From NCBI GenBank assembly GCA_033030425.1, contig JAUFSD010000005.1, positions 186,001 through 250,000 of the forward strand: DNA of 64,000 nucleotides, written 5' to 3'. Position 1 is the first letter of the stretch. Every line of letters begins with the position of its first letter. The DNA is from Verpa conica. Taxonomy: Eukaryota; Ascomycota; Pezizomycetes; Pezizales; Morchellaceae. Both the position numbers and the translations under genes were made by a program. The notes under the pieces were generated by a model that saw only the letters and a list, made by a program, of their open reading frames with translations, made no database searches and was not told where the DNA came from. Positions 1 through 64,000 of the stretch are shown in pieces.

Positions 1-474
1 TCAATCCAGTACGGGACTCGGAGAGAATTTGTGGAAGAGAGAAAGGGGCAGGTAAAGATAGAGGAAGATACAGGAAGAGAGATAAAGAGAAGCCCTCCTG
101 CTGCTACCACTACTGCTCCTATTACTGTACCTTGCTGAGTTGGTGTTTGATCCATCTCTACGTGAATCTTGGCTTCATCTCTCGTTATCTATCCATCTCT
201 ACATCCATCACCATCATCACCTCTGGCCTTTTATATCTCCTCCCTGCTCCAGTATTGCTTTCGTTGTCGACAGTTTAACCGCTTCCTGGCTGTCGTTCGC
301 TACTATTGCTGGTTGCCGATCTGTTTGCACCTGCATTTCACTCAAGTCCTGTACTTGCTTTTCCCATCCTCTCCTAAAAAACTTCAGAATCTCCCATCTC
401 GCCTCGCTCAATAACCCGGCAACAGCCCCACCTTCACATCGTTTCCCACGTGTCCGGCTCAGCCCCACTATTGA
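1..474. other. Upstream region of the NmrA-like gene
   Basis: There is no supportable gene here. The first 100 bases are purine-rich, and the rest is pyrimidine-rich (CT-rich) leading into the NmrA-like start codons, which is common for fungal promoters and 5' UTRs. Open frames on both strands have low-complexity composition and are not credible proteins. Confidence 0.5.
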
Positions 475-1668
475 ATGCCCAGGAAAACTGCCCAAGCCGG
501 TTCTCGTCCATCTACTATCGCCATCGAATCTCATATGACGGACTCCGATCTCTTTCCTACAACGTCGAAGCCTCAAAAGGTCATTGTCGTACTCAATGCT
601 ACCGGTAGGCAAGCTTCTAGTGTTGTTCGAGTAGCATCAGCAGTCGGCTACAAGGTGCGCGCCCAGCTTCGCTCTCTCTCAAAAGATCTACAGCTCTCGG
701 CAGAATTATCCCAGCTTCCCAACGTTACCCTTATCGAGGGTTCTTTGGACGATCCAGATTTCATCTCTACACTATTCGTCGGCGCTCAGTATGCTTTTGT
801 CAATACGACTCCATACGCTTGGACAGATGAAGTAGCTACGGGGAAGGCGCTGGCCCTCGCAGCGCATAAGGCAGGTATTAAACACTACATCTTCTCATCC
901 CTGACCGATCACTCTACACATGATATTCCACTAGCGCCCCTGCCATTGTGGGCGACAAAGTTCACCGTCGAACAATATATTCGCCAGCTCGGCTTGCCAT
1001 CGACCTTCGTATATGTTGGGTGCTACCACAATAATTTTTCTTCGAGACCGTATCCATTATGGCAATTGACACCGAAACCGGATGGGAGTTTTGTGTGGAA
1101 GGCGCCGTTCCCACCAGATTATCCCATTCCATTCATTGACACGGAGCATGATCTGGGGGCTGCGGTGATTCAAATACTGAAGGATGGTGTTAAGAAATGG
1201 GGTGGACAACGGTAAGTCAACTATATAATTCCTTATCGCTTATTACGAATTTACCACAGCACAATGTCAAATTCTACTTTTTGTTTGCTTTTCTAACATA
1301 TTTCTAGGATTCCACTTGCTTTTGAGGTTCTCACACCCCTCCAAGTTTGTCATCGGTTTAGCAAGGGTCTTGGGCGGCCAGTCAACTACCAGCCCCATCC
1401 ATTAGAAATCATCATTCCTATTCCTACAGGCTACCGCGATCAGCTTGAAGGTATTGTCAATGTTCTTTGTGAGCAACGCGCTCCGTACTTCAGGCCGGAA
1501 ATGGAAGGCGCAGTTCCGACACTGTCAAGGCAACTGTGGCCAGGCTGGAGGGGAATGGAAGAGTACGCTAGAGAAGTCTGGCCAATCGAAGAGAGGGCGA
1601 ACGGGGCACCTTGGATTCAGAGCGGTATTGCTACGCCGATGAGCGAGGGTATTCCGGAGGGTGATTAG
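475..1668 (+). CDS. NmrA-like NAD(P)-binding Rossmann-fold protein
   Basis: Two exons, 475-1211 and 1308-1668, joined by a GTAAGT...TTCTAACAT...CTAG intron whose removal keeps the frame. The product is 365 aa from the first ATG, or 345 aa from the ATG at 535; the latter places the Rossmann strand close to the N-terminus and may be the real start. Seen: a beta-strand plus nucleotide-binding loop, VVLNATGRQASSVVR, followed by an arginine in KVRAQLRS that typically selects NADP(H). An IKHYIFSSL strand is characteristic of atypical short-chain dehydrogenases of the NmrA/HSCARG group. Known of the family: redox sensors or reductases, cytosolic or nuclear, usually without the classical YxxxK catalytic pair. 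The glycine motif is degenerate (A-T-G-R-Q-A), which argues for a sensor-like rather than strongly catalytic protein. The substrate is unknown. No operon-like neighbour. Confidence 0.8.
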
Positions 1669-4600
1669 TCGTCTATCCCTTTAAAGGATGATTTATAAGT
1701 TATCAACGGGATAGAGAAGAGTTTTTTTATGTCCGGTTGAAACGGATTTCTGGGGTCTTTTTCTTTAGGAACGGAAATCATCTGGCGGGAGATTGGGAAG
1801 CAAAAAAGTTCTGTTTTGGTTTCTTTTTCTTTTCTCTTTTATTGGTACTTTGGGGGTGTATATTCTTCATCGTTTGGTCTTTTACTCTCCTCTTTTGTTG
1901 TTACTATTTGCTACTTCTGGTTTTTTGTACTTTTGGGTTGGTTTTTAGCATTTGTTCAAACTACGGCTTGTGGCTTAACTATTATGCCTACAATAGGTAC
2001 TGTTTTGTCATATACCTATAGTCTCTTAATGATTCAGAAGGATCAAAGGAAAAGCAATGGAAAGTAAGGTCGAAAAAGCGGCCGCTCTTGGGCTATAGTT
2101 CCAGTAGTCACTGGCCGGGCAAGTTCGTCTCGAGATATTGTATATTATTAGGAGCTGCATGAATTTGAATATTGCGTGATTAAGTATATATATAGGGGAA
2201 TTAGAAATTTTACCGACTTTTTCGTACACGTATCGAGTAAATGCCAAAAAAGAAGCCGATAGGTCTAAAGGCGGCATATAAACCGGTACATTAATATCTG
2301 CCGGAACTATTCTACCCCGGATTACCGCTTTACTTTTTTCACTCCCACGTTGACCTCATTAGCCGAGTGCGGGGTAAAAGGTACACCTTCACCGCCCCGT
2401 GGAAGGGCGTAGGTGCATCTGCGATCGATCGGGTAATTATACGGTGTGTTAGTTCCGCTCCTTTTTTTTTTTTTTAATATCGGCATCTAGGAATACCACC
2501 TTGTGCCTGGGTTTAAAATCTCGGCATTTGCATATAGGAGGTAAAGGGTCGAACATGGCATGACATTTACTTTAGGTACATGTAGAAGGTACTAGCTTGA
2601 TCTATACATTCGGCATACGTAGAACACATATGACGGAATTACTCTTTATTGCTAGGAATATTCCTCCGGGTTATTTCTTTTTCCCTACCTCCCATTCCTT
2701 CTTAGAGGGTCTACTACCTTGATTATGGAGGGTGGGGCAAACAAAACAGTGATCTACGGACGTACATGTTGTATTGTTTTGCCCTACTTGGGGTGTTGTG
2801 GTGGTGATCATGCATGTGAAATAAATAAAAAAAGGTGGGTATCATACGTACCAGATGAGTTTTTGCCCCCCTTATCTACTAGTGGTCATTCGAATCAATA
2901 GAGTAGATGTGAATAGGTATAGTAGGAGGGGTGGTTTACGTACCCGGTTTTTGTTTTTTTTCTCTTTTGACATGTGGTGTCAAGAACCACATGGTGTGGC
3001 TCTGTATTGGTAGGGGGGAGGAGCCGGGGGATAAATTTTTTCTTTTATTTTTTTTTAATATAGCGCGGTAGGAACTAGATGCCTTGAATGGTAACATGGT
3101 ATGTAGATCTAGGTTATTGATTGTGGGTTTGTAAACACTTACCCTCTGTATGGACGGCATGTTCATCCACTAATCTACTAACCACCTACTATAATTTCTT
3201 TCTCCGTCAACTTCACCGACGGGTGTTAACTAGATTAAGGCGTCCGGGTGAGGCCGCTTTTACCCTACGTTCAAAAACCATGCAGGTACCTCCGGGCGGC
3301 CTATCCCGTCTTTTGGGACCTAGCTAGGGAGGGGAAAATATTTTCACCGTCTGGAAAAAAAGTGTAATAGAAGGATTACTTCACATTGGATGTGTATTTC
3401 TTTGTGATTACTTGGGGGATTGAGATACGGTAGTGAGGTATTAGTTAGATTTTGTATTCGATAAGTTAATATAACATTTCGGCTGGATCTCTTCGTGGCG
3501 TGAATTTTGGTAGTAAAGAGAAGGAGCACATACAAATAGAGTATATAACTTTATGGATAGGGCCCTCCAATAATCTGAAAATGCTCAACAGCTAGACAAC
3601 CTAGGAATATCTTCCCCCAAGTTTGTGGGGGGGGTTGAGCAACAAACAGTAGTTATTATCCACGTAACAGCCTCTATTTAATCTAGTTCTTATACTATCT
3701 AATTAAGGAAAAATTGTTACTCAGTTAGCCTGTTTCGCTGTCGTGAGCTGGGGTATATTCATCAAATATCACTCGGTAAGAGTAGTCTACGCGCCTGCTC
3801 ATACGATTTTTAGTATATCTTAGCCTGGTGGTTGAAGGAGCAATCTAAAGGATTTTTGAATGCCATACCTAAATTTTATTTACGTAGGAGTCTGTGCCTG
3901 GCCATTGAGGTTGTCTCATCCCAAGATCATATCCCATCATGGGTCGTTTGGTCTCAAGAGATTATTTTGAAGTGTAGGTGATTCTATAAGAGTATTATCT
4001 ATAAGAATAAGTATTCTCGGTCTCCAAGGTGTCTAGCTTACAACTTATAGAAGGCCCCTAACCCGACGGTAGCGACAGCGGCGGGGAGGATGGGGTTGGC
4101 TCGATGAGTTTATAGATATTTCTGCCCTCCATGGCACACCTCTCGCTAAGATTATTGAAGCATATAATGCTGAGCAGAGGGGGAAGAAGAAATAAATATA
4201 TTAAATCGCTGTTTAGCGTTCTAAAACAGTTTTAGTGTTTAGTTTGGCCTGGGGCTGTGTTTAGGTTTAGTTCTGACCCAATAGCTAGGTTAAGAAATAC
4301 CTTTATATTTAGTATGAGGACTTCCACGTTTTAACATGCTCCACTAATTTTGTCGTATAAGCCCTGGACCTCCGCCAACGACATGGGCGACTTTTGTGAG
4401 GCTCATGGAAATCTCGACGTGATGAGTAGGAGGGCCCTAGAATAAGCTCTCTACAACCACTTGAAGTATGATGGGTCGCGATATACTGTCCTACTAAATA
4501 GTTGGTAGCCAATTAACCCCAGAAGAGGCACAAAGTGTTGTCCAAGTAGCTAGCCCCTTAGTAGGCGTGGTAGAAGCGCCAGCCCCGTACCAACCAGGAT

Positions 4601-5070
4601 CCCAGATCTTGCCAAGAAATAGTACGCAACCCCGTGAAACAGTACGCCTGCAACACAAATCCGTAACTCACCCTACAATTAAGCTTAAAGCCTTTTGACA
4701 TGCCTTTTTGAAATACCCCGACCCCGTACCAAGAATACCAAGATTTTATACGCCCGAACTCCGTGGCTATACCTTGCTTAATTAACAGAAGTGGCATAAT
4801 ATCATGATACCTTATCCCTCGATAAGGAAGATCGCAGGCTCGGAGTTGCTCCGAGAACATGTGAGCTGGGAGCAAGGATTAATAAAGCCTCCCGGAAATT
4901 CCTTATTAGACCCTCTGAGGATCCCCATCTTCTTTTACTCCCTTTGTACTTTCGTCCTTGCACTATTTCGACTAATTATATTTTCATTTTCTCACGATAC
5001 TCCCCCCCCGAAGCTTGCCGGCCAGCTTCCATACACTCCTTTACCCCAGCTATAATACCATAATACCACC
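1669..5070. other. Intergenic, AT-rich, no gene recognised
   Basis: About 3.4 kb without a credible coding region. Short open frames on both strands have no recognisable motif and are broken by homopolymers. At 3613-3633 a C-run and G-run form a small hairpin. Two loosely similar stretches near 4590 and 4730 (both containing 'CCCCGTACCAA') suggest old repeat sequence. The last 100 bases before 5071 are pyrimidine-rich and probably hold the promoter and 5' UTR of the App1-like gene. Confidence 0.5.
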
Positions 5071-6328
5071 ATGATCTCCCCAAGATCACTCCTCCTCTCT
5101 GCGCTCCTGCTGCAACAAACCCTCGCAGCCCCAACTCTACCCCCCCGGCAACTTCTCAAATCCATAACACCCCTCGACGAAGTGATACTATTCGACTCAC
5201 CCGCCTTCGTAGACCCCTCCAACCCCAGCAACCAAATCGCCTCCTTCCGCACCTTCGTGCACCTGAAGCAGATCGACTTCGGCGTGGCCGCAAAACTACT
5301 ATCATCATTCATCGAAAGCCTCGGAATCGATGTTGGCGACAGCATAACGATACTCGAAGAGCGCGCCAGTCTCTTCGCAGCCCTCGGACTCCCAGATAAA
5401 GAAGTAACCGTCAACGTGAACGGGTGCGACACAATAAAGTTAGAAAAAACCGAGTCTTTCCCGGACTTGGGAATGCTCGAGAGAAACGTCAGTCTGGGGG
5501 CCTGTGCAGATGTACAGTCAAGCATAAATGCCGAAGTAGATCTCTCATTCATAGACAATAGGAAACTAGGGGGTGTTGTGTTTCCGTCGCCGCCAGACGG
5601 ATTCGGTATCATTTCCGGTATGTAGAGCCCTGAGCCCTGAGCCCGAGCCCGAGCCCACTCTAACCTGGTTTGTGATATGTGCTGTATAGATATCGACGAC
5701 ACAATCAAGATCAGCAACGTGCTTGACACAATAGCAACTGTTAAATCCACCTTCCTCGAAGAGCCGAAACCCGTCCTAGGAATGCCAGAACTCTTCACAC
5801 ACCTACAGGAGACCCTAAACTCACCTCAATTCATCTACGTCTCTGGGTCTCCCTTCCAACTATACCCCATGCTGCGCGAATTCGTCAACGCGAACTATCA
5901 GCCAGGACCTATCCTACTCCAGAACCTAACATTCATTGATATTCCCGGCGTGCTGGACTTTGTACAGGGTGCTACTGCAGAATATAAGTCTGAGAGAATC
6001 GATACGATCCATGGGTGGTATCCTGGGAAGAAGTTCGTGGCGATTGGGGATTCAACTCAAGCTGATCCGGAGGTGTATGGTGCTGCGTATGTATAAAAAA
6101 AAAATTCTATTCTATTTTGGAGAGTGCTAAATTATGGAGGGTGCTTGTAGGTTTAATAGGCTTGGTGGTGACTTTATTCACTGTATCTGGATTCGCCGGG
6201 TGGAGGGTGCTGAGAATGGTCAAGAGCGCTTTGATGCGGCTTTTCAGGGTGTTCCAGTAGATAGATTTAGGGTCTTTGAGGATCCGAACGAACTTATTGG
6301 TCTTGATGTTGAGAATGGTGAATGTTAA
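5071..6328 (+). CDS. App1-like phosphatidate phosphatase, predicted secreted
   Basis: Three exons (5071-5617, 5690-6086, 6151-6328) give 373 aa; both introns are GTATGT...TAG and restore one frame. Residues 1-20 are a signal peptide (MISPRSLLLSALLLQQTLAA). The C-terminal half carries the App1/DUF2183 catalytic domain of the HAD superfamily: nucleophile motif DIDDT at 183-187 (its first Asp codon is split by intron 1), then FIYVSGSPFQLYP, then KFVAIGDSTQADPEVYG. Yeast App1 is a cytosolic Mg-dependent phosphatidate phosphatase at actin patches; the family reaction is phosphatidate to diacylglycerol plus phosphate. A signal peptide implies this copy works in the secretory path or outside the cell, which is inference. 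The N-terminal half (21-180) is not recognised. Intron 1 contains a tandem GAGCCC/GAGCCCT repeat (about 5626-5655). It converges with the sedolisin gene about 475 bases away. Confidence 0.82.
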
Positions 6329-6803
6329 ACATCTAGACGGTTGAATGAGGTATGTGGTAACTATTTAGGAGCATTGAGTCTTAGGATCTGTATATGGTAT
6401 CAGGGAGATAGTGTAAAAAATAGATTATACCCAATATTTGGAGGACAGAACCCAAGTAGAATTCCGAAATAGTAACAATTGAGAGAATATGTCAATTAAA
6501 TAACCATAGCCAACCGTTTTATACAAGAATATTGTATTATGGGTATCGAATAGGCATAGTGCCTGTACAAGTAGGTTTTGGGTCTATGATGTAGGAGCAC
6601 ATATATAGAGGCTATAGGAGTCCTCCTAAGCCTACGATCCCCTCTCGCCTTCTCTATTTTATCACACATAGATCGAGTGACCTCTCATGAACCCAACCCA
6701 AAAACACATCTTCAAAATTCATTCAATCAATTACCATAAAAATCTACAACTAAGGAAACCAAGTATATATCAAAGAAAGACCATGACAAATAAAAAATAA
6801 AAA
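6329..6803. other. Convergent intergenic spacer between App1-like and sedolisin genes
   Basis: AT-rich DNA between two converging genes that must hold both 3' UTRs and polyadenylation regions. AATAAA-like and TATATA-rich stretches occur, for example around 6590-6610 on the plus strand and 6785-6800 on the minus strand, but no single signal can be assigned. Confidence 0.5.
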
Positions 6804-8633
6804 TCACAAATACTCTTTCATCGCCCCGAAATCAGGGGTCCCCAAGCCCGTAACCGGATCCCACCCTGTAACTGCATCCCATCCAGCACCCGGTATAATC
6901 GCTGGATTTCCCGCAATTGGAATTGTTCTAAATCTATTTCCGTCACACCCAGTACTTCTCCCGACTGTAATATCAGTAAACGTCTTTGAGACACCATCAG
7001 AGTACAACCACGGGTTAAGGAATCCAAGCGGTTTCTTCCCATTGGCGATCCGGTCATCGTTCAAGAGACTGATAAGCCCGGCGAACGCAGGGGAGCTGGC
7101 GGATGTGCCGCCAATGAAGTAGGAAGTCCCACCGAGGACGACACGGTAGTCCTCGCCTTGAGCGGCGACATCGGGAATGCCACGCCCACCCTTGACGAAG
7201 TACCTTTCCCAGGGCTTCCAGGCATCCGGGTGTTTTTCAAAGTAGCTAGAGACTGCCTTCTCCTGGTATGATGGAACGGGCCAGGTTTCAGAGAACCCGC
7301 CGGAGGAGAAGTAGACGGCTTCTTCAGGCTCGATGTAGTGGGTTCCGCCGACGCTGGTCACCCACGGGCAACCGGCTGGGAAGGTTGGCAGGAACTTTGT
7401 GGTGTTCTTGCCATCGTTTGAAAGGCATGACCAACCAGGACCGGAATCGCCGGATGAGAATATAACGCTGGTTCCGCGGGCACCGAGCTGGGCGAAAAGA
7501 TTGCAGACTGATATACGGTAGCTGAGGGGCACGGTTTGTTCGCTTTCTCCGTAGCTTGTGGTGATGGTCTGGGGAATATCCTTCTGTGCAAGAATCCAGT
7601 TGAGCCATTCAAGGTACGGTTCATTGTCGTTTTCGACGACGTCAAGGTCCGTGACGTAGGGTGGTCTGCCACCGGTTGAGAAGTAAACATTCTCGGTTGG
7701 GTAGCTGAGAGAAACGGTATACTGAATGTCAAGGTTGGCCTCGGCGAAAGCGCTGGTATCATTTCCACCCTGGGTGGCTAATCCGCCATTGACTAATACT
7801 GTGGTGAAATTTCCACCTATAGCCTTAGGTTCGTAGGTCTCTAAAAAGATCTCCAGATCTCTGTATTGGGCATACTGTTCAAGGAAGCCGTTAACGCCTA
7901 AGGTGTTCTTGCCCATAGGAGCCTTCACAGTGTAATCACTGGCATTATAAAGAGCCTTCAAGCATGGGGGGGTGATTGTGGTATTGCATGTAGTAAGGTT
8001 AAGAGCAGATTGCTTGAAGGTCCCTGACGGTGGAACTGGGACTTTGGTAATCTTCCCGATGAGACTTCGCATAGGCTTCATCCCGAACATGGTAGTCGGC
8101 TGCACCAAAAGGATATGTTCATGGAGTTCGGCCGGAAGGCTGTACGAAAGAGTACGGAGGATCGTCTTCTTGCCATCATCGTCGTGGAAGTAAGAGTATG
8201 TAGTTTTCAGGAGATCCTCTGCCTGACCAATTGTAATATTCATCTTGATCCAGTCGTGTTCGATAACAGCATTCTCGCCGAGACCTGCGTCCTCTAGCCA
8301 GGAAAGGACAGCAGAAACGGTTCTCTGAGAAGGCTGTAGCATGCTCTTGATCTGATCTGTGTCCATGTGGTCACCATAGGTAGGGTGGTCGGGGGTGCTG
8401 ATTTCCATAACGCGCTGCTCGAACGCAGCAACGTTCTGCTGAGCAAGGTGAATGCGCATCGCTAGAGTCTTTCCCAAGTCTACCCGCATTGATGGTAGCT
8501 CGGTCCATCCTTCAGGAACCACAGGGAGCTCTTCGAAAACCTTATACGAAGGTGACGAAGAGGCTCCTGGCAGCCCGAAAACAGAGCCTGCTAAGGAAAA
8601 GAGTGACAATGCTGAGAAAAAGTTTGAACGCAT
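6804..8633 (-). CDS. Secreted sedolisin-family (S53) serine-carboxyl peptidase
   Basis: Single uninterrupted frame of 609 aa with the full S53 layout. A signal peptide covers about residues 1-21. A Pro-kumamolisin-type activation domain follows (about 38-185, with the usual HPTYGDHM stretch), then the peptidase domain. Catalytic residues are visible: Glu298 and Asp302 in AEANLDIQY, oxyanion Asp396 in SSGDSG, and nucleophile Ser511 in GGTSASSPAFAG. The C-terminal calcium site is present (FTDITVG near 552 and the final GTPDFG region). Known of the family: acid-active endo- or tripeptidyl-peptidases secreted by saprotrophic and pathogenic fungi to digest protein. Length and intact catalytic set indicate a working gene; several NxS/T sites suggest glycosylation. 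Whether it is an exo- or endopeptidase cannot be told from sequence alone. Confidence 0.93.
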   Translation of the reverse strand: MRSNFFSALSLFSLAGSVFGLPGASSSPSYKVFEELPVVPEGWTELPSMRVDLGKTLAMRIHLAQQNVAAFEQRVMEISTPDHPTYGDHMDTDQIKSMLQPSQRTVSAVLSWLEDAGLGENAVIEHDWIKMNITIGQAEDLLKTTYSYFHDDDGKKTILRTLSYSLPAELHEHILLVQPTTMFGMKPMRSLIGKITKVPVPPSGTFKQSALNLTTCNTTITPPCLKALYNASDYTVKAPMGKNTLGVNGFLEQYAQYRDLEIFLETYEPKAIGGNFTTVLVNGGLATQGGNDTSAFAEANLDIQYTVSLSYPTENVYFSTGGRPPYVTDLDVVENDNEPYLEWLNWILAQKDIPQTITTSYGESEQTVPLSYRISVCNLFAQLGARGTSVIFSSGDSGPGWSCLSNDGKNTTKFLPTFPAGCPWVTSVGGTHYIEPEEAVYFSSGGFSETWPVPSYQEKAVSSYFEKHPDAWKPWERYFVKGGRGIPDVAAQGEDYRVVLGGTSYFIGGTSASSPAFAGLISLLNDDRIANGKKPLGFLNPWLYSDGVSKTFTDITVGRSTGCDGNRFRTIPIAGNPAIIPGAGWDAVTGWDPVTGLGTPDFGAMKEYL

Positions 8634-8738
8634 CTTGTAGGTTCTATATTTTCAATTGTTAGCTACTTGATCAAATAAAACATTCTAATACTCTAGGAAC
8701 GAAGAAATTGGGCTGGGTGGGAGCCAGTGATATAATTG

Positions 8739-8771
8739 AATGAGTGAAATATTGTTTATTAATCACTCATT
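8739..8771. promoter_or_regulatory. Inverted repeat AATGAGTGA / TCACTCATT upstream of sedolisin
   Basis: A perfect 9-base inverted repeat (8739-8747 and 8763-8771) about 110-140 bases upstream of the sedolisin start codon. The half-site TGAGT(G/A)A resembles AP-1/bZIP half-sites. It could be a dimeric regulator site or an RNA hairpin in the 5' leader, since a TATA box lies further upstream. Function is inferred only. Confidence 0.3.
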
Positions 8772-8956
8772 AGGGGGTTTCCACGGGCAAACAAATTGTT
8801 TATGGTAGAGGGGTGTAAAACAGAAATGTAGATAATTTTCGTACCAAATTTAAAAAGCCCTCTAAGGCAGGAGGACAAGACTCAAGCTCTGCGCTAGAAA
8901 GAGAGTGTACTAGGGAATGATGGAGAGACCAAGAATTCCAAGACGTCCATGCCCAG

Positions 8957-8964
8957 CTTTTATA
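8957..8964 (-). promoter_or_regulatory. TATA box candidate (TATAAAAG) for sedolisin gene
   Basis: On the minus strand the octamer TATAAAAG lies 324 bases upstream of the sedolisin ATG. If used, it implies a 5' leader of about 290 bases. That leader contains GTACGA near 8850 and a GCTAAC...TATAG signal at about 8650-8670, so a 5' UTR intron is possible. Confidence 0.4.
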
Positions 8965-10210
8965 TCCGCAGGAGAGGAGTAGCACATGCCATCGCTATAA
9001 CAAAAGAAAAAAAGAGCAGACCGGCATGACCCTTTCCCGCCCTAAACAGTCTACCTTGGTTCCTAGGAGCAGCAAATCGATAATTCCAGTTCAGCTCAGG
9101 AACCATTGGCGAGTCTTTTTCCGGAAGTTAGACTAGCACAATCCTGAGCAGAGAATATTACGACTGGCGCGGGGAAATAAGCCTTTCGGATATTTTTTTC
9201 TCGACGTATGTTTCCAGAGGAGGCAGCTGGGAGTATCTTCCCAAGGTGCCCCTCTCAGTACCCCAGCCACCAATATCGTTTGACCAATTAGATGTGCAGA
9301 TATTCTCTGATTTTATTACTGACCAATCCCCTTTGACTACGTAAATCTTGTTAGTACCAGAAATAGATTTAGCCAAGAATCTAGGCACCGTGACTATTAA
9401 TCACTCTGGCAGCCATGAGGTTATCAGCGCCCATAACACTTGAATTGTAGCGAATGATAGCTGTCATGCCGAGTAACCGATAGATTCAGATATCCGATCA
9501 TCAAAGTTCCTGGATGATGATGCCAAATCTAAGGTCCAATCCGGTCTCCTTCCCTTCGAAGGAAGGTTGTTCAAACTCCAGAGGGGAAGCTGAGTGAGTG
9601 GAGCAGGAAGCAGGTTTAGCGTTCTGTGGCGTAGATAAGCTTCCACGCGATAGAATCTGGGGCTGAGCCGTCTTTTAAAATAACACCGATGGCTTGAATG
9701 AGTGCATACACGAATCACAGCTCTATAATTTGACGCCCAGAATCACCTAATTGAACTGCAGCTCCTGCGGGGAACAGAAACCTCTCCGGGCCCACCGCCA
9801 AGCCGAGACATCTTATAATTCTCATCGCCCCCCTGGGTTCTCGCCCATGCAATTACCCGGCTACGATCGATGTCTCCGCTCGGCGTGCTCCGCCCCAGCC
9901 ATTGCCCTCCTTAAGAGAGGGCACGCGTCCCACGTTGGGCGGAGAGTTACCCGCATGTCAGTATTCCAACGTCGCTACCTAGATGCGAAGGGGAGAGAAG
10001 CGCACTTTAACTACAGCCTCTCTTCTAGAATAGATGAGACTTGCACTTCCTACCCGCCCTGAGTACTTTATCTAGAGTCGGTATCCCAATCCCTCATCCC
10101 ACTTCCAACCAGATGCACCGATACCTTTTCAGCCCCAAGCCACATAAAGCGTTGTCAACGCTTTTAGAACCTCATCAACTGCCCTCCTATGCCAGTGCTT
10201 CTACGTGACT

Positions 10211-10490
10211 TACCGTATCTACTCGAAAAATTCGCTATTTCCGGTCTCAGATATATTATATCCGGACCAGAGAGAGGAAGGGTCGGCGGAAGCTTAGGAG
10301 CGGGATAGGGTTTGTGGATCCCCTTTGAATGGTGGGTTTTGTGCATAGTACCCACTTAAGTCAAGCCTTCAATATTATTCGTTCTTGAGACCCAACTTAA
10401 CCCTAATCCTCAAACCAAGCCTTATTCTCTCTGGTCCGGATTTAACACAGCTGAGACTGGAGATAGCGAATTTTTCGAGTAGGTACGGTA
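10211..10490. mobile_element. Palindromic MITE, about 280 bp with long terminal inverted repeats
   Basis: The ends are inverted copies. The left arm starts TACCGTATCTACTCG and the right arm, reverse-complemented, starts TACCGTACCTACTCG. The outer 40 bases match with only three differences, all C/T or G/A transitions. Similarity resumes further in (TCCGGACCAGAGAG at 10261-10274 against its inverse near 10426-10439), so each arm is about 66 bases. The centre has no open frame. A TA at each outer edge suggests a TA target site (Tc1/mariner-like) but could be part of the repeat. Non-autonomous; the source transposase is not in this window. Confidence 0.7.
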
Positions 10491-13167
10491 CTCGTAATCG
10501 CACCACGTTTTAGGAACGGACTGCTACCGCATACCATACAAAAATATAGGCTTGGTACAGCCTTGTATAGTGCAATACCAGTCGATTCTCAAAACGTCAT
10601 GAGATGAGGCGTCTCATCAGATCAATCATTACCCAGCATAAAATTAGCTGAAGAACTTGTGGCGATAAAAAAAAAAAAAAAACTCACAACAGCTGAACAA
10701 CACCCCCCGCCGGCAAGTCAGATTTCTAGAAATAACTATATTAGGGTTATGACACGTCTCTAGACTTGTTTCATTATCGGCTTGGCTGATTGAGTTTTTC
10801 CGTATTTTTTATTTCATTGTTGAGTTTCCAAGGATGCGTTTTTAGGGGTGTGCTCGTAGTGTTCAAGCGTTTCCAGAGTACGGCAACAGGGAGCGTCATG
10901 TCTTGCCTACTGTCACATTGTATCTTCAAGGTATAATGCACCTCATGGGTGTTTTGCCTCTAATGTAAGGCCAGCCATTCGCTGAATTTTGTGCTGCCGA
11001 GGAATAGGTACCCGAGTTGGCCAACGGCACAGGCTTGCAAAAGTGACCTCATAGGAAAGACATGGCGCTCCCAGTTACCGTATTCCGGAAACCCTTGAAG
11101 ACTACGAGTAAAGGCAACCATGCTTCATGCATAGGTGGTCCTATTACTCGGAGGCGGGCAAGAAAGAGCTTGAACATGCAAGTATGGAAAGCAGGGGTAT
11201 AATTCGAGACGATATAGCGACTGGCGGGAAAAGTACTTGCATGTCCAGGCTCACCTTGCCTGCCTAGAGTACTTGCGAATCGTGATGCTGTAATGTGATA
11301 TCAGTGGCCCTATCAAGGCTTGGTAAAAGTGACGTGGTTTGAGACAGGTACGCCATAGTCTGAAAAAGTAAAGATAGACCGCGGGGAGAAGTTATCGCTC
11401 GGGTGGCGGGAAGAGCTTCGAGTGAGAGAATATGATTGGGTGGTGTTTTATCCGAGTTATCAATAAGGCTGTAACTTGTGGTGGGATATCTCGCCCGCTC
11501 TCGTGAACAACTATGTTGAGAATTCTTTAGCACTAGCAACAATGTTTTTTCAATATCAGGCTAGTAAAAATTTGTCGACGTGCTCCCCTGTCATAATGGC
11601 CAGCGGATGTTTGACTGCCGCCATTAGGGCTTTAGCAAAATTACAATTTGAACGTGGACCTATAATCCAGAGGGCTTGGGCTCTAGGCCATAGTTTAACC
11701 CCTAGCGTACAACCTACATTCGATTTTATCCATCGCTCCATTATCCCCTCACCGTGACTATCTAGCTTTACAGAGCCAACTCCCTATCCCGTCGATACCT
11801 CTGAGGATCACTCTTTAATGACTAGATGACGAACCTTCTAAACCATTCACTCAGGAAAAAGCCTCTGCCTGATATGATGGATACCCACCCCAAGGAATCT
11901 ACGCCAACTCTAGTGCTCCACCTTTCTGAAAAGATATTTACCTACGCAGCACTTATAAGCAGAATATTAATTACCACGGTCTAGGAACAACCCCTACCTC
12001 ATTAACTAGTCAAGACCATAACGATGCTAGGCTAAGCTGCTGAAATAGGAAATGGTAAATCACTTAACTCATAGAAGCAGTTTCCATACCCCGAGAAGGT
12101 GAAACCAGATAAAAAAAACCCTAAATAGTTTTATTTAGAGATTTCAGCAATATTCTAGACCTTGATAATGTGGTATCTAATAATTCTCCCGGTCTTTCAC
12201 TGAGGTTCTGTTCCGATCTCGGGAAAGGCTTTGTCGCTGGGCGAGGTACATTAATGTCAGAGGTTCTAGTGTGGGCTTTAGTAAGATAATGTAGAGTGAT
12301 TCTAGCTGCTATTATGCTTTCCCATGCTTGTTAAATCAACGCCCGTTTTGTCGGTATAGATGGTGATCTATAAAAGAACCCGGCAAGAGGCAAAGATGGC
12401 TATGATAGTGGCATCTGTTAAGTAAATGAATTTGTGCTAATATGTACTCTAACAAGAAATAAAAACTACACTAAAAGATACCGAGTATGTAGGGCTTGGA
12501 GTGTACTTCTAATATTATTAGCTGCTAAGGATAGAGGTATGTATCGGCTAGAAGAGGTACGCCCAGCAGTACGTACCCAAAGTAGATATTCCCAAGCCAT
12601 ATACGAATCGAGATACCTAAAATGGTCATCTACTCCCCATAGTCAACTGATGAAATCTTACCAACCCTTCAGTATAATATATTTGACATCCTACCAAAAT
12701 TAGCATACATGCTGAGTGATAATCCATGAAGATTGGTTATAGGCAAAACGTGCATATAAAACAATAATTAATAGTAGATCAAAACTACATTAGGAGGCAA
12801 TCATATAGAGCTTCTATATACTATTAAAAAAGCATCACCACTACCTCACTAATACATACCACCCACCTCAGGGTTAGGGGTGTTTCATGAAACATTTCTC
12901 AGAGTTCCGATTGGTCTGAATGGGCTCCTGCGTCTTGTGATGCGTAATGCCCCGCAACTCTGCGATGGCCAACAGCCAATGACCAGAAGCTGCTACCCCC
13001 CCGTTTCACAGGGTCTTTCAAGCAGGGAATATTTACATCCCATCTAGATCCCCCCCTTTGCCCCTCACTTTCCCATCCCCACTTCATCTCAAAAAACAAA
13101 CCAAACACTCCATTCAATACATTCCCATCAAAAAAAAAAAAAAAAAAACCTCCTCCCCATAACACAA

Positions 13168-13959
13168 ATGGAATCCACCACAGACCTCGCACTACATACT
13201 CTCCCCGTCGATATCCTCATCGACATCTTCAAAACCCTCCCGGACTTCATCGACGCCCGCTCTCTCGTACTCGCTCACCGGGCGTTCAACGAAGTCTGGA
13301 AAGCCAACTTCAACGAGATCGCACCCTACATCGGCCGCAAGATCTTCCAACCCTGGGACGACGCCCTCAAACTCATGCTAGAGCAGAAGAACCTCGACTA
13401 TGACGTCATTGTGCTTCCCGGACCCTACCTACGTCTCTCAGTCGAGAACATAGCGCAGATGAACTCCAACGCGCGCTACATCAACGAGCTTCTCAAGACA
13501 CACCAAGAGTGGAAGCAAAAGTGGTGGAAAAGCGAGTTGACCGAGTCCGAGGTTCTGAGGTTCCGAAGGGCGTCGTATAGGGTGTGGAAGTTTATGTTGA
13601 CTCTCACCCTGACGAGGTGTGAGGTTATGTGTGAGGACTTTTCGATACTGGAGTTGATTGAGATGCAGGCCGCTGCGAGGGATTTTAGTACCTATGTTGA
13701 GTTTGAGGTGCCGGGTTTGCCTCCGTTTGATGAGATCCCCCCCGGTACGGTGGTTGGTAGTTTGGAGGGTATGTTGAGGAGGAGGATTGCAGAGTATTTG
13801 AAATGTGATCCTGAGTTGGACTTGGATGATGTGCATGATTTGAAGAAGGAGTATGCGGATTTGAGGATGCAGGACCCCAGCGTTAAAGGGGAGCAGTGGG
13901 TGAAGAAGGCGAATGAGTTGATGGGGTGTGAGAAGAAGTGGAGGGAGAATAAAGCTTAG
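13168..13959 (+). CDS. F-box-like protein of unknown target
   Basis: Single exon, 263 aa. The N-terminus (about residues 10-50) reads LPVDILIDIFKTLPDF followed by a hydrophobic/helical stretch ending in HRAFNEVW, the pattern of the fungal F-box-like domain (LPxEIL..I...L...D..). The rest is acidic/charged and mostly helical with no recognised repeats. Known of the family: the F-box binds Skp1 in SCF ubiquitin ligases and the remainder recognises substrate. Many ascomycetes carry dozens of such orphan F-box genes. No WD40 or leucine-rich repeat is visible. Isolated gene; a long antisense frame over it is a codon-bias shadow. Confidence 0.75.
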   Translation: MESTTDLALHTLPVDILIDIFKTLPDFIDARSLVLAHRAFNEVWKANFNEIAPYIGRKIFQPWDDALKLMLEQKNLDYDVIVLPGPYLRLSVENIAQMNSNARYINELLKTHQEWKQKWWKSELTESEVLRFRRASYRVWKFMLTLTLTRCEVMCEDFSILELIEMQAAARDFSTYVEFEVPGLPPFDEIPPGTVVGSLEGMLRRRIAEYLKCDPELDLDDVHDLKKEYADLRMQDPSVKGEQWVKKANELMGCEKKWRENKA

Positions 13960-14253
13960 TTGGGAGTCATCATTCTTGTTTTCCTTTCTTAAAAAAAAGA
14001 GATTGGTATTAGGTTTCATTGAGTCTTGATAACTCTAGTTTTTTTTCTCCCGCTTTTCTATCTCATTGGTCATTTCTCTAAATGTCTTGATGTAGACTAC
14101 GAATGTAATGAATCTCTTCGCTAGGATATAGCTACTGAATTTCCAGCTCTAAAGGAAACTATTGGTTTAGACGATTACTCTACTGTCCTTCCTATTGGAT
14201 ATTTCAGTTATTACCCTCATGTGCCATCACTCGCACGTAAATTTATTAGAGTC

Positions 14254-14308
14254 TCCAAATGAGGTAATGAATGAATGAATTAATCATAAGTACATCCAAA
14301 TGAGGTAA
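14254..14308. mobile_element. Mini-insertion copy 1: 27-nt insert between 14-bp direct repeats
   Basis: The 14-mer TCCAAATGAGGTAA occurs at 14254-14267 and again at 14295-14308, enclosing 27 bases whose core is GAATTAATCATAAGTACA. The same core recurs at 25.7 kb (inverted; 30 identical bases including edges) and at 63.5 kb (one C/T difference), each time between a different direct repeat. The direct repeats therefore look like target-site duplications. Confidence 0.7.
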
Positions 14309-16479
14309 AGTACAGAACAAATACGGTGATCTAATAGAGAAACCCTAAACGGGGCCCAAATAGAATAAATCAAGCAAATTATACAAACATACTCGGTATC
14401 TAACCTCTACCCCAAATCTTCTAAAACCCAAGCTTTTATAATCTGGCTAGGTCTATAGCTAAGACTTTATCCCGACCGCCAATCTATTACCCACAAGTGA
14501 ATTTGTCAAAACCTGTTTACTACTAGTAGACCCATTAGGTATTTGGGACCTCTTATCTAGCTAATAACCAGGAAATCACCCCGCCAATAATGTAGACCCA
14601 CAACCAGTGATATACACCTTCACTCACCGTTACCTAGATCCCATATCTAACCTTAAACTCACTCCACAGCCCAATTAGACACACAGTTAATAGCTCAGCC
14701 AGTAAACAGAAAACCGACGCTAGCCCCAACACCGCGTCAAGCCCAAAGTGGCTGAAACGCCCAAACCTTAGAGCACCACTACTTCCACAGATATGCCGAC
14801 CCCTTCACCGAGAGTGGGGTCCCCACCGTCATCTCGCCATTAAAAAAAAAAGTTTGTTTATGCATGCACCATAGGGGAACAGAACCCTCCTAGCACACTT
14901 TAGATGCTGTTCATCCAGATGATGCGCACGCACACACGCGCGAGCGCATCACAATCCAATGCGCGTTACATCATGTACTCTAGCGTACTCTACTCTAATC
15001 AATGCGCGGCATATCCCCCCCCTACCCTGCCCTACACCCCACTACCCTGTCTCTTCCCCTCCTCCCGCACACATATGCGGAATAGACCTTCGGTAATCTC
15101 TCGGCCACTGGATTCAGATCCGGACTGCCGAAACAAGCGAAAATACGAGTGATATATGGTGTCTTATCCCCGTGTAACCAGGGGGGGGGAAACTTGTGCG
15201 ACGTGTAAAAAAAATTTTGATATTGTAGTGTGAATCTACCACAGACCAACTGACAGACCAACCGCCCGACCGATAGTTATATAGTTATACTCTATAGGGG
15301 GTTATGGTCTCTGATGTGGTGGGAATATCAAGCTGTAATGATCCGCAGCGCGCGCAATGCACGAAGGTGATCGCAGCTCAGCTCTCGTCGCCGCGGACGT
15401 GTAGTTATTCGTCGAGCTGTAGGGGAGGTAGGGGAGGTAGGTAGTTAGGCCCTGGGCATGCATATCTCCCACAAAAATATTTCGCTCACAATATGCATCT
15501 TACATGAGACATCCGAAACAAAAAAATTTCTCTCCCCCCCCCCCCAGCGCACTCATCTCAAACAGAAGAGAGAGAGATAGAGAAGAGAAGAGAAGAGAAA
15601 GAAAGAAAGAAAAAAAAACTACCTGACCCACAAGGTGTTATCACATGTGTTACAGAGGAGGGGGGGGACCTAGGATTCATTCAATTCGAATAACCGGTTT
15701 ATCCTGCGACTAAGTTGTAGTTTTTTTTATGAAAGGATTGAGAGACAGGCGTATGTGGGTACCTACATAATACACCAGATGCGCAGACAACGGTATGTAC
15801 ATACCTAAAGAACGTTATCGAAGAGTCACTGCGGCTCTAGAACCCTCGCCCCTCGCCCCTCTCTTCACACCCTGCCCCTCCACCATACGTACCCCCCCCC
15901 TGGGTACACACGAAAGAAACAGCTTTTCTTTTTCTTTTCTTTTTTTCTGTCGTACTATACCTACTCTATATACAGGCAGGTACCTTGCTATAAGTTTTCT
16001 ATCTTTTTTTTGTTGGTTACATACGTGCGTAGGTACGCGGTACGTTGATTTAGCCGGATTACGCTGCATTGAATTCTGGGCAAAGTTTCTTTTCTTATTA
16101 ATCCTACAAAACTAGGCGAGAGGGAGAGGGGGAGAGGATTGGCTTATAGCAATAGGATACGAAAAAAATCAAGTGCCGGTGAAATTTTCTCACGATGTTT
16201 TTTCTTTTCTTTTCCCACCACCACTACCATCCCCCCCCCCGCCGGAGCATGTTTTTTCCTTTTCATTATGGTTCTCTCGGATGAATAAAAAAACACCCCC
16301 CCCCTTGGTACGAATATATAAAGACACACCATACCATACAACCAGGAAGGCTTGGCGGTGTAATCTCGGGTAGGAGTTTCTTGGTTACAGTACGTAGCTA
16401 GCTAGCTAGACTCTTCTCTTCAATGTTCTCGTTACACAACACTACATAGCATTACCGCAATTCGCGCTCAAGAGTACGG

Positions 16480-16500
16480 TTATTATTATTATTATTATTT
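16480..16500. repeat. TTA trinucleotide microsatellite
   Basis: About seven uninterrupted TTA/ATT units. Confidence 0.9.
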
Positions 16501-16650
16501 CAAAATAAAAAAAAGAATGACCGGTATCTGTAATTATAACTATAACTATATTTATATACAGTAGTTAATGTATGTACATGGTATGTACATACGGTAATCT
16601 CGCCGGCTGTCGTTTGTCCGATCTCATGTAGAGTACTTTAAATTGCGGAC

Positions 16651-16670
16651 CACACACACACACACACACA
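16651..16670. repeat. CA dinucleotide microsatellite
   Basis: Ten CA units followed by TATATA. Confidence 0.9.
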
Positions 16671-17780
16671 TATATAAACATATGCACAAACGCACGCACG
16701 CTGGTATTGATGCGATATCACATATCATCTCTCTATCTCTCAATTAATGGTACCTGACGCTCAGCGAGAATCATAATGTATAACATGAAGGGGAAAAAAG
16801 AAAAAAAAGTACAAAAGGAGAACGGAAAAAATAGTGCCGTAGTGGTAACACTCGCAGGTACAGCTGGAGTAGCTTCTCTTATGGAGGTTGCAGGGTGATC
16901 ATTGACAAGGTGGTGTGTTGACGGAAATGATCGTCTGGTGTTTCGTAATACAGCTGCACGTCAGTCAGTACTGCAGTTCCTTTATTGGATTCTCTAGAGG
17001 TTATAAGTGAAAGTCTATCGAGCGTAAAGAGCTATTTCCTAAATGGGTTTCCCGCAGTCTAGAGATCTAAGCATCGATCGCTGTACCGTGCAATGGGTTG
17101 TGCTGCCGAGTATTAATGGTCACAAATCGTCACTCGGACCTCATTCTGCACTTATGACGGTGGCGCACCCTGTTGAGAAAGGCTACGGGATTTCAAACGA
17201 GTCTACTATTTCTATAAATTCGATCTACAACACCAATGATATGTATCCTATGCTGTGTCCCCATTATAAGAAGATAATGATCATAGAGACTTGAAGATGC
17301 ATGACTAAGATGCCGTACGTTTAATAATTTATGTGATCCTATACAGCAATCAAACTAGAAAGGAAAAAGACCAAGGTTTAGGTTCGTCAGAAGAAAAAAC
17401 TCCAAGGGTATCAATAAACGAAGACGAAAACGAAAACGAAAATATAAGCCACACCAGAAAGGTATTAGTGGCATGGCAAGAGAGGACAAAACAGCCCTGA
17501 GGCAAAACATACTCCATGCACCCCATATGGTACTAATCAGGCAGCCCAAAATACCATGGAGCACCATAAATAAACACCTATGCATAAAGACAAACTTTTT
17601 TCTTACCGAACCCAGTGAAAAGGAAATAGGAAATTTTCACCCGCCCAGGAAGGAAAATAACAGAAACAGAGAAATGTGCGCAAAGCTAGTTGCTTTGCGC
17701 TATGATTATTTTGCCAAGAGGGCGGGGTTGAGTGCGTAACCTCCTTGCAGATTATGGGCAGTGCTTTGACCTATTGACGC

Positions 17781-19339
17781 TTATGGAAACCATTTCCTAA
17801 AGAGTTTTGTAGGAGTAGAGCTGCCAGAAGGTGAGGAATCTCTTCTTGTCAGGGAACCAACAGAGGACTTCCTTCCGATGTTCGAGAGTGAGTTCTTGAA
17901 GCTAGAGGAGCGTGGAGAGGATTTGCCTCCACAATCTGACTTCTTCCGTGGAGCTTTCTCTAATTCTTCAGAGTTCTGCGGGAGGTTAGTTATATGCAAA
18001 AGAGATATTAAACCGGATTAAGAGGCGTTTGAAGACTTACTACTCTCTCGAATTTATTTGAAGTTTGGCGCTCAAGCCTCCTGGCCTTCTCCTCTTGGCG
18101 CTTCTCTTCACGTAGTCTCTCAAGCTAAAGAAATTTATGTTAGAATTGTTTTAGAGAGAACCAGTAGGGGTGTAGTATTGCAACCGATGACTGTTTAGAG
18201 GGAGAGTAAACTTACTGGGCCCAAAATCTCTTCCTGCTCGTCGCTCCATTGTCTATTGGCTTTCTTCAACTTGTTTTCGAGTTTGGCCAAGTATTGTTCC
18301 TTCTCTTCCGTCCATTCTTCATCAAAAACGGCAACCTCAGCTACTTCATCCCAGGCTCCGTCTGGAGTAACACCGCCCGACCTGTTCCTCGATACTGGTA
18401 CGGATGATTGATTGTGGGTAGTATCCATCTATCAGCCAAAATTAGTATACTAGTCATAAACTCTGGTGTAACGGTACTAGAATAAAGGAAACAAACCTTG
18501 TAGTTGCCGCAACCCAGTCCTCCAGCCATCAACCTGACCCTTTCCTTCTCAACCTCGGCGCTCATCTGCTTCAACTGCTTCCTCTCCCTCTCAATAGCCT
18601 CACGCTCAGTGCGTAGCATTTTCTCGGCCAAATCCACTTTGTTGACCTTATCTTGTAATGTCTTGAGTAGACGGAAGTTGGCATTTGATAGATTTACTAA
18701 ATCGCCAAGATCACAAATAAGAGGGTGTCCTGACTGGAACCCATTCCCTTGGGGTTGGAGGTTTTGGCTGGATTTGGGGGTGGCATTATCGTCGGCTGAA
18801 GTGGGGAAGCTTGCTGGGGCTGTAATCACGGCTTCCGGTTTTAACGGGTGAATCGAATGGATGGACCCCCGACGAGAAGGCGCTGGTGACGGGCTCATAA
18901 GACGAATCTGGTTAAGATCCCGGCAATGTGTCTGTAGCTCATTGTTGGTATCTTGGAGGGTTCTCAACAAACTTGCGGTCGCAGAGCTGATGTCAGGGAC
19001 TACGACTGGGTCAAAGCTGGGGCCACCGGTTTGAAGTTTCAAATTTCCCTTTGTGGGTGTACTAGGGGCTTCCAAGGGGGTGAGTTCCCCATTTGTTGAG
19101 CCATCCGTTGGGGCATTTTTTGGCAATACACCAGCGTGATCGGATACAGTGACAGCCTCGCTACAGTGAGGACAGCAGGCAGTGGAAGCAGGATGGATTT
19201 TATCGCTAGCAGAGCAAACTGATAAAGTGAAAACCGACCTGATGGAGGTTAAGGAGCGGTTCCGGCCAAGGCAAGAAGTAGGCTCTACCGGGCTCGACAA
19301 CGGAGGAGTGGTAGCGGGAGTAATTGGGTCCATCATCAT
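17781..19339 (-). CDS. Coiled-coil protein of unknown function
   Basis: Four exons on the minus strand (19339-18497, 18428-18216, 18124-18041, 17975-17781) give 444 aa; all junctions are phase 0 with GTTTGT/GTAAGT donors and TAG/CAG acceptors. Seen: a serine/proline-rich N-terminus; a CPHC pair (residues about 59-62) that could be half of a zinc site; leucine-rich heptads around SLLRTLQDTNNELQ. A strong coiled coil of Arg/Glu/Lys runs across exons 1-3 (for example TEREAIERERKQLKQM). Exon 2 carries an acidic EEWTEEKEQYLAKLE helix. The C-terminus is basic and serine-rich (SSFKNSLSNIGRKSS). I do not recognise the family. The layout suggests a scaffold or cytoskeleton/nuclear-associated protein, which is inference only. 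Confidence 0.75.
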
Positions 19340-22300
19340 TTTATCGAAGTTGGGATAGTAATACTAGGTGAATCCGAGGTAAAGGCTGTGAAGATGAGGA
19401 CTACAATAAAATGATGTGAGGATGGCTCTTAATTTAGTGATCCGAGAGAATGATGAAGAAGCAATTTAGAGCGGGGAGCTTTGAAGATATAGCTGAGTTG
19501 GGACCAGGTGGGATTGGATGGATTAAAAGGATGACGGTGCTGATTGAGCACAATTACAACCACACTCGCAGTTGAAATAGGTAACCACTCGGATGATGCA
19601 AGGGGACCGTAAGGGAAATAGAATGGGCGACAGTTGGAAAACACGATGCAGCAGATAATGCAGACAACTGCAGATGAGACCGAGAGACTACAGGGAAGCT
19701 CGGAGACGGAGTTAGAATGGAGACACGAGTGAGAGGATCGTCAGCTGGTACTTATACAACAGCCGGGGATGGTGTTGGTTGAAGCACGAGAAAAAAAAAA
19801 GCTGGGCGAGAGAGCTCCCGGTCCGTCTGGAGCGGGATGCATCCTGCAGCAAAGCTTGGTATAGCACCAGCCATTGGTTGTCCCCGTTGGTGGCACAAAC
19901 ATCGTCAGGCTGTCTGGGGAAAGCCACCGGTGTCGTCGTTTGCAGTCTGAGTATGTCCTGTCCTGTTCAGCATATCGGTACCGACAAGTTGGGAGCTGCG
20001 ACATCATACCACAACCGTTCCCCTCCCCCCCCCCACCTCCGTTGAGTCCTCAACCATTTTCTGCCGCACTGATAGGATATGTAATTCGTATTTACCTACG
20101 TGGAGTTTAGACTATCCCCGACTTCACTTACTCCCGGCTAGGGGTACGCAAACGCTACTACCCAGTCATGCCGAGAGTAAAGCGGTCATCTGCACGTGGG
20201 GGCGGGAGTATCACCATGACAAAGTGAGCCTTTCCAGAAGTCGAGTTTGAAACATCTGGCAGAGCCTCCCGTTCTTAGAACGTGGGTCCAAGGTATAGTA
20301 CATGTGGGAACTTGGGTTAAAACGGCCTGCAGATGGTAAGGGGATAATGTATGTCGCTGGGCACTGGCCAAGAGAGCCACGTCGAGGGGTGGGAGTGCCC
20401 CATGGTGCCCTCTCTGGGTCATGGAAGCGACTCACGATACATATCACCGGGAAGTGTCAAACGGTGCTTTAACCGAACTACAATGACGAGCTCAGAGGTT
20501 AGCATTCGTTGGTTGACTTAGGTTGTCCTCGGCAGCTTGCCGACCTTGCAGTTTGCTTTGTGCAAGGTCTTGGCCGCTCTTTTCCCCGATTCCTCGCTTT
20601 CTTCGATCTGTGAATATCGTCGGCTTTCGGCTTCTTCCTCTCCTTTCCCTTCCTTTCATTCTTTTTTTTTGTGTAAAATGCGGGGTCTTTGGAGAGTCGA
20701 TGCAGCTTCTAGCGACATAATACTATCTGTCATCTTTGGCATGCTCAATGGGCTTTAGGAGCCTACCGCCGTTGTAAGCCGATCCGCAGCTTCTGTCGTT
20801 GTAATCAGAGTGATGTCGTTGTCGCATGGGCCGCTTCGGGGATTTTTCTCGGTCATGGCGTTCCTCTTATCGGCCCGCGCTTTGCGCGCTGTGGCTGGTC
20901 CGGCTAATGTGGCTTTGACGAGTGATGAACTATGAATATATTCACACGATATCCCGCCTGTACCTCCTAAACAAGAGTGCAAAACTATGTATGTATACTT
21001 CCTGTCTTTCACCCCCACTTGAGGCGTTATACATAGGGAATTGACTTGCCAACGTGTACAGATCCCGGTTTCTCTTCCCTAGCTGAGGAAGCGTATGCTA
21101 AACACGTCAGGCCGACGTTTCCCCACATATATCTACAACAGCCTTGGCAAAGTCACGATGTAATATTTTGATGCTTAGTACTAGGACATGGTGTACTTTG
21201 GGAATGGTTTTGGCCTCAATATAAATCTTTGGTACCGTATGCATGATTCATTTCAGAGTGTCAACCCTGGGCGTGCAGAAAATTCCGTGGTCACGAGCAC
21301 CAACCCCGCAATATCCACCGATCTGGATCTGGATCTCGATCTGAACTGCCCCAGGGCACAGCAAGCTTGCAAAATCATCCCGCGAACGGAATACGCGATT
21401 TTCGAAACGACTGTCAACTAATTAAAGATGCAACAATTTTTTCCCTGTCCAGGCTGGTGGAAAATATGGGGAACCGACATTTCCGGGGAGGGAAGCGGAG
21501 CTCCTATCCTAGTAAACTTAATTTGCTTGTTCGGTTTTTTCTGGAGAAGGCGCTTGTAGGGATTGTAGAGATAGGTCTATTTGTGCTCAGGGGATCAGAG
21601 GTTTCGATCTTGGTGATACGAAAGATGTTTCCTTCTCGTCCATCTAGAGGTCTGGGCAAATGCAGGAAACTAACGATGATGCTCAATGTTGTCATAATTT
21701 TATTAAAGGAAGGTCTGAAGATTCTACTTATTCAAACTGCCGAGTACCATCTGGTAACATCTTCAAGATCAGCACAATCTTATTCGAGAACCCTGTTTGT
21801 TCACAGGAACCAGGCTGATATCCAACTGAACCAAATGCCCCTCCGATCACGGGAAACATCAAATTTAAGTTACTAAACAGACAACCCCATCCACTATTTT
21901 CTTTTTGCATTCCTTTAGGTTAGGGCTGGCCAGTAAGGGTTTGGAGCGTGGGGGGATTCTTTACTATGTGGGGTTACATGGTAGTCGGCGATGGAGGTTC
22001 TGTTAGCGGTATTGTTTCTCCCCCACCACCAATGCTCTTGAAAGCGTGTGCTAAAAAAGTGATATAACTGGGACACTCGCCTGGATTATAAACATCAATG
22101 AGAAATCCGATCCTAGAAGCTTAGGGAAATCGAATAAAAGGCCTATCCACCCGGATGACAGGCCTCCCAGACAACAAACTGTCTGATATTTCAGTATTTC
22201 CCCGATTTGAGTTCATTTGGTCTACGGAGAGAGAATAATCTATGACAGGGTTGAAACATTTGTACCTTTCTTATGATCGGCAACCGTTTTCTCTGGGCTG

Positions 22301-23715
22301 CAGAAGCTATGCAGAATCAGCGGACAGACTATATCCGGAAACCAGCATGATTCGACTATGGCCGCGTGGAGGTTCGGTATTCTATTTCACAACTTAGACA
22401 TATGACTGACTTTGGCAATTTTAGCCCCCAAAATCATCCTCACCCTCACCCCCTGCCGTGGATATGCGCAGACGGGCTTGATATCTATCTAGTGTATATA
22501 TGTATACCCAGAACATACAAAGCTCCGATGCGTGGCACTAACCTTAGACAAACCCAAAGCTTAAAAGGTTTAGGAATCGGATAGTAAGACATTAGATATA
22601 CTCCTAAATATAACGAGTTCAAGCAGCGAAGTTATCTGACCTCAAATATAGATCAATGAAACAGCTGTGCTAGCCAGAACGCAAGCTTTGATAGGATACC
22701 TACACCGGCTTATATATTCATTAAGGTAACCATGCAAGTCAACGTATTACATTTCCAGTTAAATTCAATGATTAGAAGCTCGGAGGCTCGGAAGTTCGGA
22801 ACCAAGGCTGCACCAGTAATTACCGAGCAGCTAACTATACGTCTAGGGTCCCATCTTCAAGAACATGATTTTCCAACGAGGTAATGATACGATAAGCGGC
22901 GGTTGTTCTGCGACAAGACGGCAGCTTGAGCCGTGGGAAATACCGCTTCTCGCCGGAGTAGGCCTTTATGTAATCCTAGACCCAGGCTCCTTTCGGTTAT
23001 ATCTCCCGTCTTGGCACTATCCAGAGTCATCCTGATACGAGCTTATCTTTTGATATATTCGAGCTGCTACCACCTAAACGTTTTATGACCCGCATATCGG
23101 GGGAAGGGGATTTTTTTGATCCTGTTAATGGTGCCAGCAGAAGAACACAGAAACGTGGGAACTTTTCTCTTTTTTAAAAAAGCTTACTTGAACACGATCG
23201 CGTTTCAACATATGGAGGCTATAATCGAATCGGGCCTGGAGGGGTTATTTTTGACAAGGCTCCGCGATTGATCCCGTTTTTGGCCGAGATTAGCAACGGC
23301 GATCAAGGAGGACCTTGTATCTAGGTGGTACCAGTGAATGTGATGGAATATAATGATTGATCGATGTCTTTTACTACCTGTCTAGGATTCAGGAAAGAAA
23401 TAACACGCATATGGAAGGACTACGCATGCTAATGCGAGAATGAACTAGGACATGAGAGTGCTGAGTTGGTTCATGCAACATCAGTACATTGATCAGACGG
23501 AAAGACTAATTAGGAGAGTACAGTAAGTAGCCAACAGCAGAGTTCGTATAGAATGCAAAGTATTGTAATCAGCAGCTAGGTGTGCTCGACTCATCGCAGT
23601 CAGGTTAAATCCTAGTAACTCAGTTGGTACTAGATTAGTAGTAGGATATAAAGGTGAAGAAATTAGAAATCCGGAGTTAATTCTAAAAACCTCTAATCAA
23701 CGGATTTCTACACTT

Positions 23716-23923
23716 TGTTATAGGCAGTTAGCTAATAAATAGCCAATGTAGAAGTGTGATCTCCGGAATTGGTTGAGGTCATAGTAGTGCAGCCTAGCTA
23801 GGTGGTCTCTGGTGGCTGAGTGCTATCATTGGTACATGACTTAGGTAAGCAATGTTTTAGTAAAGAAGGATGTTTGCATGTCAGGGTATAAAACTACCGA
23901 GTCATTATTGGTGATCTATTACA
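23716..23923 (+). mobile_element. Candidate solo LTR (Copia-like), about 208 bp
   Basis: The block starts TGTTATAGGCAG and ends TATTACA, so it has 5'-TG...CA-3' ends. It holds a TATAAAAC promoter-like motif near 23888. It is followed directly by ACTTAGACTTCAGAGCC, which resembles a Copia primer-binding site ending (TCAGAGCC). No second LTR, gag or pol frame was found, so this is probably a solo or decayed LTR. The boundary is inferred from these signals only. Confidence 0.4.
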
Positions 23924-25641
23924 ACTTAGACTTCAGAGCCATTGGTTAGCTTTGGTGGGTCACCTTGCCGTAGAGTGTTTCTGGGAAAGAAAGGCAGTTA
24001 TTTCGGACCAGCTTTGTAGCAGGCCTTCGATGTCATCCAGGTAGGGGCCTAATGAGTATAGAACAGTAATCAAATAAGCTAGTACAGCAAAGTATTAAAT
24101 TAGTAATCAATAAGTACAGGGTACAACTAGCTGAGACTTGGGTATATGCGGTAAATAGATAGTAGATAGCTGATAGGTCGACTAATAAGGACTACGTACG
24201 TGGTCAGGGGTTGTAAGTACCAGGACTAAATGCTGGAAGCCTAAGCCCACGTGTATCTAAAAAACGTATCTACAAAGAAAATGGTATAATAGAGTACCCT
24301 ACATCACCCAGTACTAAGCTGTACTACATTTTTTACCAAAATCCACTATACTCGGCTTTGCTATATGTACTCGATCTCGTTTAAGTCTTCATGGAAGCCC
24401 TAGCAAGGTCCATAATACTGGGGAATCCAGGTTTAATTCACCCCCCCTGGCACTGAACTTACTCCTAATCACATCAGCTATGACATGCCTATACCCTACT
24501 CTAGATCATGCGGTCTATCGATCGGCTTTGGTAGTACCAAATACTGGAATAATAAATTAGACACCTATATAACTATTTTACTTACAGACAACTCTCTGTA
24601 CAGCGCAATTTATCTGTTCTTCCTTAAAGCTGCCTATAGTATCTTAATTCAGTGCTCAAAGATTTTTATAACGTTTACAGGCTTTTCTTTCACATTTCCG
24701 TGCTTCTTCTTCTCAGCGTTACATTTTCGAGCTTCTTCCTGGGTAGTGCATGTATTGCCCACGGGGCTGAGATACTTCGATGTGGCTCAAGGCCATGCAA
24801 TAGAAATAAAATTAAATATATATATTACAGACTCTATCAGCAATAAAACGGATTATGCTGGCCACTACTACTAAAAACTTTCACCTGCCAGCTATATCGA
24901 GGACCAACAATTTCCAAAGAGATAATTGTAACTTAGTTACTCGCTAGACATAGCGAATACTTGCCTACCTATCTCTCAAAGATTAAAACAGCACCCCTTG
25001 TCAGAGCCTGATATCAGATCACAAGTGGTATCGACTATATATTCAAATTCTTTTTCTAGCACATATTGAGTTTAGCTGTATTAATTCGAGCACCATACTA
25101 TAACTATAGAAGTATGAAGATAAAACGAAGTAATCAAGCGGCTCTAACTCTCTGTTCGAGCCTAGAACTAGGGCTATGGATATGGTAACTAGGATATCTT
25201 GGTTACTGTAACTCCGGATAATCGTTCTTACGATGCCATTTACAGGAATCATACTCTACTATACCTTAGTAGGGCCCTGGTGTGCAACTACAAGAAAGAT
25301 CTTGAGATGGGTTGCTGCAGTAGTTGTGGGGTCGAATATCTAGAGCCGGGATTGAATTTACGTTATCCTTTTCGCAGAGAGTTGTGGTATAAAGTGAGCT
25401 TTATACCAATAAATATATGAATTAGAATAGAACCTTCACTATTACATATAGATGAGATGCTGTTTTGAGGGATGGTCTAAGACCTAAATAACTAAAGGTG
25501 TGGGAAAAATAATAAAATTGTAGTACGCGCCCTGAGGCCTTTGTGATACTGAGCGATGTAAGCCGGTTTAAGATGAACTTAAAGAGATATATATATAGGA
25601 AAGAGAAGAATTACCAAACCCTGCTAGTTGTATATGATATT

Positions 25642-25696
25642 TAAGCTAAATAATCATGTACTTATGATTAATTCATTCATTCATTTGTAAGCTAAA
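25642..25696. mobile_element. Mini-insertion copy 2: 37-nt insert between 9-bp direct repeats
   Basis: TAAGCTAAA at 25642-25650 is repeated at 25688-25696. The 37 bases between include ATGTACTTATGATTAATTC followed by ATTC repeats, the inverted equivalent of the insert at 14.3 kb. TAATCAT / ATGATTA inside it can form a small hairpin. Confidence 0.65.
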
Positions 25697-28600
25697 CAAA
25701 AAAATAAAAAAGAGGGGACGATGCCATGTTTCGAGTGATATATCATGTCTGAGAACTTAAGAGTAATGTATTAAACACATAAATTCTTTCTAGCAGGGCT
25801 GAATATGGTTAAAGACATTGACCTAAGATCTTAAAGGGATTTAATATAGTATAATTAAATGCTCGTATAAATGTTTAACCACGTTCAGTTGTAACCATCA
25901 CGCGATATGCAAGGAGGCATGATTAACCGAGGGCCACGCATAGAAACCTTGGCAGCATAGTGAAGTTTGTTCTAGAAAGAGTTCATGAAGAGCTTTATTC
26001 TGCCCGAGGTTTTACAAACCGATTTACTAAAATTTAGTATATGTGCATTAAGCCGCTCCAAAGCAATGACTACATATAAACTTACCATAGACCCATGGAT
26101 CAGCCAGCAAGTGTGCAAGACGTAACAGAATATCTAATATGATTGTTTAACTTAGCACCTATAGCTCCCTTTGTATAATATAGTTAAAGATCTCTTATAA
26201 ACTATAAAAAGGTGTTCTATATATAGATCTATCTTGATTTCATCACGATAGAAGCCACTAGAAAGAAGCTGTCTTCTCGTAAAATATCTCGCAAACGCAC
26301 ATATACGTGCACATAGGTATTTAAATAGGGCTGCAAGAAAAGGTATCAAAATGAGAGTGGATGAGAGGTTTCTAGAGATAGAACCCCACCCCGAAGAAAT
26401 ATAGATAACAGGAATAGAACTTTGAGCCTTATTTCTATAGGATTCTATAGCTATATCAACCTTAAAGATATTCCGATCTATGGGTAGCTCTTCCAAAATA
26501 CACCACTGATTTCCCCCAATTAATTGATTTCCCCAAGCTCACTCACAATTGGTACAGTCCGTCGGCAAATTCCACCGAAAGCACGCCATACCTCACCCAC
26601 ATAGTATACACAGGCTGAGCATGACGTACCAAGAGCCATATTCTGGACTCTAGGCCAAGACCACCAACTCGGGGTCTTCTCCCGGGGAAAACCCCTCAGG
26701 TCCTAGAGATAAGGACTATATAGGACAATCTCTCCGACCAAGCCATTGTAATCTACGTATCAATTTGCCAAGTCAGCCCCACACCTCCCTCTAAGAATCT
26801 TTCAAAAATCTCAATTGAGTACACATATCATTGTTATAACTATCAGTAGTATATTAAATAAAGACATCTTTTTCCGCGCGCGAGTCCGAGGCACATGTCG
26901 GATCGCACGGAAGCCTACAGAGTCTTTAAGAAAGAAGAAAAAGACCTGATATTTGCGAAATATGAGCATCCGTCCGGAATAAACCTAGTGTCAGCCTTGT
27001 CCAACAAGGCATCTGCCCCGAAACTTGGTTTTTTCTTTCTTTCTTTTCTGCATACAACTTAAGCGGATAGCTACGAACCCGGCCCCGGTAGAGAATGTTT
27101 ATAAATAGAAAGAGAGAGAGAGAGAAAAAAAGAATTTTCGAGATCTTTGAGTGTTAATTACTTTCAGGAATGTATTTTCCATTCCAACGAGTGCTGTATA
27201 TATCGTAAATTTGTGGACGTTTCTTTTTACTCCCTTGGGGTTAATCTTGGCGATCTAATCTCTAATTACCCACTACTGGGGGATTTGGGAATCATCGTAC
27301 AACACATATATACCCTGCTTATCGTAGCACTATCTCGAGGATATATGGGCATTATTGTAGCAGCAGAACAGTGGCGAATTAGATATTCATTGGATAAAGC
27401 GAAACCCTTACTAGGAGTATTTTAGCGTCAGACGGCGACCGCCTGCTACTAGCTCTGATGCGTTAGTTACACAAATTCGCCTAAGGACTTGCCCAGCCAT
27501 GCCATAGGATACACCAAAGCGATGTAACGGGGCTGTTACCAACATATGGACTAGGCGCAGCAAGAGTGTGTATACTTTGTCCCTAATAAGATAAGTCGAG
27601 CCATTCTTTATACCCTTCACATTACTACTTTAGGAATTGACTTTTGAGGCCCCTGGTATGATATTTGATTATATTCCAAGACCATATTTGTCACGGTGTA
27701 GCTTTAGGCGTAATTGTATCTCTTAGTAGGCTATGTACATGTGCTTATTCTCCATACCATTGACTCATTCAAGGTGCGGAAGTAACCAGTTTCTAGTGAG
27801 AAACGTGGATAAATATCTTTCTAGCAGGCATTTGAGTTCCGATTTATTAAATTTTATATTCATGTCGCCGCAAATAAAAACTGCCAGGTCATGCCAGCTG
27901 TGTATGTAGCTAGCTACCCGATTCCAGTCACACGATTCTTGTGACATGATTGTTCTCGCCAGTTACAACCCTGCGTTGTGATAGTCATGCAGATGATTAT
28001 GCGCAGAGGATATCCCCAAACTATATTGGACCTCCGTAGTTTTGTCACTCCTCGGGGTTGGTTATCTAGTGTAAGTAAGCTCCGTTAGTAGAGGCTCTGG
28101 ATTGGACGTTGGTCTCAACGGCAAGAGCTGCGTCCGGACATATACCCCGATTTGGTTTAATTCCCCGAAGAAGTGAGCCTAGAAGATTATCCACTTGTCG
28201 TGTATGCTTTCAATTTGGGAGACCTCGGCCAGGGTGACCTTGCAGCGGAGTGAGGTATCTAGTAGGACGGGAAACATCAGTGATTGGGGGGAGGGGGGAT
28301 ACAAATGGCTATGCTGATGTCACGCTATTCATCAGAGGCGTCAAAATAAATATTCACCGTAAAAAAAAAAAATGTCCTTGAATCTGAATGTAGAGTCTTC
28401 CCCCCCTCGGCCGGTCCGCTCAGATTGTCTCGGAATTAAACAATCTGAGACACTGATTTCCCTCTCAAAATTGACACACAGGATACTTGGTAGTCTGTGC
28501 ACCTATATTGCGTAAGACTGACCGTGTACCGTGTTTCGAACTTTATTCTAACGTCTTGCCATTACTGTGGCCAATACCACACTGCGATCGTCGATAATTT

Positions 28601-30453
28601 TGACGCTGTTTTGCACTTTGATATATCACTAGTTAGATGCGAGTGAGAATCCATGAGATGTATGCGTCCAACTAGAGCTCGACTGATAATTAACCTACCT
28701 ACTAATCTATTTACCCTGTACGGTTGCGCTGAGGGGGGGAAACGCATGTCTACGGGGACGCCGATATGTCTCAGCCGGCACGCGTTGAGCCCAACCCCAG
28801 CGCGTAAGTTAAGCGCGAGTGATAAACCCACAGTTGGGCTTAACCTAATCTACAAACATATCGAAACGAGTTTACAACATGGCTTGAGGCTTTATAATGC
28901 AGCCGCTCTCAATTAAGCGATAACAAGCGAGAAGGGGGGGGTTCTTCCTGGAAAGGATTTGGGCGTCATATTATTTTTGTGTGGGAATTCTATTATTAAT
29001 CCCCACTATTATTCAAACCTACACCACGGCCACTCATGTGTCTGTATCATGTTTTATTTTGTTGACATAATCTGTACTCTTCATGCCACGTGTGTGCATG
29101 AATTGCAACCCATGAAAAGCCACCAAAAAAAATTGTTCTGCATACCGGAAGGCTGCGGAGTTTCGAGCACCCATAAGCCAACAGGAGCCAGCAGATAATA
29201 TACTACAAACGATAAAAAAAAAAGGATTTCCCCCCCGCTGTCAGCTGGCTGTTGAAGAAAGATCCCCTAAGACCAGGCCTAGTAATGTCACTGTTAGTCT
29301 TGGTTAGGGATAGACACTTACCACGATCTGTCAAATAATTGCTATTTGCACTTTTAGGACGGTGCCTATATAATGGCGTCTTATTAAATTTCAATCAACC
29401 ACAATAAAATTATGAGAGCTCGCACTCGCTCCCACCCCTTTCTCCCCATGCCGACTAGTGTGGATTATTCTTTTTAATAAAAAAATTCATGAAATTATAC
29501 CCTGGAGCAGTAAACTCAGGCTACCTACCCACAGCACAGGGGACGGACGTATGTCTGCCGGACGCCGCAACCCACTGCAGCGGATACTTACTTGATCTCT
29601 AAGTGCTTTCTGTGAGTGGATCGCTGTATTCTTGATTTCGGCTGCGGGCCCGGAGGCTGTCTTTGAAGTAAACCGGGCGTTGTATATGTACTCATCTACG
29701 TACATAAGTACTCCATGAGCGTTGATACTGCTACTATTATCATATATTATCGGGTACGTCCGCATTAGAAATGATTTAGTGAGAAAGGAATGCAAGAAAC
29801 TGCACACGCCCCCTGCCAGTGCATTATAGATAGGGAAGAGAGGGAGGAAAAGATTAAAACCTGGTTGGAAACAGAGTTGGGTGAAGCGGTTATATATATA
29901 TCTGCTGAAGGTAATTTCAGAAATCGGTTATTAATGTGGGAATCTGGACTCGATTATCATATGCACACATCCCCCTCCAGCTGCGGGCTTGGTAAATTTA
30001 GTTCAGCCCCACGTACGGCCACCCCTCGTCGGTATGAGCTTTGGAAATCCTGACAAACAGCTGGGAATTCCAACACCCAGGCAATTGAAACCATGAACCG
30101 ACTAGCCGGAGTGATCAGCTGTGCTGCTGCCTCGTGTATAGCCCTACGACATTCCTACCGGTGAGCCGCCCGCGTAGGATTAATCATGTTTGCCCACCAC
30201 GTACAGCTTTAGAGTTCTCACTGTTTCATTTGCGGTGCAGTGAAATACTATTTATTGGCCACCATTCAGCCCCAAATCCGTTCAGTTTTAAGACAGAATT
30301 CTCCGACACATTATATGAGACAGTTGTCCCCTCTTTTTTCTTTTTTTATTAAATATTTATTCTCTCCCTTAAAAAAGAAAACCACATTTTTATCTACCAA
30401 AACTAGGGTTTCTGAATATCTCCCCCCCCCTCTCTCCTCCTAGCGAAAGAAAG

Positions 30454-32311
30454 ATGGGTATCTCAACCACCTTGATCCAAATCTCCTCAGTCATCGGGTT
30501 ATACATCACCTACCTCATTATCATTGCCTTCAAAAGACGCTTCGAAAATGCTCGTTTCTCCCGCCTTCACGGATGTCTTCCCCCAGCCAAAGCACCCACA
30601 GACTGGACCTTCAACATCTCCCGTCCCTTCAAGGTATCCAAGATGAGGAAGGCCCACAAGTTCATGCCCTTCCAACAATCATCCTTCCAGCGTAATGGCA
30701 ACACATTTGCCGTCTCTATCGCCGGTAAACGCCTGATCATGACCTGCGAGCCCGAAAACTTCAAAGCAATCCTTGCCACATCGTTCAAAGACTTCGACCT
30801 AGGACAGCTGCGAAGCGACAACTGGGGTGAAGTCCTCGGAAGTGGCATCTTCACCGTCGATGGTAAAAAATGGGAACATTCCCGAGCGATGCTGAGGCCT
30901 CAATTCAATAAAGCCCAGATCACAAACCTTGAGGACCTCGAGACTCATGTCCAGAACCTCTTTTCGAGACTATCAAGATTCGAAAATGGCCAGGATTCTT
31001 TGAACATTCATGAGTATTTCCTGAGTTTCACACTGGACTTTTCAACGGGGTTTTTGTTTGGAAAGTCAGTTGATTCCCAACTCGGGGGTGGTGGGAGTTC
31101 CAGATTCGCGCAAGACCTTGACTATGCGCAGAGTGTCATCTCATTTAGAGTCAGTCTTGAGAACTTTTGGTGGCTGTACCGTCCTAAGAGGTTCACCGAG
31201 GCTGTTGCGAATGTGCGTACCTTTGTTAGTCAATCTGTGCAGCAGGCTCTTGATAGGGTCCAGAGATCAGGAAAGGAAGAAACTAGCGGGAAATACGTCT
31301 TCTTGGAGGAACTAGCCCGTGAGACACAAGATCCGGTTGTATTGAGAGACCAAATGATGAATATTCTTGTGGCCGGAAGAGACACTACTGTAATTATTTT
31401 TTTTTTTCCTTCCGAATCCTTACGGCCGAACCAATCAACTAATATTCCTGCAGGCCGGATTTCTTTCCTGGACAGTCTACTCTCTATCTCGGAATCCAAG
31501 GGTCTGGGATATTCTCCGCCGAGAGATCCTGACCGACTTTGGCCGCAACACACCGACATACCAACAACTAAAGGATGCTAGATACCTAAAATGGGTACTC
31601 AACGAAGGTAAACATTCCTCTAACCCTAAGAGTTATACAAAAAAAAAAACCACTCACATGAATTATTATTATTATTATTTTTGATCTTAGTCCTACGACT
31701 CTACCCTCTTGTACCAACAAACTTCCGCTACGCCAACAAAAACACAACTCTCCCACTTGGCGGTGGGCCCGACGGACTCTCTCCAATCTTTATCGAAAAG
31801 GGCGAACGATGCGTCTATAGTGTGTACACCGCCCACCGCCGCAAAGACATCTACGGCAAAGACGCAGACATATTCCGGCCTGAGAGGTGGGGCGAAGGAA
31901 AGCCCCGAGGATGGGACTTCCTACCATTTAATGGAGGGCCGAGAATATGCATCGGACGTGAGTTCATATAAAATCTCCATTCCTGCCTTGCCTTACATTT
32001 TTTTTTTTTTGCCTTACATAGATACCCATGCCCGCATTACCGATCATCCCCTTGCTTCGGCGATATATCTTGCACATGCTTCCCCCCCCTCTCTCGTGTA
32101 ACGGAAGGATAAAAGGCTAACTTGTACCCTTGATGACGCGGTAGAACAACTTGCGTTGACAGTCGCTTCGTATGTACTTGTGCGGCTTGTTCAGAACTTT
32201 GAGCGCATAGAGAGTACGGATCCGAATAAAGAGGAGCTTGGGGATCTAACGCTTACGTTTACGTTATACCCTGGAGCGATGGTCAAGCTGTTTAAAGACC
32301 CTGAAGCTTAA
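30454..32311 (+). CDS. Cytochrome P450, CYP52-like (alkane/fatty-acid hydroxylase type)
   Basis: Four exons (30454-31389, 31454-31607, 31691-31957, 32145-32311) give 507 aa, normal for a microsomal P450. An N-terminal hydrophobic anchor (about residues 5-26) is followed by a basic stretch. P450 signatures are in order: helix-I AGRDTT at 307-312, the E-x-x-R pair Glu363/Arg366 (split by intron 2) in LRLYP, FRPERW near 425-430, and the heme loop [13 protein letters not shown] with axial Cys450. The overall pattern (KFMPFQQ region, [33 protein letters not shown] end) is that of CYP52-related fungal omega-hydroxylases acting on alkanes or fatty acids at the ER. The substrate is inferred. Introns 1 and 3 hold T-rich tracts; intron 3 (187 bp) has a poly-T between direct repeats. 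No cluster partners; the gene is isolated. Confidence 0.92.
31989..32019. repeat. Poly-T tract between 10-bp direct repeats in P450 intron 3
   Basis: TGCCTTACAT at 31989-31998 is repeated at 32010-32019 with only eleven T between them. This looks like a tiny insertion of poly-T (poly-A on the other strand) with a target duplication, or a slippage product. Confidence 0.6.
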
Positions 32312-34188
32312 TGGGACTTTTTTTTATTTGTCTCTTATTTGTCTCTTATTTTTTTTGGTAGATGAGATCTTTGGCATACTTTTTTCCCCCGTTTCTCTTT
32401 TTTTAAGGCGTTGTTGGGTTTAAACTGGACACGGTCTCTTGTATATTTTTTATTTACGTACGTTCTATCGATTCCCTTATGAAGAGAAAACAAAAAAATC
32501 TACATATATTTATGAACCACCTTGTCAGACACAAGAGAAGAAAGAGAAAAAAAACCCGATTTCTAGAATTTAATGGCTAATACCACGTTGCCAACTGACG
32601 TAAATGGCCGAGGGGGGTGGTACAGTGGGCCGGATGCACGCGGCTAATGCACACGTTCCATTCCAACCGATATCCCAGGATGTTGATGGGAGCGCCGGAT
32701 CCGAGTCGCGGGGGAGTGGAGGGTGGGGAGGAAGGGGAAGGGAAGGGGAGGAAGAGGAAGGGGGTAGTAGTACAATGATAAGATCGACCGGGATATCGGT
32801 ACTGTGTAATTTGTATAGTAGTCGATTGAAACCTAACCCTGACCTTTATATCATTATTTATTGTTACTTATTCACACCTCATCACTCGAGTGGTGGGGGG
32901 GTGGTTGATTACATATGCAAACTTTTTTTTTTTTTTTGCGTGTTGTGCAGCTCTTGATTGGTGGGATTGAAGATGAGTGTTTTATTCATTAATTACATGA
33001 ACCTTTCGGTGAAGATGAGTGTTAATAGTACTAAAACTACTGTGTAGGGTTTGGTGTACGGGGTACTCTATCGTGAACACGCTAGGTGAAGCGATAGTAT
33101 GGGTTTTTTTATATATATATCATAGTAGAGGGTGTTTCTAGATAACCGTCGTTTCTAAACACTATATAGTAGTTTATCTGTTTGGTTCGGTGTATTAGAG
33201 GATGTAGCTCATATGGCGAACTTTGATATTGTATACAAAACAGCGAGTAGGAAATGTCCCGTGAAATAAATCTCCCCTCCCCCCCCTCTCGTGCAGGGTA
33301 GTCTTTATCCCCACTATGTCAAACCGTGCGTTCTAGGTCTGATCAGCAACTCTAAAGCCAGAGACTAAGACGCTTCACTTACGATAAAGGTCATTTCAGA
33401 AGAGGCTAGAGTATGTTCCACCAGCTACACTCAGTCTAGAAATAAGTACTCAACACTAGCTCCCAACAGCCGTCTGTGAAGAGAGAGCTAGAGCTGGAGT
33501 TGATACTAAGTGCACACTCAATTTTAACAACTATACACAAAACAATCAGTAGACCTTAATATACACCACAATGCCAAAGGATACGAATACCGTTATTTAC
33601 CGAGGCGAAAATCATCTAGCCAAGGTTATTATATACAACCAAGCCTCTACTCTACCCTCCCCAAAAAAAAAGAGAAAGAATTTACATCAATGTCTACCAT
33701 AACCACTCCAAAAGGTAGATTTTTTTAAAAATGGGAGACTTATTTCTAGAGTCCCCCCCCCCCAAAAAAAGGTTGATGCTCCCCCCCCCCTTCCCTGCTC
33801 CTCCCCCCTACCAATAAAAAACCGGTACTTTCTTTTGGCACTAGTACGCTGATCGTACATGAATTTATCAACATCCTTGGCAACAGCTACTATATACATG
33901 TAGCCAAAATGAGGCTCAAATTTGTGTTACCCAATCCCGTGAGCTGTTCTGACCCAGTATCGTGGGCCCGGGAAAAGCAGGGAGGAGTTCGGGGGGGTGG
34001 AGGGGGGTCGAGGGGAAGGGTATTTTTTGTGTGTATCCAATCACACCCAAAAGACACTTCCCAACCCTGGAAAAAGACCCTGCAGATCCAAAATAAAAAT
34101 AAAAATATATATAAAAAAAAAGATGAAGAGAAGAAGAAAAAAAAAAACACTATATCTAGAGGGGAAACCCCCCCCGATTCATTCAATA
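32312..34188. other. Intergenic region between P450 and ankyrin genes
   Basis: Contains the P450 3' region (with a tandem TTATTTGTCTC pair near 32325-32350), a G-rich tract around 32700-32765, a direct-repeat-flanked insertion at 33.0 kb (separate entry) and long poly-C runs at 33753-33763 and 33781-33790. No credible coding region. Confidence 0.55.
32968..33023. mobile_element. Possible fourth mini-insertion: 28-nt insert between 14-bp direct repeats
   Basis: TGAAGATGAGTGTT at 32968-32981 is repeated exactly at 33010-33023. The 28 bases between contain ATTCATTAATTACATGA, which shares CATGTA/ATTAAT/ATTC elements with the three clear copies but is not an obvious homologue. Size and duplication length match the others. 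Confidence 0.5.
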
Positions 34189-34944
34189 CTACCGACTCTC
34201 TACATCCATAAACTCCATTACCAACGCTTTAGCCTTCTTATAATGATGTCTCTTTGCCAGATGAAACGGAGTTTCCCCACGATTACCCCTCGCATAGACA
34301 TTCGCGCCTCTATTTAGGAGCAAGTGTATGATTGAGATATTACCATAACTGACCGCCTGATGGAGGGCCGTCATGCCCGTCTCATTCTTCGCCTCCATGT
34401 CGGCCCCGTTATCCAGCAACAACGCGATGATGTCCGTCTTTGTGGTTCCCCTATTGAGGATGGCCATATGGAGTGGTGTTACGCCGTGGTAGTCCTTTGC
34501 CTCGACTTTTGCACCGCGGGCGAGTAGTAATTGCACCATGCCATTGAACCCTTCCATCACCGCGCAATGCAGCGGCGTCCTCAGGTACTGGTCTTGGGCT
34601 TCAATGTCGGCGCCGTTGTCGAGGAGGAGTCGCACTAGCTCCTCGTTGTGGTGCATGGTGACTTTGTGGAGCGCTGTACCGGTTATCCAGTCCTTTCGGT
34701 CCTGGATGTTGACATCGGCGCCCATCTCGAGCAGGAGGGAGATGAGTGGCTTGTGGCCGCGCTCGGCGGCCCAGAGTAGGGCCGGAGTGCCGTAGACGTC
34801 TTGTTGGGCATGGCGGTGGAGGAGTGGGGTGAGGAGGGTTTGGAAGAAGTGTGAGGTGCGGATAAGGCAGTTGAGGGAAGCTGAATCGAGGTTCTCAGCG
34901 ATAGGCAGGAGGAGCTCATTAGGGAGGCGGAAGAGTAGTGACAT
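34189..34944 (-). CDS. F-box-like ankyrin-repeat protein
   Basis: Single exon, 251 aa. Residues 4-45 (LFRLPNELLLPIAENLDSAS and following) form an F-box-like motif, followed by about six ankyrin repeats (about 52-82, 88-118, 121-151, 154-187, 189-219, 222-end). Their consensus elements are clear (TPLHCAV, LLLDNGADIEAQD, TPLHMAI, TALHQAVSYG, LLLNRGANVYA). Known of the class: ankyrin repeats bind proteins; with an F-box they may recruit targets to an SCF ubiquitin ligase. Such F-box/ankyrin genes are greatly expanded in ascomycetes. The last repeat is truncated at a natural stop. Partner and process are unknown. Confidence 0.88.
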   Translation of the reverse strand: MSLLFRLPNELLLPIAENLDSASLNCLIRTSHFFQTLLTPLLHRHAQQDVYGTPALLWAAERGHKPLISLLLEMGADVNIQDRKDWITGTALHKVTMHHNEELVRLLLDNGADIEAQDQYLRTPLHCAVMEGFNGMVQLLLARGAKVEAKDYHGVTPLHMAILNRGTTKTDIIALLLDNGADMEAKNETGMTALHQAVSYGNISIIHLLLNRGANVYARGNRGETPFHLAKRHHYKKAKALVMEFMDVESR

Positions 34945-36210
34945 GGTGTAGGGATATATTCGTAGATGATTCGGCTATAGGCTGTGGAGGGGGGGGAGGG
35001 GGATATAGCAGCTTGCCCAGGGGGGAAGACCTAATAGATGATGGTATAATAGGGGATGAGGTCGAACGGTTGCCAGGACGCCCCCATCGTGCAGACACCG
35101 GTATTCACAGTCCTGACGGAGGAGTGGAACATTTGTTTCGGTCCGTGATGGAATTCCCAGGAGTAGGATCTGATCCTTTTTTGTGAGCTGTCCGGGCCTG
35201 GCAAGTACCGTGTGCTATCCCCGAGAAAAGGGTTCGAGGAGGTAAGGGGGAGGGGGGAGGGGGCGAGGGGGTGTTTGGCCAATCGCGGCAACGGAGACCG
35301 GGTGTTTAATACCACAGCCAGTAGATGTAAATACTTTTGTATTATTATTCTCATACCCATACTGTAGTTCACACACTCTCACCCCCCCCCCTTTGCCTAC
35401 AGATCTGAAACCCGTAAGGCTTTCTCGCCGATGACCCCCGACAGCCCGGCCTCTTGGCAACAGCTAATCCCGGAGGATATCAAACAAACCGGCCAGGGTC
35501 TACAATTAACTACGCAACCCCATCAATTGAGCCACGATAAATCACTCGCATCGGGGGAGGGAGAGGGAGAGTCTGTGATGAATGTCGTATGTCTTCTAGA
35601 AATACAAAACAACTCGACATCTGATCCTCCTGGACAATCGGCCGCTCTAGGCCATTTAAAAGGCCCAAGCATTCTATTGTCTAGGCCAACCCATCATGGC
35701 TTGGTCAGTGCTCACCGGTCGACAGAACTAGGTAGCTGTCTACTATTAACTTTGTCCAAACCAATCATGGTGGAGGTGGAGGGGGCGAGTGACTTGCAGC
35801 AAGGATGATCCTTATTGCTACAGTCTCTACCCTTGGCACCCTCATCTACGGAGATTGGTATCATGGAAATATAAGATGCGGTCAGTCCTCCGGACTTATA
35901 AGAACGTGGGACCTGAAATTGGCTGAGGAGCATTGGCCACTAGACCGAGACGGTCTCATTATAAAGCTTGAGCTACAGCTTATAGTTTTATGGCAGCTTC
36001 ACGCCACGCACGTCACTGAGGATTATGCGGAGCCAATGGGAGGAATATCTGCAGGCTATTCTCGTGATCCCCTTTGCATAGACTAGGACGTGCCTATCCT
36101 GGGCTAGTAAGTAGCAATGGTACACTGGGAGCGAGCGTCCTACTCATGCCTAAAATTGCTCCCTAGCTCTGAAGATCCGAAGATCAGGCTTTGACAACAT
36201 AAAGATAACA

Positions 36211-36311
36211 GCGCGAGAACCCCGGACTTGAACCTATGATGGGCACGAGGTAATGAGACAATTCTTGTATTGTCTCATACCAAAACTCCCTGACCACTCG
36301 GCCGGGAGTCC
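36211..36311 (-). other. tRNA-like element (degenerate tRNA or tRNA-derived SINE head)
   Basis: On the minus strand an A-box-like GGCCGAGTGG (36294-36303, the form found in Leu/Ser tRNAs) is followed 60 bases later by a B-box-like GGTTCAAGTCC (36224-36234). Between them lies a very strong hairpin, ATGAGACAAT / ATTGTCTCAT (36253-36262 and 36269-36278) with CAA in the loop. A second hairpin, ACTCCC/GGGAGT, frames the A box. However, the acceptor stem does not pair, the T stem pairs poorly and base 33 is not T. It is therefore not a normal tRNA: a pseudogene or a Pol III-driven SINE head is more likely. Confidence 0.5.
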
Positions 36312-37068
36312 AGGGCCCAAAGGTAGGGGAGATACAAAGACCCGAGAGTACACGTAGTCCAGGGGCCTGTCATCATAGAACCCCCCACATCATATATTCC
36401 CCTTCACCTCCCTACAATCATGGCTACTCTTGTCACCCCTCACTTAGTGTCTTTACATCAAGGGCGGATGATTGAAAGGTCCAAAAGAGTCGTTTGGCTT
36501 CTGTGTATGGTAATGACAATCTACCAATATCCTTAAATGAGAAATTATAACTTAATTAACCCAATACCACCCTCACACTGCTACTAGAAATCCCCTTCGA
36601 CACACACGGGCCTAAATACAAGCCACAACCAACCTCCTATGCTCGGGACTACCTCAAGAATTACAAAAGAAAAGAACGGCCATGTAGTAGAGTATGTACC
36701 TGAAGTAGATATGAAAGAAAAGAATGCCAAGAGAGGGTAACAGCTTCAACGAAATGAACAAAAAAGGTATAAATACGAATAGTACAACAATGCTGTACGA
36801 ATGATGAATGCGTTTGCTCTTCAAAAACCCTCCCCAAATCTCCTCCCCCGCTTCCAGCAAATAACAAAACAAAAGAAACAGTATGTAAAATAACGAGAGT
36901 ATAAGTCCTCTGCATAAACCTCCCAGCTCTCTAGGTCCCAATGTAACCTCAGTTCACTCAAATGTAACGCAACGTACACGCTCAGTCGCGACAAATAGAA
37001 CAATATCAGACAATGAAAAAAGCGTAAAATCACCCACCCTTAGCACCTTTCCTCCTTCCTACTCGCTA

Positions 37069-37132
37069 AAAAATAAAGTCTGTCATGTGGGTAAATCACG
37101 TTTCGGTTTACCCACACGATAGACTTTATTTT
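37069..37132. repeat. 64-bp foldback with 26-bp arms downstream of EDE1
   Basis: The left arm, 37069-37094 (AAAATAAAGTCT...GTGGGTAAA), and right arm, 37107-37132, are inverted repeats with two differences in 26 bases, separated by a 12-base loop. It lies 101 bases beyond the EDE1 stop codon, so it may form a strong hairpin in the 3' UTR. It could be a miniature foldback transposon or a 3'-end element. Confidence 0.75.
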
Positions 37133-37232
37133 TCGGCAGATACACTAACCAGTTATTTCATTTCTCCATCCGCAAACAGGGAGTTCGCCGCCTAGAAGAA
37201 ATTTAGTTTGGGAACCTCTAGAAACAAAGAGA

Positions 37233-40200
37233 TCAAAGAATCTGTACCTGTTCGAGATTGTAGCCATGCTTTTCGAGTGCCTTCACCGAACTCTCTCTGC
37301 CAAAACCCAATCCAGTCAACTTAGTAATCTTTGCATCTTCTGATGCATCGCCACTTTCACTAGCCAGTGCGACCCCTCCTGCCTCGACGTCGACGGGGCC
37401 CGTACCACTCTGTCCAGATGTTTCCTCTGTCCCTCCATTTGTCTGCGTCCTTGGGGGCGGTGACAATGGCAAATCAAATATAGCATCCCAATCCTGATCC
37501 TGTTGTTGCTGCTGTCCCTGTTTCTGTGTCTGCGTTGAAGGGGAGTCGATGTTGAAGTTGAAAGTTGTAAAATCTTCATCGTCGCCAGTCATGGTAGTTC
37601 CAGATGCTGCGTGGCCATTACCGTGGCTGGATTGCGAATCGAAAACGGGGTTGAAATCATCAAATGCTGATCCGCCGCCAAAGTCGTCTTCGCCCTTATC
37701 GTCAGCTTCTTTAGCTTCTGCTAGATCTCCAAATTCATCATCAAAATCGTCAGAAATTGAGGGGTTAGCCGGCGGTTGAGGCGCATTCGCCGCAGAAGGA
37801 GCTGGACTCTTAGATGTACTCGGAGGAGAAGAGGAGAAAACGTTTCCAGTGTTGTGAGCGCTCAATGAGAGGCCTTTTGCAGACGAGGAGGGCGAAGAAG
37901 AAAAGAGAGAATTGTTCTGACCAAAAACATTTGAACCAGCGTTTCCTGTATGCTGGGGGGACGTAGGTGTGGAGCCTGGGAAAACAACCGCATTGGTGCT
38001 TCCACCGGGGGTGCTGCCTTCATGCTTCATAGGGTCAGATCTTGACGGGAGTAGCCCACTGTACTCGGGAAAAGGATTCTTTTCCGACCCTGACCCAACC
38101 TTTGATCCAGGGGTGTATCCTGGGGGAGATTGTTGGGCTGACAAAGCCGGTGGTCTAGTACTATTTGGATCCATTGGTGCAGGGCTTGTAGTCGGCGGTG
38201 GGGCGGTAGTAGCTGGCTGGGTATGGGCCTGAACAGGGCTAGAAGTAAAATTATCCTCAAATCCCTTATCAATGTCGCTGTCAGTGTCGCTTTCATGATC
38301 CCGGTTAACCTCTTCTATTGGCGGAAACTCCTTATCAAATTGAATAGCAGTCATACTCCCACCAGTGTTTTGTCTTTCCTGGGTCCTGACGGAAAAGGTC
38401 TTAAATGCATCATCAAAATCTTTGGGATCCGCCCGGTTGGTGAGTATTGTAAATGGTTTACCCATACCACTACCACTACTCTTGTTGCTCATCGTGCTCT
38501 CACCAGTCGCGGTAGGCTTGATGGCCTGTGTTCCTTCAAGGGTCGGGAATGCACCGGGAATCAACTGGGATGGAGTTCCATAACTTGAAAAAGAGTCCCT
38601 CTTCTCAGCTGGCCTCATAGCAGGTCTTTCTCCACCCGTTGTACTTCCAGTAGTATTCTTCTCCATCGGCAAAACAGAAGAAAATGGTGACCTATCGTTG
38701 TTTATCTTCTCTTTTCCACCATCAAGGAATGATACTTTTGCTGAGGCTTCGGTACCAGCGTCGCTCTTAACGCTAAAGCTGTTTCTCCTGTCCTCGGGCT
38801 TGACAAACGCTTCTCTTTCCTTTGCTGGGGTATCACCAGTGGTTGCCCATGTTGGTGTATCTGGTCTTGAGAACTCGTCACCATGGTTGCTAGCAGAGGG
38901 GTTAACCTGCACAGATGAGCTTAGGGAATCTGCACGGTTGATCTGGAATGGCAAGAATGATGGGTTCATTTGCACTGCAGCGGATACCGGGGGGACTTCA
39001 GATAGTTGGGGAGAACCGTGGTACGACGACCCTGGTGGAGATGTAGGTGGTGTGGAATGTTCTGCGTTCCCGCCCTCAGAGGCAGAAGGAGCACTTGCTT
39101 CAGTCTGTGCCCTGTGGAAGGAGGTCAAGGAAGACCCAGTAGGCATAGGTGAAACAGCAAACGAAGGTCCAAATACATCCTCGAGGCTTGCGGCTTGAGG
39201 CGCAGTAGCACCTGGTGCAAATGGTGAGGGTGAGAACGCTGAATCTGGAGCTGCAGGAGGTGACCTACGGTGGAAGGGGTTGGTGTTTATGCTTGCTGTA
39301 GATGGAGTCGGACTGCCTGGAGGAGGTGGGCTGGCAATGTTTGACCTAGCATCTTCAATTTCCCCTCGAAGCCTATCACGTTCGGTTTCTCCAGTAGAAA
39401 CTTGTTTCTTATTGATTGCTACTAACCCTTTCTGCTGCCTGGCCTGGGACTGCAACCTGTCTAGCTCCTGTCTTAAATTGATAGTCTCTGCATTAATAAC
39501 CTTCATTCTCTGCGACAAGTTCTCATTCTCTCTTTTATCAGAATCGACCGAAGAAGAAAGTTCCTGTTTTCGAGATTGTAGTTCGTTATAGGTTTGCTCA
39601 ATTGTTGCATATTCTATCCGCAGCCTATTTGTCTCTGCTTTCGAAGCAGCAAGCTGTTCTTCAACGCTCTTCACATGTTCTGCCTCTCGCTCGTAAGCAG
39701 ATCTCAAGCTAGCCAACTGTGCTTCAATGTTTGCCTTTTGAGAACTAAGAGTAGACAACTCTTGTTCAGCAGAAGCCCTTTTAGTCTTTAGCTCCGTAGT
39801 TTGCTTTGTTAAGGTACCAATGTGATTCGACAAGTTCGCTAGTTCAGTGGTCTCATTTGTAAGCTTCTTGCTAACCTCGGGATCAGCGTCACCAAGTAGA
39901 TCATCCATCATTGACGGCGCAGCACGGTTTGCGGGAGGCGCAGAGCTAGTAGAACCCCCAGTTTGCGAAGGGGAAATCATAGCTTGGCCAAAACCTGACG
40001 TGGGCACAAATGTACGCGCAGTTGTAGTGAAGAAATTTGGTGCTTGAGCTGGGGGCATGGGAGACGTAGCTCCAGCAGCGGCGCCAGTTGGCGGTGCTGA
40101 CTTCATTCCGAATACATCTGTATCGAAGGGACTCAGCGAAGCCTGAGGAGGAGCGGAAGCTGGTGGCGCAGGCGGTGGCGCACTAGAAAAGTCTAAATCA

Positions 40201-41693
40201 AACAAGTCGTCTGAAGCGGTCTTTGGTGGTGGAGGCGGGACCGGCGGTGGTGGGGGCTCAAAAGCACTTGGAGCAGGTTGTCCCGAGAACTGCCTCTGCT
40301 GGCGCATGGCCGGAGGAATTAAGTTGAGAGGAAGAGTTTCAGGTAGTGCTCTAGCATCAGGAGAGTTGCGCTGCTGACGTATGAGGTGCATAGCAATGGC
40401 AAACTCATCGCGATTCAAACGCCCAGCCTTCGTGATATCTGCAAGATCCCAAATACTGGCAAGAATATCTTCTGGAAGATTCGAGTTCCCAAAAAATGGA
40501 ACAGCCTCCTCCCCTAAGAAGCTATGTTAGATAGGAGCCCACTACAATATTGGGAGCTCAAATGCCTACCAGTGATAAATCCCCTGTTCTGCTTGTCAAT
40601 TGTCAAAAACACCTGGTCAAAGCGAGCCTTGTCGGCAGGTGAGATTGCCCAATCTCCACTCTGCTGGCGCGGGACCTGCGTGATCGGGGGAGTAAACTGT
40701 CTCGACAAAGGTGACTGAGCGCGCTGCTGATGCCCACTAAACTGCTTTGGGATTGGGGGAACAGGGGGGAGGTTTGGCGGAACACCCCTTCCAGCTTGTC
40801 GTCGATCCGCGCTAGGTCGTGCGGGTAGCCTTCCAGCCGCAGCTTCGTAGAAACCAGGAGGAAGGATCTGAGGCAGTACGGGCAAAGACCCGTTCTTCGA
40901 GCAAGTAATCAGATGCATGGCGACCACGAACTCCGCCAGGCCGAGAACACCCCGGTGTTGTCGGTCGGCAAGATTCCAAATCAACCCCAAGGTCTGGTTT
41001 GGGAGTTTAGCACGCTGAAAAATGCTCTTTGCCGCATCACCTGGCAACACGCCATCCTGAGCCCCGGATTTCTCAAATAGTCCTGTGAATCTTTCCACAT
41101 CCTGAATGGTGATGGGGGGGACCCTGATCATCCCCGGCCCTGAGAGCTGCTGCTGGACCGGAGGTGCTGGGGGTGGTGGCGATGAGGAAGTGGCAGGAGG
41201 TTGCGGGTATGTGATGTTTACGCCCTCGAATACTGGTAACGGGCCGGGATGTTGCGCCAATTCAGGGCGGGGGTGCTGTCCATTCTGTGCTTGTCCGATC
41301 AGCCTGAGAGCGACGCTGAAGCCGACTTTTGTGAGCAGTCCCCGATTCTCGGTATCTGCAATACCCCAAATCTAGATCCAAGTAGTTAGCTCCCACCAAA
41401 CCCGGGCCGAGGGAAGGAGGTATCCAACTCACCTCTCCTAGAATTCTCGGGTTAAGCGAAGACTTTTCAAAGAATTTGACAGCTAGCTCTCCTGTGACGA
41501 CACCAATCTTCTCGCTGTCAGCAGCCTGGAAAAGCTGACCGAAGACCTTCTTTTCCTCAGGTGTGAGAACGATGTTGTGGTGGCCGGAACCTAATAGCAG
41601 GCCAAGTCAGGTACAGATGAACTCATTACAAGAAAAGGCTAGAGAGAGCCAAGGGTTCAAACCAGACTCTGATGCCCTCTCCCCTTCACTCAT
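37233..41693 (-). CDS. EDE1: EDE1-like endocytic scaffold with three EH domains and UBA
   Basis: Four exons on the minus strand (41693-41663, 41590-41433, 41371-40570, 40513-37233) give 1423 aa; splicing restores all three EH domains. EH1 is about residues 12-100 (VLTPEEKKVFGQLF...IWGIADTENRG), EH2 about 148-245 (IWNLADRQHRGVL) and EH3 about 303-400 (IWDLADITKAGRL, FAIAMHLI). Then come a proline-rich linker, a long coiled coil (about 545-735), a disordered Ser/Pro/Thr-rich region with phenylalanine motifs, acidic DDF/DDEFGDL patches, and a C-terminal UBA domain (about 1385-1423, LTGLGFGRESSVKALEKHGY). This order is that of yeast Ede1/Eps15: an early clathrin-mediated endocytosis scaffold that binds NPF-containing adaptors and ubiquitin at the plasma membrane. 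Length is close to Ede1 (about 1380 aa). The 31-nt first exon is easily missed. A long plus-strand frame (38698-39198) is a shadow. Confidence 0.93.
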
Positions 41694-43810
41694 GGCTGAT
41701 GGTATACGCGATGCTGTTGATGAAAAGGTGGCTGGGCTGGTAGTGGTGTGAGCGTGCAATCACTCGGTTGCAGCGAGTATTAGGATTAATTAGATGAAGA
41801 TGGATATGACGAGAAGATGTTGAAGCAAGGGGTGTTGATGGAAGAAGGGGGAAGAAGAGTTTCTGTGATGAGAAGCCACTCGGGTGACGGGGGGAGTGGT
41901 GATGATGTGGGAGAGGGGGAGGGAAGGGTGGCAGGGAAGCGGAGATGAGCGTTGCCCAGAGCAGCAGAGAGGTAGGTAGGGGAGGGGGATTTGCTAGGTA
42001 CAGGAGCAGAGTACGAGCGAACGTTTAATATACCATGAAAGACAGGGGTCCAAGTTTCCTTTACCATGTCGTGCCATGTCTAACTACCAAAACCTGAACA
42101 TAAATGCATACAAACAGTGCATACTAACTAGCTTGCACAGTCTACTGCCACATTCACTCTCAATACTGTTATTATAATCACCATGATCTCAAGTACTGAA
42201 CCTGACTAAACTCCTCTCTCTAATAGGCTGCGCCCTAGGGGCTTTATAGAGGCAATTGACTTCCTGAGCGCACATGTTGGCGAATAGTCTATTGCTGCGA
42301 CGCGTACTTTGGGGGGGGGGAGGGCTATAGCGTGGTATCTATGGGTCTTTGCAGCTTCAGAAGAGGGAATACGCACAGTTCCTATGCACTTATGTTCGGG
42401 TTTTGGTAGAGAGACATGGTATGACATGGTAAAAGGAACTTAGGCCCCTGTCGGTCATGGTATAACAAACGTTCGCTCGCAGAGTACGCACCATGCACCA
42501 CTACCTCACCTCTCCACCTCTCCACCTCATCCACAACCTCCTCTCTGCTGCCACACGATTGGCCTTGCAGCCGCCCATCATTGCTCGTCATGTCTCTTGT
42601 GCTGCTGGTGCTGCTGGTGATGATGGTGAAGGTGATAAATACATATAAACACCTGCTCCATTCAGCTCTTCTGCTGCCTACCTATGCATCTGCGAGATAT
42701 TCTTGCATCTCTTCCATCCGACAAGTGTGCGTGCTTGTGCTCGTGCAGCGTCGCCTCGAGCCAAACACAGCGACAGCCCATCCCCAATGCATGAACAAAT
42801 CCGCTGCCCTACCCCACTAATGCGGAGTAAAGGAGAGCACATACCACTCGCTTATGTCCCAGCACCGTGCACAGAGATGAGCATTGGACAGGTTATGTTA
42901 TTGTGCCAACTTGTATCCGAAATATAGGTAAAGAGGATATGCCGAAAGAAAGGGGTGCATTAAACCCCATCGCTCATTCATAGCCCGCAGATAAAAAAAG
43001 TCTGCCCATCAAAAGCGAAAAACCACAGCATCCCCTCTAAAAAAATGAACCCGACCCAAGTACTTTATACCGTCGATCCTGAAGGCGCCTCACATAAACT
43101 CTGTTTCCACCCCTGCCATATATCAGCTAGCGTATGCGGAGTTGCCCTCCAAGTTTCAGATCCAAAGTCTGAGATGTGTGGGCTAATGCTGTTATTACCT
43201 GCACCGTTTTGAGACACGTGCTGATAAACTAGTAGGATAAAATGGCAAATCTTACTTTTTATTCATCTTTCCGCCCGCCTCAGTAGCACGACTTATGATG
43301 AATCGCCGGAAACATTTTATAGTTGGATAGTGGTTATGGCTGGGGCTAAAGTATTGTATTGACCAGCACTGAAATACTACTGGCCAATGAAAGGTTAGGG
43401 TTGGGATGCTGAGAAAGGGGGTGCCGGAAGTCTATTGGTAAAACACAACCGAATCTTACGACTGGCATGAGATTTAATAGCGAGGGAGTTTTATAGTACT
43501 GTGTGGGACCAATAAGGGGGCTAAGTGTAATTAGGTTAACCTTCTCAGAGCACCTCAAAGTTGGACTACTGGGGTAAGTAACCAGGTGTCAATGATTACT
43601 TTCAAGTTTATGATACTTGCCTTCACTAGGTCTTGCAAAAGTGGAACTCTAGCTTCCTCGAAAATATACTCATTTATAAATACATTCCCTAGTTTTCAAT
43701 CAATCAAAACATCAATCTGAGACGTTCACGATCCATTGTAACTAAACAAAAATATAATTTAATACTTGACTTATCCTATCACCCAAAACCGCAGCGTAGC
43801 TCATATAACA
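41694..43810. other. Intergenic region upstream of EDE1
   Basis: The first 350 bases are purine-rich on the plus strand (pyrimidine-rich in the EDE1 sense), as expected for a fungal promoter/5' UTR. A G-run lies at about 42311-42320. No coding region is supportable up to the first Myb-like gene. Confidence 0.5.
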
Positions 43811-44380
43811 CTACACCAAACAATCCCCATTAAACCCCATCGCTCTCGCCGCCCTCGATCTCTCCACGGCCTCCTCCAGCCCACCATCATCCTCACTCAC
43901 AGTAGCCGGATCCACCACCATAGACATCTTGCGTTTCTTCGTCGGCGAGCTCTTATTCGACTCTGTATCAGACTCCCCGAACGCACCGCCACTATCCGGT
44001 ACTTTCTTCCTCGCTGCCTGTTTCTTCGGGGTTCCGTTCTTGGTAGTGAACGCCGTGATAGAGCGTTCTGTTATACCGTAGGGCTCCATCATACGTTTAA
44101 AGCGTTTTTTACTACCGGGCCGTTAGTAACCAAGACGAGGTATAGATAGATAGAGAAAGGTGTTGTTGTACGCGGCGTTAACAGTAGTAATGTCCATGTC
44201 ATTGATAAACGTCTTCCAGTCGACCTAAGTAGTCATAATTAGCCTATGCACCAAAAAGGGGAACTAAGAGTAGATGGTAGAGTAGGTACTACAGACCTTG
44301 CCATCATTGGAATGCTTAAGAAGCTCGACCAAGAACTGGAGTGTCTTCTCGGCTTTCTCGGCTGGGTTTTCTGGTGCCAT
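43811..44380 (-). CDS. Myb/SANT-like small nuclear protein (array member 1)
   Basis: Three exons (44380-44297, 44224-44172, 44111-43811), 145 aa; introns GTCTGT...TAG (phase 0) and GTACAA...TTACTAAC...TAG (phase 2). Residues about 10-58 form the family domain: helix 1 TLQFLVELLKHSNDGK, the phase-0 intron, then VDWKTFINDMDITTVNAAKK and a basic third helix (RFKRMM). This is the pattern of the short fungal Myb/SANT-like DNA-binding domain. The rest is a basic linker (GTPKKQAARKK, TKKRKM, nuclear-signal-like) and an acidic C-terminus. DNA binding and nuclear location are inferred. Array gene with an aromatic residue after the intron (V-D-W). Confidence 0.75.
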
Positions 44381-45448
44381 TTTTGTAGTCGTTGTGTAGA
44401 TATGAATTGTAGGTATAAAGTTTTGAGTGGTGGATAGGGGAGAGGGGGCCATGGATAGATGGGGTGGTAGATATATGGACATGACAGACCAAATTTAACT
44501 AGATTCATCTAGTGGGTTAGATTCCACGCCTACATCATCCCGTCTCGGGCTTTCCGTGTCAAGCCGAGAAAGAGCGATCCGGGGGAGAAGAAACCTGGGG
44601 CTGATCGAGGGTAGGTTTGTCTTTGGTCTAGCTGGTTGGATGTTTGTTAGTTCAACTTATGACACATGTTTTGTATCAAGACAGGATTGACGTAGGATAA
44701 GAGGTTTGCTAAATATCTTGATTTTTTTGAATGCTTGAATCGCACTGTGCTCGATATCAGGTTGTGGGAGCGTAGAACGGCCATCGTAGGATGTTTGTTT
44801 TTCCGGCCATTTACTTGATTCTTTCCTTGTCTCATCATGTACCAGGGGTTTCTTGTTTTAGCTGTCTTTGATCAGTAGATCCTGCTTCCTTAGGTTTCTT
44901 CCTCTTTGTGAGGTGGTTGGGTTGCTCGTGATCATGATGATAGAGTTCTCAAAACAGGATGAACGTGGGTAGGAGAGCAACTGCCGTGTCAATCTGAAAG
45001 CTGAATATAGTAAATTATAGGGGCGTCTCAGGTCACAGATTGTAGAGCTCTAGTTCGTGCATGGGGACCTACTCTCAATTCTTGAATCCTTCTGTGATCG
45101 ATTGATACCGGAAATGATCGAGACGTCAAGCCATCTGAAACATAACCATGATGCAGGACCCAACATCGGAGTCACACGGAAAGACAATAATATAATACCA
45201 GAGTTATATATGCTGAGGGCCCATAGATAGGTCCTCTATGACTATTGTGGTCCGAGTGGTGGATCAGACTTTTTTTTAAGTATAGCCTCTTTTAAGTACA
45301 CATATCAGAACATTGGTGAATGATAATTGATATTTACCTATATCTAGCTAAAACATAATTGAGTAAGAGCTGAAATAATACCCCATAAAAATACATATCT
45401 TGCGTCATTCATAACCATCACTACCCGAAAGAAACACTCGTACTAATT
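44381..45448. other. Spacer between array genes 1 and 2
   Basis: About 1.1 kb containing the promoter of array gene 1 (minus strand) and AT-rich sequence from 45180 on. No gene recognised. Confidence 0.5.
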
Positions 45449-46070
45449 TCACCATACCCAAACCTCCGGAGTGCGTTCCTTCTTTATCTCCGGCTCTGTC
45501 TTTATTTTCACATCCTCTTTATGTCCCCACTCATCCGGCTCCACCAAATTGATAATCCTCGGGTTCCAAAACGGACCCGAGAGCGAGAGTCCATCCATAT
45601 GCACATCCTCTATCTTCAATCCCACTTTTCTATCTCCAGCATCAGTATCGCTGCTCTCGCTGTCGCTGATTTCATTGTGAGGATCTTCGTCATCGTCGCG
45701 ATTAGTCGTACTTGCATCAGCAACCCCTTTCCCTTTTGCTGAAATCACCCTTCCATCTACGTGATACTTCTGCTTGGACTTTCCATCGTTTCCCTTGGTT
45801 CTGACCCGCCCGCCGCCAAGGTGTTCACGACAGAAACGGTAGTAGCTGTCTGATGCGCAGCGTTCATTCTTGTAGCCTAGTCTTTCCGCGAGTTTTGCAA
45901 AATCGATCTTTTGGAATCGGGTTTATAGATTATTAGTTTTTTATTCTAGCGATAATATACTTTGTATGAGTTGAACTAACCTTTGGGTTTCCAATCTGGC
46001 ACTCGAGGATAGCGCAAAGAAACTCAAACTTCCGCTCACGTTTCGCCGGTTGAGATTTTTGACGAAACAT
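45449..46070 (-). CDS. Myb/SANT-like small nuclear protein (array member 2)
   Basis: Two exons (46070-45981, 45907-45449), 182 aa, intron GTTAGT...AAAAG, phase 0. The domain lies at about residues 12-65: helix 1 KFEFLCAILECQIGNPK, intron, then IDFAKLAERLGYKN and the third helix with YYRFCREHL. The C-terminal half is acidic/serine-rich and carries three SUMO-consensus-like sites (LKIED, IKTEP, IKKE). I infer a nuclear regulator; targets are unknown. The intron position is identical to array members 1, 3, 4, 5 and (at S|I) 8. Confidence 0.75.
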
Positions 46071-46817
46071 GTAGAGTGTGGTACTTTACTTTTTTTTTTC
46101 TTTTTATTAAGCTTTCAGTAGTTTGAGACAGAAAAGAAAAGACGGTTATGGAAAGTTTGGAGGCGTATAATGAGAGATTGTGTGCAGATGAAGTACTTGA
46201 TGGTTAGGTGCAGGATGGAGTTATATATATCCCTTATTGTTCTTTCCTTTTTCTTTCCATTCGAGACCATTATTGAGAACTAGCGAAAAAGATCACTGAC
46301 CTCTTTGTGGGGAGCAGGGTTTCCCTCTCCCCCTCTCGCATATGCATCCGCTTCACGGGTATCGGAGTTATTTGCTTTGTTCTGTAGCGTCAGCCGAGCC
46401 TTCGGGAGGAATACTGGTTCATCCCGGATACCTGGTGTTGTGAATTGCATGTCATGTTTGCATGGATCAAACTAGCAAAAAGCTTGGTAACGAATTAAAG
46501 CCCTTTGCCTGAGCCATAATGTAGTACCTAAAATATACCTAAGCTCCTAGACCTTGGGAGGCATGGCTTTGCTGAAACACATACTGATAGAAGATGGCCC
46601 ATGTCCTCTTACAATGTAGGCAAAATGATTTCCATTCTTAATTGAAAAAAAAAAAAAACTAAGCTACATATAGTCAATGTTTCTGCGACTAAAATACTAC
46701 ATATGCAAGCTAGAGTTTCACTAGTAATATTAATGTTTGACACCAAACAATTCATAAGAAATTCGGAAAACATGAGCCCCCCCCCCCTTCCCCCATAGAA
46801 TCTCCTCCTACAAAATA
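46071..46817. other. Spacer between array genes 2 and 3
   Basis: Promoter side of array gene 2 plus AT-rich DNA; an 11-base poly-C at 46777-46787 lies just beyond the 3' end of array gene 3. No gene recognised. Confidence 0.5.
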
Positions 46818-47327
46818 CTAATAACCAATATCCGTAAGAGCATCCTCCTCCCCGCTATCACTAGACTTAACCGGCACCATTATCTCCGACTTCTTGGGTC
46901 TGCCTCTCCCACGCTTCTTTGGTGGGGTTCCAAGCTCAGAGTCATCCTTCGGCTTTGGCTTCCTTCCCCGTTTCGGTTTGACTCCGTCTGCAGTGTCTGC
47001 ACGTTTCGTAGGTGAAGCAGTAGGGTCACTACTTGCTTGAAGGGCCTTTCTCTTGATGTGGAACATAACCCGTGCCGTGGCAGCGTTCTTGTATCCGCAC
47101 CGGTCCGCAAGTTTATCGAAATCAATCTATTTAAAAAAGTCAGAAATCTATACAGTTTTGGAACCCCCCCCCCTAGGCCTGTGATAGTAGGGTAAATCGT
47201 AATTACAAACCTTGGGCAAACCACCCTCAATAGACTCGAAGACCGCAAGCCAGAAGATCTCGCCTTTCACTACTGAGGCTTTGGATGGGGTAAGATGGAT
47301 CTTTTCTTCCAATGAGGAGTCGTCCAT
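46818..47327 (-). CDS. Myb/SANT-like protein with AT-hooks (array member 3)
   Basis: Two exons (47327-47211, 47126-46818), 141 aa, intron GTTTGT...AAATAG, phase 0. The family domain lies at about residues 20-75: helix 1 EIFWLAVFESIEGGLPK, intron, then IDFDKLADRCGYKNAATAR and a basic third helix (MFHIKRKAL). The linker contains two AT-hook-like motifs, KRGRKPK and KRGRGRPKK, which in other proteins bind the minor groove of AT-rich DNA. The C-terminus is acidic (SGEEDALTD). A chromatin or transcription role is inferred. Closest neighbour in pattern: array member 2 (IDFxKLAxRxGYKN). Confidence 0.78.
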
Positions 47328-50300
47328 ATTTGTATGGTATCGAAGTGAATGAAGAGGAAAGTCCTTGGGATATCAAAAGATTTGGTACTTCACGGCTTGT
47401 AATGTACTCTGATCAAGAGCGGCGGTAGGAGGTAATTGATAATTGATATCTAGTCAGGCGAGAGTATTGTGGTATACTTTATATCCGTAGGAATAGTTAT
47501 TAGAGCAATATATTCTCTTATTTACCTTAATTTATGAAAGAGGTCAATTAACGGAAAGTAAGTCCCCAATAGTATTACATCATGTTTTTCATTCCAAAAA
47601 CACCAATCATTTCTTTAATGCCGGAGGGGGGGTGGATAAAAAAAAGCCACTGACGTGCATCACTCAAGGGCAGAAACGGCTAGATCATACACGAGGACTA
47701 GAACGGACAAATACATAATAAGAATTATTAAATAAATAAAAATAAGGTGAGATAGACAATGTCTAAGCTTTGAGATAATGCGATTCAAAAGATTGACATC
47801 ACAGAACCAACAGTAACCGGCCTAAGACATGTAAATTCCCCGGGATTCCAAGCTTGTAGCTTCCGGTGCTATGGCCACTTCTGCCCGCGACCATGGGTTT
47901 GGTACTCGGGCCGCGGGGTGGAACGGCCGCGGCGGGGCTATCCGCCCTACGAAATCGTTAGATTGTATGAACCCTGCACCTGCACAATATTCACCCCTGA
48001 TCCGGGGAAATAAAATATATATATTTCCTTTTTGTTGGCTTTCGTATTTTTGAAAACAGCCGATTGTCCGAGCTTAGTGGTGTTGATCACAGTGGCTTCT
48101 TGGCCAGTGCGTCTTGAGGCTGTATTGTCACCAGATATGTGTTATTTGCCACTTGCTTGAATATGAAAAGGGACCGTGGAGAGTCATGACCTTGCCTGGA
48201 GAAGCCTTTGACCTATAGCCTGTAGATCAGACATTGCCAAAAACATCGTTGAAGCTATGGGCCCCACAATATAACTTGGTACGTGCAGCTAATCCAAGGC
48301 ACTGCAGATACAGTCAGGCAGGGAACTCATTGGTGAATTGAGCAAAAAAGCATTCTCATAATAACTATGCTCATGTGATCTACTAGTGTTCCCGCTGCAC
48401 TGTCTCGGCCCGCATCTCGATCTCCAGCATACGGCCATACGGAGAGACATAAGGCTATCAAACTACCTATACTCAACCAAACCGTTAACTCTACCTGAAC
48501 CTAGACGTTTTCAGGTTTTTGTTTTTGGATATTTTTTAGACTGCGCTGGAGCCGCGGTTGGTGCCTCATCTTTTCACATTGTCGTTTGACATGGGGCAAG
48601 CTTTTAATGTACGTAGTATGTAATCCATCGCTACATGTACTGTTATCTAACTTGTAGGATGTGTCTCCCATTAGCCACATACCCAGCGTGCAACAAAGAG
48701 TCTACATGTTCAGCTTATTTCCTACTAATATGCATCTCCTATACTCCATACTTAAGGCTTCTTTAGTTTACTTATTCGGATTTCGGTTACCTTTATAGTG
48801 ACCTCTATCTGATCCATGATTTTTGATATACGGGCTCGGTAAAAGCACTAATATACCAGGCTACCAATCAAAGCTTGAGATAATCTTAACCTACTTAAGT
48901 TAGGGACCTAGTCCATATCAATATCTACTAGAGGGCCTTGTAGAAAGATGGAACCTCACTGTAGCATGACCAGAAGCTGCTAAAATCAATGCTCAAGATA
49001 GCTTAAGCTGCATATTCTCGATCAAGGCCTTCAAGAACATGCTGAATTAACCCCTTCCTTTATGTTCTGCCTTTTCGCGTTCCCCGGGAAAAGCTTCAGC
49101 TTTAGTACTATAAAAGTAATTTGACAGCCTTTAGTGTTAGGGGTGAGCACCTAACCTGCTATATTCTAAGGTTTCTCGTAGATTAGAGACAATGTGGGTT
49201 GTCTTAGCTACTAGAACTGGAGAGGGGTCAATGTTCGTTACTGTGATACGATAAAAGAATACATACTCCGGCAAGATACTTGCTATTTGGCAGCCGGGTC
49301 CATTATATTGCCTATTAGCGTAGCCAAGGTCTGTGGTAGCTCTAGAAGAAACCTCCCCGGAATTCCTGACAGGTATGTTTAGTATAGGGTCGGGTCCTCA
49401 ATTACTCCTAAGATATAGTCAACTAGTTAGTATAAGAATTAATACCTTCTATAAGCTAAGAAATAGGGTAGTCTATAAACAAAAGGCTGCTAAAGCAAAT
49501 ATGTCGTAGCCGTTAGAGAATCCCTGAACGCTATTCTAGAGAGATCAATATTCGTAAGATGGTACTCTATCCCAGGGTGCTTCAGATATACTACTAGGGA
49601 CTAGTTACGATTGATGGTACTTTGATACAAGTGCTTTTTCTAGCAGGAGGGTTATTGGGACGGATTCGGTACCCTAATTTCATGTCCGGCTGATTCAAGT
49701 TTGCTGGAAAGGACATAAATACTGATGCTATCTTTGCTCTTCACTATGCTGTATCGGCCCTTCCCAATAGTTGGGAACACTGCGGAAAGCGAACGGATAG
49801 ACGAGGGTGGGAATAGTTGTTTTAGTGTCTGCGCCATTATTCACGTACTATGTTGTGGCGGCTGTGGCGCTGATTTAGACCGAGACACAACTACAATCTC
49901 TTGTGTGTTTTATCCGTAGCTTCATGGTATCCCCTTATAAGATTTACCTTCTCATTCCTATAGCTAACCCTTTAGTAGATCCCATACGTCTGGTGTTGAT
50001 AACTACTAAGGAGAAGACCAAAATTCATGGTACCAATCCTCCGGTGCTTGCAATAGCTGGGGATGGGAACGGGCCTAGGTACCAACATAGGTAAAGCAAA
50101 CTACAGCGATCCATTCCCGGGTAACTTCACTCTACCTACTGCTACAAACCACACAACAACACTTCCCTTTGTGGCATCATCTACTTGATATAGTCTCTGA
50201 GTTCCGCCGACATTGCCCACCAAGAAGCCGCCAAGTACATTCTAGGTTTCATCCATACAGAGGCCTCGATATACCCTAACGAGCCTCAAGAATATATGCC

Positions 50301-52027
50301 ACTGAAGTATTGGCGAGGGCTTATCTTTTCAGTAATGTATATGGGAACAGCCCGGGCCATCTACATTATGCAAAGTAGCTCCTAGCCAAAACATGCTTCA
50401 ACTACATTCGATCCTGGTATGGACCTTCCTTCAGTGAGAGTGGTCATCCGTATGGGACCGCCATCTGATCAACCTTACGAAGGAAAGCAGGGGGAGCAAG
50501 TGGGACGGAGACCCTGTGAGGTCGTATATTTCCGTCTACATCAAAAAATGTCAACGAGCTACTCAAGGAGGAAAACCCTGGAAATGAACAGGGACCTAGA
50601 GGTCTAGCTTTGAGCGAAGGATGTAGGAGGTAGTTTCTAAGAGTGATAATCGAAAAACTTATCTTAATGGTGGATCAGCTCTGTGATAGCTGTGAGAGTG
50701 GCTTATTGAGGGTCGATGGAAACGAATTTCAAAAGCAGACAGGCCTTCGTCAAAAAGAGTGAAGTATTTGAAGAATTCAAACTATAAGAGACACTTTCCG
50801 TATTGTATGAACAGCTTGGGTAGTTGCTTACAACAACCCCCTCTTCTGAAATTTAAACATTTACTAAAGACACCGTAGGTCGAATAACTTCAATATATCC
50901 TTAGACATAAAGATGTGGTCATGAGAATACCGCCTATAATCTGAGAGGGTCCTTATAAATCATAACTTTACGATTTATAACAAATCAGCTCTTCCGCCCT
51001 TTATGATTTTTTTATCAAGTATATCCTTATAGGTGATTGTATTATCTTAGATGATTTAATAAATGTCTACTAATTGTGTATTTGATCTGGCATGTTTTCC
51101 ATCACTAAATACAGAAACAATACTTGTAACAAAGTAAGAATTATTTGTGTAGATGAGTATGATATATCTAACAAGACCCATGATAAGTGAGGTATCAGAA
51201 AAATATGGGCCTGTATGTCTATCTCAGAACACCGGTTTTGGGGACCAAGAACCGGGATTCTAGAGACTTTAGCGGAGATCATCTAGAAGAGCTACCCGAA
51301 AGGGATGTGAATCAAGCTGAACCTTCGTAACTTAAGGAAGCAATTTTTTCCTCGGTGGTTGGGTGGTAAAGGTTGAGAAGGGCTTATAACACAGGCATAA
51401 TTCCAAATTAGGCAATACAATATCGATCCCGCGACAGACGTCAGACCGCACCCGGTATCTTGGTTGCGGTGTTTCTAAAGCCCCCACGTTTTACAGCTTT
51501 TTATCCCTGCATCCTATAGTATATCTTATAACCCACCGACTCTTGGCCAGCTATCTTGACCCTTTTGGAGTAAACAGTGCTCAAGCTAGTTGCCATCCTA
51601 GTCTCAGGGAACCTTTGCTCGCTCACCGGAATCCTTTGAAGTAGTCTAAGCCAAGAGAGCTTTACATATGAAACAGCAGGAAGTAAAGCTTTGACCTGAG
51701 AAGGGTGCAGATGCAAAATCAGTGGACACCTTTTCGAATCCGAAAATATGCCGAAAGGGAAGCCCCACCTACTCACATTATCGGACACATCTACTCTATA
51801 CAGGATTATACGTAGAATACTCAAATATAATTTTATTCCACATTTCTCAAAGGCTCGGTAAAGCATAGCGGCAGAGAATTCTTAACTTTCACCTCCAATT
51901 CGTGGAATGATATCTTATTTCTTTTACAAAATACATTGTGAGAAACGACAAGTCATACCCGGTTTCCTTTACCAGTTCCACTTATACATATGCATAATTC
52001 ATTTGACAATATAATAAGAAAAAAACC
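47328..52027. other. 4.7-kb gene-poor, AT-rich block inside the array
   Basis: No intact gene. Most of it is TA-rich with stops in all frames, like the 22-28 kb desert. A decayed coding relic at about 50.1-50.4 kb is listed separately. The minus-strand frame at 51501-51866 has protein-like stretches but no recognisable domain and is left uncalled. Confidence 0.5.
50099..50385 (+). pseudogene. Decayed coding relic, family not recognised
   Basis: Two adjacent open blocks read like real protein but lie in different frames with a stop between them: 50099-50188 (contains SDPFPGNFTLPTATN) and 50200-50385 (61 codons, contains IAHQEAAKYILGF and LKYWRGLIFSVMYMG). Further protein-like fragments occur upstream (49903-50094, ending LAIAGDGNGPRYQ) and downstream in another frame (YIRSWYGPSFSESGH). 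Frameshifts and TGA/TAG stops show decay. I cannot name the parent gene. Confidence 0.4.
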
Positions 52028-52433
52028 CTATTCATCCCCAGCGTCGTCGGAAACAACCTTCTTCTTCTTTGCCTTTGGGGATCTCTTCGTAACCTTCCTA
52101 GGTTTCTTTGGGGTGCTGAGTTCAAAGCTAGGGCTAGTCCCGTCCGTACCAGTGGGTCTATTGGCTGCTTGTTGCTCTCTGAATTTGCGTTTCATATCCC
52201 AAAGCCTCTTGTAAGCTTTCGACGGGTTATCGGCGAGAGTAGACTGCTTTGCCACCTCTTCGAAGTTCACCTATTGTCCACCACTTGAAATTTTAGCACC
52301 ATGAACATCTCAGTTATTAGTGGAGGGGGTTGGGAGGGGGATTATTTGCTTTTCCAGCGTTCTCCAGGCATAGAAGGAGGAACTCTACTGTTTTATCGTC
52401 TGCTTGAAGCACAGATGTGGTACTAGGAGGCAT
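52028..52433 (-). CDS. Myb/SANT-like small protein with GC-AG intron (array member 4)
   Basis: Two exons (52433-52350, 52270-52028), 108 aa. The domain lies at about residues 12-65: helix 1 TVEFLLLCLENAGK, intron, then VNFEEVAKQSTLADNPSKAY and KRLWDMKRKFRE. Exon 1 is 28 codons, exactly as in array member 1, and the junction K|V is at the family position. No GT donor exists there; the intron must begin GCAAAT (GC-AG class) and end AATAG. Without splicing, the frame stops after 38 codons. The tail is very basic (KKPRKVTKRSPKAKKKK). Either a rare GC-AG intron or a recently disabled gene. Confidence 0.65.
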
Positions 52434-53161
52434 TCTGAACAAAGGCCCTCAAAGTTGTAACTTCGGCAAAAGACTGATCAATATGATGGACAATAGCTAG
52501 CGGTGGTGGGGTCTACCGATATACTTTGAATACAGGGTCGTTGTCACAATGTAAACTAAGGGGAGCTCCACTCTCTATATACGGATGATTAGGCACACGG
52601 TAATTCATCGAATCAAACCCCGGAACTTCTAGTGTGACAAAGATGCTTTTTACCTATGCATTAATCAGGCAATACCACCGCCTCTAGAATCCAAAGATTG
52701 TAAAAGCAATAACAGATGCGGGGGGGAAGGGGAGGTCTCGGACCCCCAAGCCTCTGTTTAGTATGGAACAGGGCTGAAAAGTAGGCAACCATGCAAAAGT
52801 TTGGGGGCTGTCTCAGGCAATTTGAGTGGGGCTGGAACTTGGACTTAATAGTTAAGGCATAAAATACACCCTGGCTGCTCTATAGATTTTTACGTCATAA
52901 TAGGCATGATATCATGTCCATGCACGGACTTATGTGGGGAGAAGTAAGAAGTTCAGGGCACTTGATCTTTCCCCGTACGCTTACACAAAGGATAGGTAAT
53001 ATCAAAAGGTCATTCTAGTCATTGATCGTCGTCCGCTATGTTCTTCAGCTTTGATCGTATATATACACATATCTTAACCTGTTCCCCTAGCTGGCAGCTT
53101 CTCAGAAATTAATTTTTTGACTGAACCATTCCTCCCCCTCCCCCTCTCATCTATAGCCAAC
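52434..53161. other. Spacer between divergent array genes 4 and 5
   Basis: Array genes 4 (minus) and 5 (plus) diverge from this 0.73-kb spacer, so it should contain both promoters. A CT-rich tract (53130-53150) precedes the start of gene 5, and TATATA lies near 53060. No gene. Confidence 0.5.
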
Positions 53162-53569
53162 ATGGCCTCAAGCGATGACTGCAAATTCCTTCTTAGCTGT
53201 TTGATGAATAGCGTCGGCAAGGTATGGGATATCCCACAGAAATTCTACACCCTTAGGATATGAAATTAACACTTCACGAAGATCGATTTCGAAGCCGTAG
53301 CTAGAGAAACCGGATATACAAATCCGCGGTCCGCATCCAATAGGCTATCGGCTATCAAGAAGAATACTACCGCAACGGCCCTTAACCCGGCCAATGACCC
53401 TACGACAGTCGGACGAGAGGCGAAAATTACGAAACGGAAAGCGACGCCGCGGAAGGGCAAAAAATCTTTAAAGAGGGCGGCTGGGGAGGGATCTGATTCG
53501 GCGAATGAAAGTGAGGGGAAGGAGGTAGAAAGTAAAGCAAAAGTTCTGAAGGTGGGCAAAGAGGCATGA
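53162..53569 (+). CDS. Myb/SANT-like small nuclear protein (array member 5)
   Basis: Two exons (53162-53221, 53282-53569), 115 aa; 60-nt intron GTATGG...CGAAG, phase 0. The domain fills residues about 3-55: helix 1 DDCKFLLSCLMNSVGK, intron, then IDFEAVARETGYTNPRSASN and RLSAIKK. The remainder is a lysine-rich linker (KATPRKGKKSLKRA) and a short mixed-charge tail. Same intron position as members 1-4. Function inferred from domain and composition only. Confidence 0.75.
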
Positions 53570-54205
53570 TAGCCGGTATTAATTGTGATTTCTTTATGTA
53601 GTCTACTATGTATGTGTTTATCTTGTAAGAATTCTAAGTAAATGAAGGAACTTTTATCAGATAAGTTGTCCTTGACTACTGGGAAGCTATCTATATGCAG
53701 TGATCACTGTTATGGTAATTGCAACAAGACGTGAACTGCAAGCCAAATATGTTCAAAGAGGTTAGATAGCCATCAAATGTGCTAGAAACCCACGAAGCAT
53801 ACACATCAGTACCCACAATGTATCGGCCCTCACTGTGAACCATGCAGGAATGCGCGCCCTCACGCGAGTAAACTCCAGAATGACATAGAAGTACTTCATA
53901 TACATGATAATAACAATAAATCATATTACCTGTCTAAAAGCTAGCAGAACGTTCGCAGATAAGCCGTTTTGGCAACAGTCTTCAAAAACCATCTCATGCA
54001 TGGACCCTTTCCCGGCTCAACATTTCCGCCTCACCAGGCTTTGTTTGTTTGTTCATGATGTTTCTTTATTTTCACTTAGTTTTTTTGAAGAACAACAAGA
54101 ATTACTCCCCCCCTTATAGCTTCCAACCCCCCCTGTTTCCCCTACAACTATATGCATTATAGTTTCCCCCCCTCCGCCATAGTTCTGTTGATAAACTTCT
54201 ACAAA
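53570..54205. other. Spacer between array genes 5 and 6
   Basis: Contains the 3' region of array gene 5 and the CT-rich promoter of array gene 6 (poly-C runs near 54108-54172). No gene recognised. Confidence 0.5.
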
Positions 54206-54940
54206 ATGCCTATGCAATGGAATGAACAAGCAGACGCCAAGGTACTGTGTTACACCATGTTTTTAGGTGCAGGGGTGTGATATTAACATCCCCGATTTCT
54301 TAGCTTTTCGCCAACGTCCTCAAACTCCATGTCGTGAAGCTTGACTATCAGGCACTTGCAAAAGCTATGGGTGAGAGTAAAAAAGCCCAACATCTCATAT
54401 ACCCAAACTCCGCCTTTTAATACTAATGCGTCTTATTCAGGCGTAACCCCCAAAGCCATCTCTCATCGCATTTCCAAAATTAAAGAGAAGGCCCAAGTGC
54501 GTCGATTAGACTGGGAGCTCTATAAAAACGCATCATCCTCATCCACACCAAGAAAGAGGGGCCTGAAGGGGAAGGTTATCGATGATGACGATTGTGTGAC
54601 GAAAAAGAGAGTCAAGGCTGAGAAGTCGGTGGTTAAGATTGAGAATTCATGTGTTGATGCTGGTCGTGCACCTGGGGATCCTGAGAGTATCGGGCAGTAC
54701 TGTTGGGCTAATGGGTGGCAACAAGTCACGGATCATGGACAACAACTCTATGGCTTGTATGGACTGGATGATTCAAGGGTCAATATAGCTACTGGTGTGG
54801 ATTGTGCCGGTGGTAACGATGATAGTCCCGGGAGTGCTGAGTTTGCTCCCACTGGTACCGAAGATGGCGGTGAGAGTTTTGACAATGCTGAAGGTGATTT
54901 TATTGCTGAAACCGTAGTTAATGAGAGTGAGGTGGCTTGA
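54206..54940 (+). CDS. Myb/SANT-like small nuclear protein (array member 6)
   Basis: Three exons (54206-54241, 54304-54370, 54441-54940), 200 aa. Introns: phase 0 after the N-terminal Trp segment (MPMQWNEQADAK|) and phase 1 after AKAMG. The domain spans residues 4-52: W5, LFANVLKLHVVKLDYQALAK, then VTPKAISHRISKIKEKA. This is the second sub-type of the array (N-terminal W, then 'TPKAI.xRI.K.K'), shared with member 12. A basic linker (STPRKRGLKGK) and a long acidic tail follow, with a SUMO-like VKIEN site. DNA binding is inferred. Confidence 0.75.
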
Positions 54941-55159
54941 TATTCTTGTAGGTACATAATGATCAGTTTTGATCAATTGGTGTTGGCGATTCTTCACACT
55001 TTGTCACTCGTTGTATGCTCTTCCAAAAGATTTAGTATTCTCCCCCTCTAGAAATACAAAGAATAAGAGTAATGATAAGAAAGTACCCTGATCAGGTAAA
55101 AATTAGCTAGGTTAACGAAAAATAGAATTGATTTCGCCTGCAATTTACTCGTATAAGCT

Positions 55160-55746
55160 TTAACCGAAATCCTTAGTTAGAAAACATCCATTGCGTATAT
55201 ATATATATATGCCAACTAGGGAAGAACTCAACTCGTCATCATCTAGCAGAACAACCCCATCTTCATCAACGGTTTCTGTTTTCACAATCATTCGTGGTCT
55301 ATGTGCTGAATCTCCGTTTTCTAGCTTAACTCTTTTCTGTTCACTACCTTCCTCGTCATCTCGGTCAGATTTATCGCGATCCGTAAACAACCGCTTTCCC
55401 TGGCCTCGCTTGGATGGTGTTTTTGATATTCCGGCCGGCCGGGTGAGTCTATTCCTTTGAGGAGTGTTGGGGATAGAAGCAGAACCAGGAAGACCTTCCT
55501 TTCGGAGTTTTTGATATTGTTGCCTTGATACATTAGTGGTGATCACAATTTCCGATAGAAATTCAATAGAAGTACAAATTTCGAATTAAAGGGTAAATAC
55601 CTTACTGCTTCTTGCGTAAAACCCGCTCCCATTTTTTCAGCGACTTCATTCCATGGAGGAAGTCTTTTATGAGTTCTCGGAGGAACGAGAAGCTCAATTA
55701 TTGCTAGTAAAAGTCTCGAGCGATCTTGGTCCGTCCATGTAGGCAT
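55160..55746 (-). CDS. Myb/SANT-like small nuclear protein (array member 7)
   Basis: Two exons (55746-55601, 55523-55160), 169 aa; intron GTATTT...CAAG, phase 2. This is the most canonical domain of the array: MPTWTDQDRSRLLLAIIELL, then PWNEVAEKMGAGFTQEAV|RQQYQKLRKEG, with Trp at both hallmark positions of a SANT/Myb repeat. The intron lies inside helix 3, unlike all others, so this is a separate lineage. The linker is basic, and SUMO-like VKLEN and VKTET sites follow. The C-terminus is translated from a TA microsatellite (GIYIYI), so the last about 15 residues may be recent. Confidence 0.75.
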
Positions 55747-56672
55747 TATACCAGCTCAGATCCCCCTCCCCTTTTTTTATTTTACTTTGGGTAGATATTT
55801 TGGTAGTCGTTTTTCCCTGAAGCTTCCGGTATAGTCGAGCGTGCCGAAGATAATGTTGTGGAGGAACAACGAAAGTCCTTCAAACCCGGGTATGTAGTTG
55901 GTACACTAGCAACCAGATTCAACGAAGATGAACAACAAATAAACAACCGATAAAAAGAAATGCGAAAGGGAAAAAGTCCCTAGGTACAAGTAGAGAGATT
56001 TGTGATTGAGAGGTGCTCAAGAACGAACAGGTGGGTAATGTGACCACCAGGAAACGATCTGGCACCATCAACAAAACATCCCCATTGACCCCTGGTTTAT
56101 TAATCGAGGTGGGGGAACCAAATAGTCGGCTTGCCATAGAAGTCGATTTCGACCCATTTGGGAACCGGTGGAACACCCGCGATCAAGGCCTTGGATCGGT
56201 CACTAAAGGGTCTGTGCACGGGTCTTCTATTATTATTGGTGCCTTGCATAGATCCTGGTTTTCATGAGCCCTCCACCAGCGGGGTGCTGTGCGTAGCAGT
56301 TCAAGTGTATTCCAGAATTGAATACAGTCACACCTCGCTATAAGAAACCTCGTTATAAGAAAAACCTTGCTGTAAGAAACCTTTTCCAGGTCAATTCTGA
56401 TTTTTCTACACCAAATTTACCCTTGCTATAAGGGATATCTTTGGAAAACTTGCTATAAGAAACGAAATCGGCTGAGTTCTTGGCGTTTCTTATAGCGAGG
56501 TGCAACTGTACTTATCATTAATGAAATACCAACACCAATATTAAGACGGCTCAGAGCCCATATTCTCTAACACCAAATTACAATCCCTCCCCGTTTATCA
56601 CCCTACTCTAACTTATCCCAAACAACCCCGCAGGCCCCACTTGTCATATCACACTCTGAAGATACCTCGTCA
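55747..56672. other. Spacer between array genes 7 and 8, with a MITE
   Basis: The spacer carries a pogo-like MITE (separate entry). An 84-aa plus-strand frame at 56013-56267 has no domain and is not called. Confidence 0.5.
56325..56508. mobile_element. 184-bp MITE with pogo/Tigger-like ends and TA duplication
   Basis: The left end CAGTCACACCTCGCTATAAG and right end, inverted, CAGTTGCACCTCGCTATAAG match at 18 of 20 bases and continue with AAAC. Both ends are flanked by TA (56323-56324 and 56509-56510). CAGT ends, a TA duplication and the CCTCGCTATAA motif are typical of pogo/Tigger elements in the Tc1-mariner superfamily. Several internal GCTATAAG/GTTATAAG copies (around 56340-56460) suggest repeated transposase-binding sites. 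Non-autonomous; no coding sequence. Confidence 0.8.
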
Positions 56673-56982
56673 ATGCTTCTGTACTCCCTGGTCAAGCAAC
56701 TGGACACTAAGTCGGTAAACATAAACATTCCCTCTAGCTATGAATATATACAAACGTTTTCCCCCAGTTGCTAACTTTTCCACAACAAAATCCATTTTCT
56801 CGTCTTAGATAAATTGGGAAATAATTACAGAAGAAAGCGGCATAACACAAAATGCAGCCCGGATACGTTTACTCCGGCTGAGACAGTCGATAGAGTCCAA
56901 GTCCTCGCCAGGTATAAATACTACTAGTGATGCGAAGGGGAAAGCTCTCCCCTATCCCAAAATCAAAGAAAAGAAAGGCTAG
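56673..56982 (+). CDS. Short Myb/SANT-like protein (array member 8)
   Basis: Two exons (56673-56714, 56809-56982), 71 aa; intron GTAAAC...GCTAAC...TTAG, phase 0 at the family position (S|I). The domain is MLLYSLVKQLDTKS, then INWEIITEESGITQNAAR and a basic helix RLLRLRQSIE. The tail is short and lysine-rich. There is no in-frame ATG upstream before a stop at 56568-56570. The N-terminus is therefore about 6-8 residues shorter than its paralogues; a CTAAC plus CAG pair at 56607-56633 leaves room for an upstream exon. The gene may be truncated. Confidence 0.6.
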
Positions 56983-57422
56983 CGTAGTACTTGAGAAGGA
57001 TGATTAAAGTCCCAAACAGTATATGTACGGGAGGACTGACTTCACCACTACGTAGATATCCAGCTTACTTGGGTCTTGGCAGTTTATATTATTACGATTC
57101 CGGAAACGGTGGGACTACATGGTACAACCAGCGGGCGTACAAAAGAATACGTACTCACTTCCCATACCTCTACCAAACGTATCTCCTCCTTATCAGTGTT
57201 ATATCTAATTAAATTTTTCACTTTGAGCACCGAGCCGAAGGACATCACGTGACGGGTCTAGAGCTACGCTAGACACCCCCACTACGTACCCTACAGCTAA
57301 TAAAAGTATAAATAAAAGTGCTTGTTTATAGGAACTTACAACTTATTTCTTCTCATTCGTCTCCAGCTAGCTCTCTACTACGGAAGGTATATACTCGGTC
57401 CCCCAGGAACTAACTGTTTACA
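56983..57422. other. Spacer after array gene 8
   Basis: About 440 bases, no recognised feature. A 73-aa frame at 56991-57212 has no domain. Confidence 0.5.
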
Positions 57423-57686
57423 TTAACCTTGTTTCTTTACCCTAAAAGTATTTAGCCCTTGTGTTGGCATTCCTTTGCTCTTCATCTTATCCTCCCAGTC
57501 TTTTTGGCCCTCCTGTATCGTATCTTTCTTAGATTCATCTGGGGTGTCTGTGGGTTCTGTTCCTTTCCCTTTATCTCCGGACGCTAGCTATAGTCAATAC
57601 CTATAGAAGATACATGACTGACTTATACACTTACCTTGACCATGGTCCCCATTCAACGTCGGGTTAAGAAGCTTCCCTATTTCCAT
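57423..57686 (-). CDS. Small orphan protein, 70 aa, not Myb-like
   Basis: Two exons (57686-57635, 57583-57423). The intron has a strong GTAAGT donor; the frame is kept only with the acceptor GCTAG at 57584-57585 (a TATAG four bases earlier gives a stop). The product starts MEIGKLLNPTLNGDHGQ and continues with a charged, lysine/aspartate-rich stretch (DESKKDTIQEGQKDWEDKMK). The opening resembles the short N-terminal motif of several fungal regulators, but I recognise no domain. Support is limited to splice signals and protein-like composition. Confidence 0.4.
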
Positions 57687-58649
57687 CTTCGTTCTCTACG
57701 GGTGGATAGTTTAGAGCCTAATGTTATAGAACTAATTCCTTTTAGTTTTTCAAGAAAAAAAAAACCATAGAAGGTGTTTCCGGAGGGGGGGGATAGTAGA
57801 ACATACCGGTGAAGTAGGGTAGATCAGGAGTTCTGGAACCCTTTGAGACTATGGGACGGGAGGTATTCATGTCAATTATATATCTACTGCGCTTAAGCAA
57901 AGCTCGTAAAAGTAACATCTGCAGCAATGTGATCTTTGGTACAGAAACTTGATATCTAGGCCCCAGGTGCGGCTGGATAGAGCAAACGGAAAATGTATCC
58001 TCTTCGAGTACCGGTTGATGGCATAGCTAACCAGGCCGGCTTATTCCGATGTATGTGAATAGCTTGTAATTATATTTCTAAACAAGTGATATATCTACTA
58101 CTATGGCTAACAGATGTTTGGTAATATGTAACCGTAGAATTGTATATATACATATGGCAATGTAGTAAATCTCTAGTGATAAATCAATACGTCTACAAGT
58201 TTGAACTACAGTATTCACGGCGTCGATGGCTACCTGTGGAGAGTTCCGTACGTGACTATGAGAGGGCTTTTAATCGGATATATACATATTGAGCTCAGAT
58301 CTTGATACTAGAAATGCCATCTAGAATTTGTACGACAATATTACGGAAGGCATTGAACCCGATGGGCATCTAGATTCTTATAGGACCGCTACTGGAAGCA
58401 CATTCATTCCCTATAAGGTGGACTATACATCAAGTAATGCATATATAGCTAGCAGATTTACAACAAGACTGAAGTTCCAAAAGTGATATGTAGTAATAAT
58501 AAAAATATATAGAAAAAAAAAAAAAAACTTAAGGCAACTAATCTCAATTTATACCCTATTCAAAAAATATCCATGTCTACATTCCAAAGAAACTAGATCA
58601 GAAAAGCTCATGTACAAGGTTTTTTTTGAATCTCCCCCCCCAAACTCCC
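57687..58649. other. Spacer before array gene 9
   Basis: AT-rich 1-kb spacer, with the orphan gene's upstream sequence at the left and a poly-A tract near 58511-58527 and poly-C near 58634-58640 at the right. No gene. Confidence 0.5.
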
Positions 58650-59276
58650 TCATGCTAGTGCTCTGCCTCCAAGCCCATCAAAGCTGTAAAATATATCCGG
58701 ATTATGAGCATCAAATGTAATCTCTTCTGGCTCCTCCTTGATTCCTGTCTTGGCTACTCCAGACTTTCTCACAGATCTTGTGGGGCTTTCCGACCTGTTG
58801 TCCTCCTGTGCGACCCGTCGTGCTTTGGCTGTCCTGGGAGTGCTGGCAACAGACCCTGCGCCCTTTCGCTTCCGAGGAGTCGAAGGCACTGAACCGCCGG
58901 CTGAGGCCTTGAGCGCGTTTTTGATCCTCAATATGCGTTCACTGATTGCACGGGCTGTAGGAACCTCGCGGCCATCCTTCGCTACGCTACTGTTAGCTGA
59001 ACTTCTCGGGTAGAGAGTAATGTGAAGAAGATGCAGACGTACGCCATGCTTCCCTACACAAGATGTTAGTTACTACTTTTGTAAGAATAAGGATCTAGAA
59101 CGAGTTTTGGGGGGGGTCGTACCGTATTTTCTCAGCTTTAATGGAAACATCATGGGTTTCAATAAGCTTAACGAAAAGCTGCGTTACATTAGTATCGGGC
59201 GAGAACAATAATCACAAGAGAGAGAGAGAGAGGGTGGGGGACATACAAGTTGGTCGTTATCTGCTGTCCACTTCAT
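58650..59276 (-). CDS. Myb/SANT-like small nuclear protein with 11-nt microexon (array member 9)
   Basis: Four exons (59276-59247, 59178-59123, 59053-59043, 58981-58650), 142 aa. The domain: W3 in MKWTADNDQL| LFVKLIETHDVSIKAEKI, then REAWPKDGREVPTARAISER and ILRIKNAL. Exon 3 is only 11 bases and supplies EAW. It is needed because joining exons 2 and 4 directly shifts the frame; it is flanked by TGTAG and GTACGT consensus sites. The first intron is phase 0 before helix 1, as in members 6 and 12. The linker is basic (STPRKRKGAG) and the tail acidic, with a SUMO-like IKEEPEE site. Confidence 0.68.
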
Positions 59277-60091
59277 TTTGGCTTTAAGAATGAAAATCAG
59301 GAGTTACAAAGGAGGTTCAGGTGGAGGTAACGGATTCATAAATGGGACTACAGGAAAAGCCCTTATGTTCCGGGTGGGCGTCGTACTCAAAAGAAATTTG
59401 ACCAACTGAGGACTGACCGCTAGTACCCCTCTTCAGCTCCTCTCCCATCTTCCCTGAGGGAGCAAGCTTTGTACACATATCTGGTGGGGGAGGGGGGTTC
59501 CTGAAACTTCCAATCTATAACTGTTGGTCGTTGAGATGGTTGCATAACTGGTGTAACATTTGCTATATAACCTTGGCTGTTCACTGACCCAAATACTGGG
59601 AAGTCTCAGCTCGGAGGTTTTGCATTCGGTTATGCACGCGGGGGGGGTCTTTTCTTTCCCTTTTCTTTTTTTTTTATATGGTTCTTTTGAGTGGCTGCGC
59701 CGCTGATCGCTGGTCCCCCTGTACATTGTACAAGTTTCTATGTACTGTCGCGTCCCGCAACCAAGGAACCAATGCTATCACGCACAGACTCAAAGGTAGC
59801 TCTTATCCCGCCAGTTATTCTTATAAAGAGATTATCAACAACAATGACATCAGAGGTACAAAGCCCAACCACCCCATCAAATCCTAAAGATGTCACTTTG
59901 TAATTTACAACAAACCGGGTATTAAAGGCTAGAGATGGGCCCCATGTAATGCTACAAGTACCGTTAAATCTAGTATATACAGTGTATACGCACCTCAATA
60001 CGTACGTACGTTACTCTCATCCCCCACACCCCCCAATTAAATGAAATAGGTCCTAATAAACCCATCTGGTAGAGATCCTACCACTATTAAG
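59277..60091. other. Spacer between divergent array genes 9 and 10
   Basis: Array genes 9 (minus) and 10 (plus) diverge from here; both promoters should lie in this 0.8 kb. No coding region; frames at 59.7-60.0 kb are antisense shadows of each other. Confidence 0.5.
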
Positions 60092-60388
60092 ATGAAGTGG
60101 GATTCCACCGCCGAAGCCCGTCTGCTTGCTGTGATTGTTCAAGACCTCACTAGCCGCGGGGTAAAATTCGAGTATGCCGCCATTGCCGAAGCCTTTGGCC
60201 AAGGTGTAACCGAAGGGGCGATTATAAACAGAATCTTTCTCCTTCGTAATAAATCAGACCTTGACGCGGATGGGGGTGGTACCAACCTCCCGAAAACACC
60301 GTCCACCCCGGCTGCAAAACGAAGGAAACAGAAAGTCATGGGGAGTGGGGTAAGCAAGCGAAAGCCAAAGCGTGAGCAAGCGTTATAG
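60092..60388 (+). CDS. Intronless Myb/SANT-like small nuclear protein (array member 10)
   Basis: Single exon, 98 aa. The domain fills residues 3-52: W3 in MKWDSTAEARLLAVIVQDL, then VKFEYAAIAEAFGQGVTEGA and a third helix IINRIFLLRNK. The tail is basic (STPAAKRRKQK, SKRKPKREQ) with no acidic part. It starts MKW like array member 9 but lacks every family intron, so it may be a retrocopy or have lost its introns. A GA repeat lies 47 bases past the stop. Confidence 0.75.
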   Translation: MKWDSTAEARLLAVIVQDLTSRGVKFEYAAIAEAFGQGVTEGAIINRIFLLRNKSDLDADGGGTNLPKTPSTPAAKRRKQKVMGSGVSKRKPKREQAL

Positions 60389-61054
60389 TTATTGGATAAA
60401 GGCATTTACCGTCCTTTCATGGATTACATGTACCGAGAGAGAGAGAGAGAGAGAGAGAGATAAAGAGAGCAAGGGTTGGCTTCATGATATAGCACTCGGC
60501 TTTTCTAATATATTCAGCATGTGGCCGTTGTGTTTGCTTCTTCTTCTTGTCCCCCCCATGTGCATATTAGGCGGTCAATTCGGAAAAACTTCCGTGAGTC
60601 GTTCCATGTAACCTACGATTATTATTTATTTTATTTTGGAAGGATGTACCGGTGTCTGCATACAGTGCATTTAGTTGGCTATCAGCTGAATCCACCAGAT
60701 GGGGGAAACGAATACAGGTCACAAATGTCATGTCCCGGTTGTCTTAGGTCCACTATAATTTTAAATTACAATAAGTGTTCACAGAATTTGTAAAAGCCAT
60801 TTTCTACCAGCCTCCTCCCACTCAACCGTACGTCCGCCGGTCCTTACATACTGCACAGACCTCGTTGAGCATAACAGAATGGCGTGGTAGGTCCCGCAAA
60901 GTTTCCATAAATCAAGAGGAAATTCGTCCCGTCTAGCTTTTGCAATCACTCTCCGTGTTGGAAAAAACCCAAGCATTGGAATTTTTACCTTCTATACCCC
61001 GTTACTTTCCGTAAGAACCACACAAACCTCTTTCACAAATACACTCATCTCAGT
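60389..61054. other. Spacer between array genes 10 and 11
   Basis: Carries a GA microsatellite (60435-60460) and the promoter of array gene 11. No gene recognised. Confidence 0.5.
60435..60460. repeat. GA dinucleotide microsatellite
   Basis: Thirteen uninterrupted GA units in the 3' flank of array gene 10. Confidence 0.9.
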
Positions 61055-61533
61055 ATGACAAAAATCAACTGGAATGCGGAAAAGTACCAGCGTCTGCTTG
61101 CCGCCACAATGGCTGCCCATCCCGAGCTCAAATTAGTATGTTTGTCTAGTCTACACATGCCGACTCCCAGGTAAAAAAAGCTCTAGGTATGGGGACTAAC
61201 ATTACACAGAACTATAACATTATAGCCGCAATGTTTGGCGAAGGAGCTACATACGACAGCATCGAGACCCGTTACAGAATCGTCAAGAAGGAAGCCAAAA
61301 AACTTCGAGAAGAAATAACAAACGGCATCCGGCCAGCAGTTGCTCCGCCAACTCCTCGGAAACGCAGGATGAACGCTGGTATAAGCACTCCTAAAAAAGT
61401 AACAAAACGAAAGCCGGTCACTCCAAAGAAGACACCAATGAAACAGGAGTCGGGCCCTGAGGACGAAGACGAGGAGGAAGAGGAGCTGGGGAATGTGTGG
61501 AGCGGCGTCAGTGGGGGGGATTACAGCGAGTAG
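61055..61533 (+). CDS. Myb/SANT-like small nuclear protein (array member 11)
   Basis: Two exons (61055-61135, 61210-61533), 134 aa; intron GTATGT...ACACAG, phase 0. The domain: W6 in MTKINWNAEKYQRLLAATMA, then LKL|NYNIIAAMFGEGATYDSI and ETRYRIVKKEAKKL. The intron is one codon downstream of the position used by members 1-5 and 8. The linker is basic with repeated TPxK units (PTPRKRR, TPKKVTKRK, TPKKTPMK), and the tail is strongly acidic (EDEDEEEEE). DNA or chromatin binding is inferred. Confidence 0.77.
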
Positions 61534-62083
61534 AAGTCCGAGACATGATCTTGTTTTGCCTTATCAATGTGTATCTGTAGGCTGGTAAAACAAACGTTTT
61601 AAGAAAGGCCGTTTCTTTTCCCTTTCCTTTTCTACTTTTATCACGTGTATATGCATGCATTTGTTTGTTTGATATTCTACTTCCATCGATGTGTAACACC
61701 CAGGGTGCTTTGGGCGGGACCGTACCCGTGAATCTGGGACTATCCGATGTTGGTGGCTTTCTGCAGCCCGGTTTGATATCGCCGGCTCTTTCTGGAAGAA
61801 CAAGAGAGAGGAGGGACGAAAGCAAACATTAGAACCCCATTAGATCCTGGCTTTTACTTTCTCCACCCAATCCAAATATCGTCCCCCCCTTCCCCCTCTC
61901 TTCACGATCTATTCTATTCCCTGCAGGTGTAGCCAGCCCCCCGTCTTTAGTAATTTCTTGAATCAATATTTTTTTTTTTTTCTTTTACTTTAACGGTCTC
62001 GATCTCTTTCAACCCACTTCAAAAACTCTGGTCACTTTTATTTTTATCCCTCCATTCATCTATCTTATTGATTCCACTCAAAT
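61534..62083. other. Spacer before array gene 12
   Basis: 3' region of array gene 11 and a pyrimidine-rich promoter of array gene 12, with a poly-T run near 61970-61981. No gene. Confidence 0.5.
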
Positions 62084-63004
62084 ATGCCGAAAGTTGTGCG
62101 TGAATAATCCATCATCTTCTCTTTGCTCCGCGGCCGTATAGAGATAGGCTAACAAATGAACCGTCTCTCTCTCTACTCTCACCCAGGTTTGGACCTCTGA
62201 GAACGATCGCAAGGTATTTATTGGGTTTTTAATTTACTTGTTATTTAATTAGTTTTTTTCTTTCTTTCTTTTTTTTTTTTAATTTAAATTTTTTTTTCTT
62301 TCTTTCTTTCTTTCATTCCTTAATTCGGTCTTTTACTAAAAAAAAAGGGAACATTCTACACAGCTTCTCATTCGCCTTATTGAACGTTCTGCGAAATCAT
62401 ACGATACTGTAGAATTATGCAAGATCTTCCCAGGTATTCCACCAACCTCTTTCAATCTTTTTTTTTTTTTTAAAAAAAAAACGAAAAAAAAACAAAAAAA
62501 GAAAGAAACCCAATACTAACACAGTCAATCCTCTGTTTGAAAAAACAAAACAAAAAAGGAGCGACTCCGAAAGCGATCGAAGAAAGGATAGCGAAACTCA
62601 AACGCGAAGCTAAAGCTATGGATCATCCAAAACCACGTAATCACCCAAAGGGCAAAAGCGGGCCGAAGAAACGAGTAGCCACTGAAGCGTCTGTGGGTTC
62701 TTCCGAGACTAAGAGGACTAGGACGACGACGACGACGAAAGTCACACAGCCGTCGTCGTCGTCTTTGGGTAATAAGGCGGTGGGAGGAGGGGACGAATCA
62801 TCTCAATCGGAAAATTCACTTTATGAACCCTTGGTTTCGGCTGAGCTGGCGAGTGTGAAGCGTGAACTTGAGCTGGATTCTGGGTCTGAAGGTGGGCTTG
62901 GGGTTGGTGGGGATATAGGCTCGGAGTTTGGCTCGGAAGATGAGGATACTGATGATCAGAGTCATGCTTTGGTTAAGTCGGAGATGGGGGTTGGGGAGTT
63001 ATAG
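62084..63004 (+). CDS. Myb/SANT-like small nuclear protein (array member 12)
   Basis: Four exons (62084-62095, 62187-62213, 62364-62433, 62559-63004), 184 aa. Exons 1 and 2 are only 12 and 27 bases. Splicing gives MPKV|VWTSENDRK|LLIRLIERSAKSYDT..., then FPG|ATPKAIEERIAKLKREA: the same W, the same intron positions and phases (0 and 1) and the same TPKAI motif as member 6. The introns are bloated with poly-T/poly-A and CTTT repeats; the last acceptor (AAAAAAG at 62552-62558) is A-rich and atypical, with a branch point at ATACTAAC about 40 bases upstream. The linker is basic (KSGPKKR) and the acidic tail has SUMO-like VKREL and VKSEM sites. Confidence 0.72.
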
Positions 63005-64000
63005 TGTGTTTGAGGTGTACTGGCTTTGTGGGCATTTTTTTTATATTATTCTATGAGGTCTGTGATTGTTATAGGTAATGATTTGTCCTGGCTAGCTAGC
63101 TTCTTAAGGGGGAGGTTATTATCATCTTTTTGGTTATCTGTGGAGTTTACTGCTTGATGCGCTGAAAAGGGAATATTCACTTATAATCTCTCTAAGCTAC
63201 GAATTTGATTATATCAAGGCTTTAGATCTGGGAGAAGTACCTGGCTCTAAGAGTGGTCCCATAGCCGTTCTCACTCGCAAGCCCTAGATAGAATTACTGA
63301 CTCTATGACCAATTAATCATGACCCACCATCATTGTCTCGCTCATGCGTTTGAAGAGACTTTATGAGTATCATTGTAGATACGCTATGGATTGAAGATCA
63401 GCTCGTAGAGTTAGATCATATAATATCACTCGATATAGACCTGCCGTCACTTTTTTAGAGAATTCCGAATGAATTAATTATAAGTACATGGATTTTAGAG
63501 AATTCTATATCACTTAAGGAACTTAGTACTAGCAAAAAACAATGAACAAAAAGGCTCATATGCCCTGACTCTGTTGTAGAGCGGTAGACCCGAGAAACTG
63601 ATTTATTCATAGTCATTAAGTTTAGATCCCCGTCAGTATTCCAGTAGCACCTTCACTGATTTTGTTCATGTAAGTATATAATTAATTATACTCATAGCCT
63701 AATTATTCAAGCAGAGTACCCTATAGGAGTCAAATATGAGAAATGGGCTTCCTATCCGGCCCCTTGCCCAAGCTTTGTAATTACTAGCTGAATCACGGCA
63801 TTTATAGCGTTAGTGGAAACACTTGTATAGCAGTCGATGAACAAGATAGCAACTAGAGTACATGACGTAGATCCCACGAGAATGTTAGTGTCCGTATACA
63901 AAGGTAATCCCAGACAAAGTTCTAAAAAGCTTGGGACATGACCAGTAGCCGTATTTTGGAGTAAAAGAGGGGAAATGACAAGCAAACCTCATGCTTCCCG
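63005..64000. other. AT-rich end of window, no gene
   Basis: TA-rich DNA with stops in all frames; contains mini-insertion copy 3 (separate entry). No telomere repeat. Confidence 0.5.
63453..63505. mobile_element. Mini-insertion copy 3: 27-nt insert between 13-bp direct repeats
   Basis: TTTTAGAGAATTC at 63453-63465 is repeated at 63493-63505. The 27 bases between contain GAATTAATTATAAGTACAT, identical to the insert core at 14.3 and 25.7 kb except for one C-to-T change. The flanking repeat is unrelated to those of the other two copies. Confidence 0.7.

Follow-up and report, generated by a model that had tools for sequence, protein, structure and literature searches.

Short inserts of about 30 nt are dispersed through the Verpa conica genome, and the evidence supports their identification as extremely 5'-truncated copies of an APE-type LINE, reduced to its final ~30 nt, rather than as a new mini-element. 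A large minority of these insertions lie ~27 bp from a bipartite motif, with the insert tail toward the motif in either motif orientation, and many duplication-supported copies have their 5' end at or close to the upper-stem foot of a predicted 3' hairpin. We consider it probable that the truncated copies arose by target-primed reverse transcription, with the hairpin as the end point and with docking at the motif by a host protein.

The first-pass annotation of the window (i.e., the whole 64-kb stretch of DNA analyzed here) had described the same core, in an insertion of ~30 nt, at 14.3, 25.7, and 63.5 kb. Our search with its 19-mer matched all three sites, at positions 14277 (+), 25656 (-), and 63471 (+, one mismatch), whereas chance expectation was a mean of 0.02 matches and three matches occurred in 0 of 100 shuffles (Table 1). 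Perfect direct repeats had been claimed for every site. This holds at 14.3 and 63.5 kb (13 bp each), but the repeat at 25.7 kb comprises 12 bp with one mismatch, inside which the perfect 9-bp repeat claimed for that site does sit; at 14.3 kb, 13 of the claimed 14 bp stand, the 14th base (T) being common with the insert end. An identical heptamer, absent from the annotation, was found on the tail side of all three inserts, and the heptamer-tail distance at 25.7 kb is the largest among the 18 motif-bearing copies. The window also contains Nmr-A-like, sedolisin, P450, ankyrin, and EH-domain genes, with no visible bearing on the inserts.

Table 1. Inserts, target duplications, and target motifs in the 64-kb window (distances are from the heptamer center to the tail junction)
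Feature	Position	Strand	Details
LINE 3'-end insert	14268..14295	- (sense strand)	28 nt
Target duplication, motif-side copy adjoining tail	14255..14267		13 bp, perfect
Target duplication, far copy	14296..14308		13 bp, perfect
Bipartite target motif CGAGTGATGGCACATGA, tail side	14217..14233	-	37.5 bp
LINE 3'-end insert	25654..25687	+ (sense strand)	34 nt
Target duplication, far copy	25642..25653		12 bp, 1 mismatch
Target duplication, tail-side copy	25688..25699		12 bp, 1 mismatch vs 25642..25653
Target motif variant CGAGTGATATATCATGT, tail side	25732..25748	+	47.5 bp
LINE 3'-end insert, one core mismatch	63466..63492	- (sense strand)	27 nt
Target duplication, tail-side copy	63453..63465		13 bp, perfect
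Target duplication, far copy	63493..63505		13 bp, perfect
Bipartite target motif CGAGTGATATTATATGA, tail side	63416..63432	-	36.5 bp

The annotation's expectation of many copies genome-wide was borne out: with up to three mismatches allowed, the 19-mer gave 493 + 493 (~986) matches vs 11 + 12 (23) for a reversed-pattern control. Flanking repeats likewise marked copies beyond the window, with a repeat score of ≥10 in 41 of 81 true flank pairs vs about 2 of 241 mis-paired flanks, and a score of ≥12 in 23 of 81 vs 0 of 241 (the control size of 241 was derived from printed fractions). For these scores and for the heptamer-side count in 81 copies given below, overlapping loci with identical context were merged (L008/L036, L018/L056, L025/L039, L032/L097, and L042/L096, among others), whereas the open-frame count kept overlapping loci. 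Target duplications ranged from 10 to 18 bp across 50 copies and varied in both length and sequence, and the copies combine a fixed 3' end and a repeat tail with a variable 5' end, as is characteristic of LINEs. The tails consist mostly of ATTC repeats, with ATC repeats in L035, L043, L044, and L055.

The corresponding LINE protein, a single 1334-aa frame that combines endonuclease, RT, and RNase H with a C-terminal peptide, is present at two places (contigs C6 and C8), and its linkage of an APE endonuclease to RT is that of a LINE. Its RNase H is compatible with the Tad1/I clade, although not decisive for it; fungal APE-type LINEs with RNase H are presumably Tad1/I-like. The C-terminal peptide has 45 matches in the genome, of which 10 carry the insert-type 3' end 164 to 247 bp downstream in the correct orientation. 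It is across these 10 of 45 places, and not inside one intact copy, that the peptide joins the 1334-aa frame to the 3' end; the 30-mer (≤3 mismatches) was not found within 1.5 kb downstream of either 1334-aa frame.

At its 3' terminus, the sense strand of the LINE carries a predicted stem-loop and then TTATGATTA and (ATTC)n; the predicted RNA structure is GAGUAC...AGCC-UUUG-GGCU...GUACUU, followed by AUGAUUA and (AUUC)n. In 34 of 40 duplication-supported copies the 5' end lies 0 to 9 nt upstream of the core, and 18 of the 40 end at 2 to 3 nt (i.e., at the upper-stem foot). Five copies form a minor class at 18 to 23 nt, close to the hairpin's 5' foot; the second copy in L109, assigned to this class, is doubtful in that its pairing falls on tail repeats. 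The sample comprises 40 of the 55 copies in the exact-core/window set, the remaining 15 being 14 copies with a repeat score of <8 and L102 (score of 8, ending at 67 nt). Hairpin sequence is present in at least 6 of these 15 (L008, L009, L025, and L095 and, in part, the second L094 copy and L100), and because the rows left out include longer, hairpin-carrying copies, the share of short copies is below 34/40. All copies were picked by the full 19-mer, which makes 5' ends inside the 19-mer invisible. Folded alone, the stem-loop has a predicted energy of -11.0 kcal/mol, and in 37 copies (39 listed, L093 and L094 left out) 94% and 96% of the stem cells are paired vs ≤59% when slid, with little covariation among copies that were chosen for similarity. 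The 61-nt 3' region prefers another fold, and its z-score of -0.38 is not significant (64 of 200 shuffles fold equally well).

The bipartite motif, CGAGTGA-N6-ATGA, has 3366 matches genome-wide vs 22 for a reversed control. Of 81 copies, 24 have its heptamer on the tail side, vs 1 of 82 on the opposite side (1.84 expected), and the corresponding counts for duplication-supported copies are 18 of 50 and 0 of 50. Among exact tail sites genome-wide, the heptamer is tail-side at 88 of 316 and far-side at none (the far-side search covered one motif orientation), and ~72% of these sites have no exact heptamer inside the searched range. The 88 distinct copies come from 57 + 33 places, one of which is listed twice and one of which is in both lists. 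With the tail junction assigned by a simple rule, their median motif-tail distance is ~27 bp (27.5 bp in one motif orientation and 26.5 bp in the other), and 82 of the 88 fall at 19 to 36 bp in either orientation. One heptamer (C12:837325-837331) is flanked by an insert on each side, and both tails point toward it. The nick site in duplication-supported copies showed no strong sequence preference. A ten-base periodicity of the motif distances, hinted at by the 18 copies, was absent from the 88 (strongest value, 0.15).

Under the proposed mechanism, reverse transcription would begin at the tail and often end at the upper-stem foot, giving inserts of ~30 nt; we infer that it stops at the predicted LINE 3' hairpin, with folded RNA as the probable cause of the end point. 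Alternatively, the short inserts might be full-length products of an RNA that is itself short or protected and comprises hairpin and tail, with fixed cuts. The sharp 5' end at 2 to 3 nt, the minor class near the hairpin 5' foot, and the bases outside the consensus that some insert junctions carry would all suit such a template, but the longer copies indicate one that can extend well beyond, and we consider this explanation possible but doubtful. The first-pass annotation had offered two readings, extremely 5'-truncated non-LTR ends with an ATTC tail or an undescribed mini-element. Where copies with this 3' end are longer, they extend into LINE coding sequence, which upholds the former and makes the latter superfluous; together with the lack of any Rfam match in the window, they leave an independent mini-element or SINE barely credible, even though the ~30-nt size is alike in most duplication-supported copies. 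SINE identity in the strict sense (i.e., a short noncoding element with a Pol III promoter of its own) was rejected on the same two observations.

Regarding target choice, a putative host DNA-binding protein on the motif may dock the LINE endonuclease/RT complex, and it would hold the primer side of the nick and fix the direction of insertion. Alternatively, the LINE's own protein could recognize the motif and cut at a distance, without a host factor. The fixed direction and distance of the inserts relative to the motif speak for such recognition, and site-specific LINEs, R2 among them, do bind their own targets. However, most of the 3366 motif sites have no insert, the motif is rarely inside long open frames (4 of 48, vs 21% expected from the share of bases), and insertion at 19 to 36 bp in either orientation is more in keeping with a flexible tether than with a rigid domain, so that recognition by the LINE alone appears unlikely. 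That the motif merely marks open chromatin, with the LINE favoring open DNA, is a reading already disfavored: in its favor, inserts (1 of 64, vs the same 21% expected) are, like the motif, scarce inside long open frames, but neither the tail facing the motif nor the narrow motif-tail distance is explained by it, and we judge it quite improbable. Our preferred reading is that a motif-bound factor docks the LINE and sets its direction. On balance, we also lean toward the proposal that a sequence-specific host protein on thousands of dispersed sites steers the LINE (in distance, ~27 bp, and in direction), with the scars left by hairpin ends recording its occupancy.

Like fungal APE-type LINEs such as MGL of Magnaporthe, the Verpa LINE encodes an APE endonuclease, RT, and RNase H within a single frame. 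Magnaporthe LINEs include 5'-truncated copies with 10- to 20-bp duplications (PMC2104539), and the Verpa copies are similarly truncated with target duplications. Unlike in those LINEs, truncation in most duplication-supported Verpa copies falls at a single point, ~30 nt short of the 3' end, and a motif goes with the site of insertion. Dictyostelium TRE5 inserts 40 to 54 bp upstream of tRNA genes in the opposite orientation, and TFIIIB is an interaction partner of its ORF1 protein (PMC5911963). Verpa insertion resembles that of TRE5 in the fixed distance and single direction relative to a landmark that mark TRE5-like tethering, but the landmark is a dispersed motif and not a Pol III gene. The window contained 0 tRNAs and no Rfam match, and tRNA prediction (bacterial code) across 60 insert loci gave one tRNA. 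The LINE docking cases known to us involve Pol III genes or site-specific repeats, and among the matches listed from the open-licence PMC literature we found no report of such a motif or of a LINE tied to one. Target choice by LINEs without a strict cutting sequence is an open question, and a dispersed motif linked to distance and direction would give a tractable system because the motif could be used as bait for its protein. With >3000 sites, it looks like a putative major binding site in Verpa conica, and the short inserts may represent a genomic record of RT end points on LINE 3' structure.

The stringent-type LINEs UnaL2, ZfL2-1, and ZfL2-2 have a 3'-tail stem-loop followed by short repeats, and ZfL2 proteins require their own stem-loop (PMC4176376). 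The Verpa LINE may share this arrangement, with a predicted 3' stem-loop and then short repeats. In UnaL2/ZfL2 the stem-loop is a recognition signal; the predicted Verpa stem-loop lies where most copies end. Examined sequence by sequence, an upstream GTGGGG could pair with CTCCAT, forming a possible pseudoknot.

The 19-mer core common to the short inserts occurs three times in the window, against 0.02 expected by chance, and the three inserts (28, 34 and 27 nt long) are surrounded by direct repeats of 13, 12 (one mismatch) and 13 bp, which bears out the first-pass annotation's proposal of a repeated insert with site-specific target duplications. Its expectation of many copies genome-wide also held: the 45.8-Mb genome (25 contigs) contains 986 core matches at up to three mismatches, versus 23 for the backwards pattern. 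When flanking repeats were scored around 81 distinct copies from the fetched loci, with mis-paired flanks as the control, 41 of the 81 copies scored at least 10, as did about 2 of the 241 controls.

In the sense orientation, the 5' ends of the copies vary and the 3' end is constant, ATGTACTTATGATTAATTC and then a run of ATTC repeats. The longer ones run on into a conserved 3' region and then a T-rich stretch (51 places match a 30-mer probe extending further upstream; its reversed control, 0), and several reach coding sequence of the LTLEDILYPEDPKNWAWGALVWREFKRKR type. A peptide of this type lies in one 1,334-aa open frame together with an APE endonuclease, a reverse transcriptase (RT) and RNase H (two genomic places), and at 10 of 45 matches to this C-terminal peptide the LINE 3' end lies 164 to 247 bp downstream in the correct orientation (the 30-mer located nine of these, the exact core the tenth). 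Since longer copies enter LINE coding sequence, the peptide shares its frame with LINE domains and the 3' end follows downstream, the inserts are, on sequence grounds, identified as 3' ends of a LINE, a linkage pieced together from several copies rather than read from a full-length one; the earlier suggestion of a 5'-truncated non-LTR end with an ATTC tail is thereby upheld. The 30-mer (at up to three mismatches) is absent within 1.5 kb downstream of both 1,334-aa frames, and thus the LINE of these two frames may represent a sister subfamily.

The top-ranking 7-mer in the flanks adjoining the tail is CGAGTGA (24 of 81 copies versus 1 of 82 on the far side; 1.84 expected), followed by a word of the tail. 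The extended motif is CGAGTGAT-N3-4-CATGA-like (52 sites with CGAGTGAT); conservation further out is slight, so the motif does not belong to a long repeat. A matrix was derived from 31 sites that lie apart from any insert; at a score threshold of 11 it picked out the motif in 24 of the 81 flanks on the tail side, in none of the 82 on the far side and in 2.3% of 3,000 random stretches; a lax threshold gave 31 of 81 tail-side flanks, with 7.2% of random stretches also passing. Among 50 duplication-supported copies, the heptamer lies no more than 50 bp from the tail junction in 18; on the far side, the nearest 100 bp are free of it in all 50. Across the 316 exact 16-mer sites genome-wide, the tail-side heptamer points one way at 57 places and the opposite way at 33, corresponding to 88 distinct copies (28%; reversed controls, 0), and a far-side search in one motif orientation yielded 0. 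The median distance from heptamer center to tail junction is 27.5 or 26.5 bp, depending on orientation, and falls within 19 to 36 bp in 82 of the 88 copies, the searched gaps being restricted to 8 to 38 bases. The heptamer at positions 837325-837331 of contig C12 (in the region C12:837278-837377) has an insert on either side, both with their tails towards it, and at loci L022 (near 1501-1560) and L109 (near the first copy) a second core copy lies directly beside the first insert; identical spots thus seem to receive insertions repeatedly. At approximately 72% of the exact tail sites, the range tested contains no exact heptamer, reflecting partial docking, decayed sites or a motif looser than that tested.

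The bipartite form CGAGTGA-N6-ATGA has 3,366 matches genome-wide, versus 22 for its reversed control, and because motif sites far exceed the inserts found beside one, most carry no insert. Across the window and the longer loci (overlapping loci counted separately), 4 of 48 relaxed motif sites lie inside open frames of at least 150 aa, which occupy 21% of bases (p = 0.02); for core copies the figure is 1 of 64. A spacing of ten bases, roughly one turn of the helix, separates the two RTGA halves. The motif looks like the binding site of an abundant host DNA-binding protein, and it is a candidate general host site irrespective of its tie to the LINE.

Occurrences of the relaxed bipartite motif in the window
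Motif	Window position
CGAGTGA-N6-RTGA	3759-3775
CGAGTGA-N6-RTGA	6674-6690
CGAGTGA-N6-RTGA	11419-11435
CGAGTGA-N6-RTGA	14217-14233
CGAGTGA-N6-RTGA	17120-17136
CGAGTGA-N6-RTGA	20919-20935
CGAGTGA-N6-RTGA	28640-28656
CGAGTGA-N6-RTGA	32872-32888
CGAGTGA-N6-RTGA	54994-55010
CGAGTGA-N6-RTGA	63416-63432

In target-primed reverse transcription, the tail is joined to the primer strand first. Wherever a copy was found linked to the motif, its tail pointed towards the motif in either motif orientation, which suggests that the primer side of the nick would be held by a motif-bound factor. Docking of the LINE complex by a host protein would account for the distance, the direction and the indifference to motif orientation; the less likely rival is that the LINE recognizes the motif through a DNA-binding domain of its own. 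Targeting set by open chromatin alone would leave the tail direction unexplained. Known Pol III-type targeting was ruled out, since the window contains no predicted tRNA gene and no Rfam match and tRNA prediction (bacterial code) was negative in 59 of 60 insert loci. The sole prediction, a tRNA-Ile at L034:1784-1870 (same code), lies a few hundred bases beyond the insert of that locus.

The nearest behavioral match to the Verpa conica LINE is Dictyostelium TRE5, which inserts 40 to 54 bp upstream of tRNA genes in the opposite orientation and whose ORF1 protein interacts with TFIIIB (excerpts of PMC5911963). Stringent LINEs require their own 3' stem-loop (excerpts of PMC4176376). Magnaporthe has 5'-truncated LINE copies with duplications of 10 to 20 bp (excerpts of PMC2104539). 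Among the matches listed in the open-licence literature searched, none described a dispersed motif with a LINE tied to it, or the motif found here.

The 5' ends were sampled in 55 copies (the first 30 exact-core places genome-wide, 20 further exact-core places and the window, neighboring copies included), 40 of which have a supported duplication (repeat score of at least 8); at least six of the 15 dropped copies carry the hairpin sequence. Of the 40, 34 start 0 to 9 nt before the core (at 2 or 3 nt in 18 copies), five at 18 to 23 nt (one doubtful) and one at 40 nt; 5' ends inside the core are hidden because copies were selected by the full 19-mer. Folded alone, the 35-nt consensus forms two stacked stems (-11.0 kcal/mol), a fold that differs in longer context. 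The 5'-end peak coincides with the foot of the predicted upper stem (AGCC-UUUG-GGCU), and the minor class maps close to the predicted hairpin's 5' foot. Across 37 copies chosen for similarity, pairing is retained in 94% of lower-stem cells and 96% of upper-stem cells, versus at most 59% when slid, and covariation among these copies is slight. We infer that RT stops at the predicted hairpin; the main rival is a short protected RNA serving as template. Exact matches fall from 316 to 104 when seven more bases are required, through decay, shorter inserts or both. L053:1390 is a possible shorter insert.

Four loci (L035, L043, L044 and L055) contain a subfamily with an (ATC)n tail after ATGTACTTATGAATAATC in place of (ATTC)n, three of them with the heptamer on the tail side. 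Eight places, including L053 and L060, share one 30-mer variant, and these two, the ones read, also share upstream sequence; the eight may therefore represent a younger subfamily. Genomic RT matches include a second LINE-type group, whose uniform open-frame lengths (1,089 aa in eight matches and 1,094 aa in four) suggest recent activity. The window also encodes a sedolisin-type protease that points to a probable host in the order Pezizales, with identities of 74% to a protein of Morchella sextelata, 63% to one of Choiromyces venosus and 77% to another match among the best 120 of 2,334 matches.
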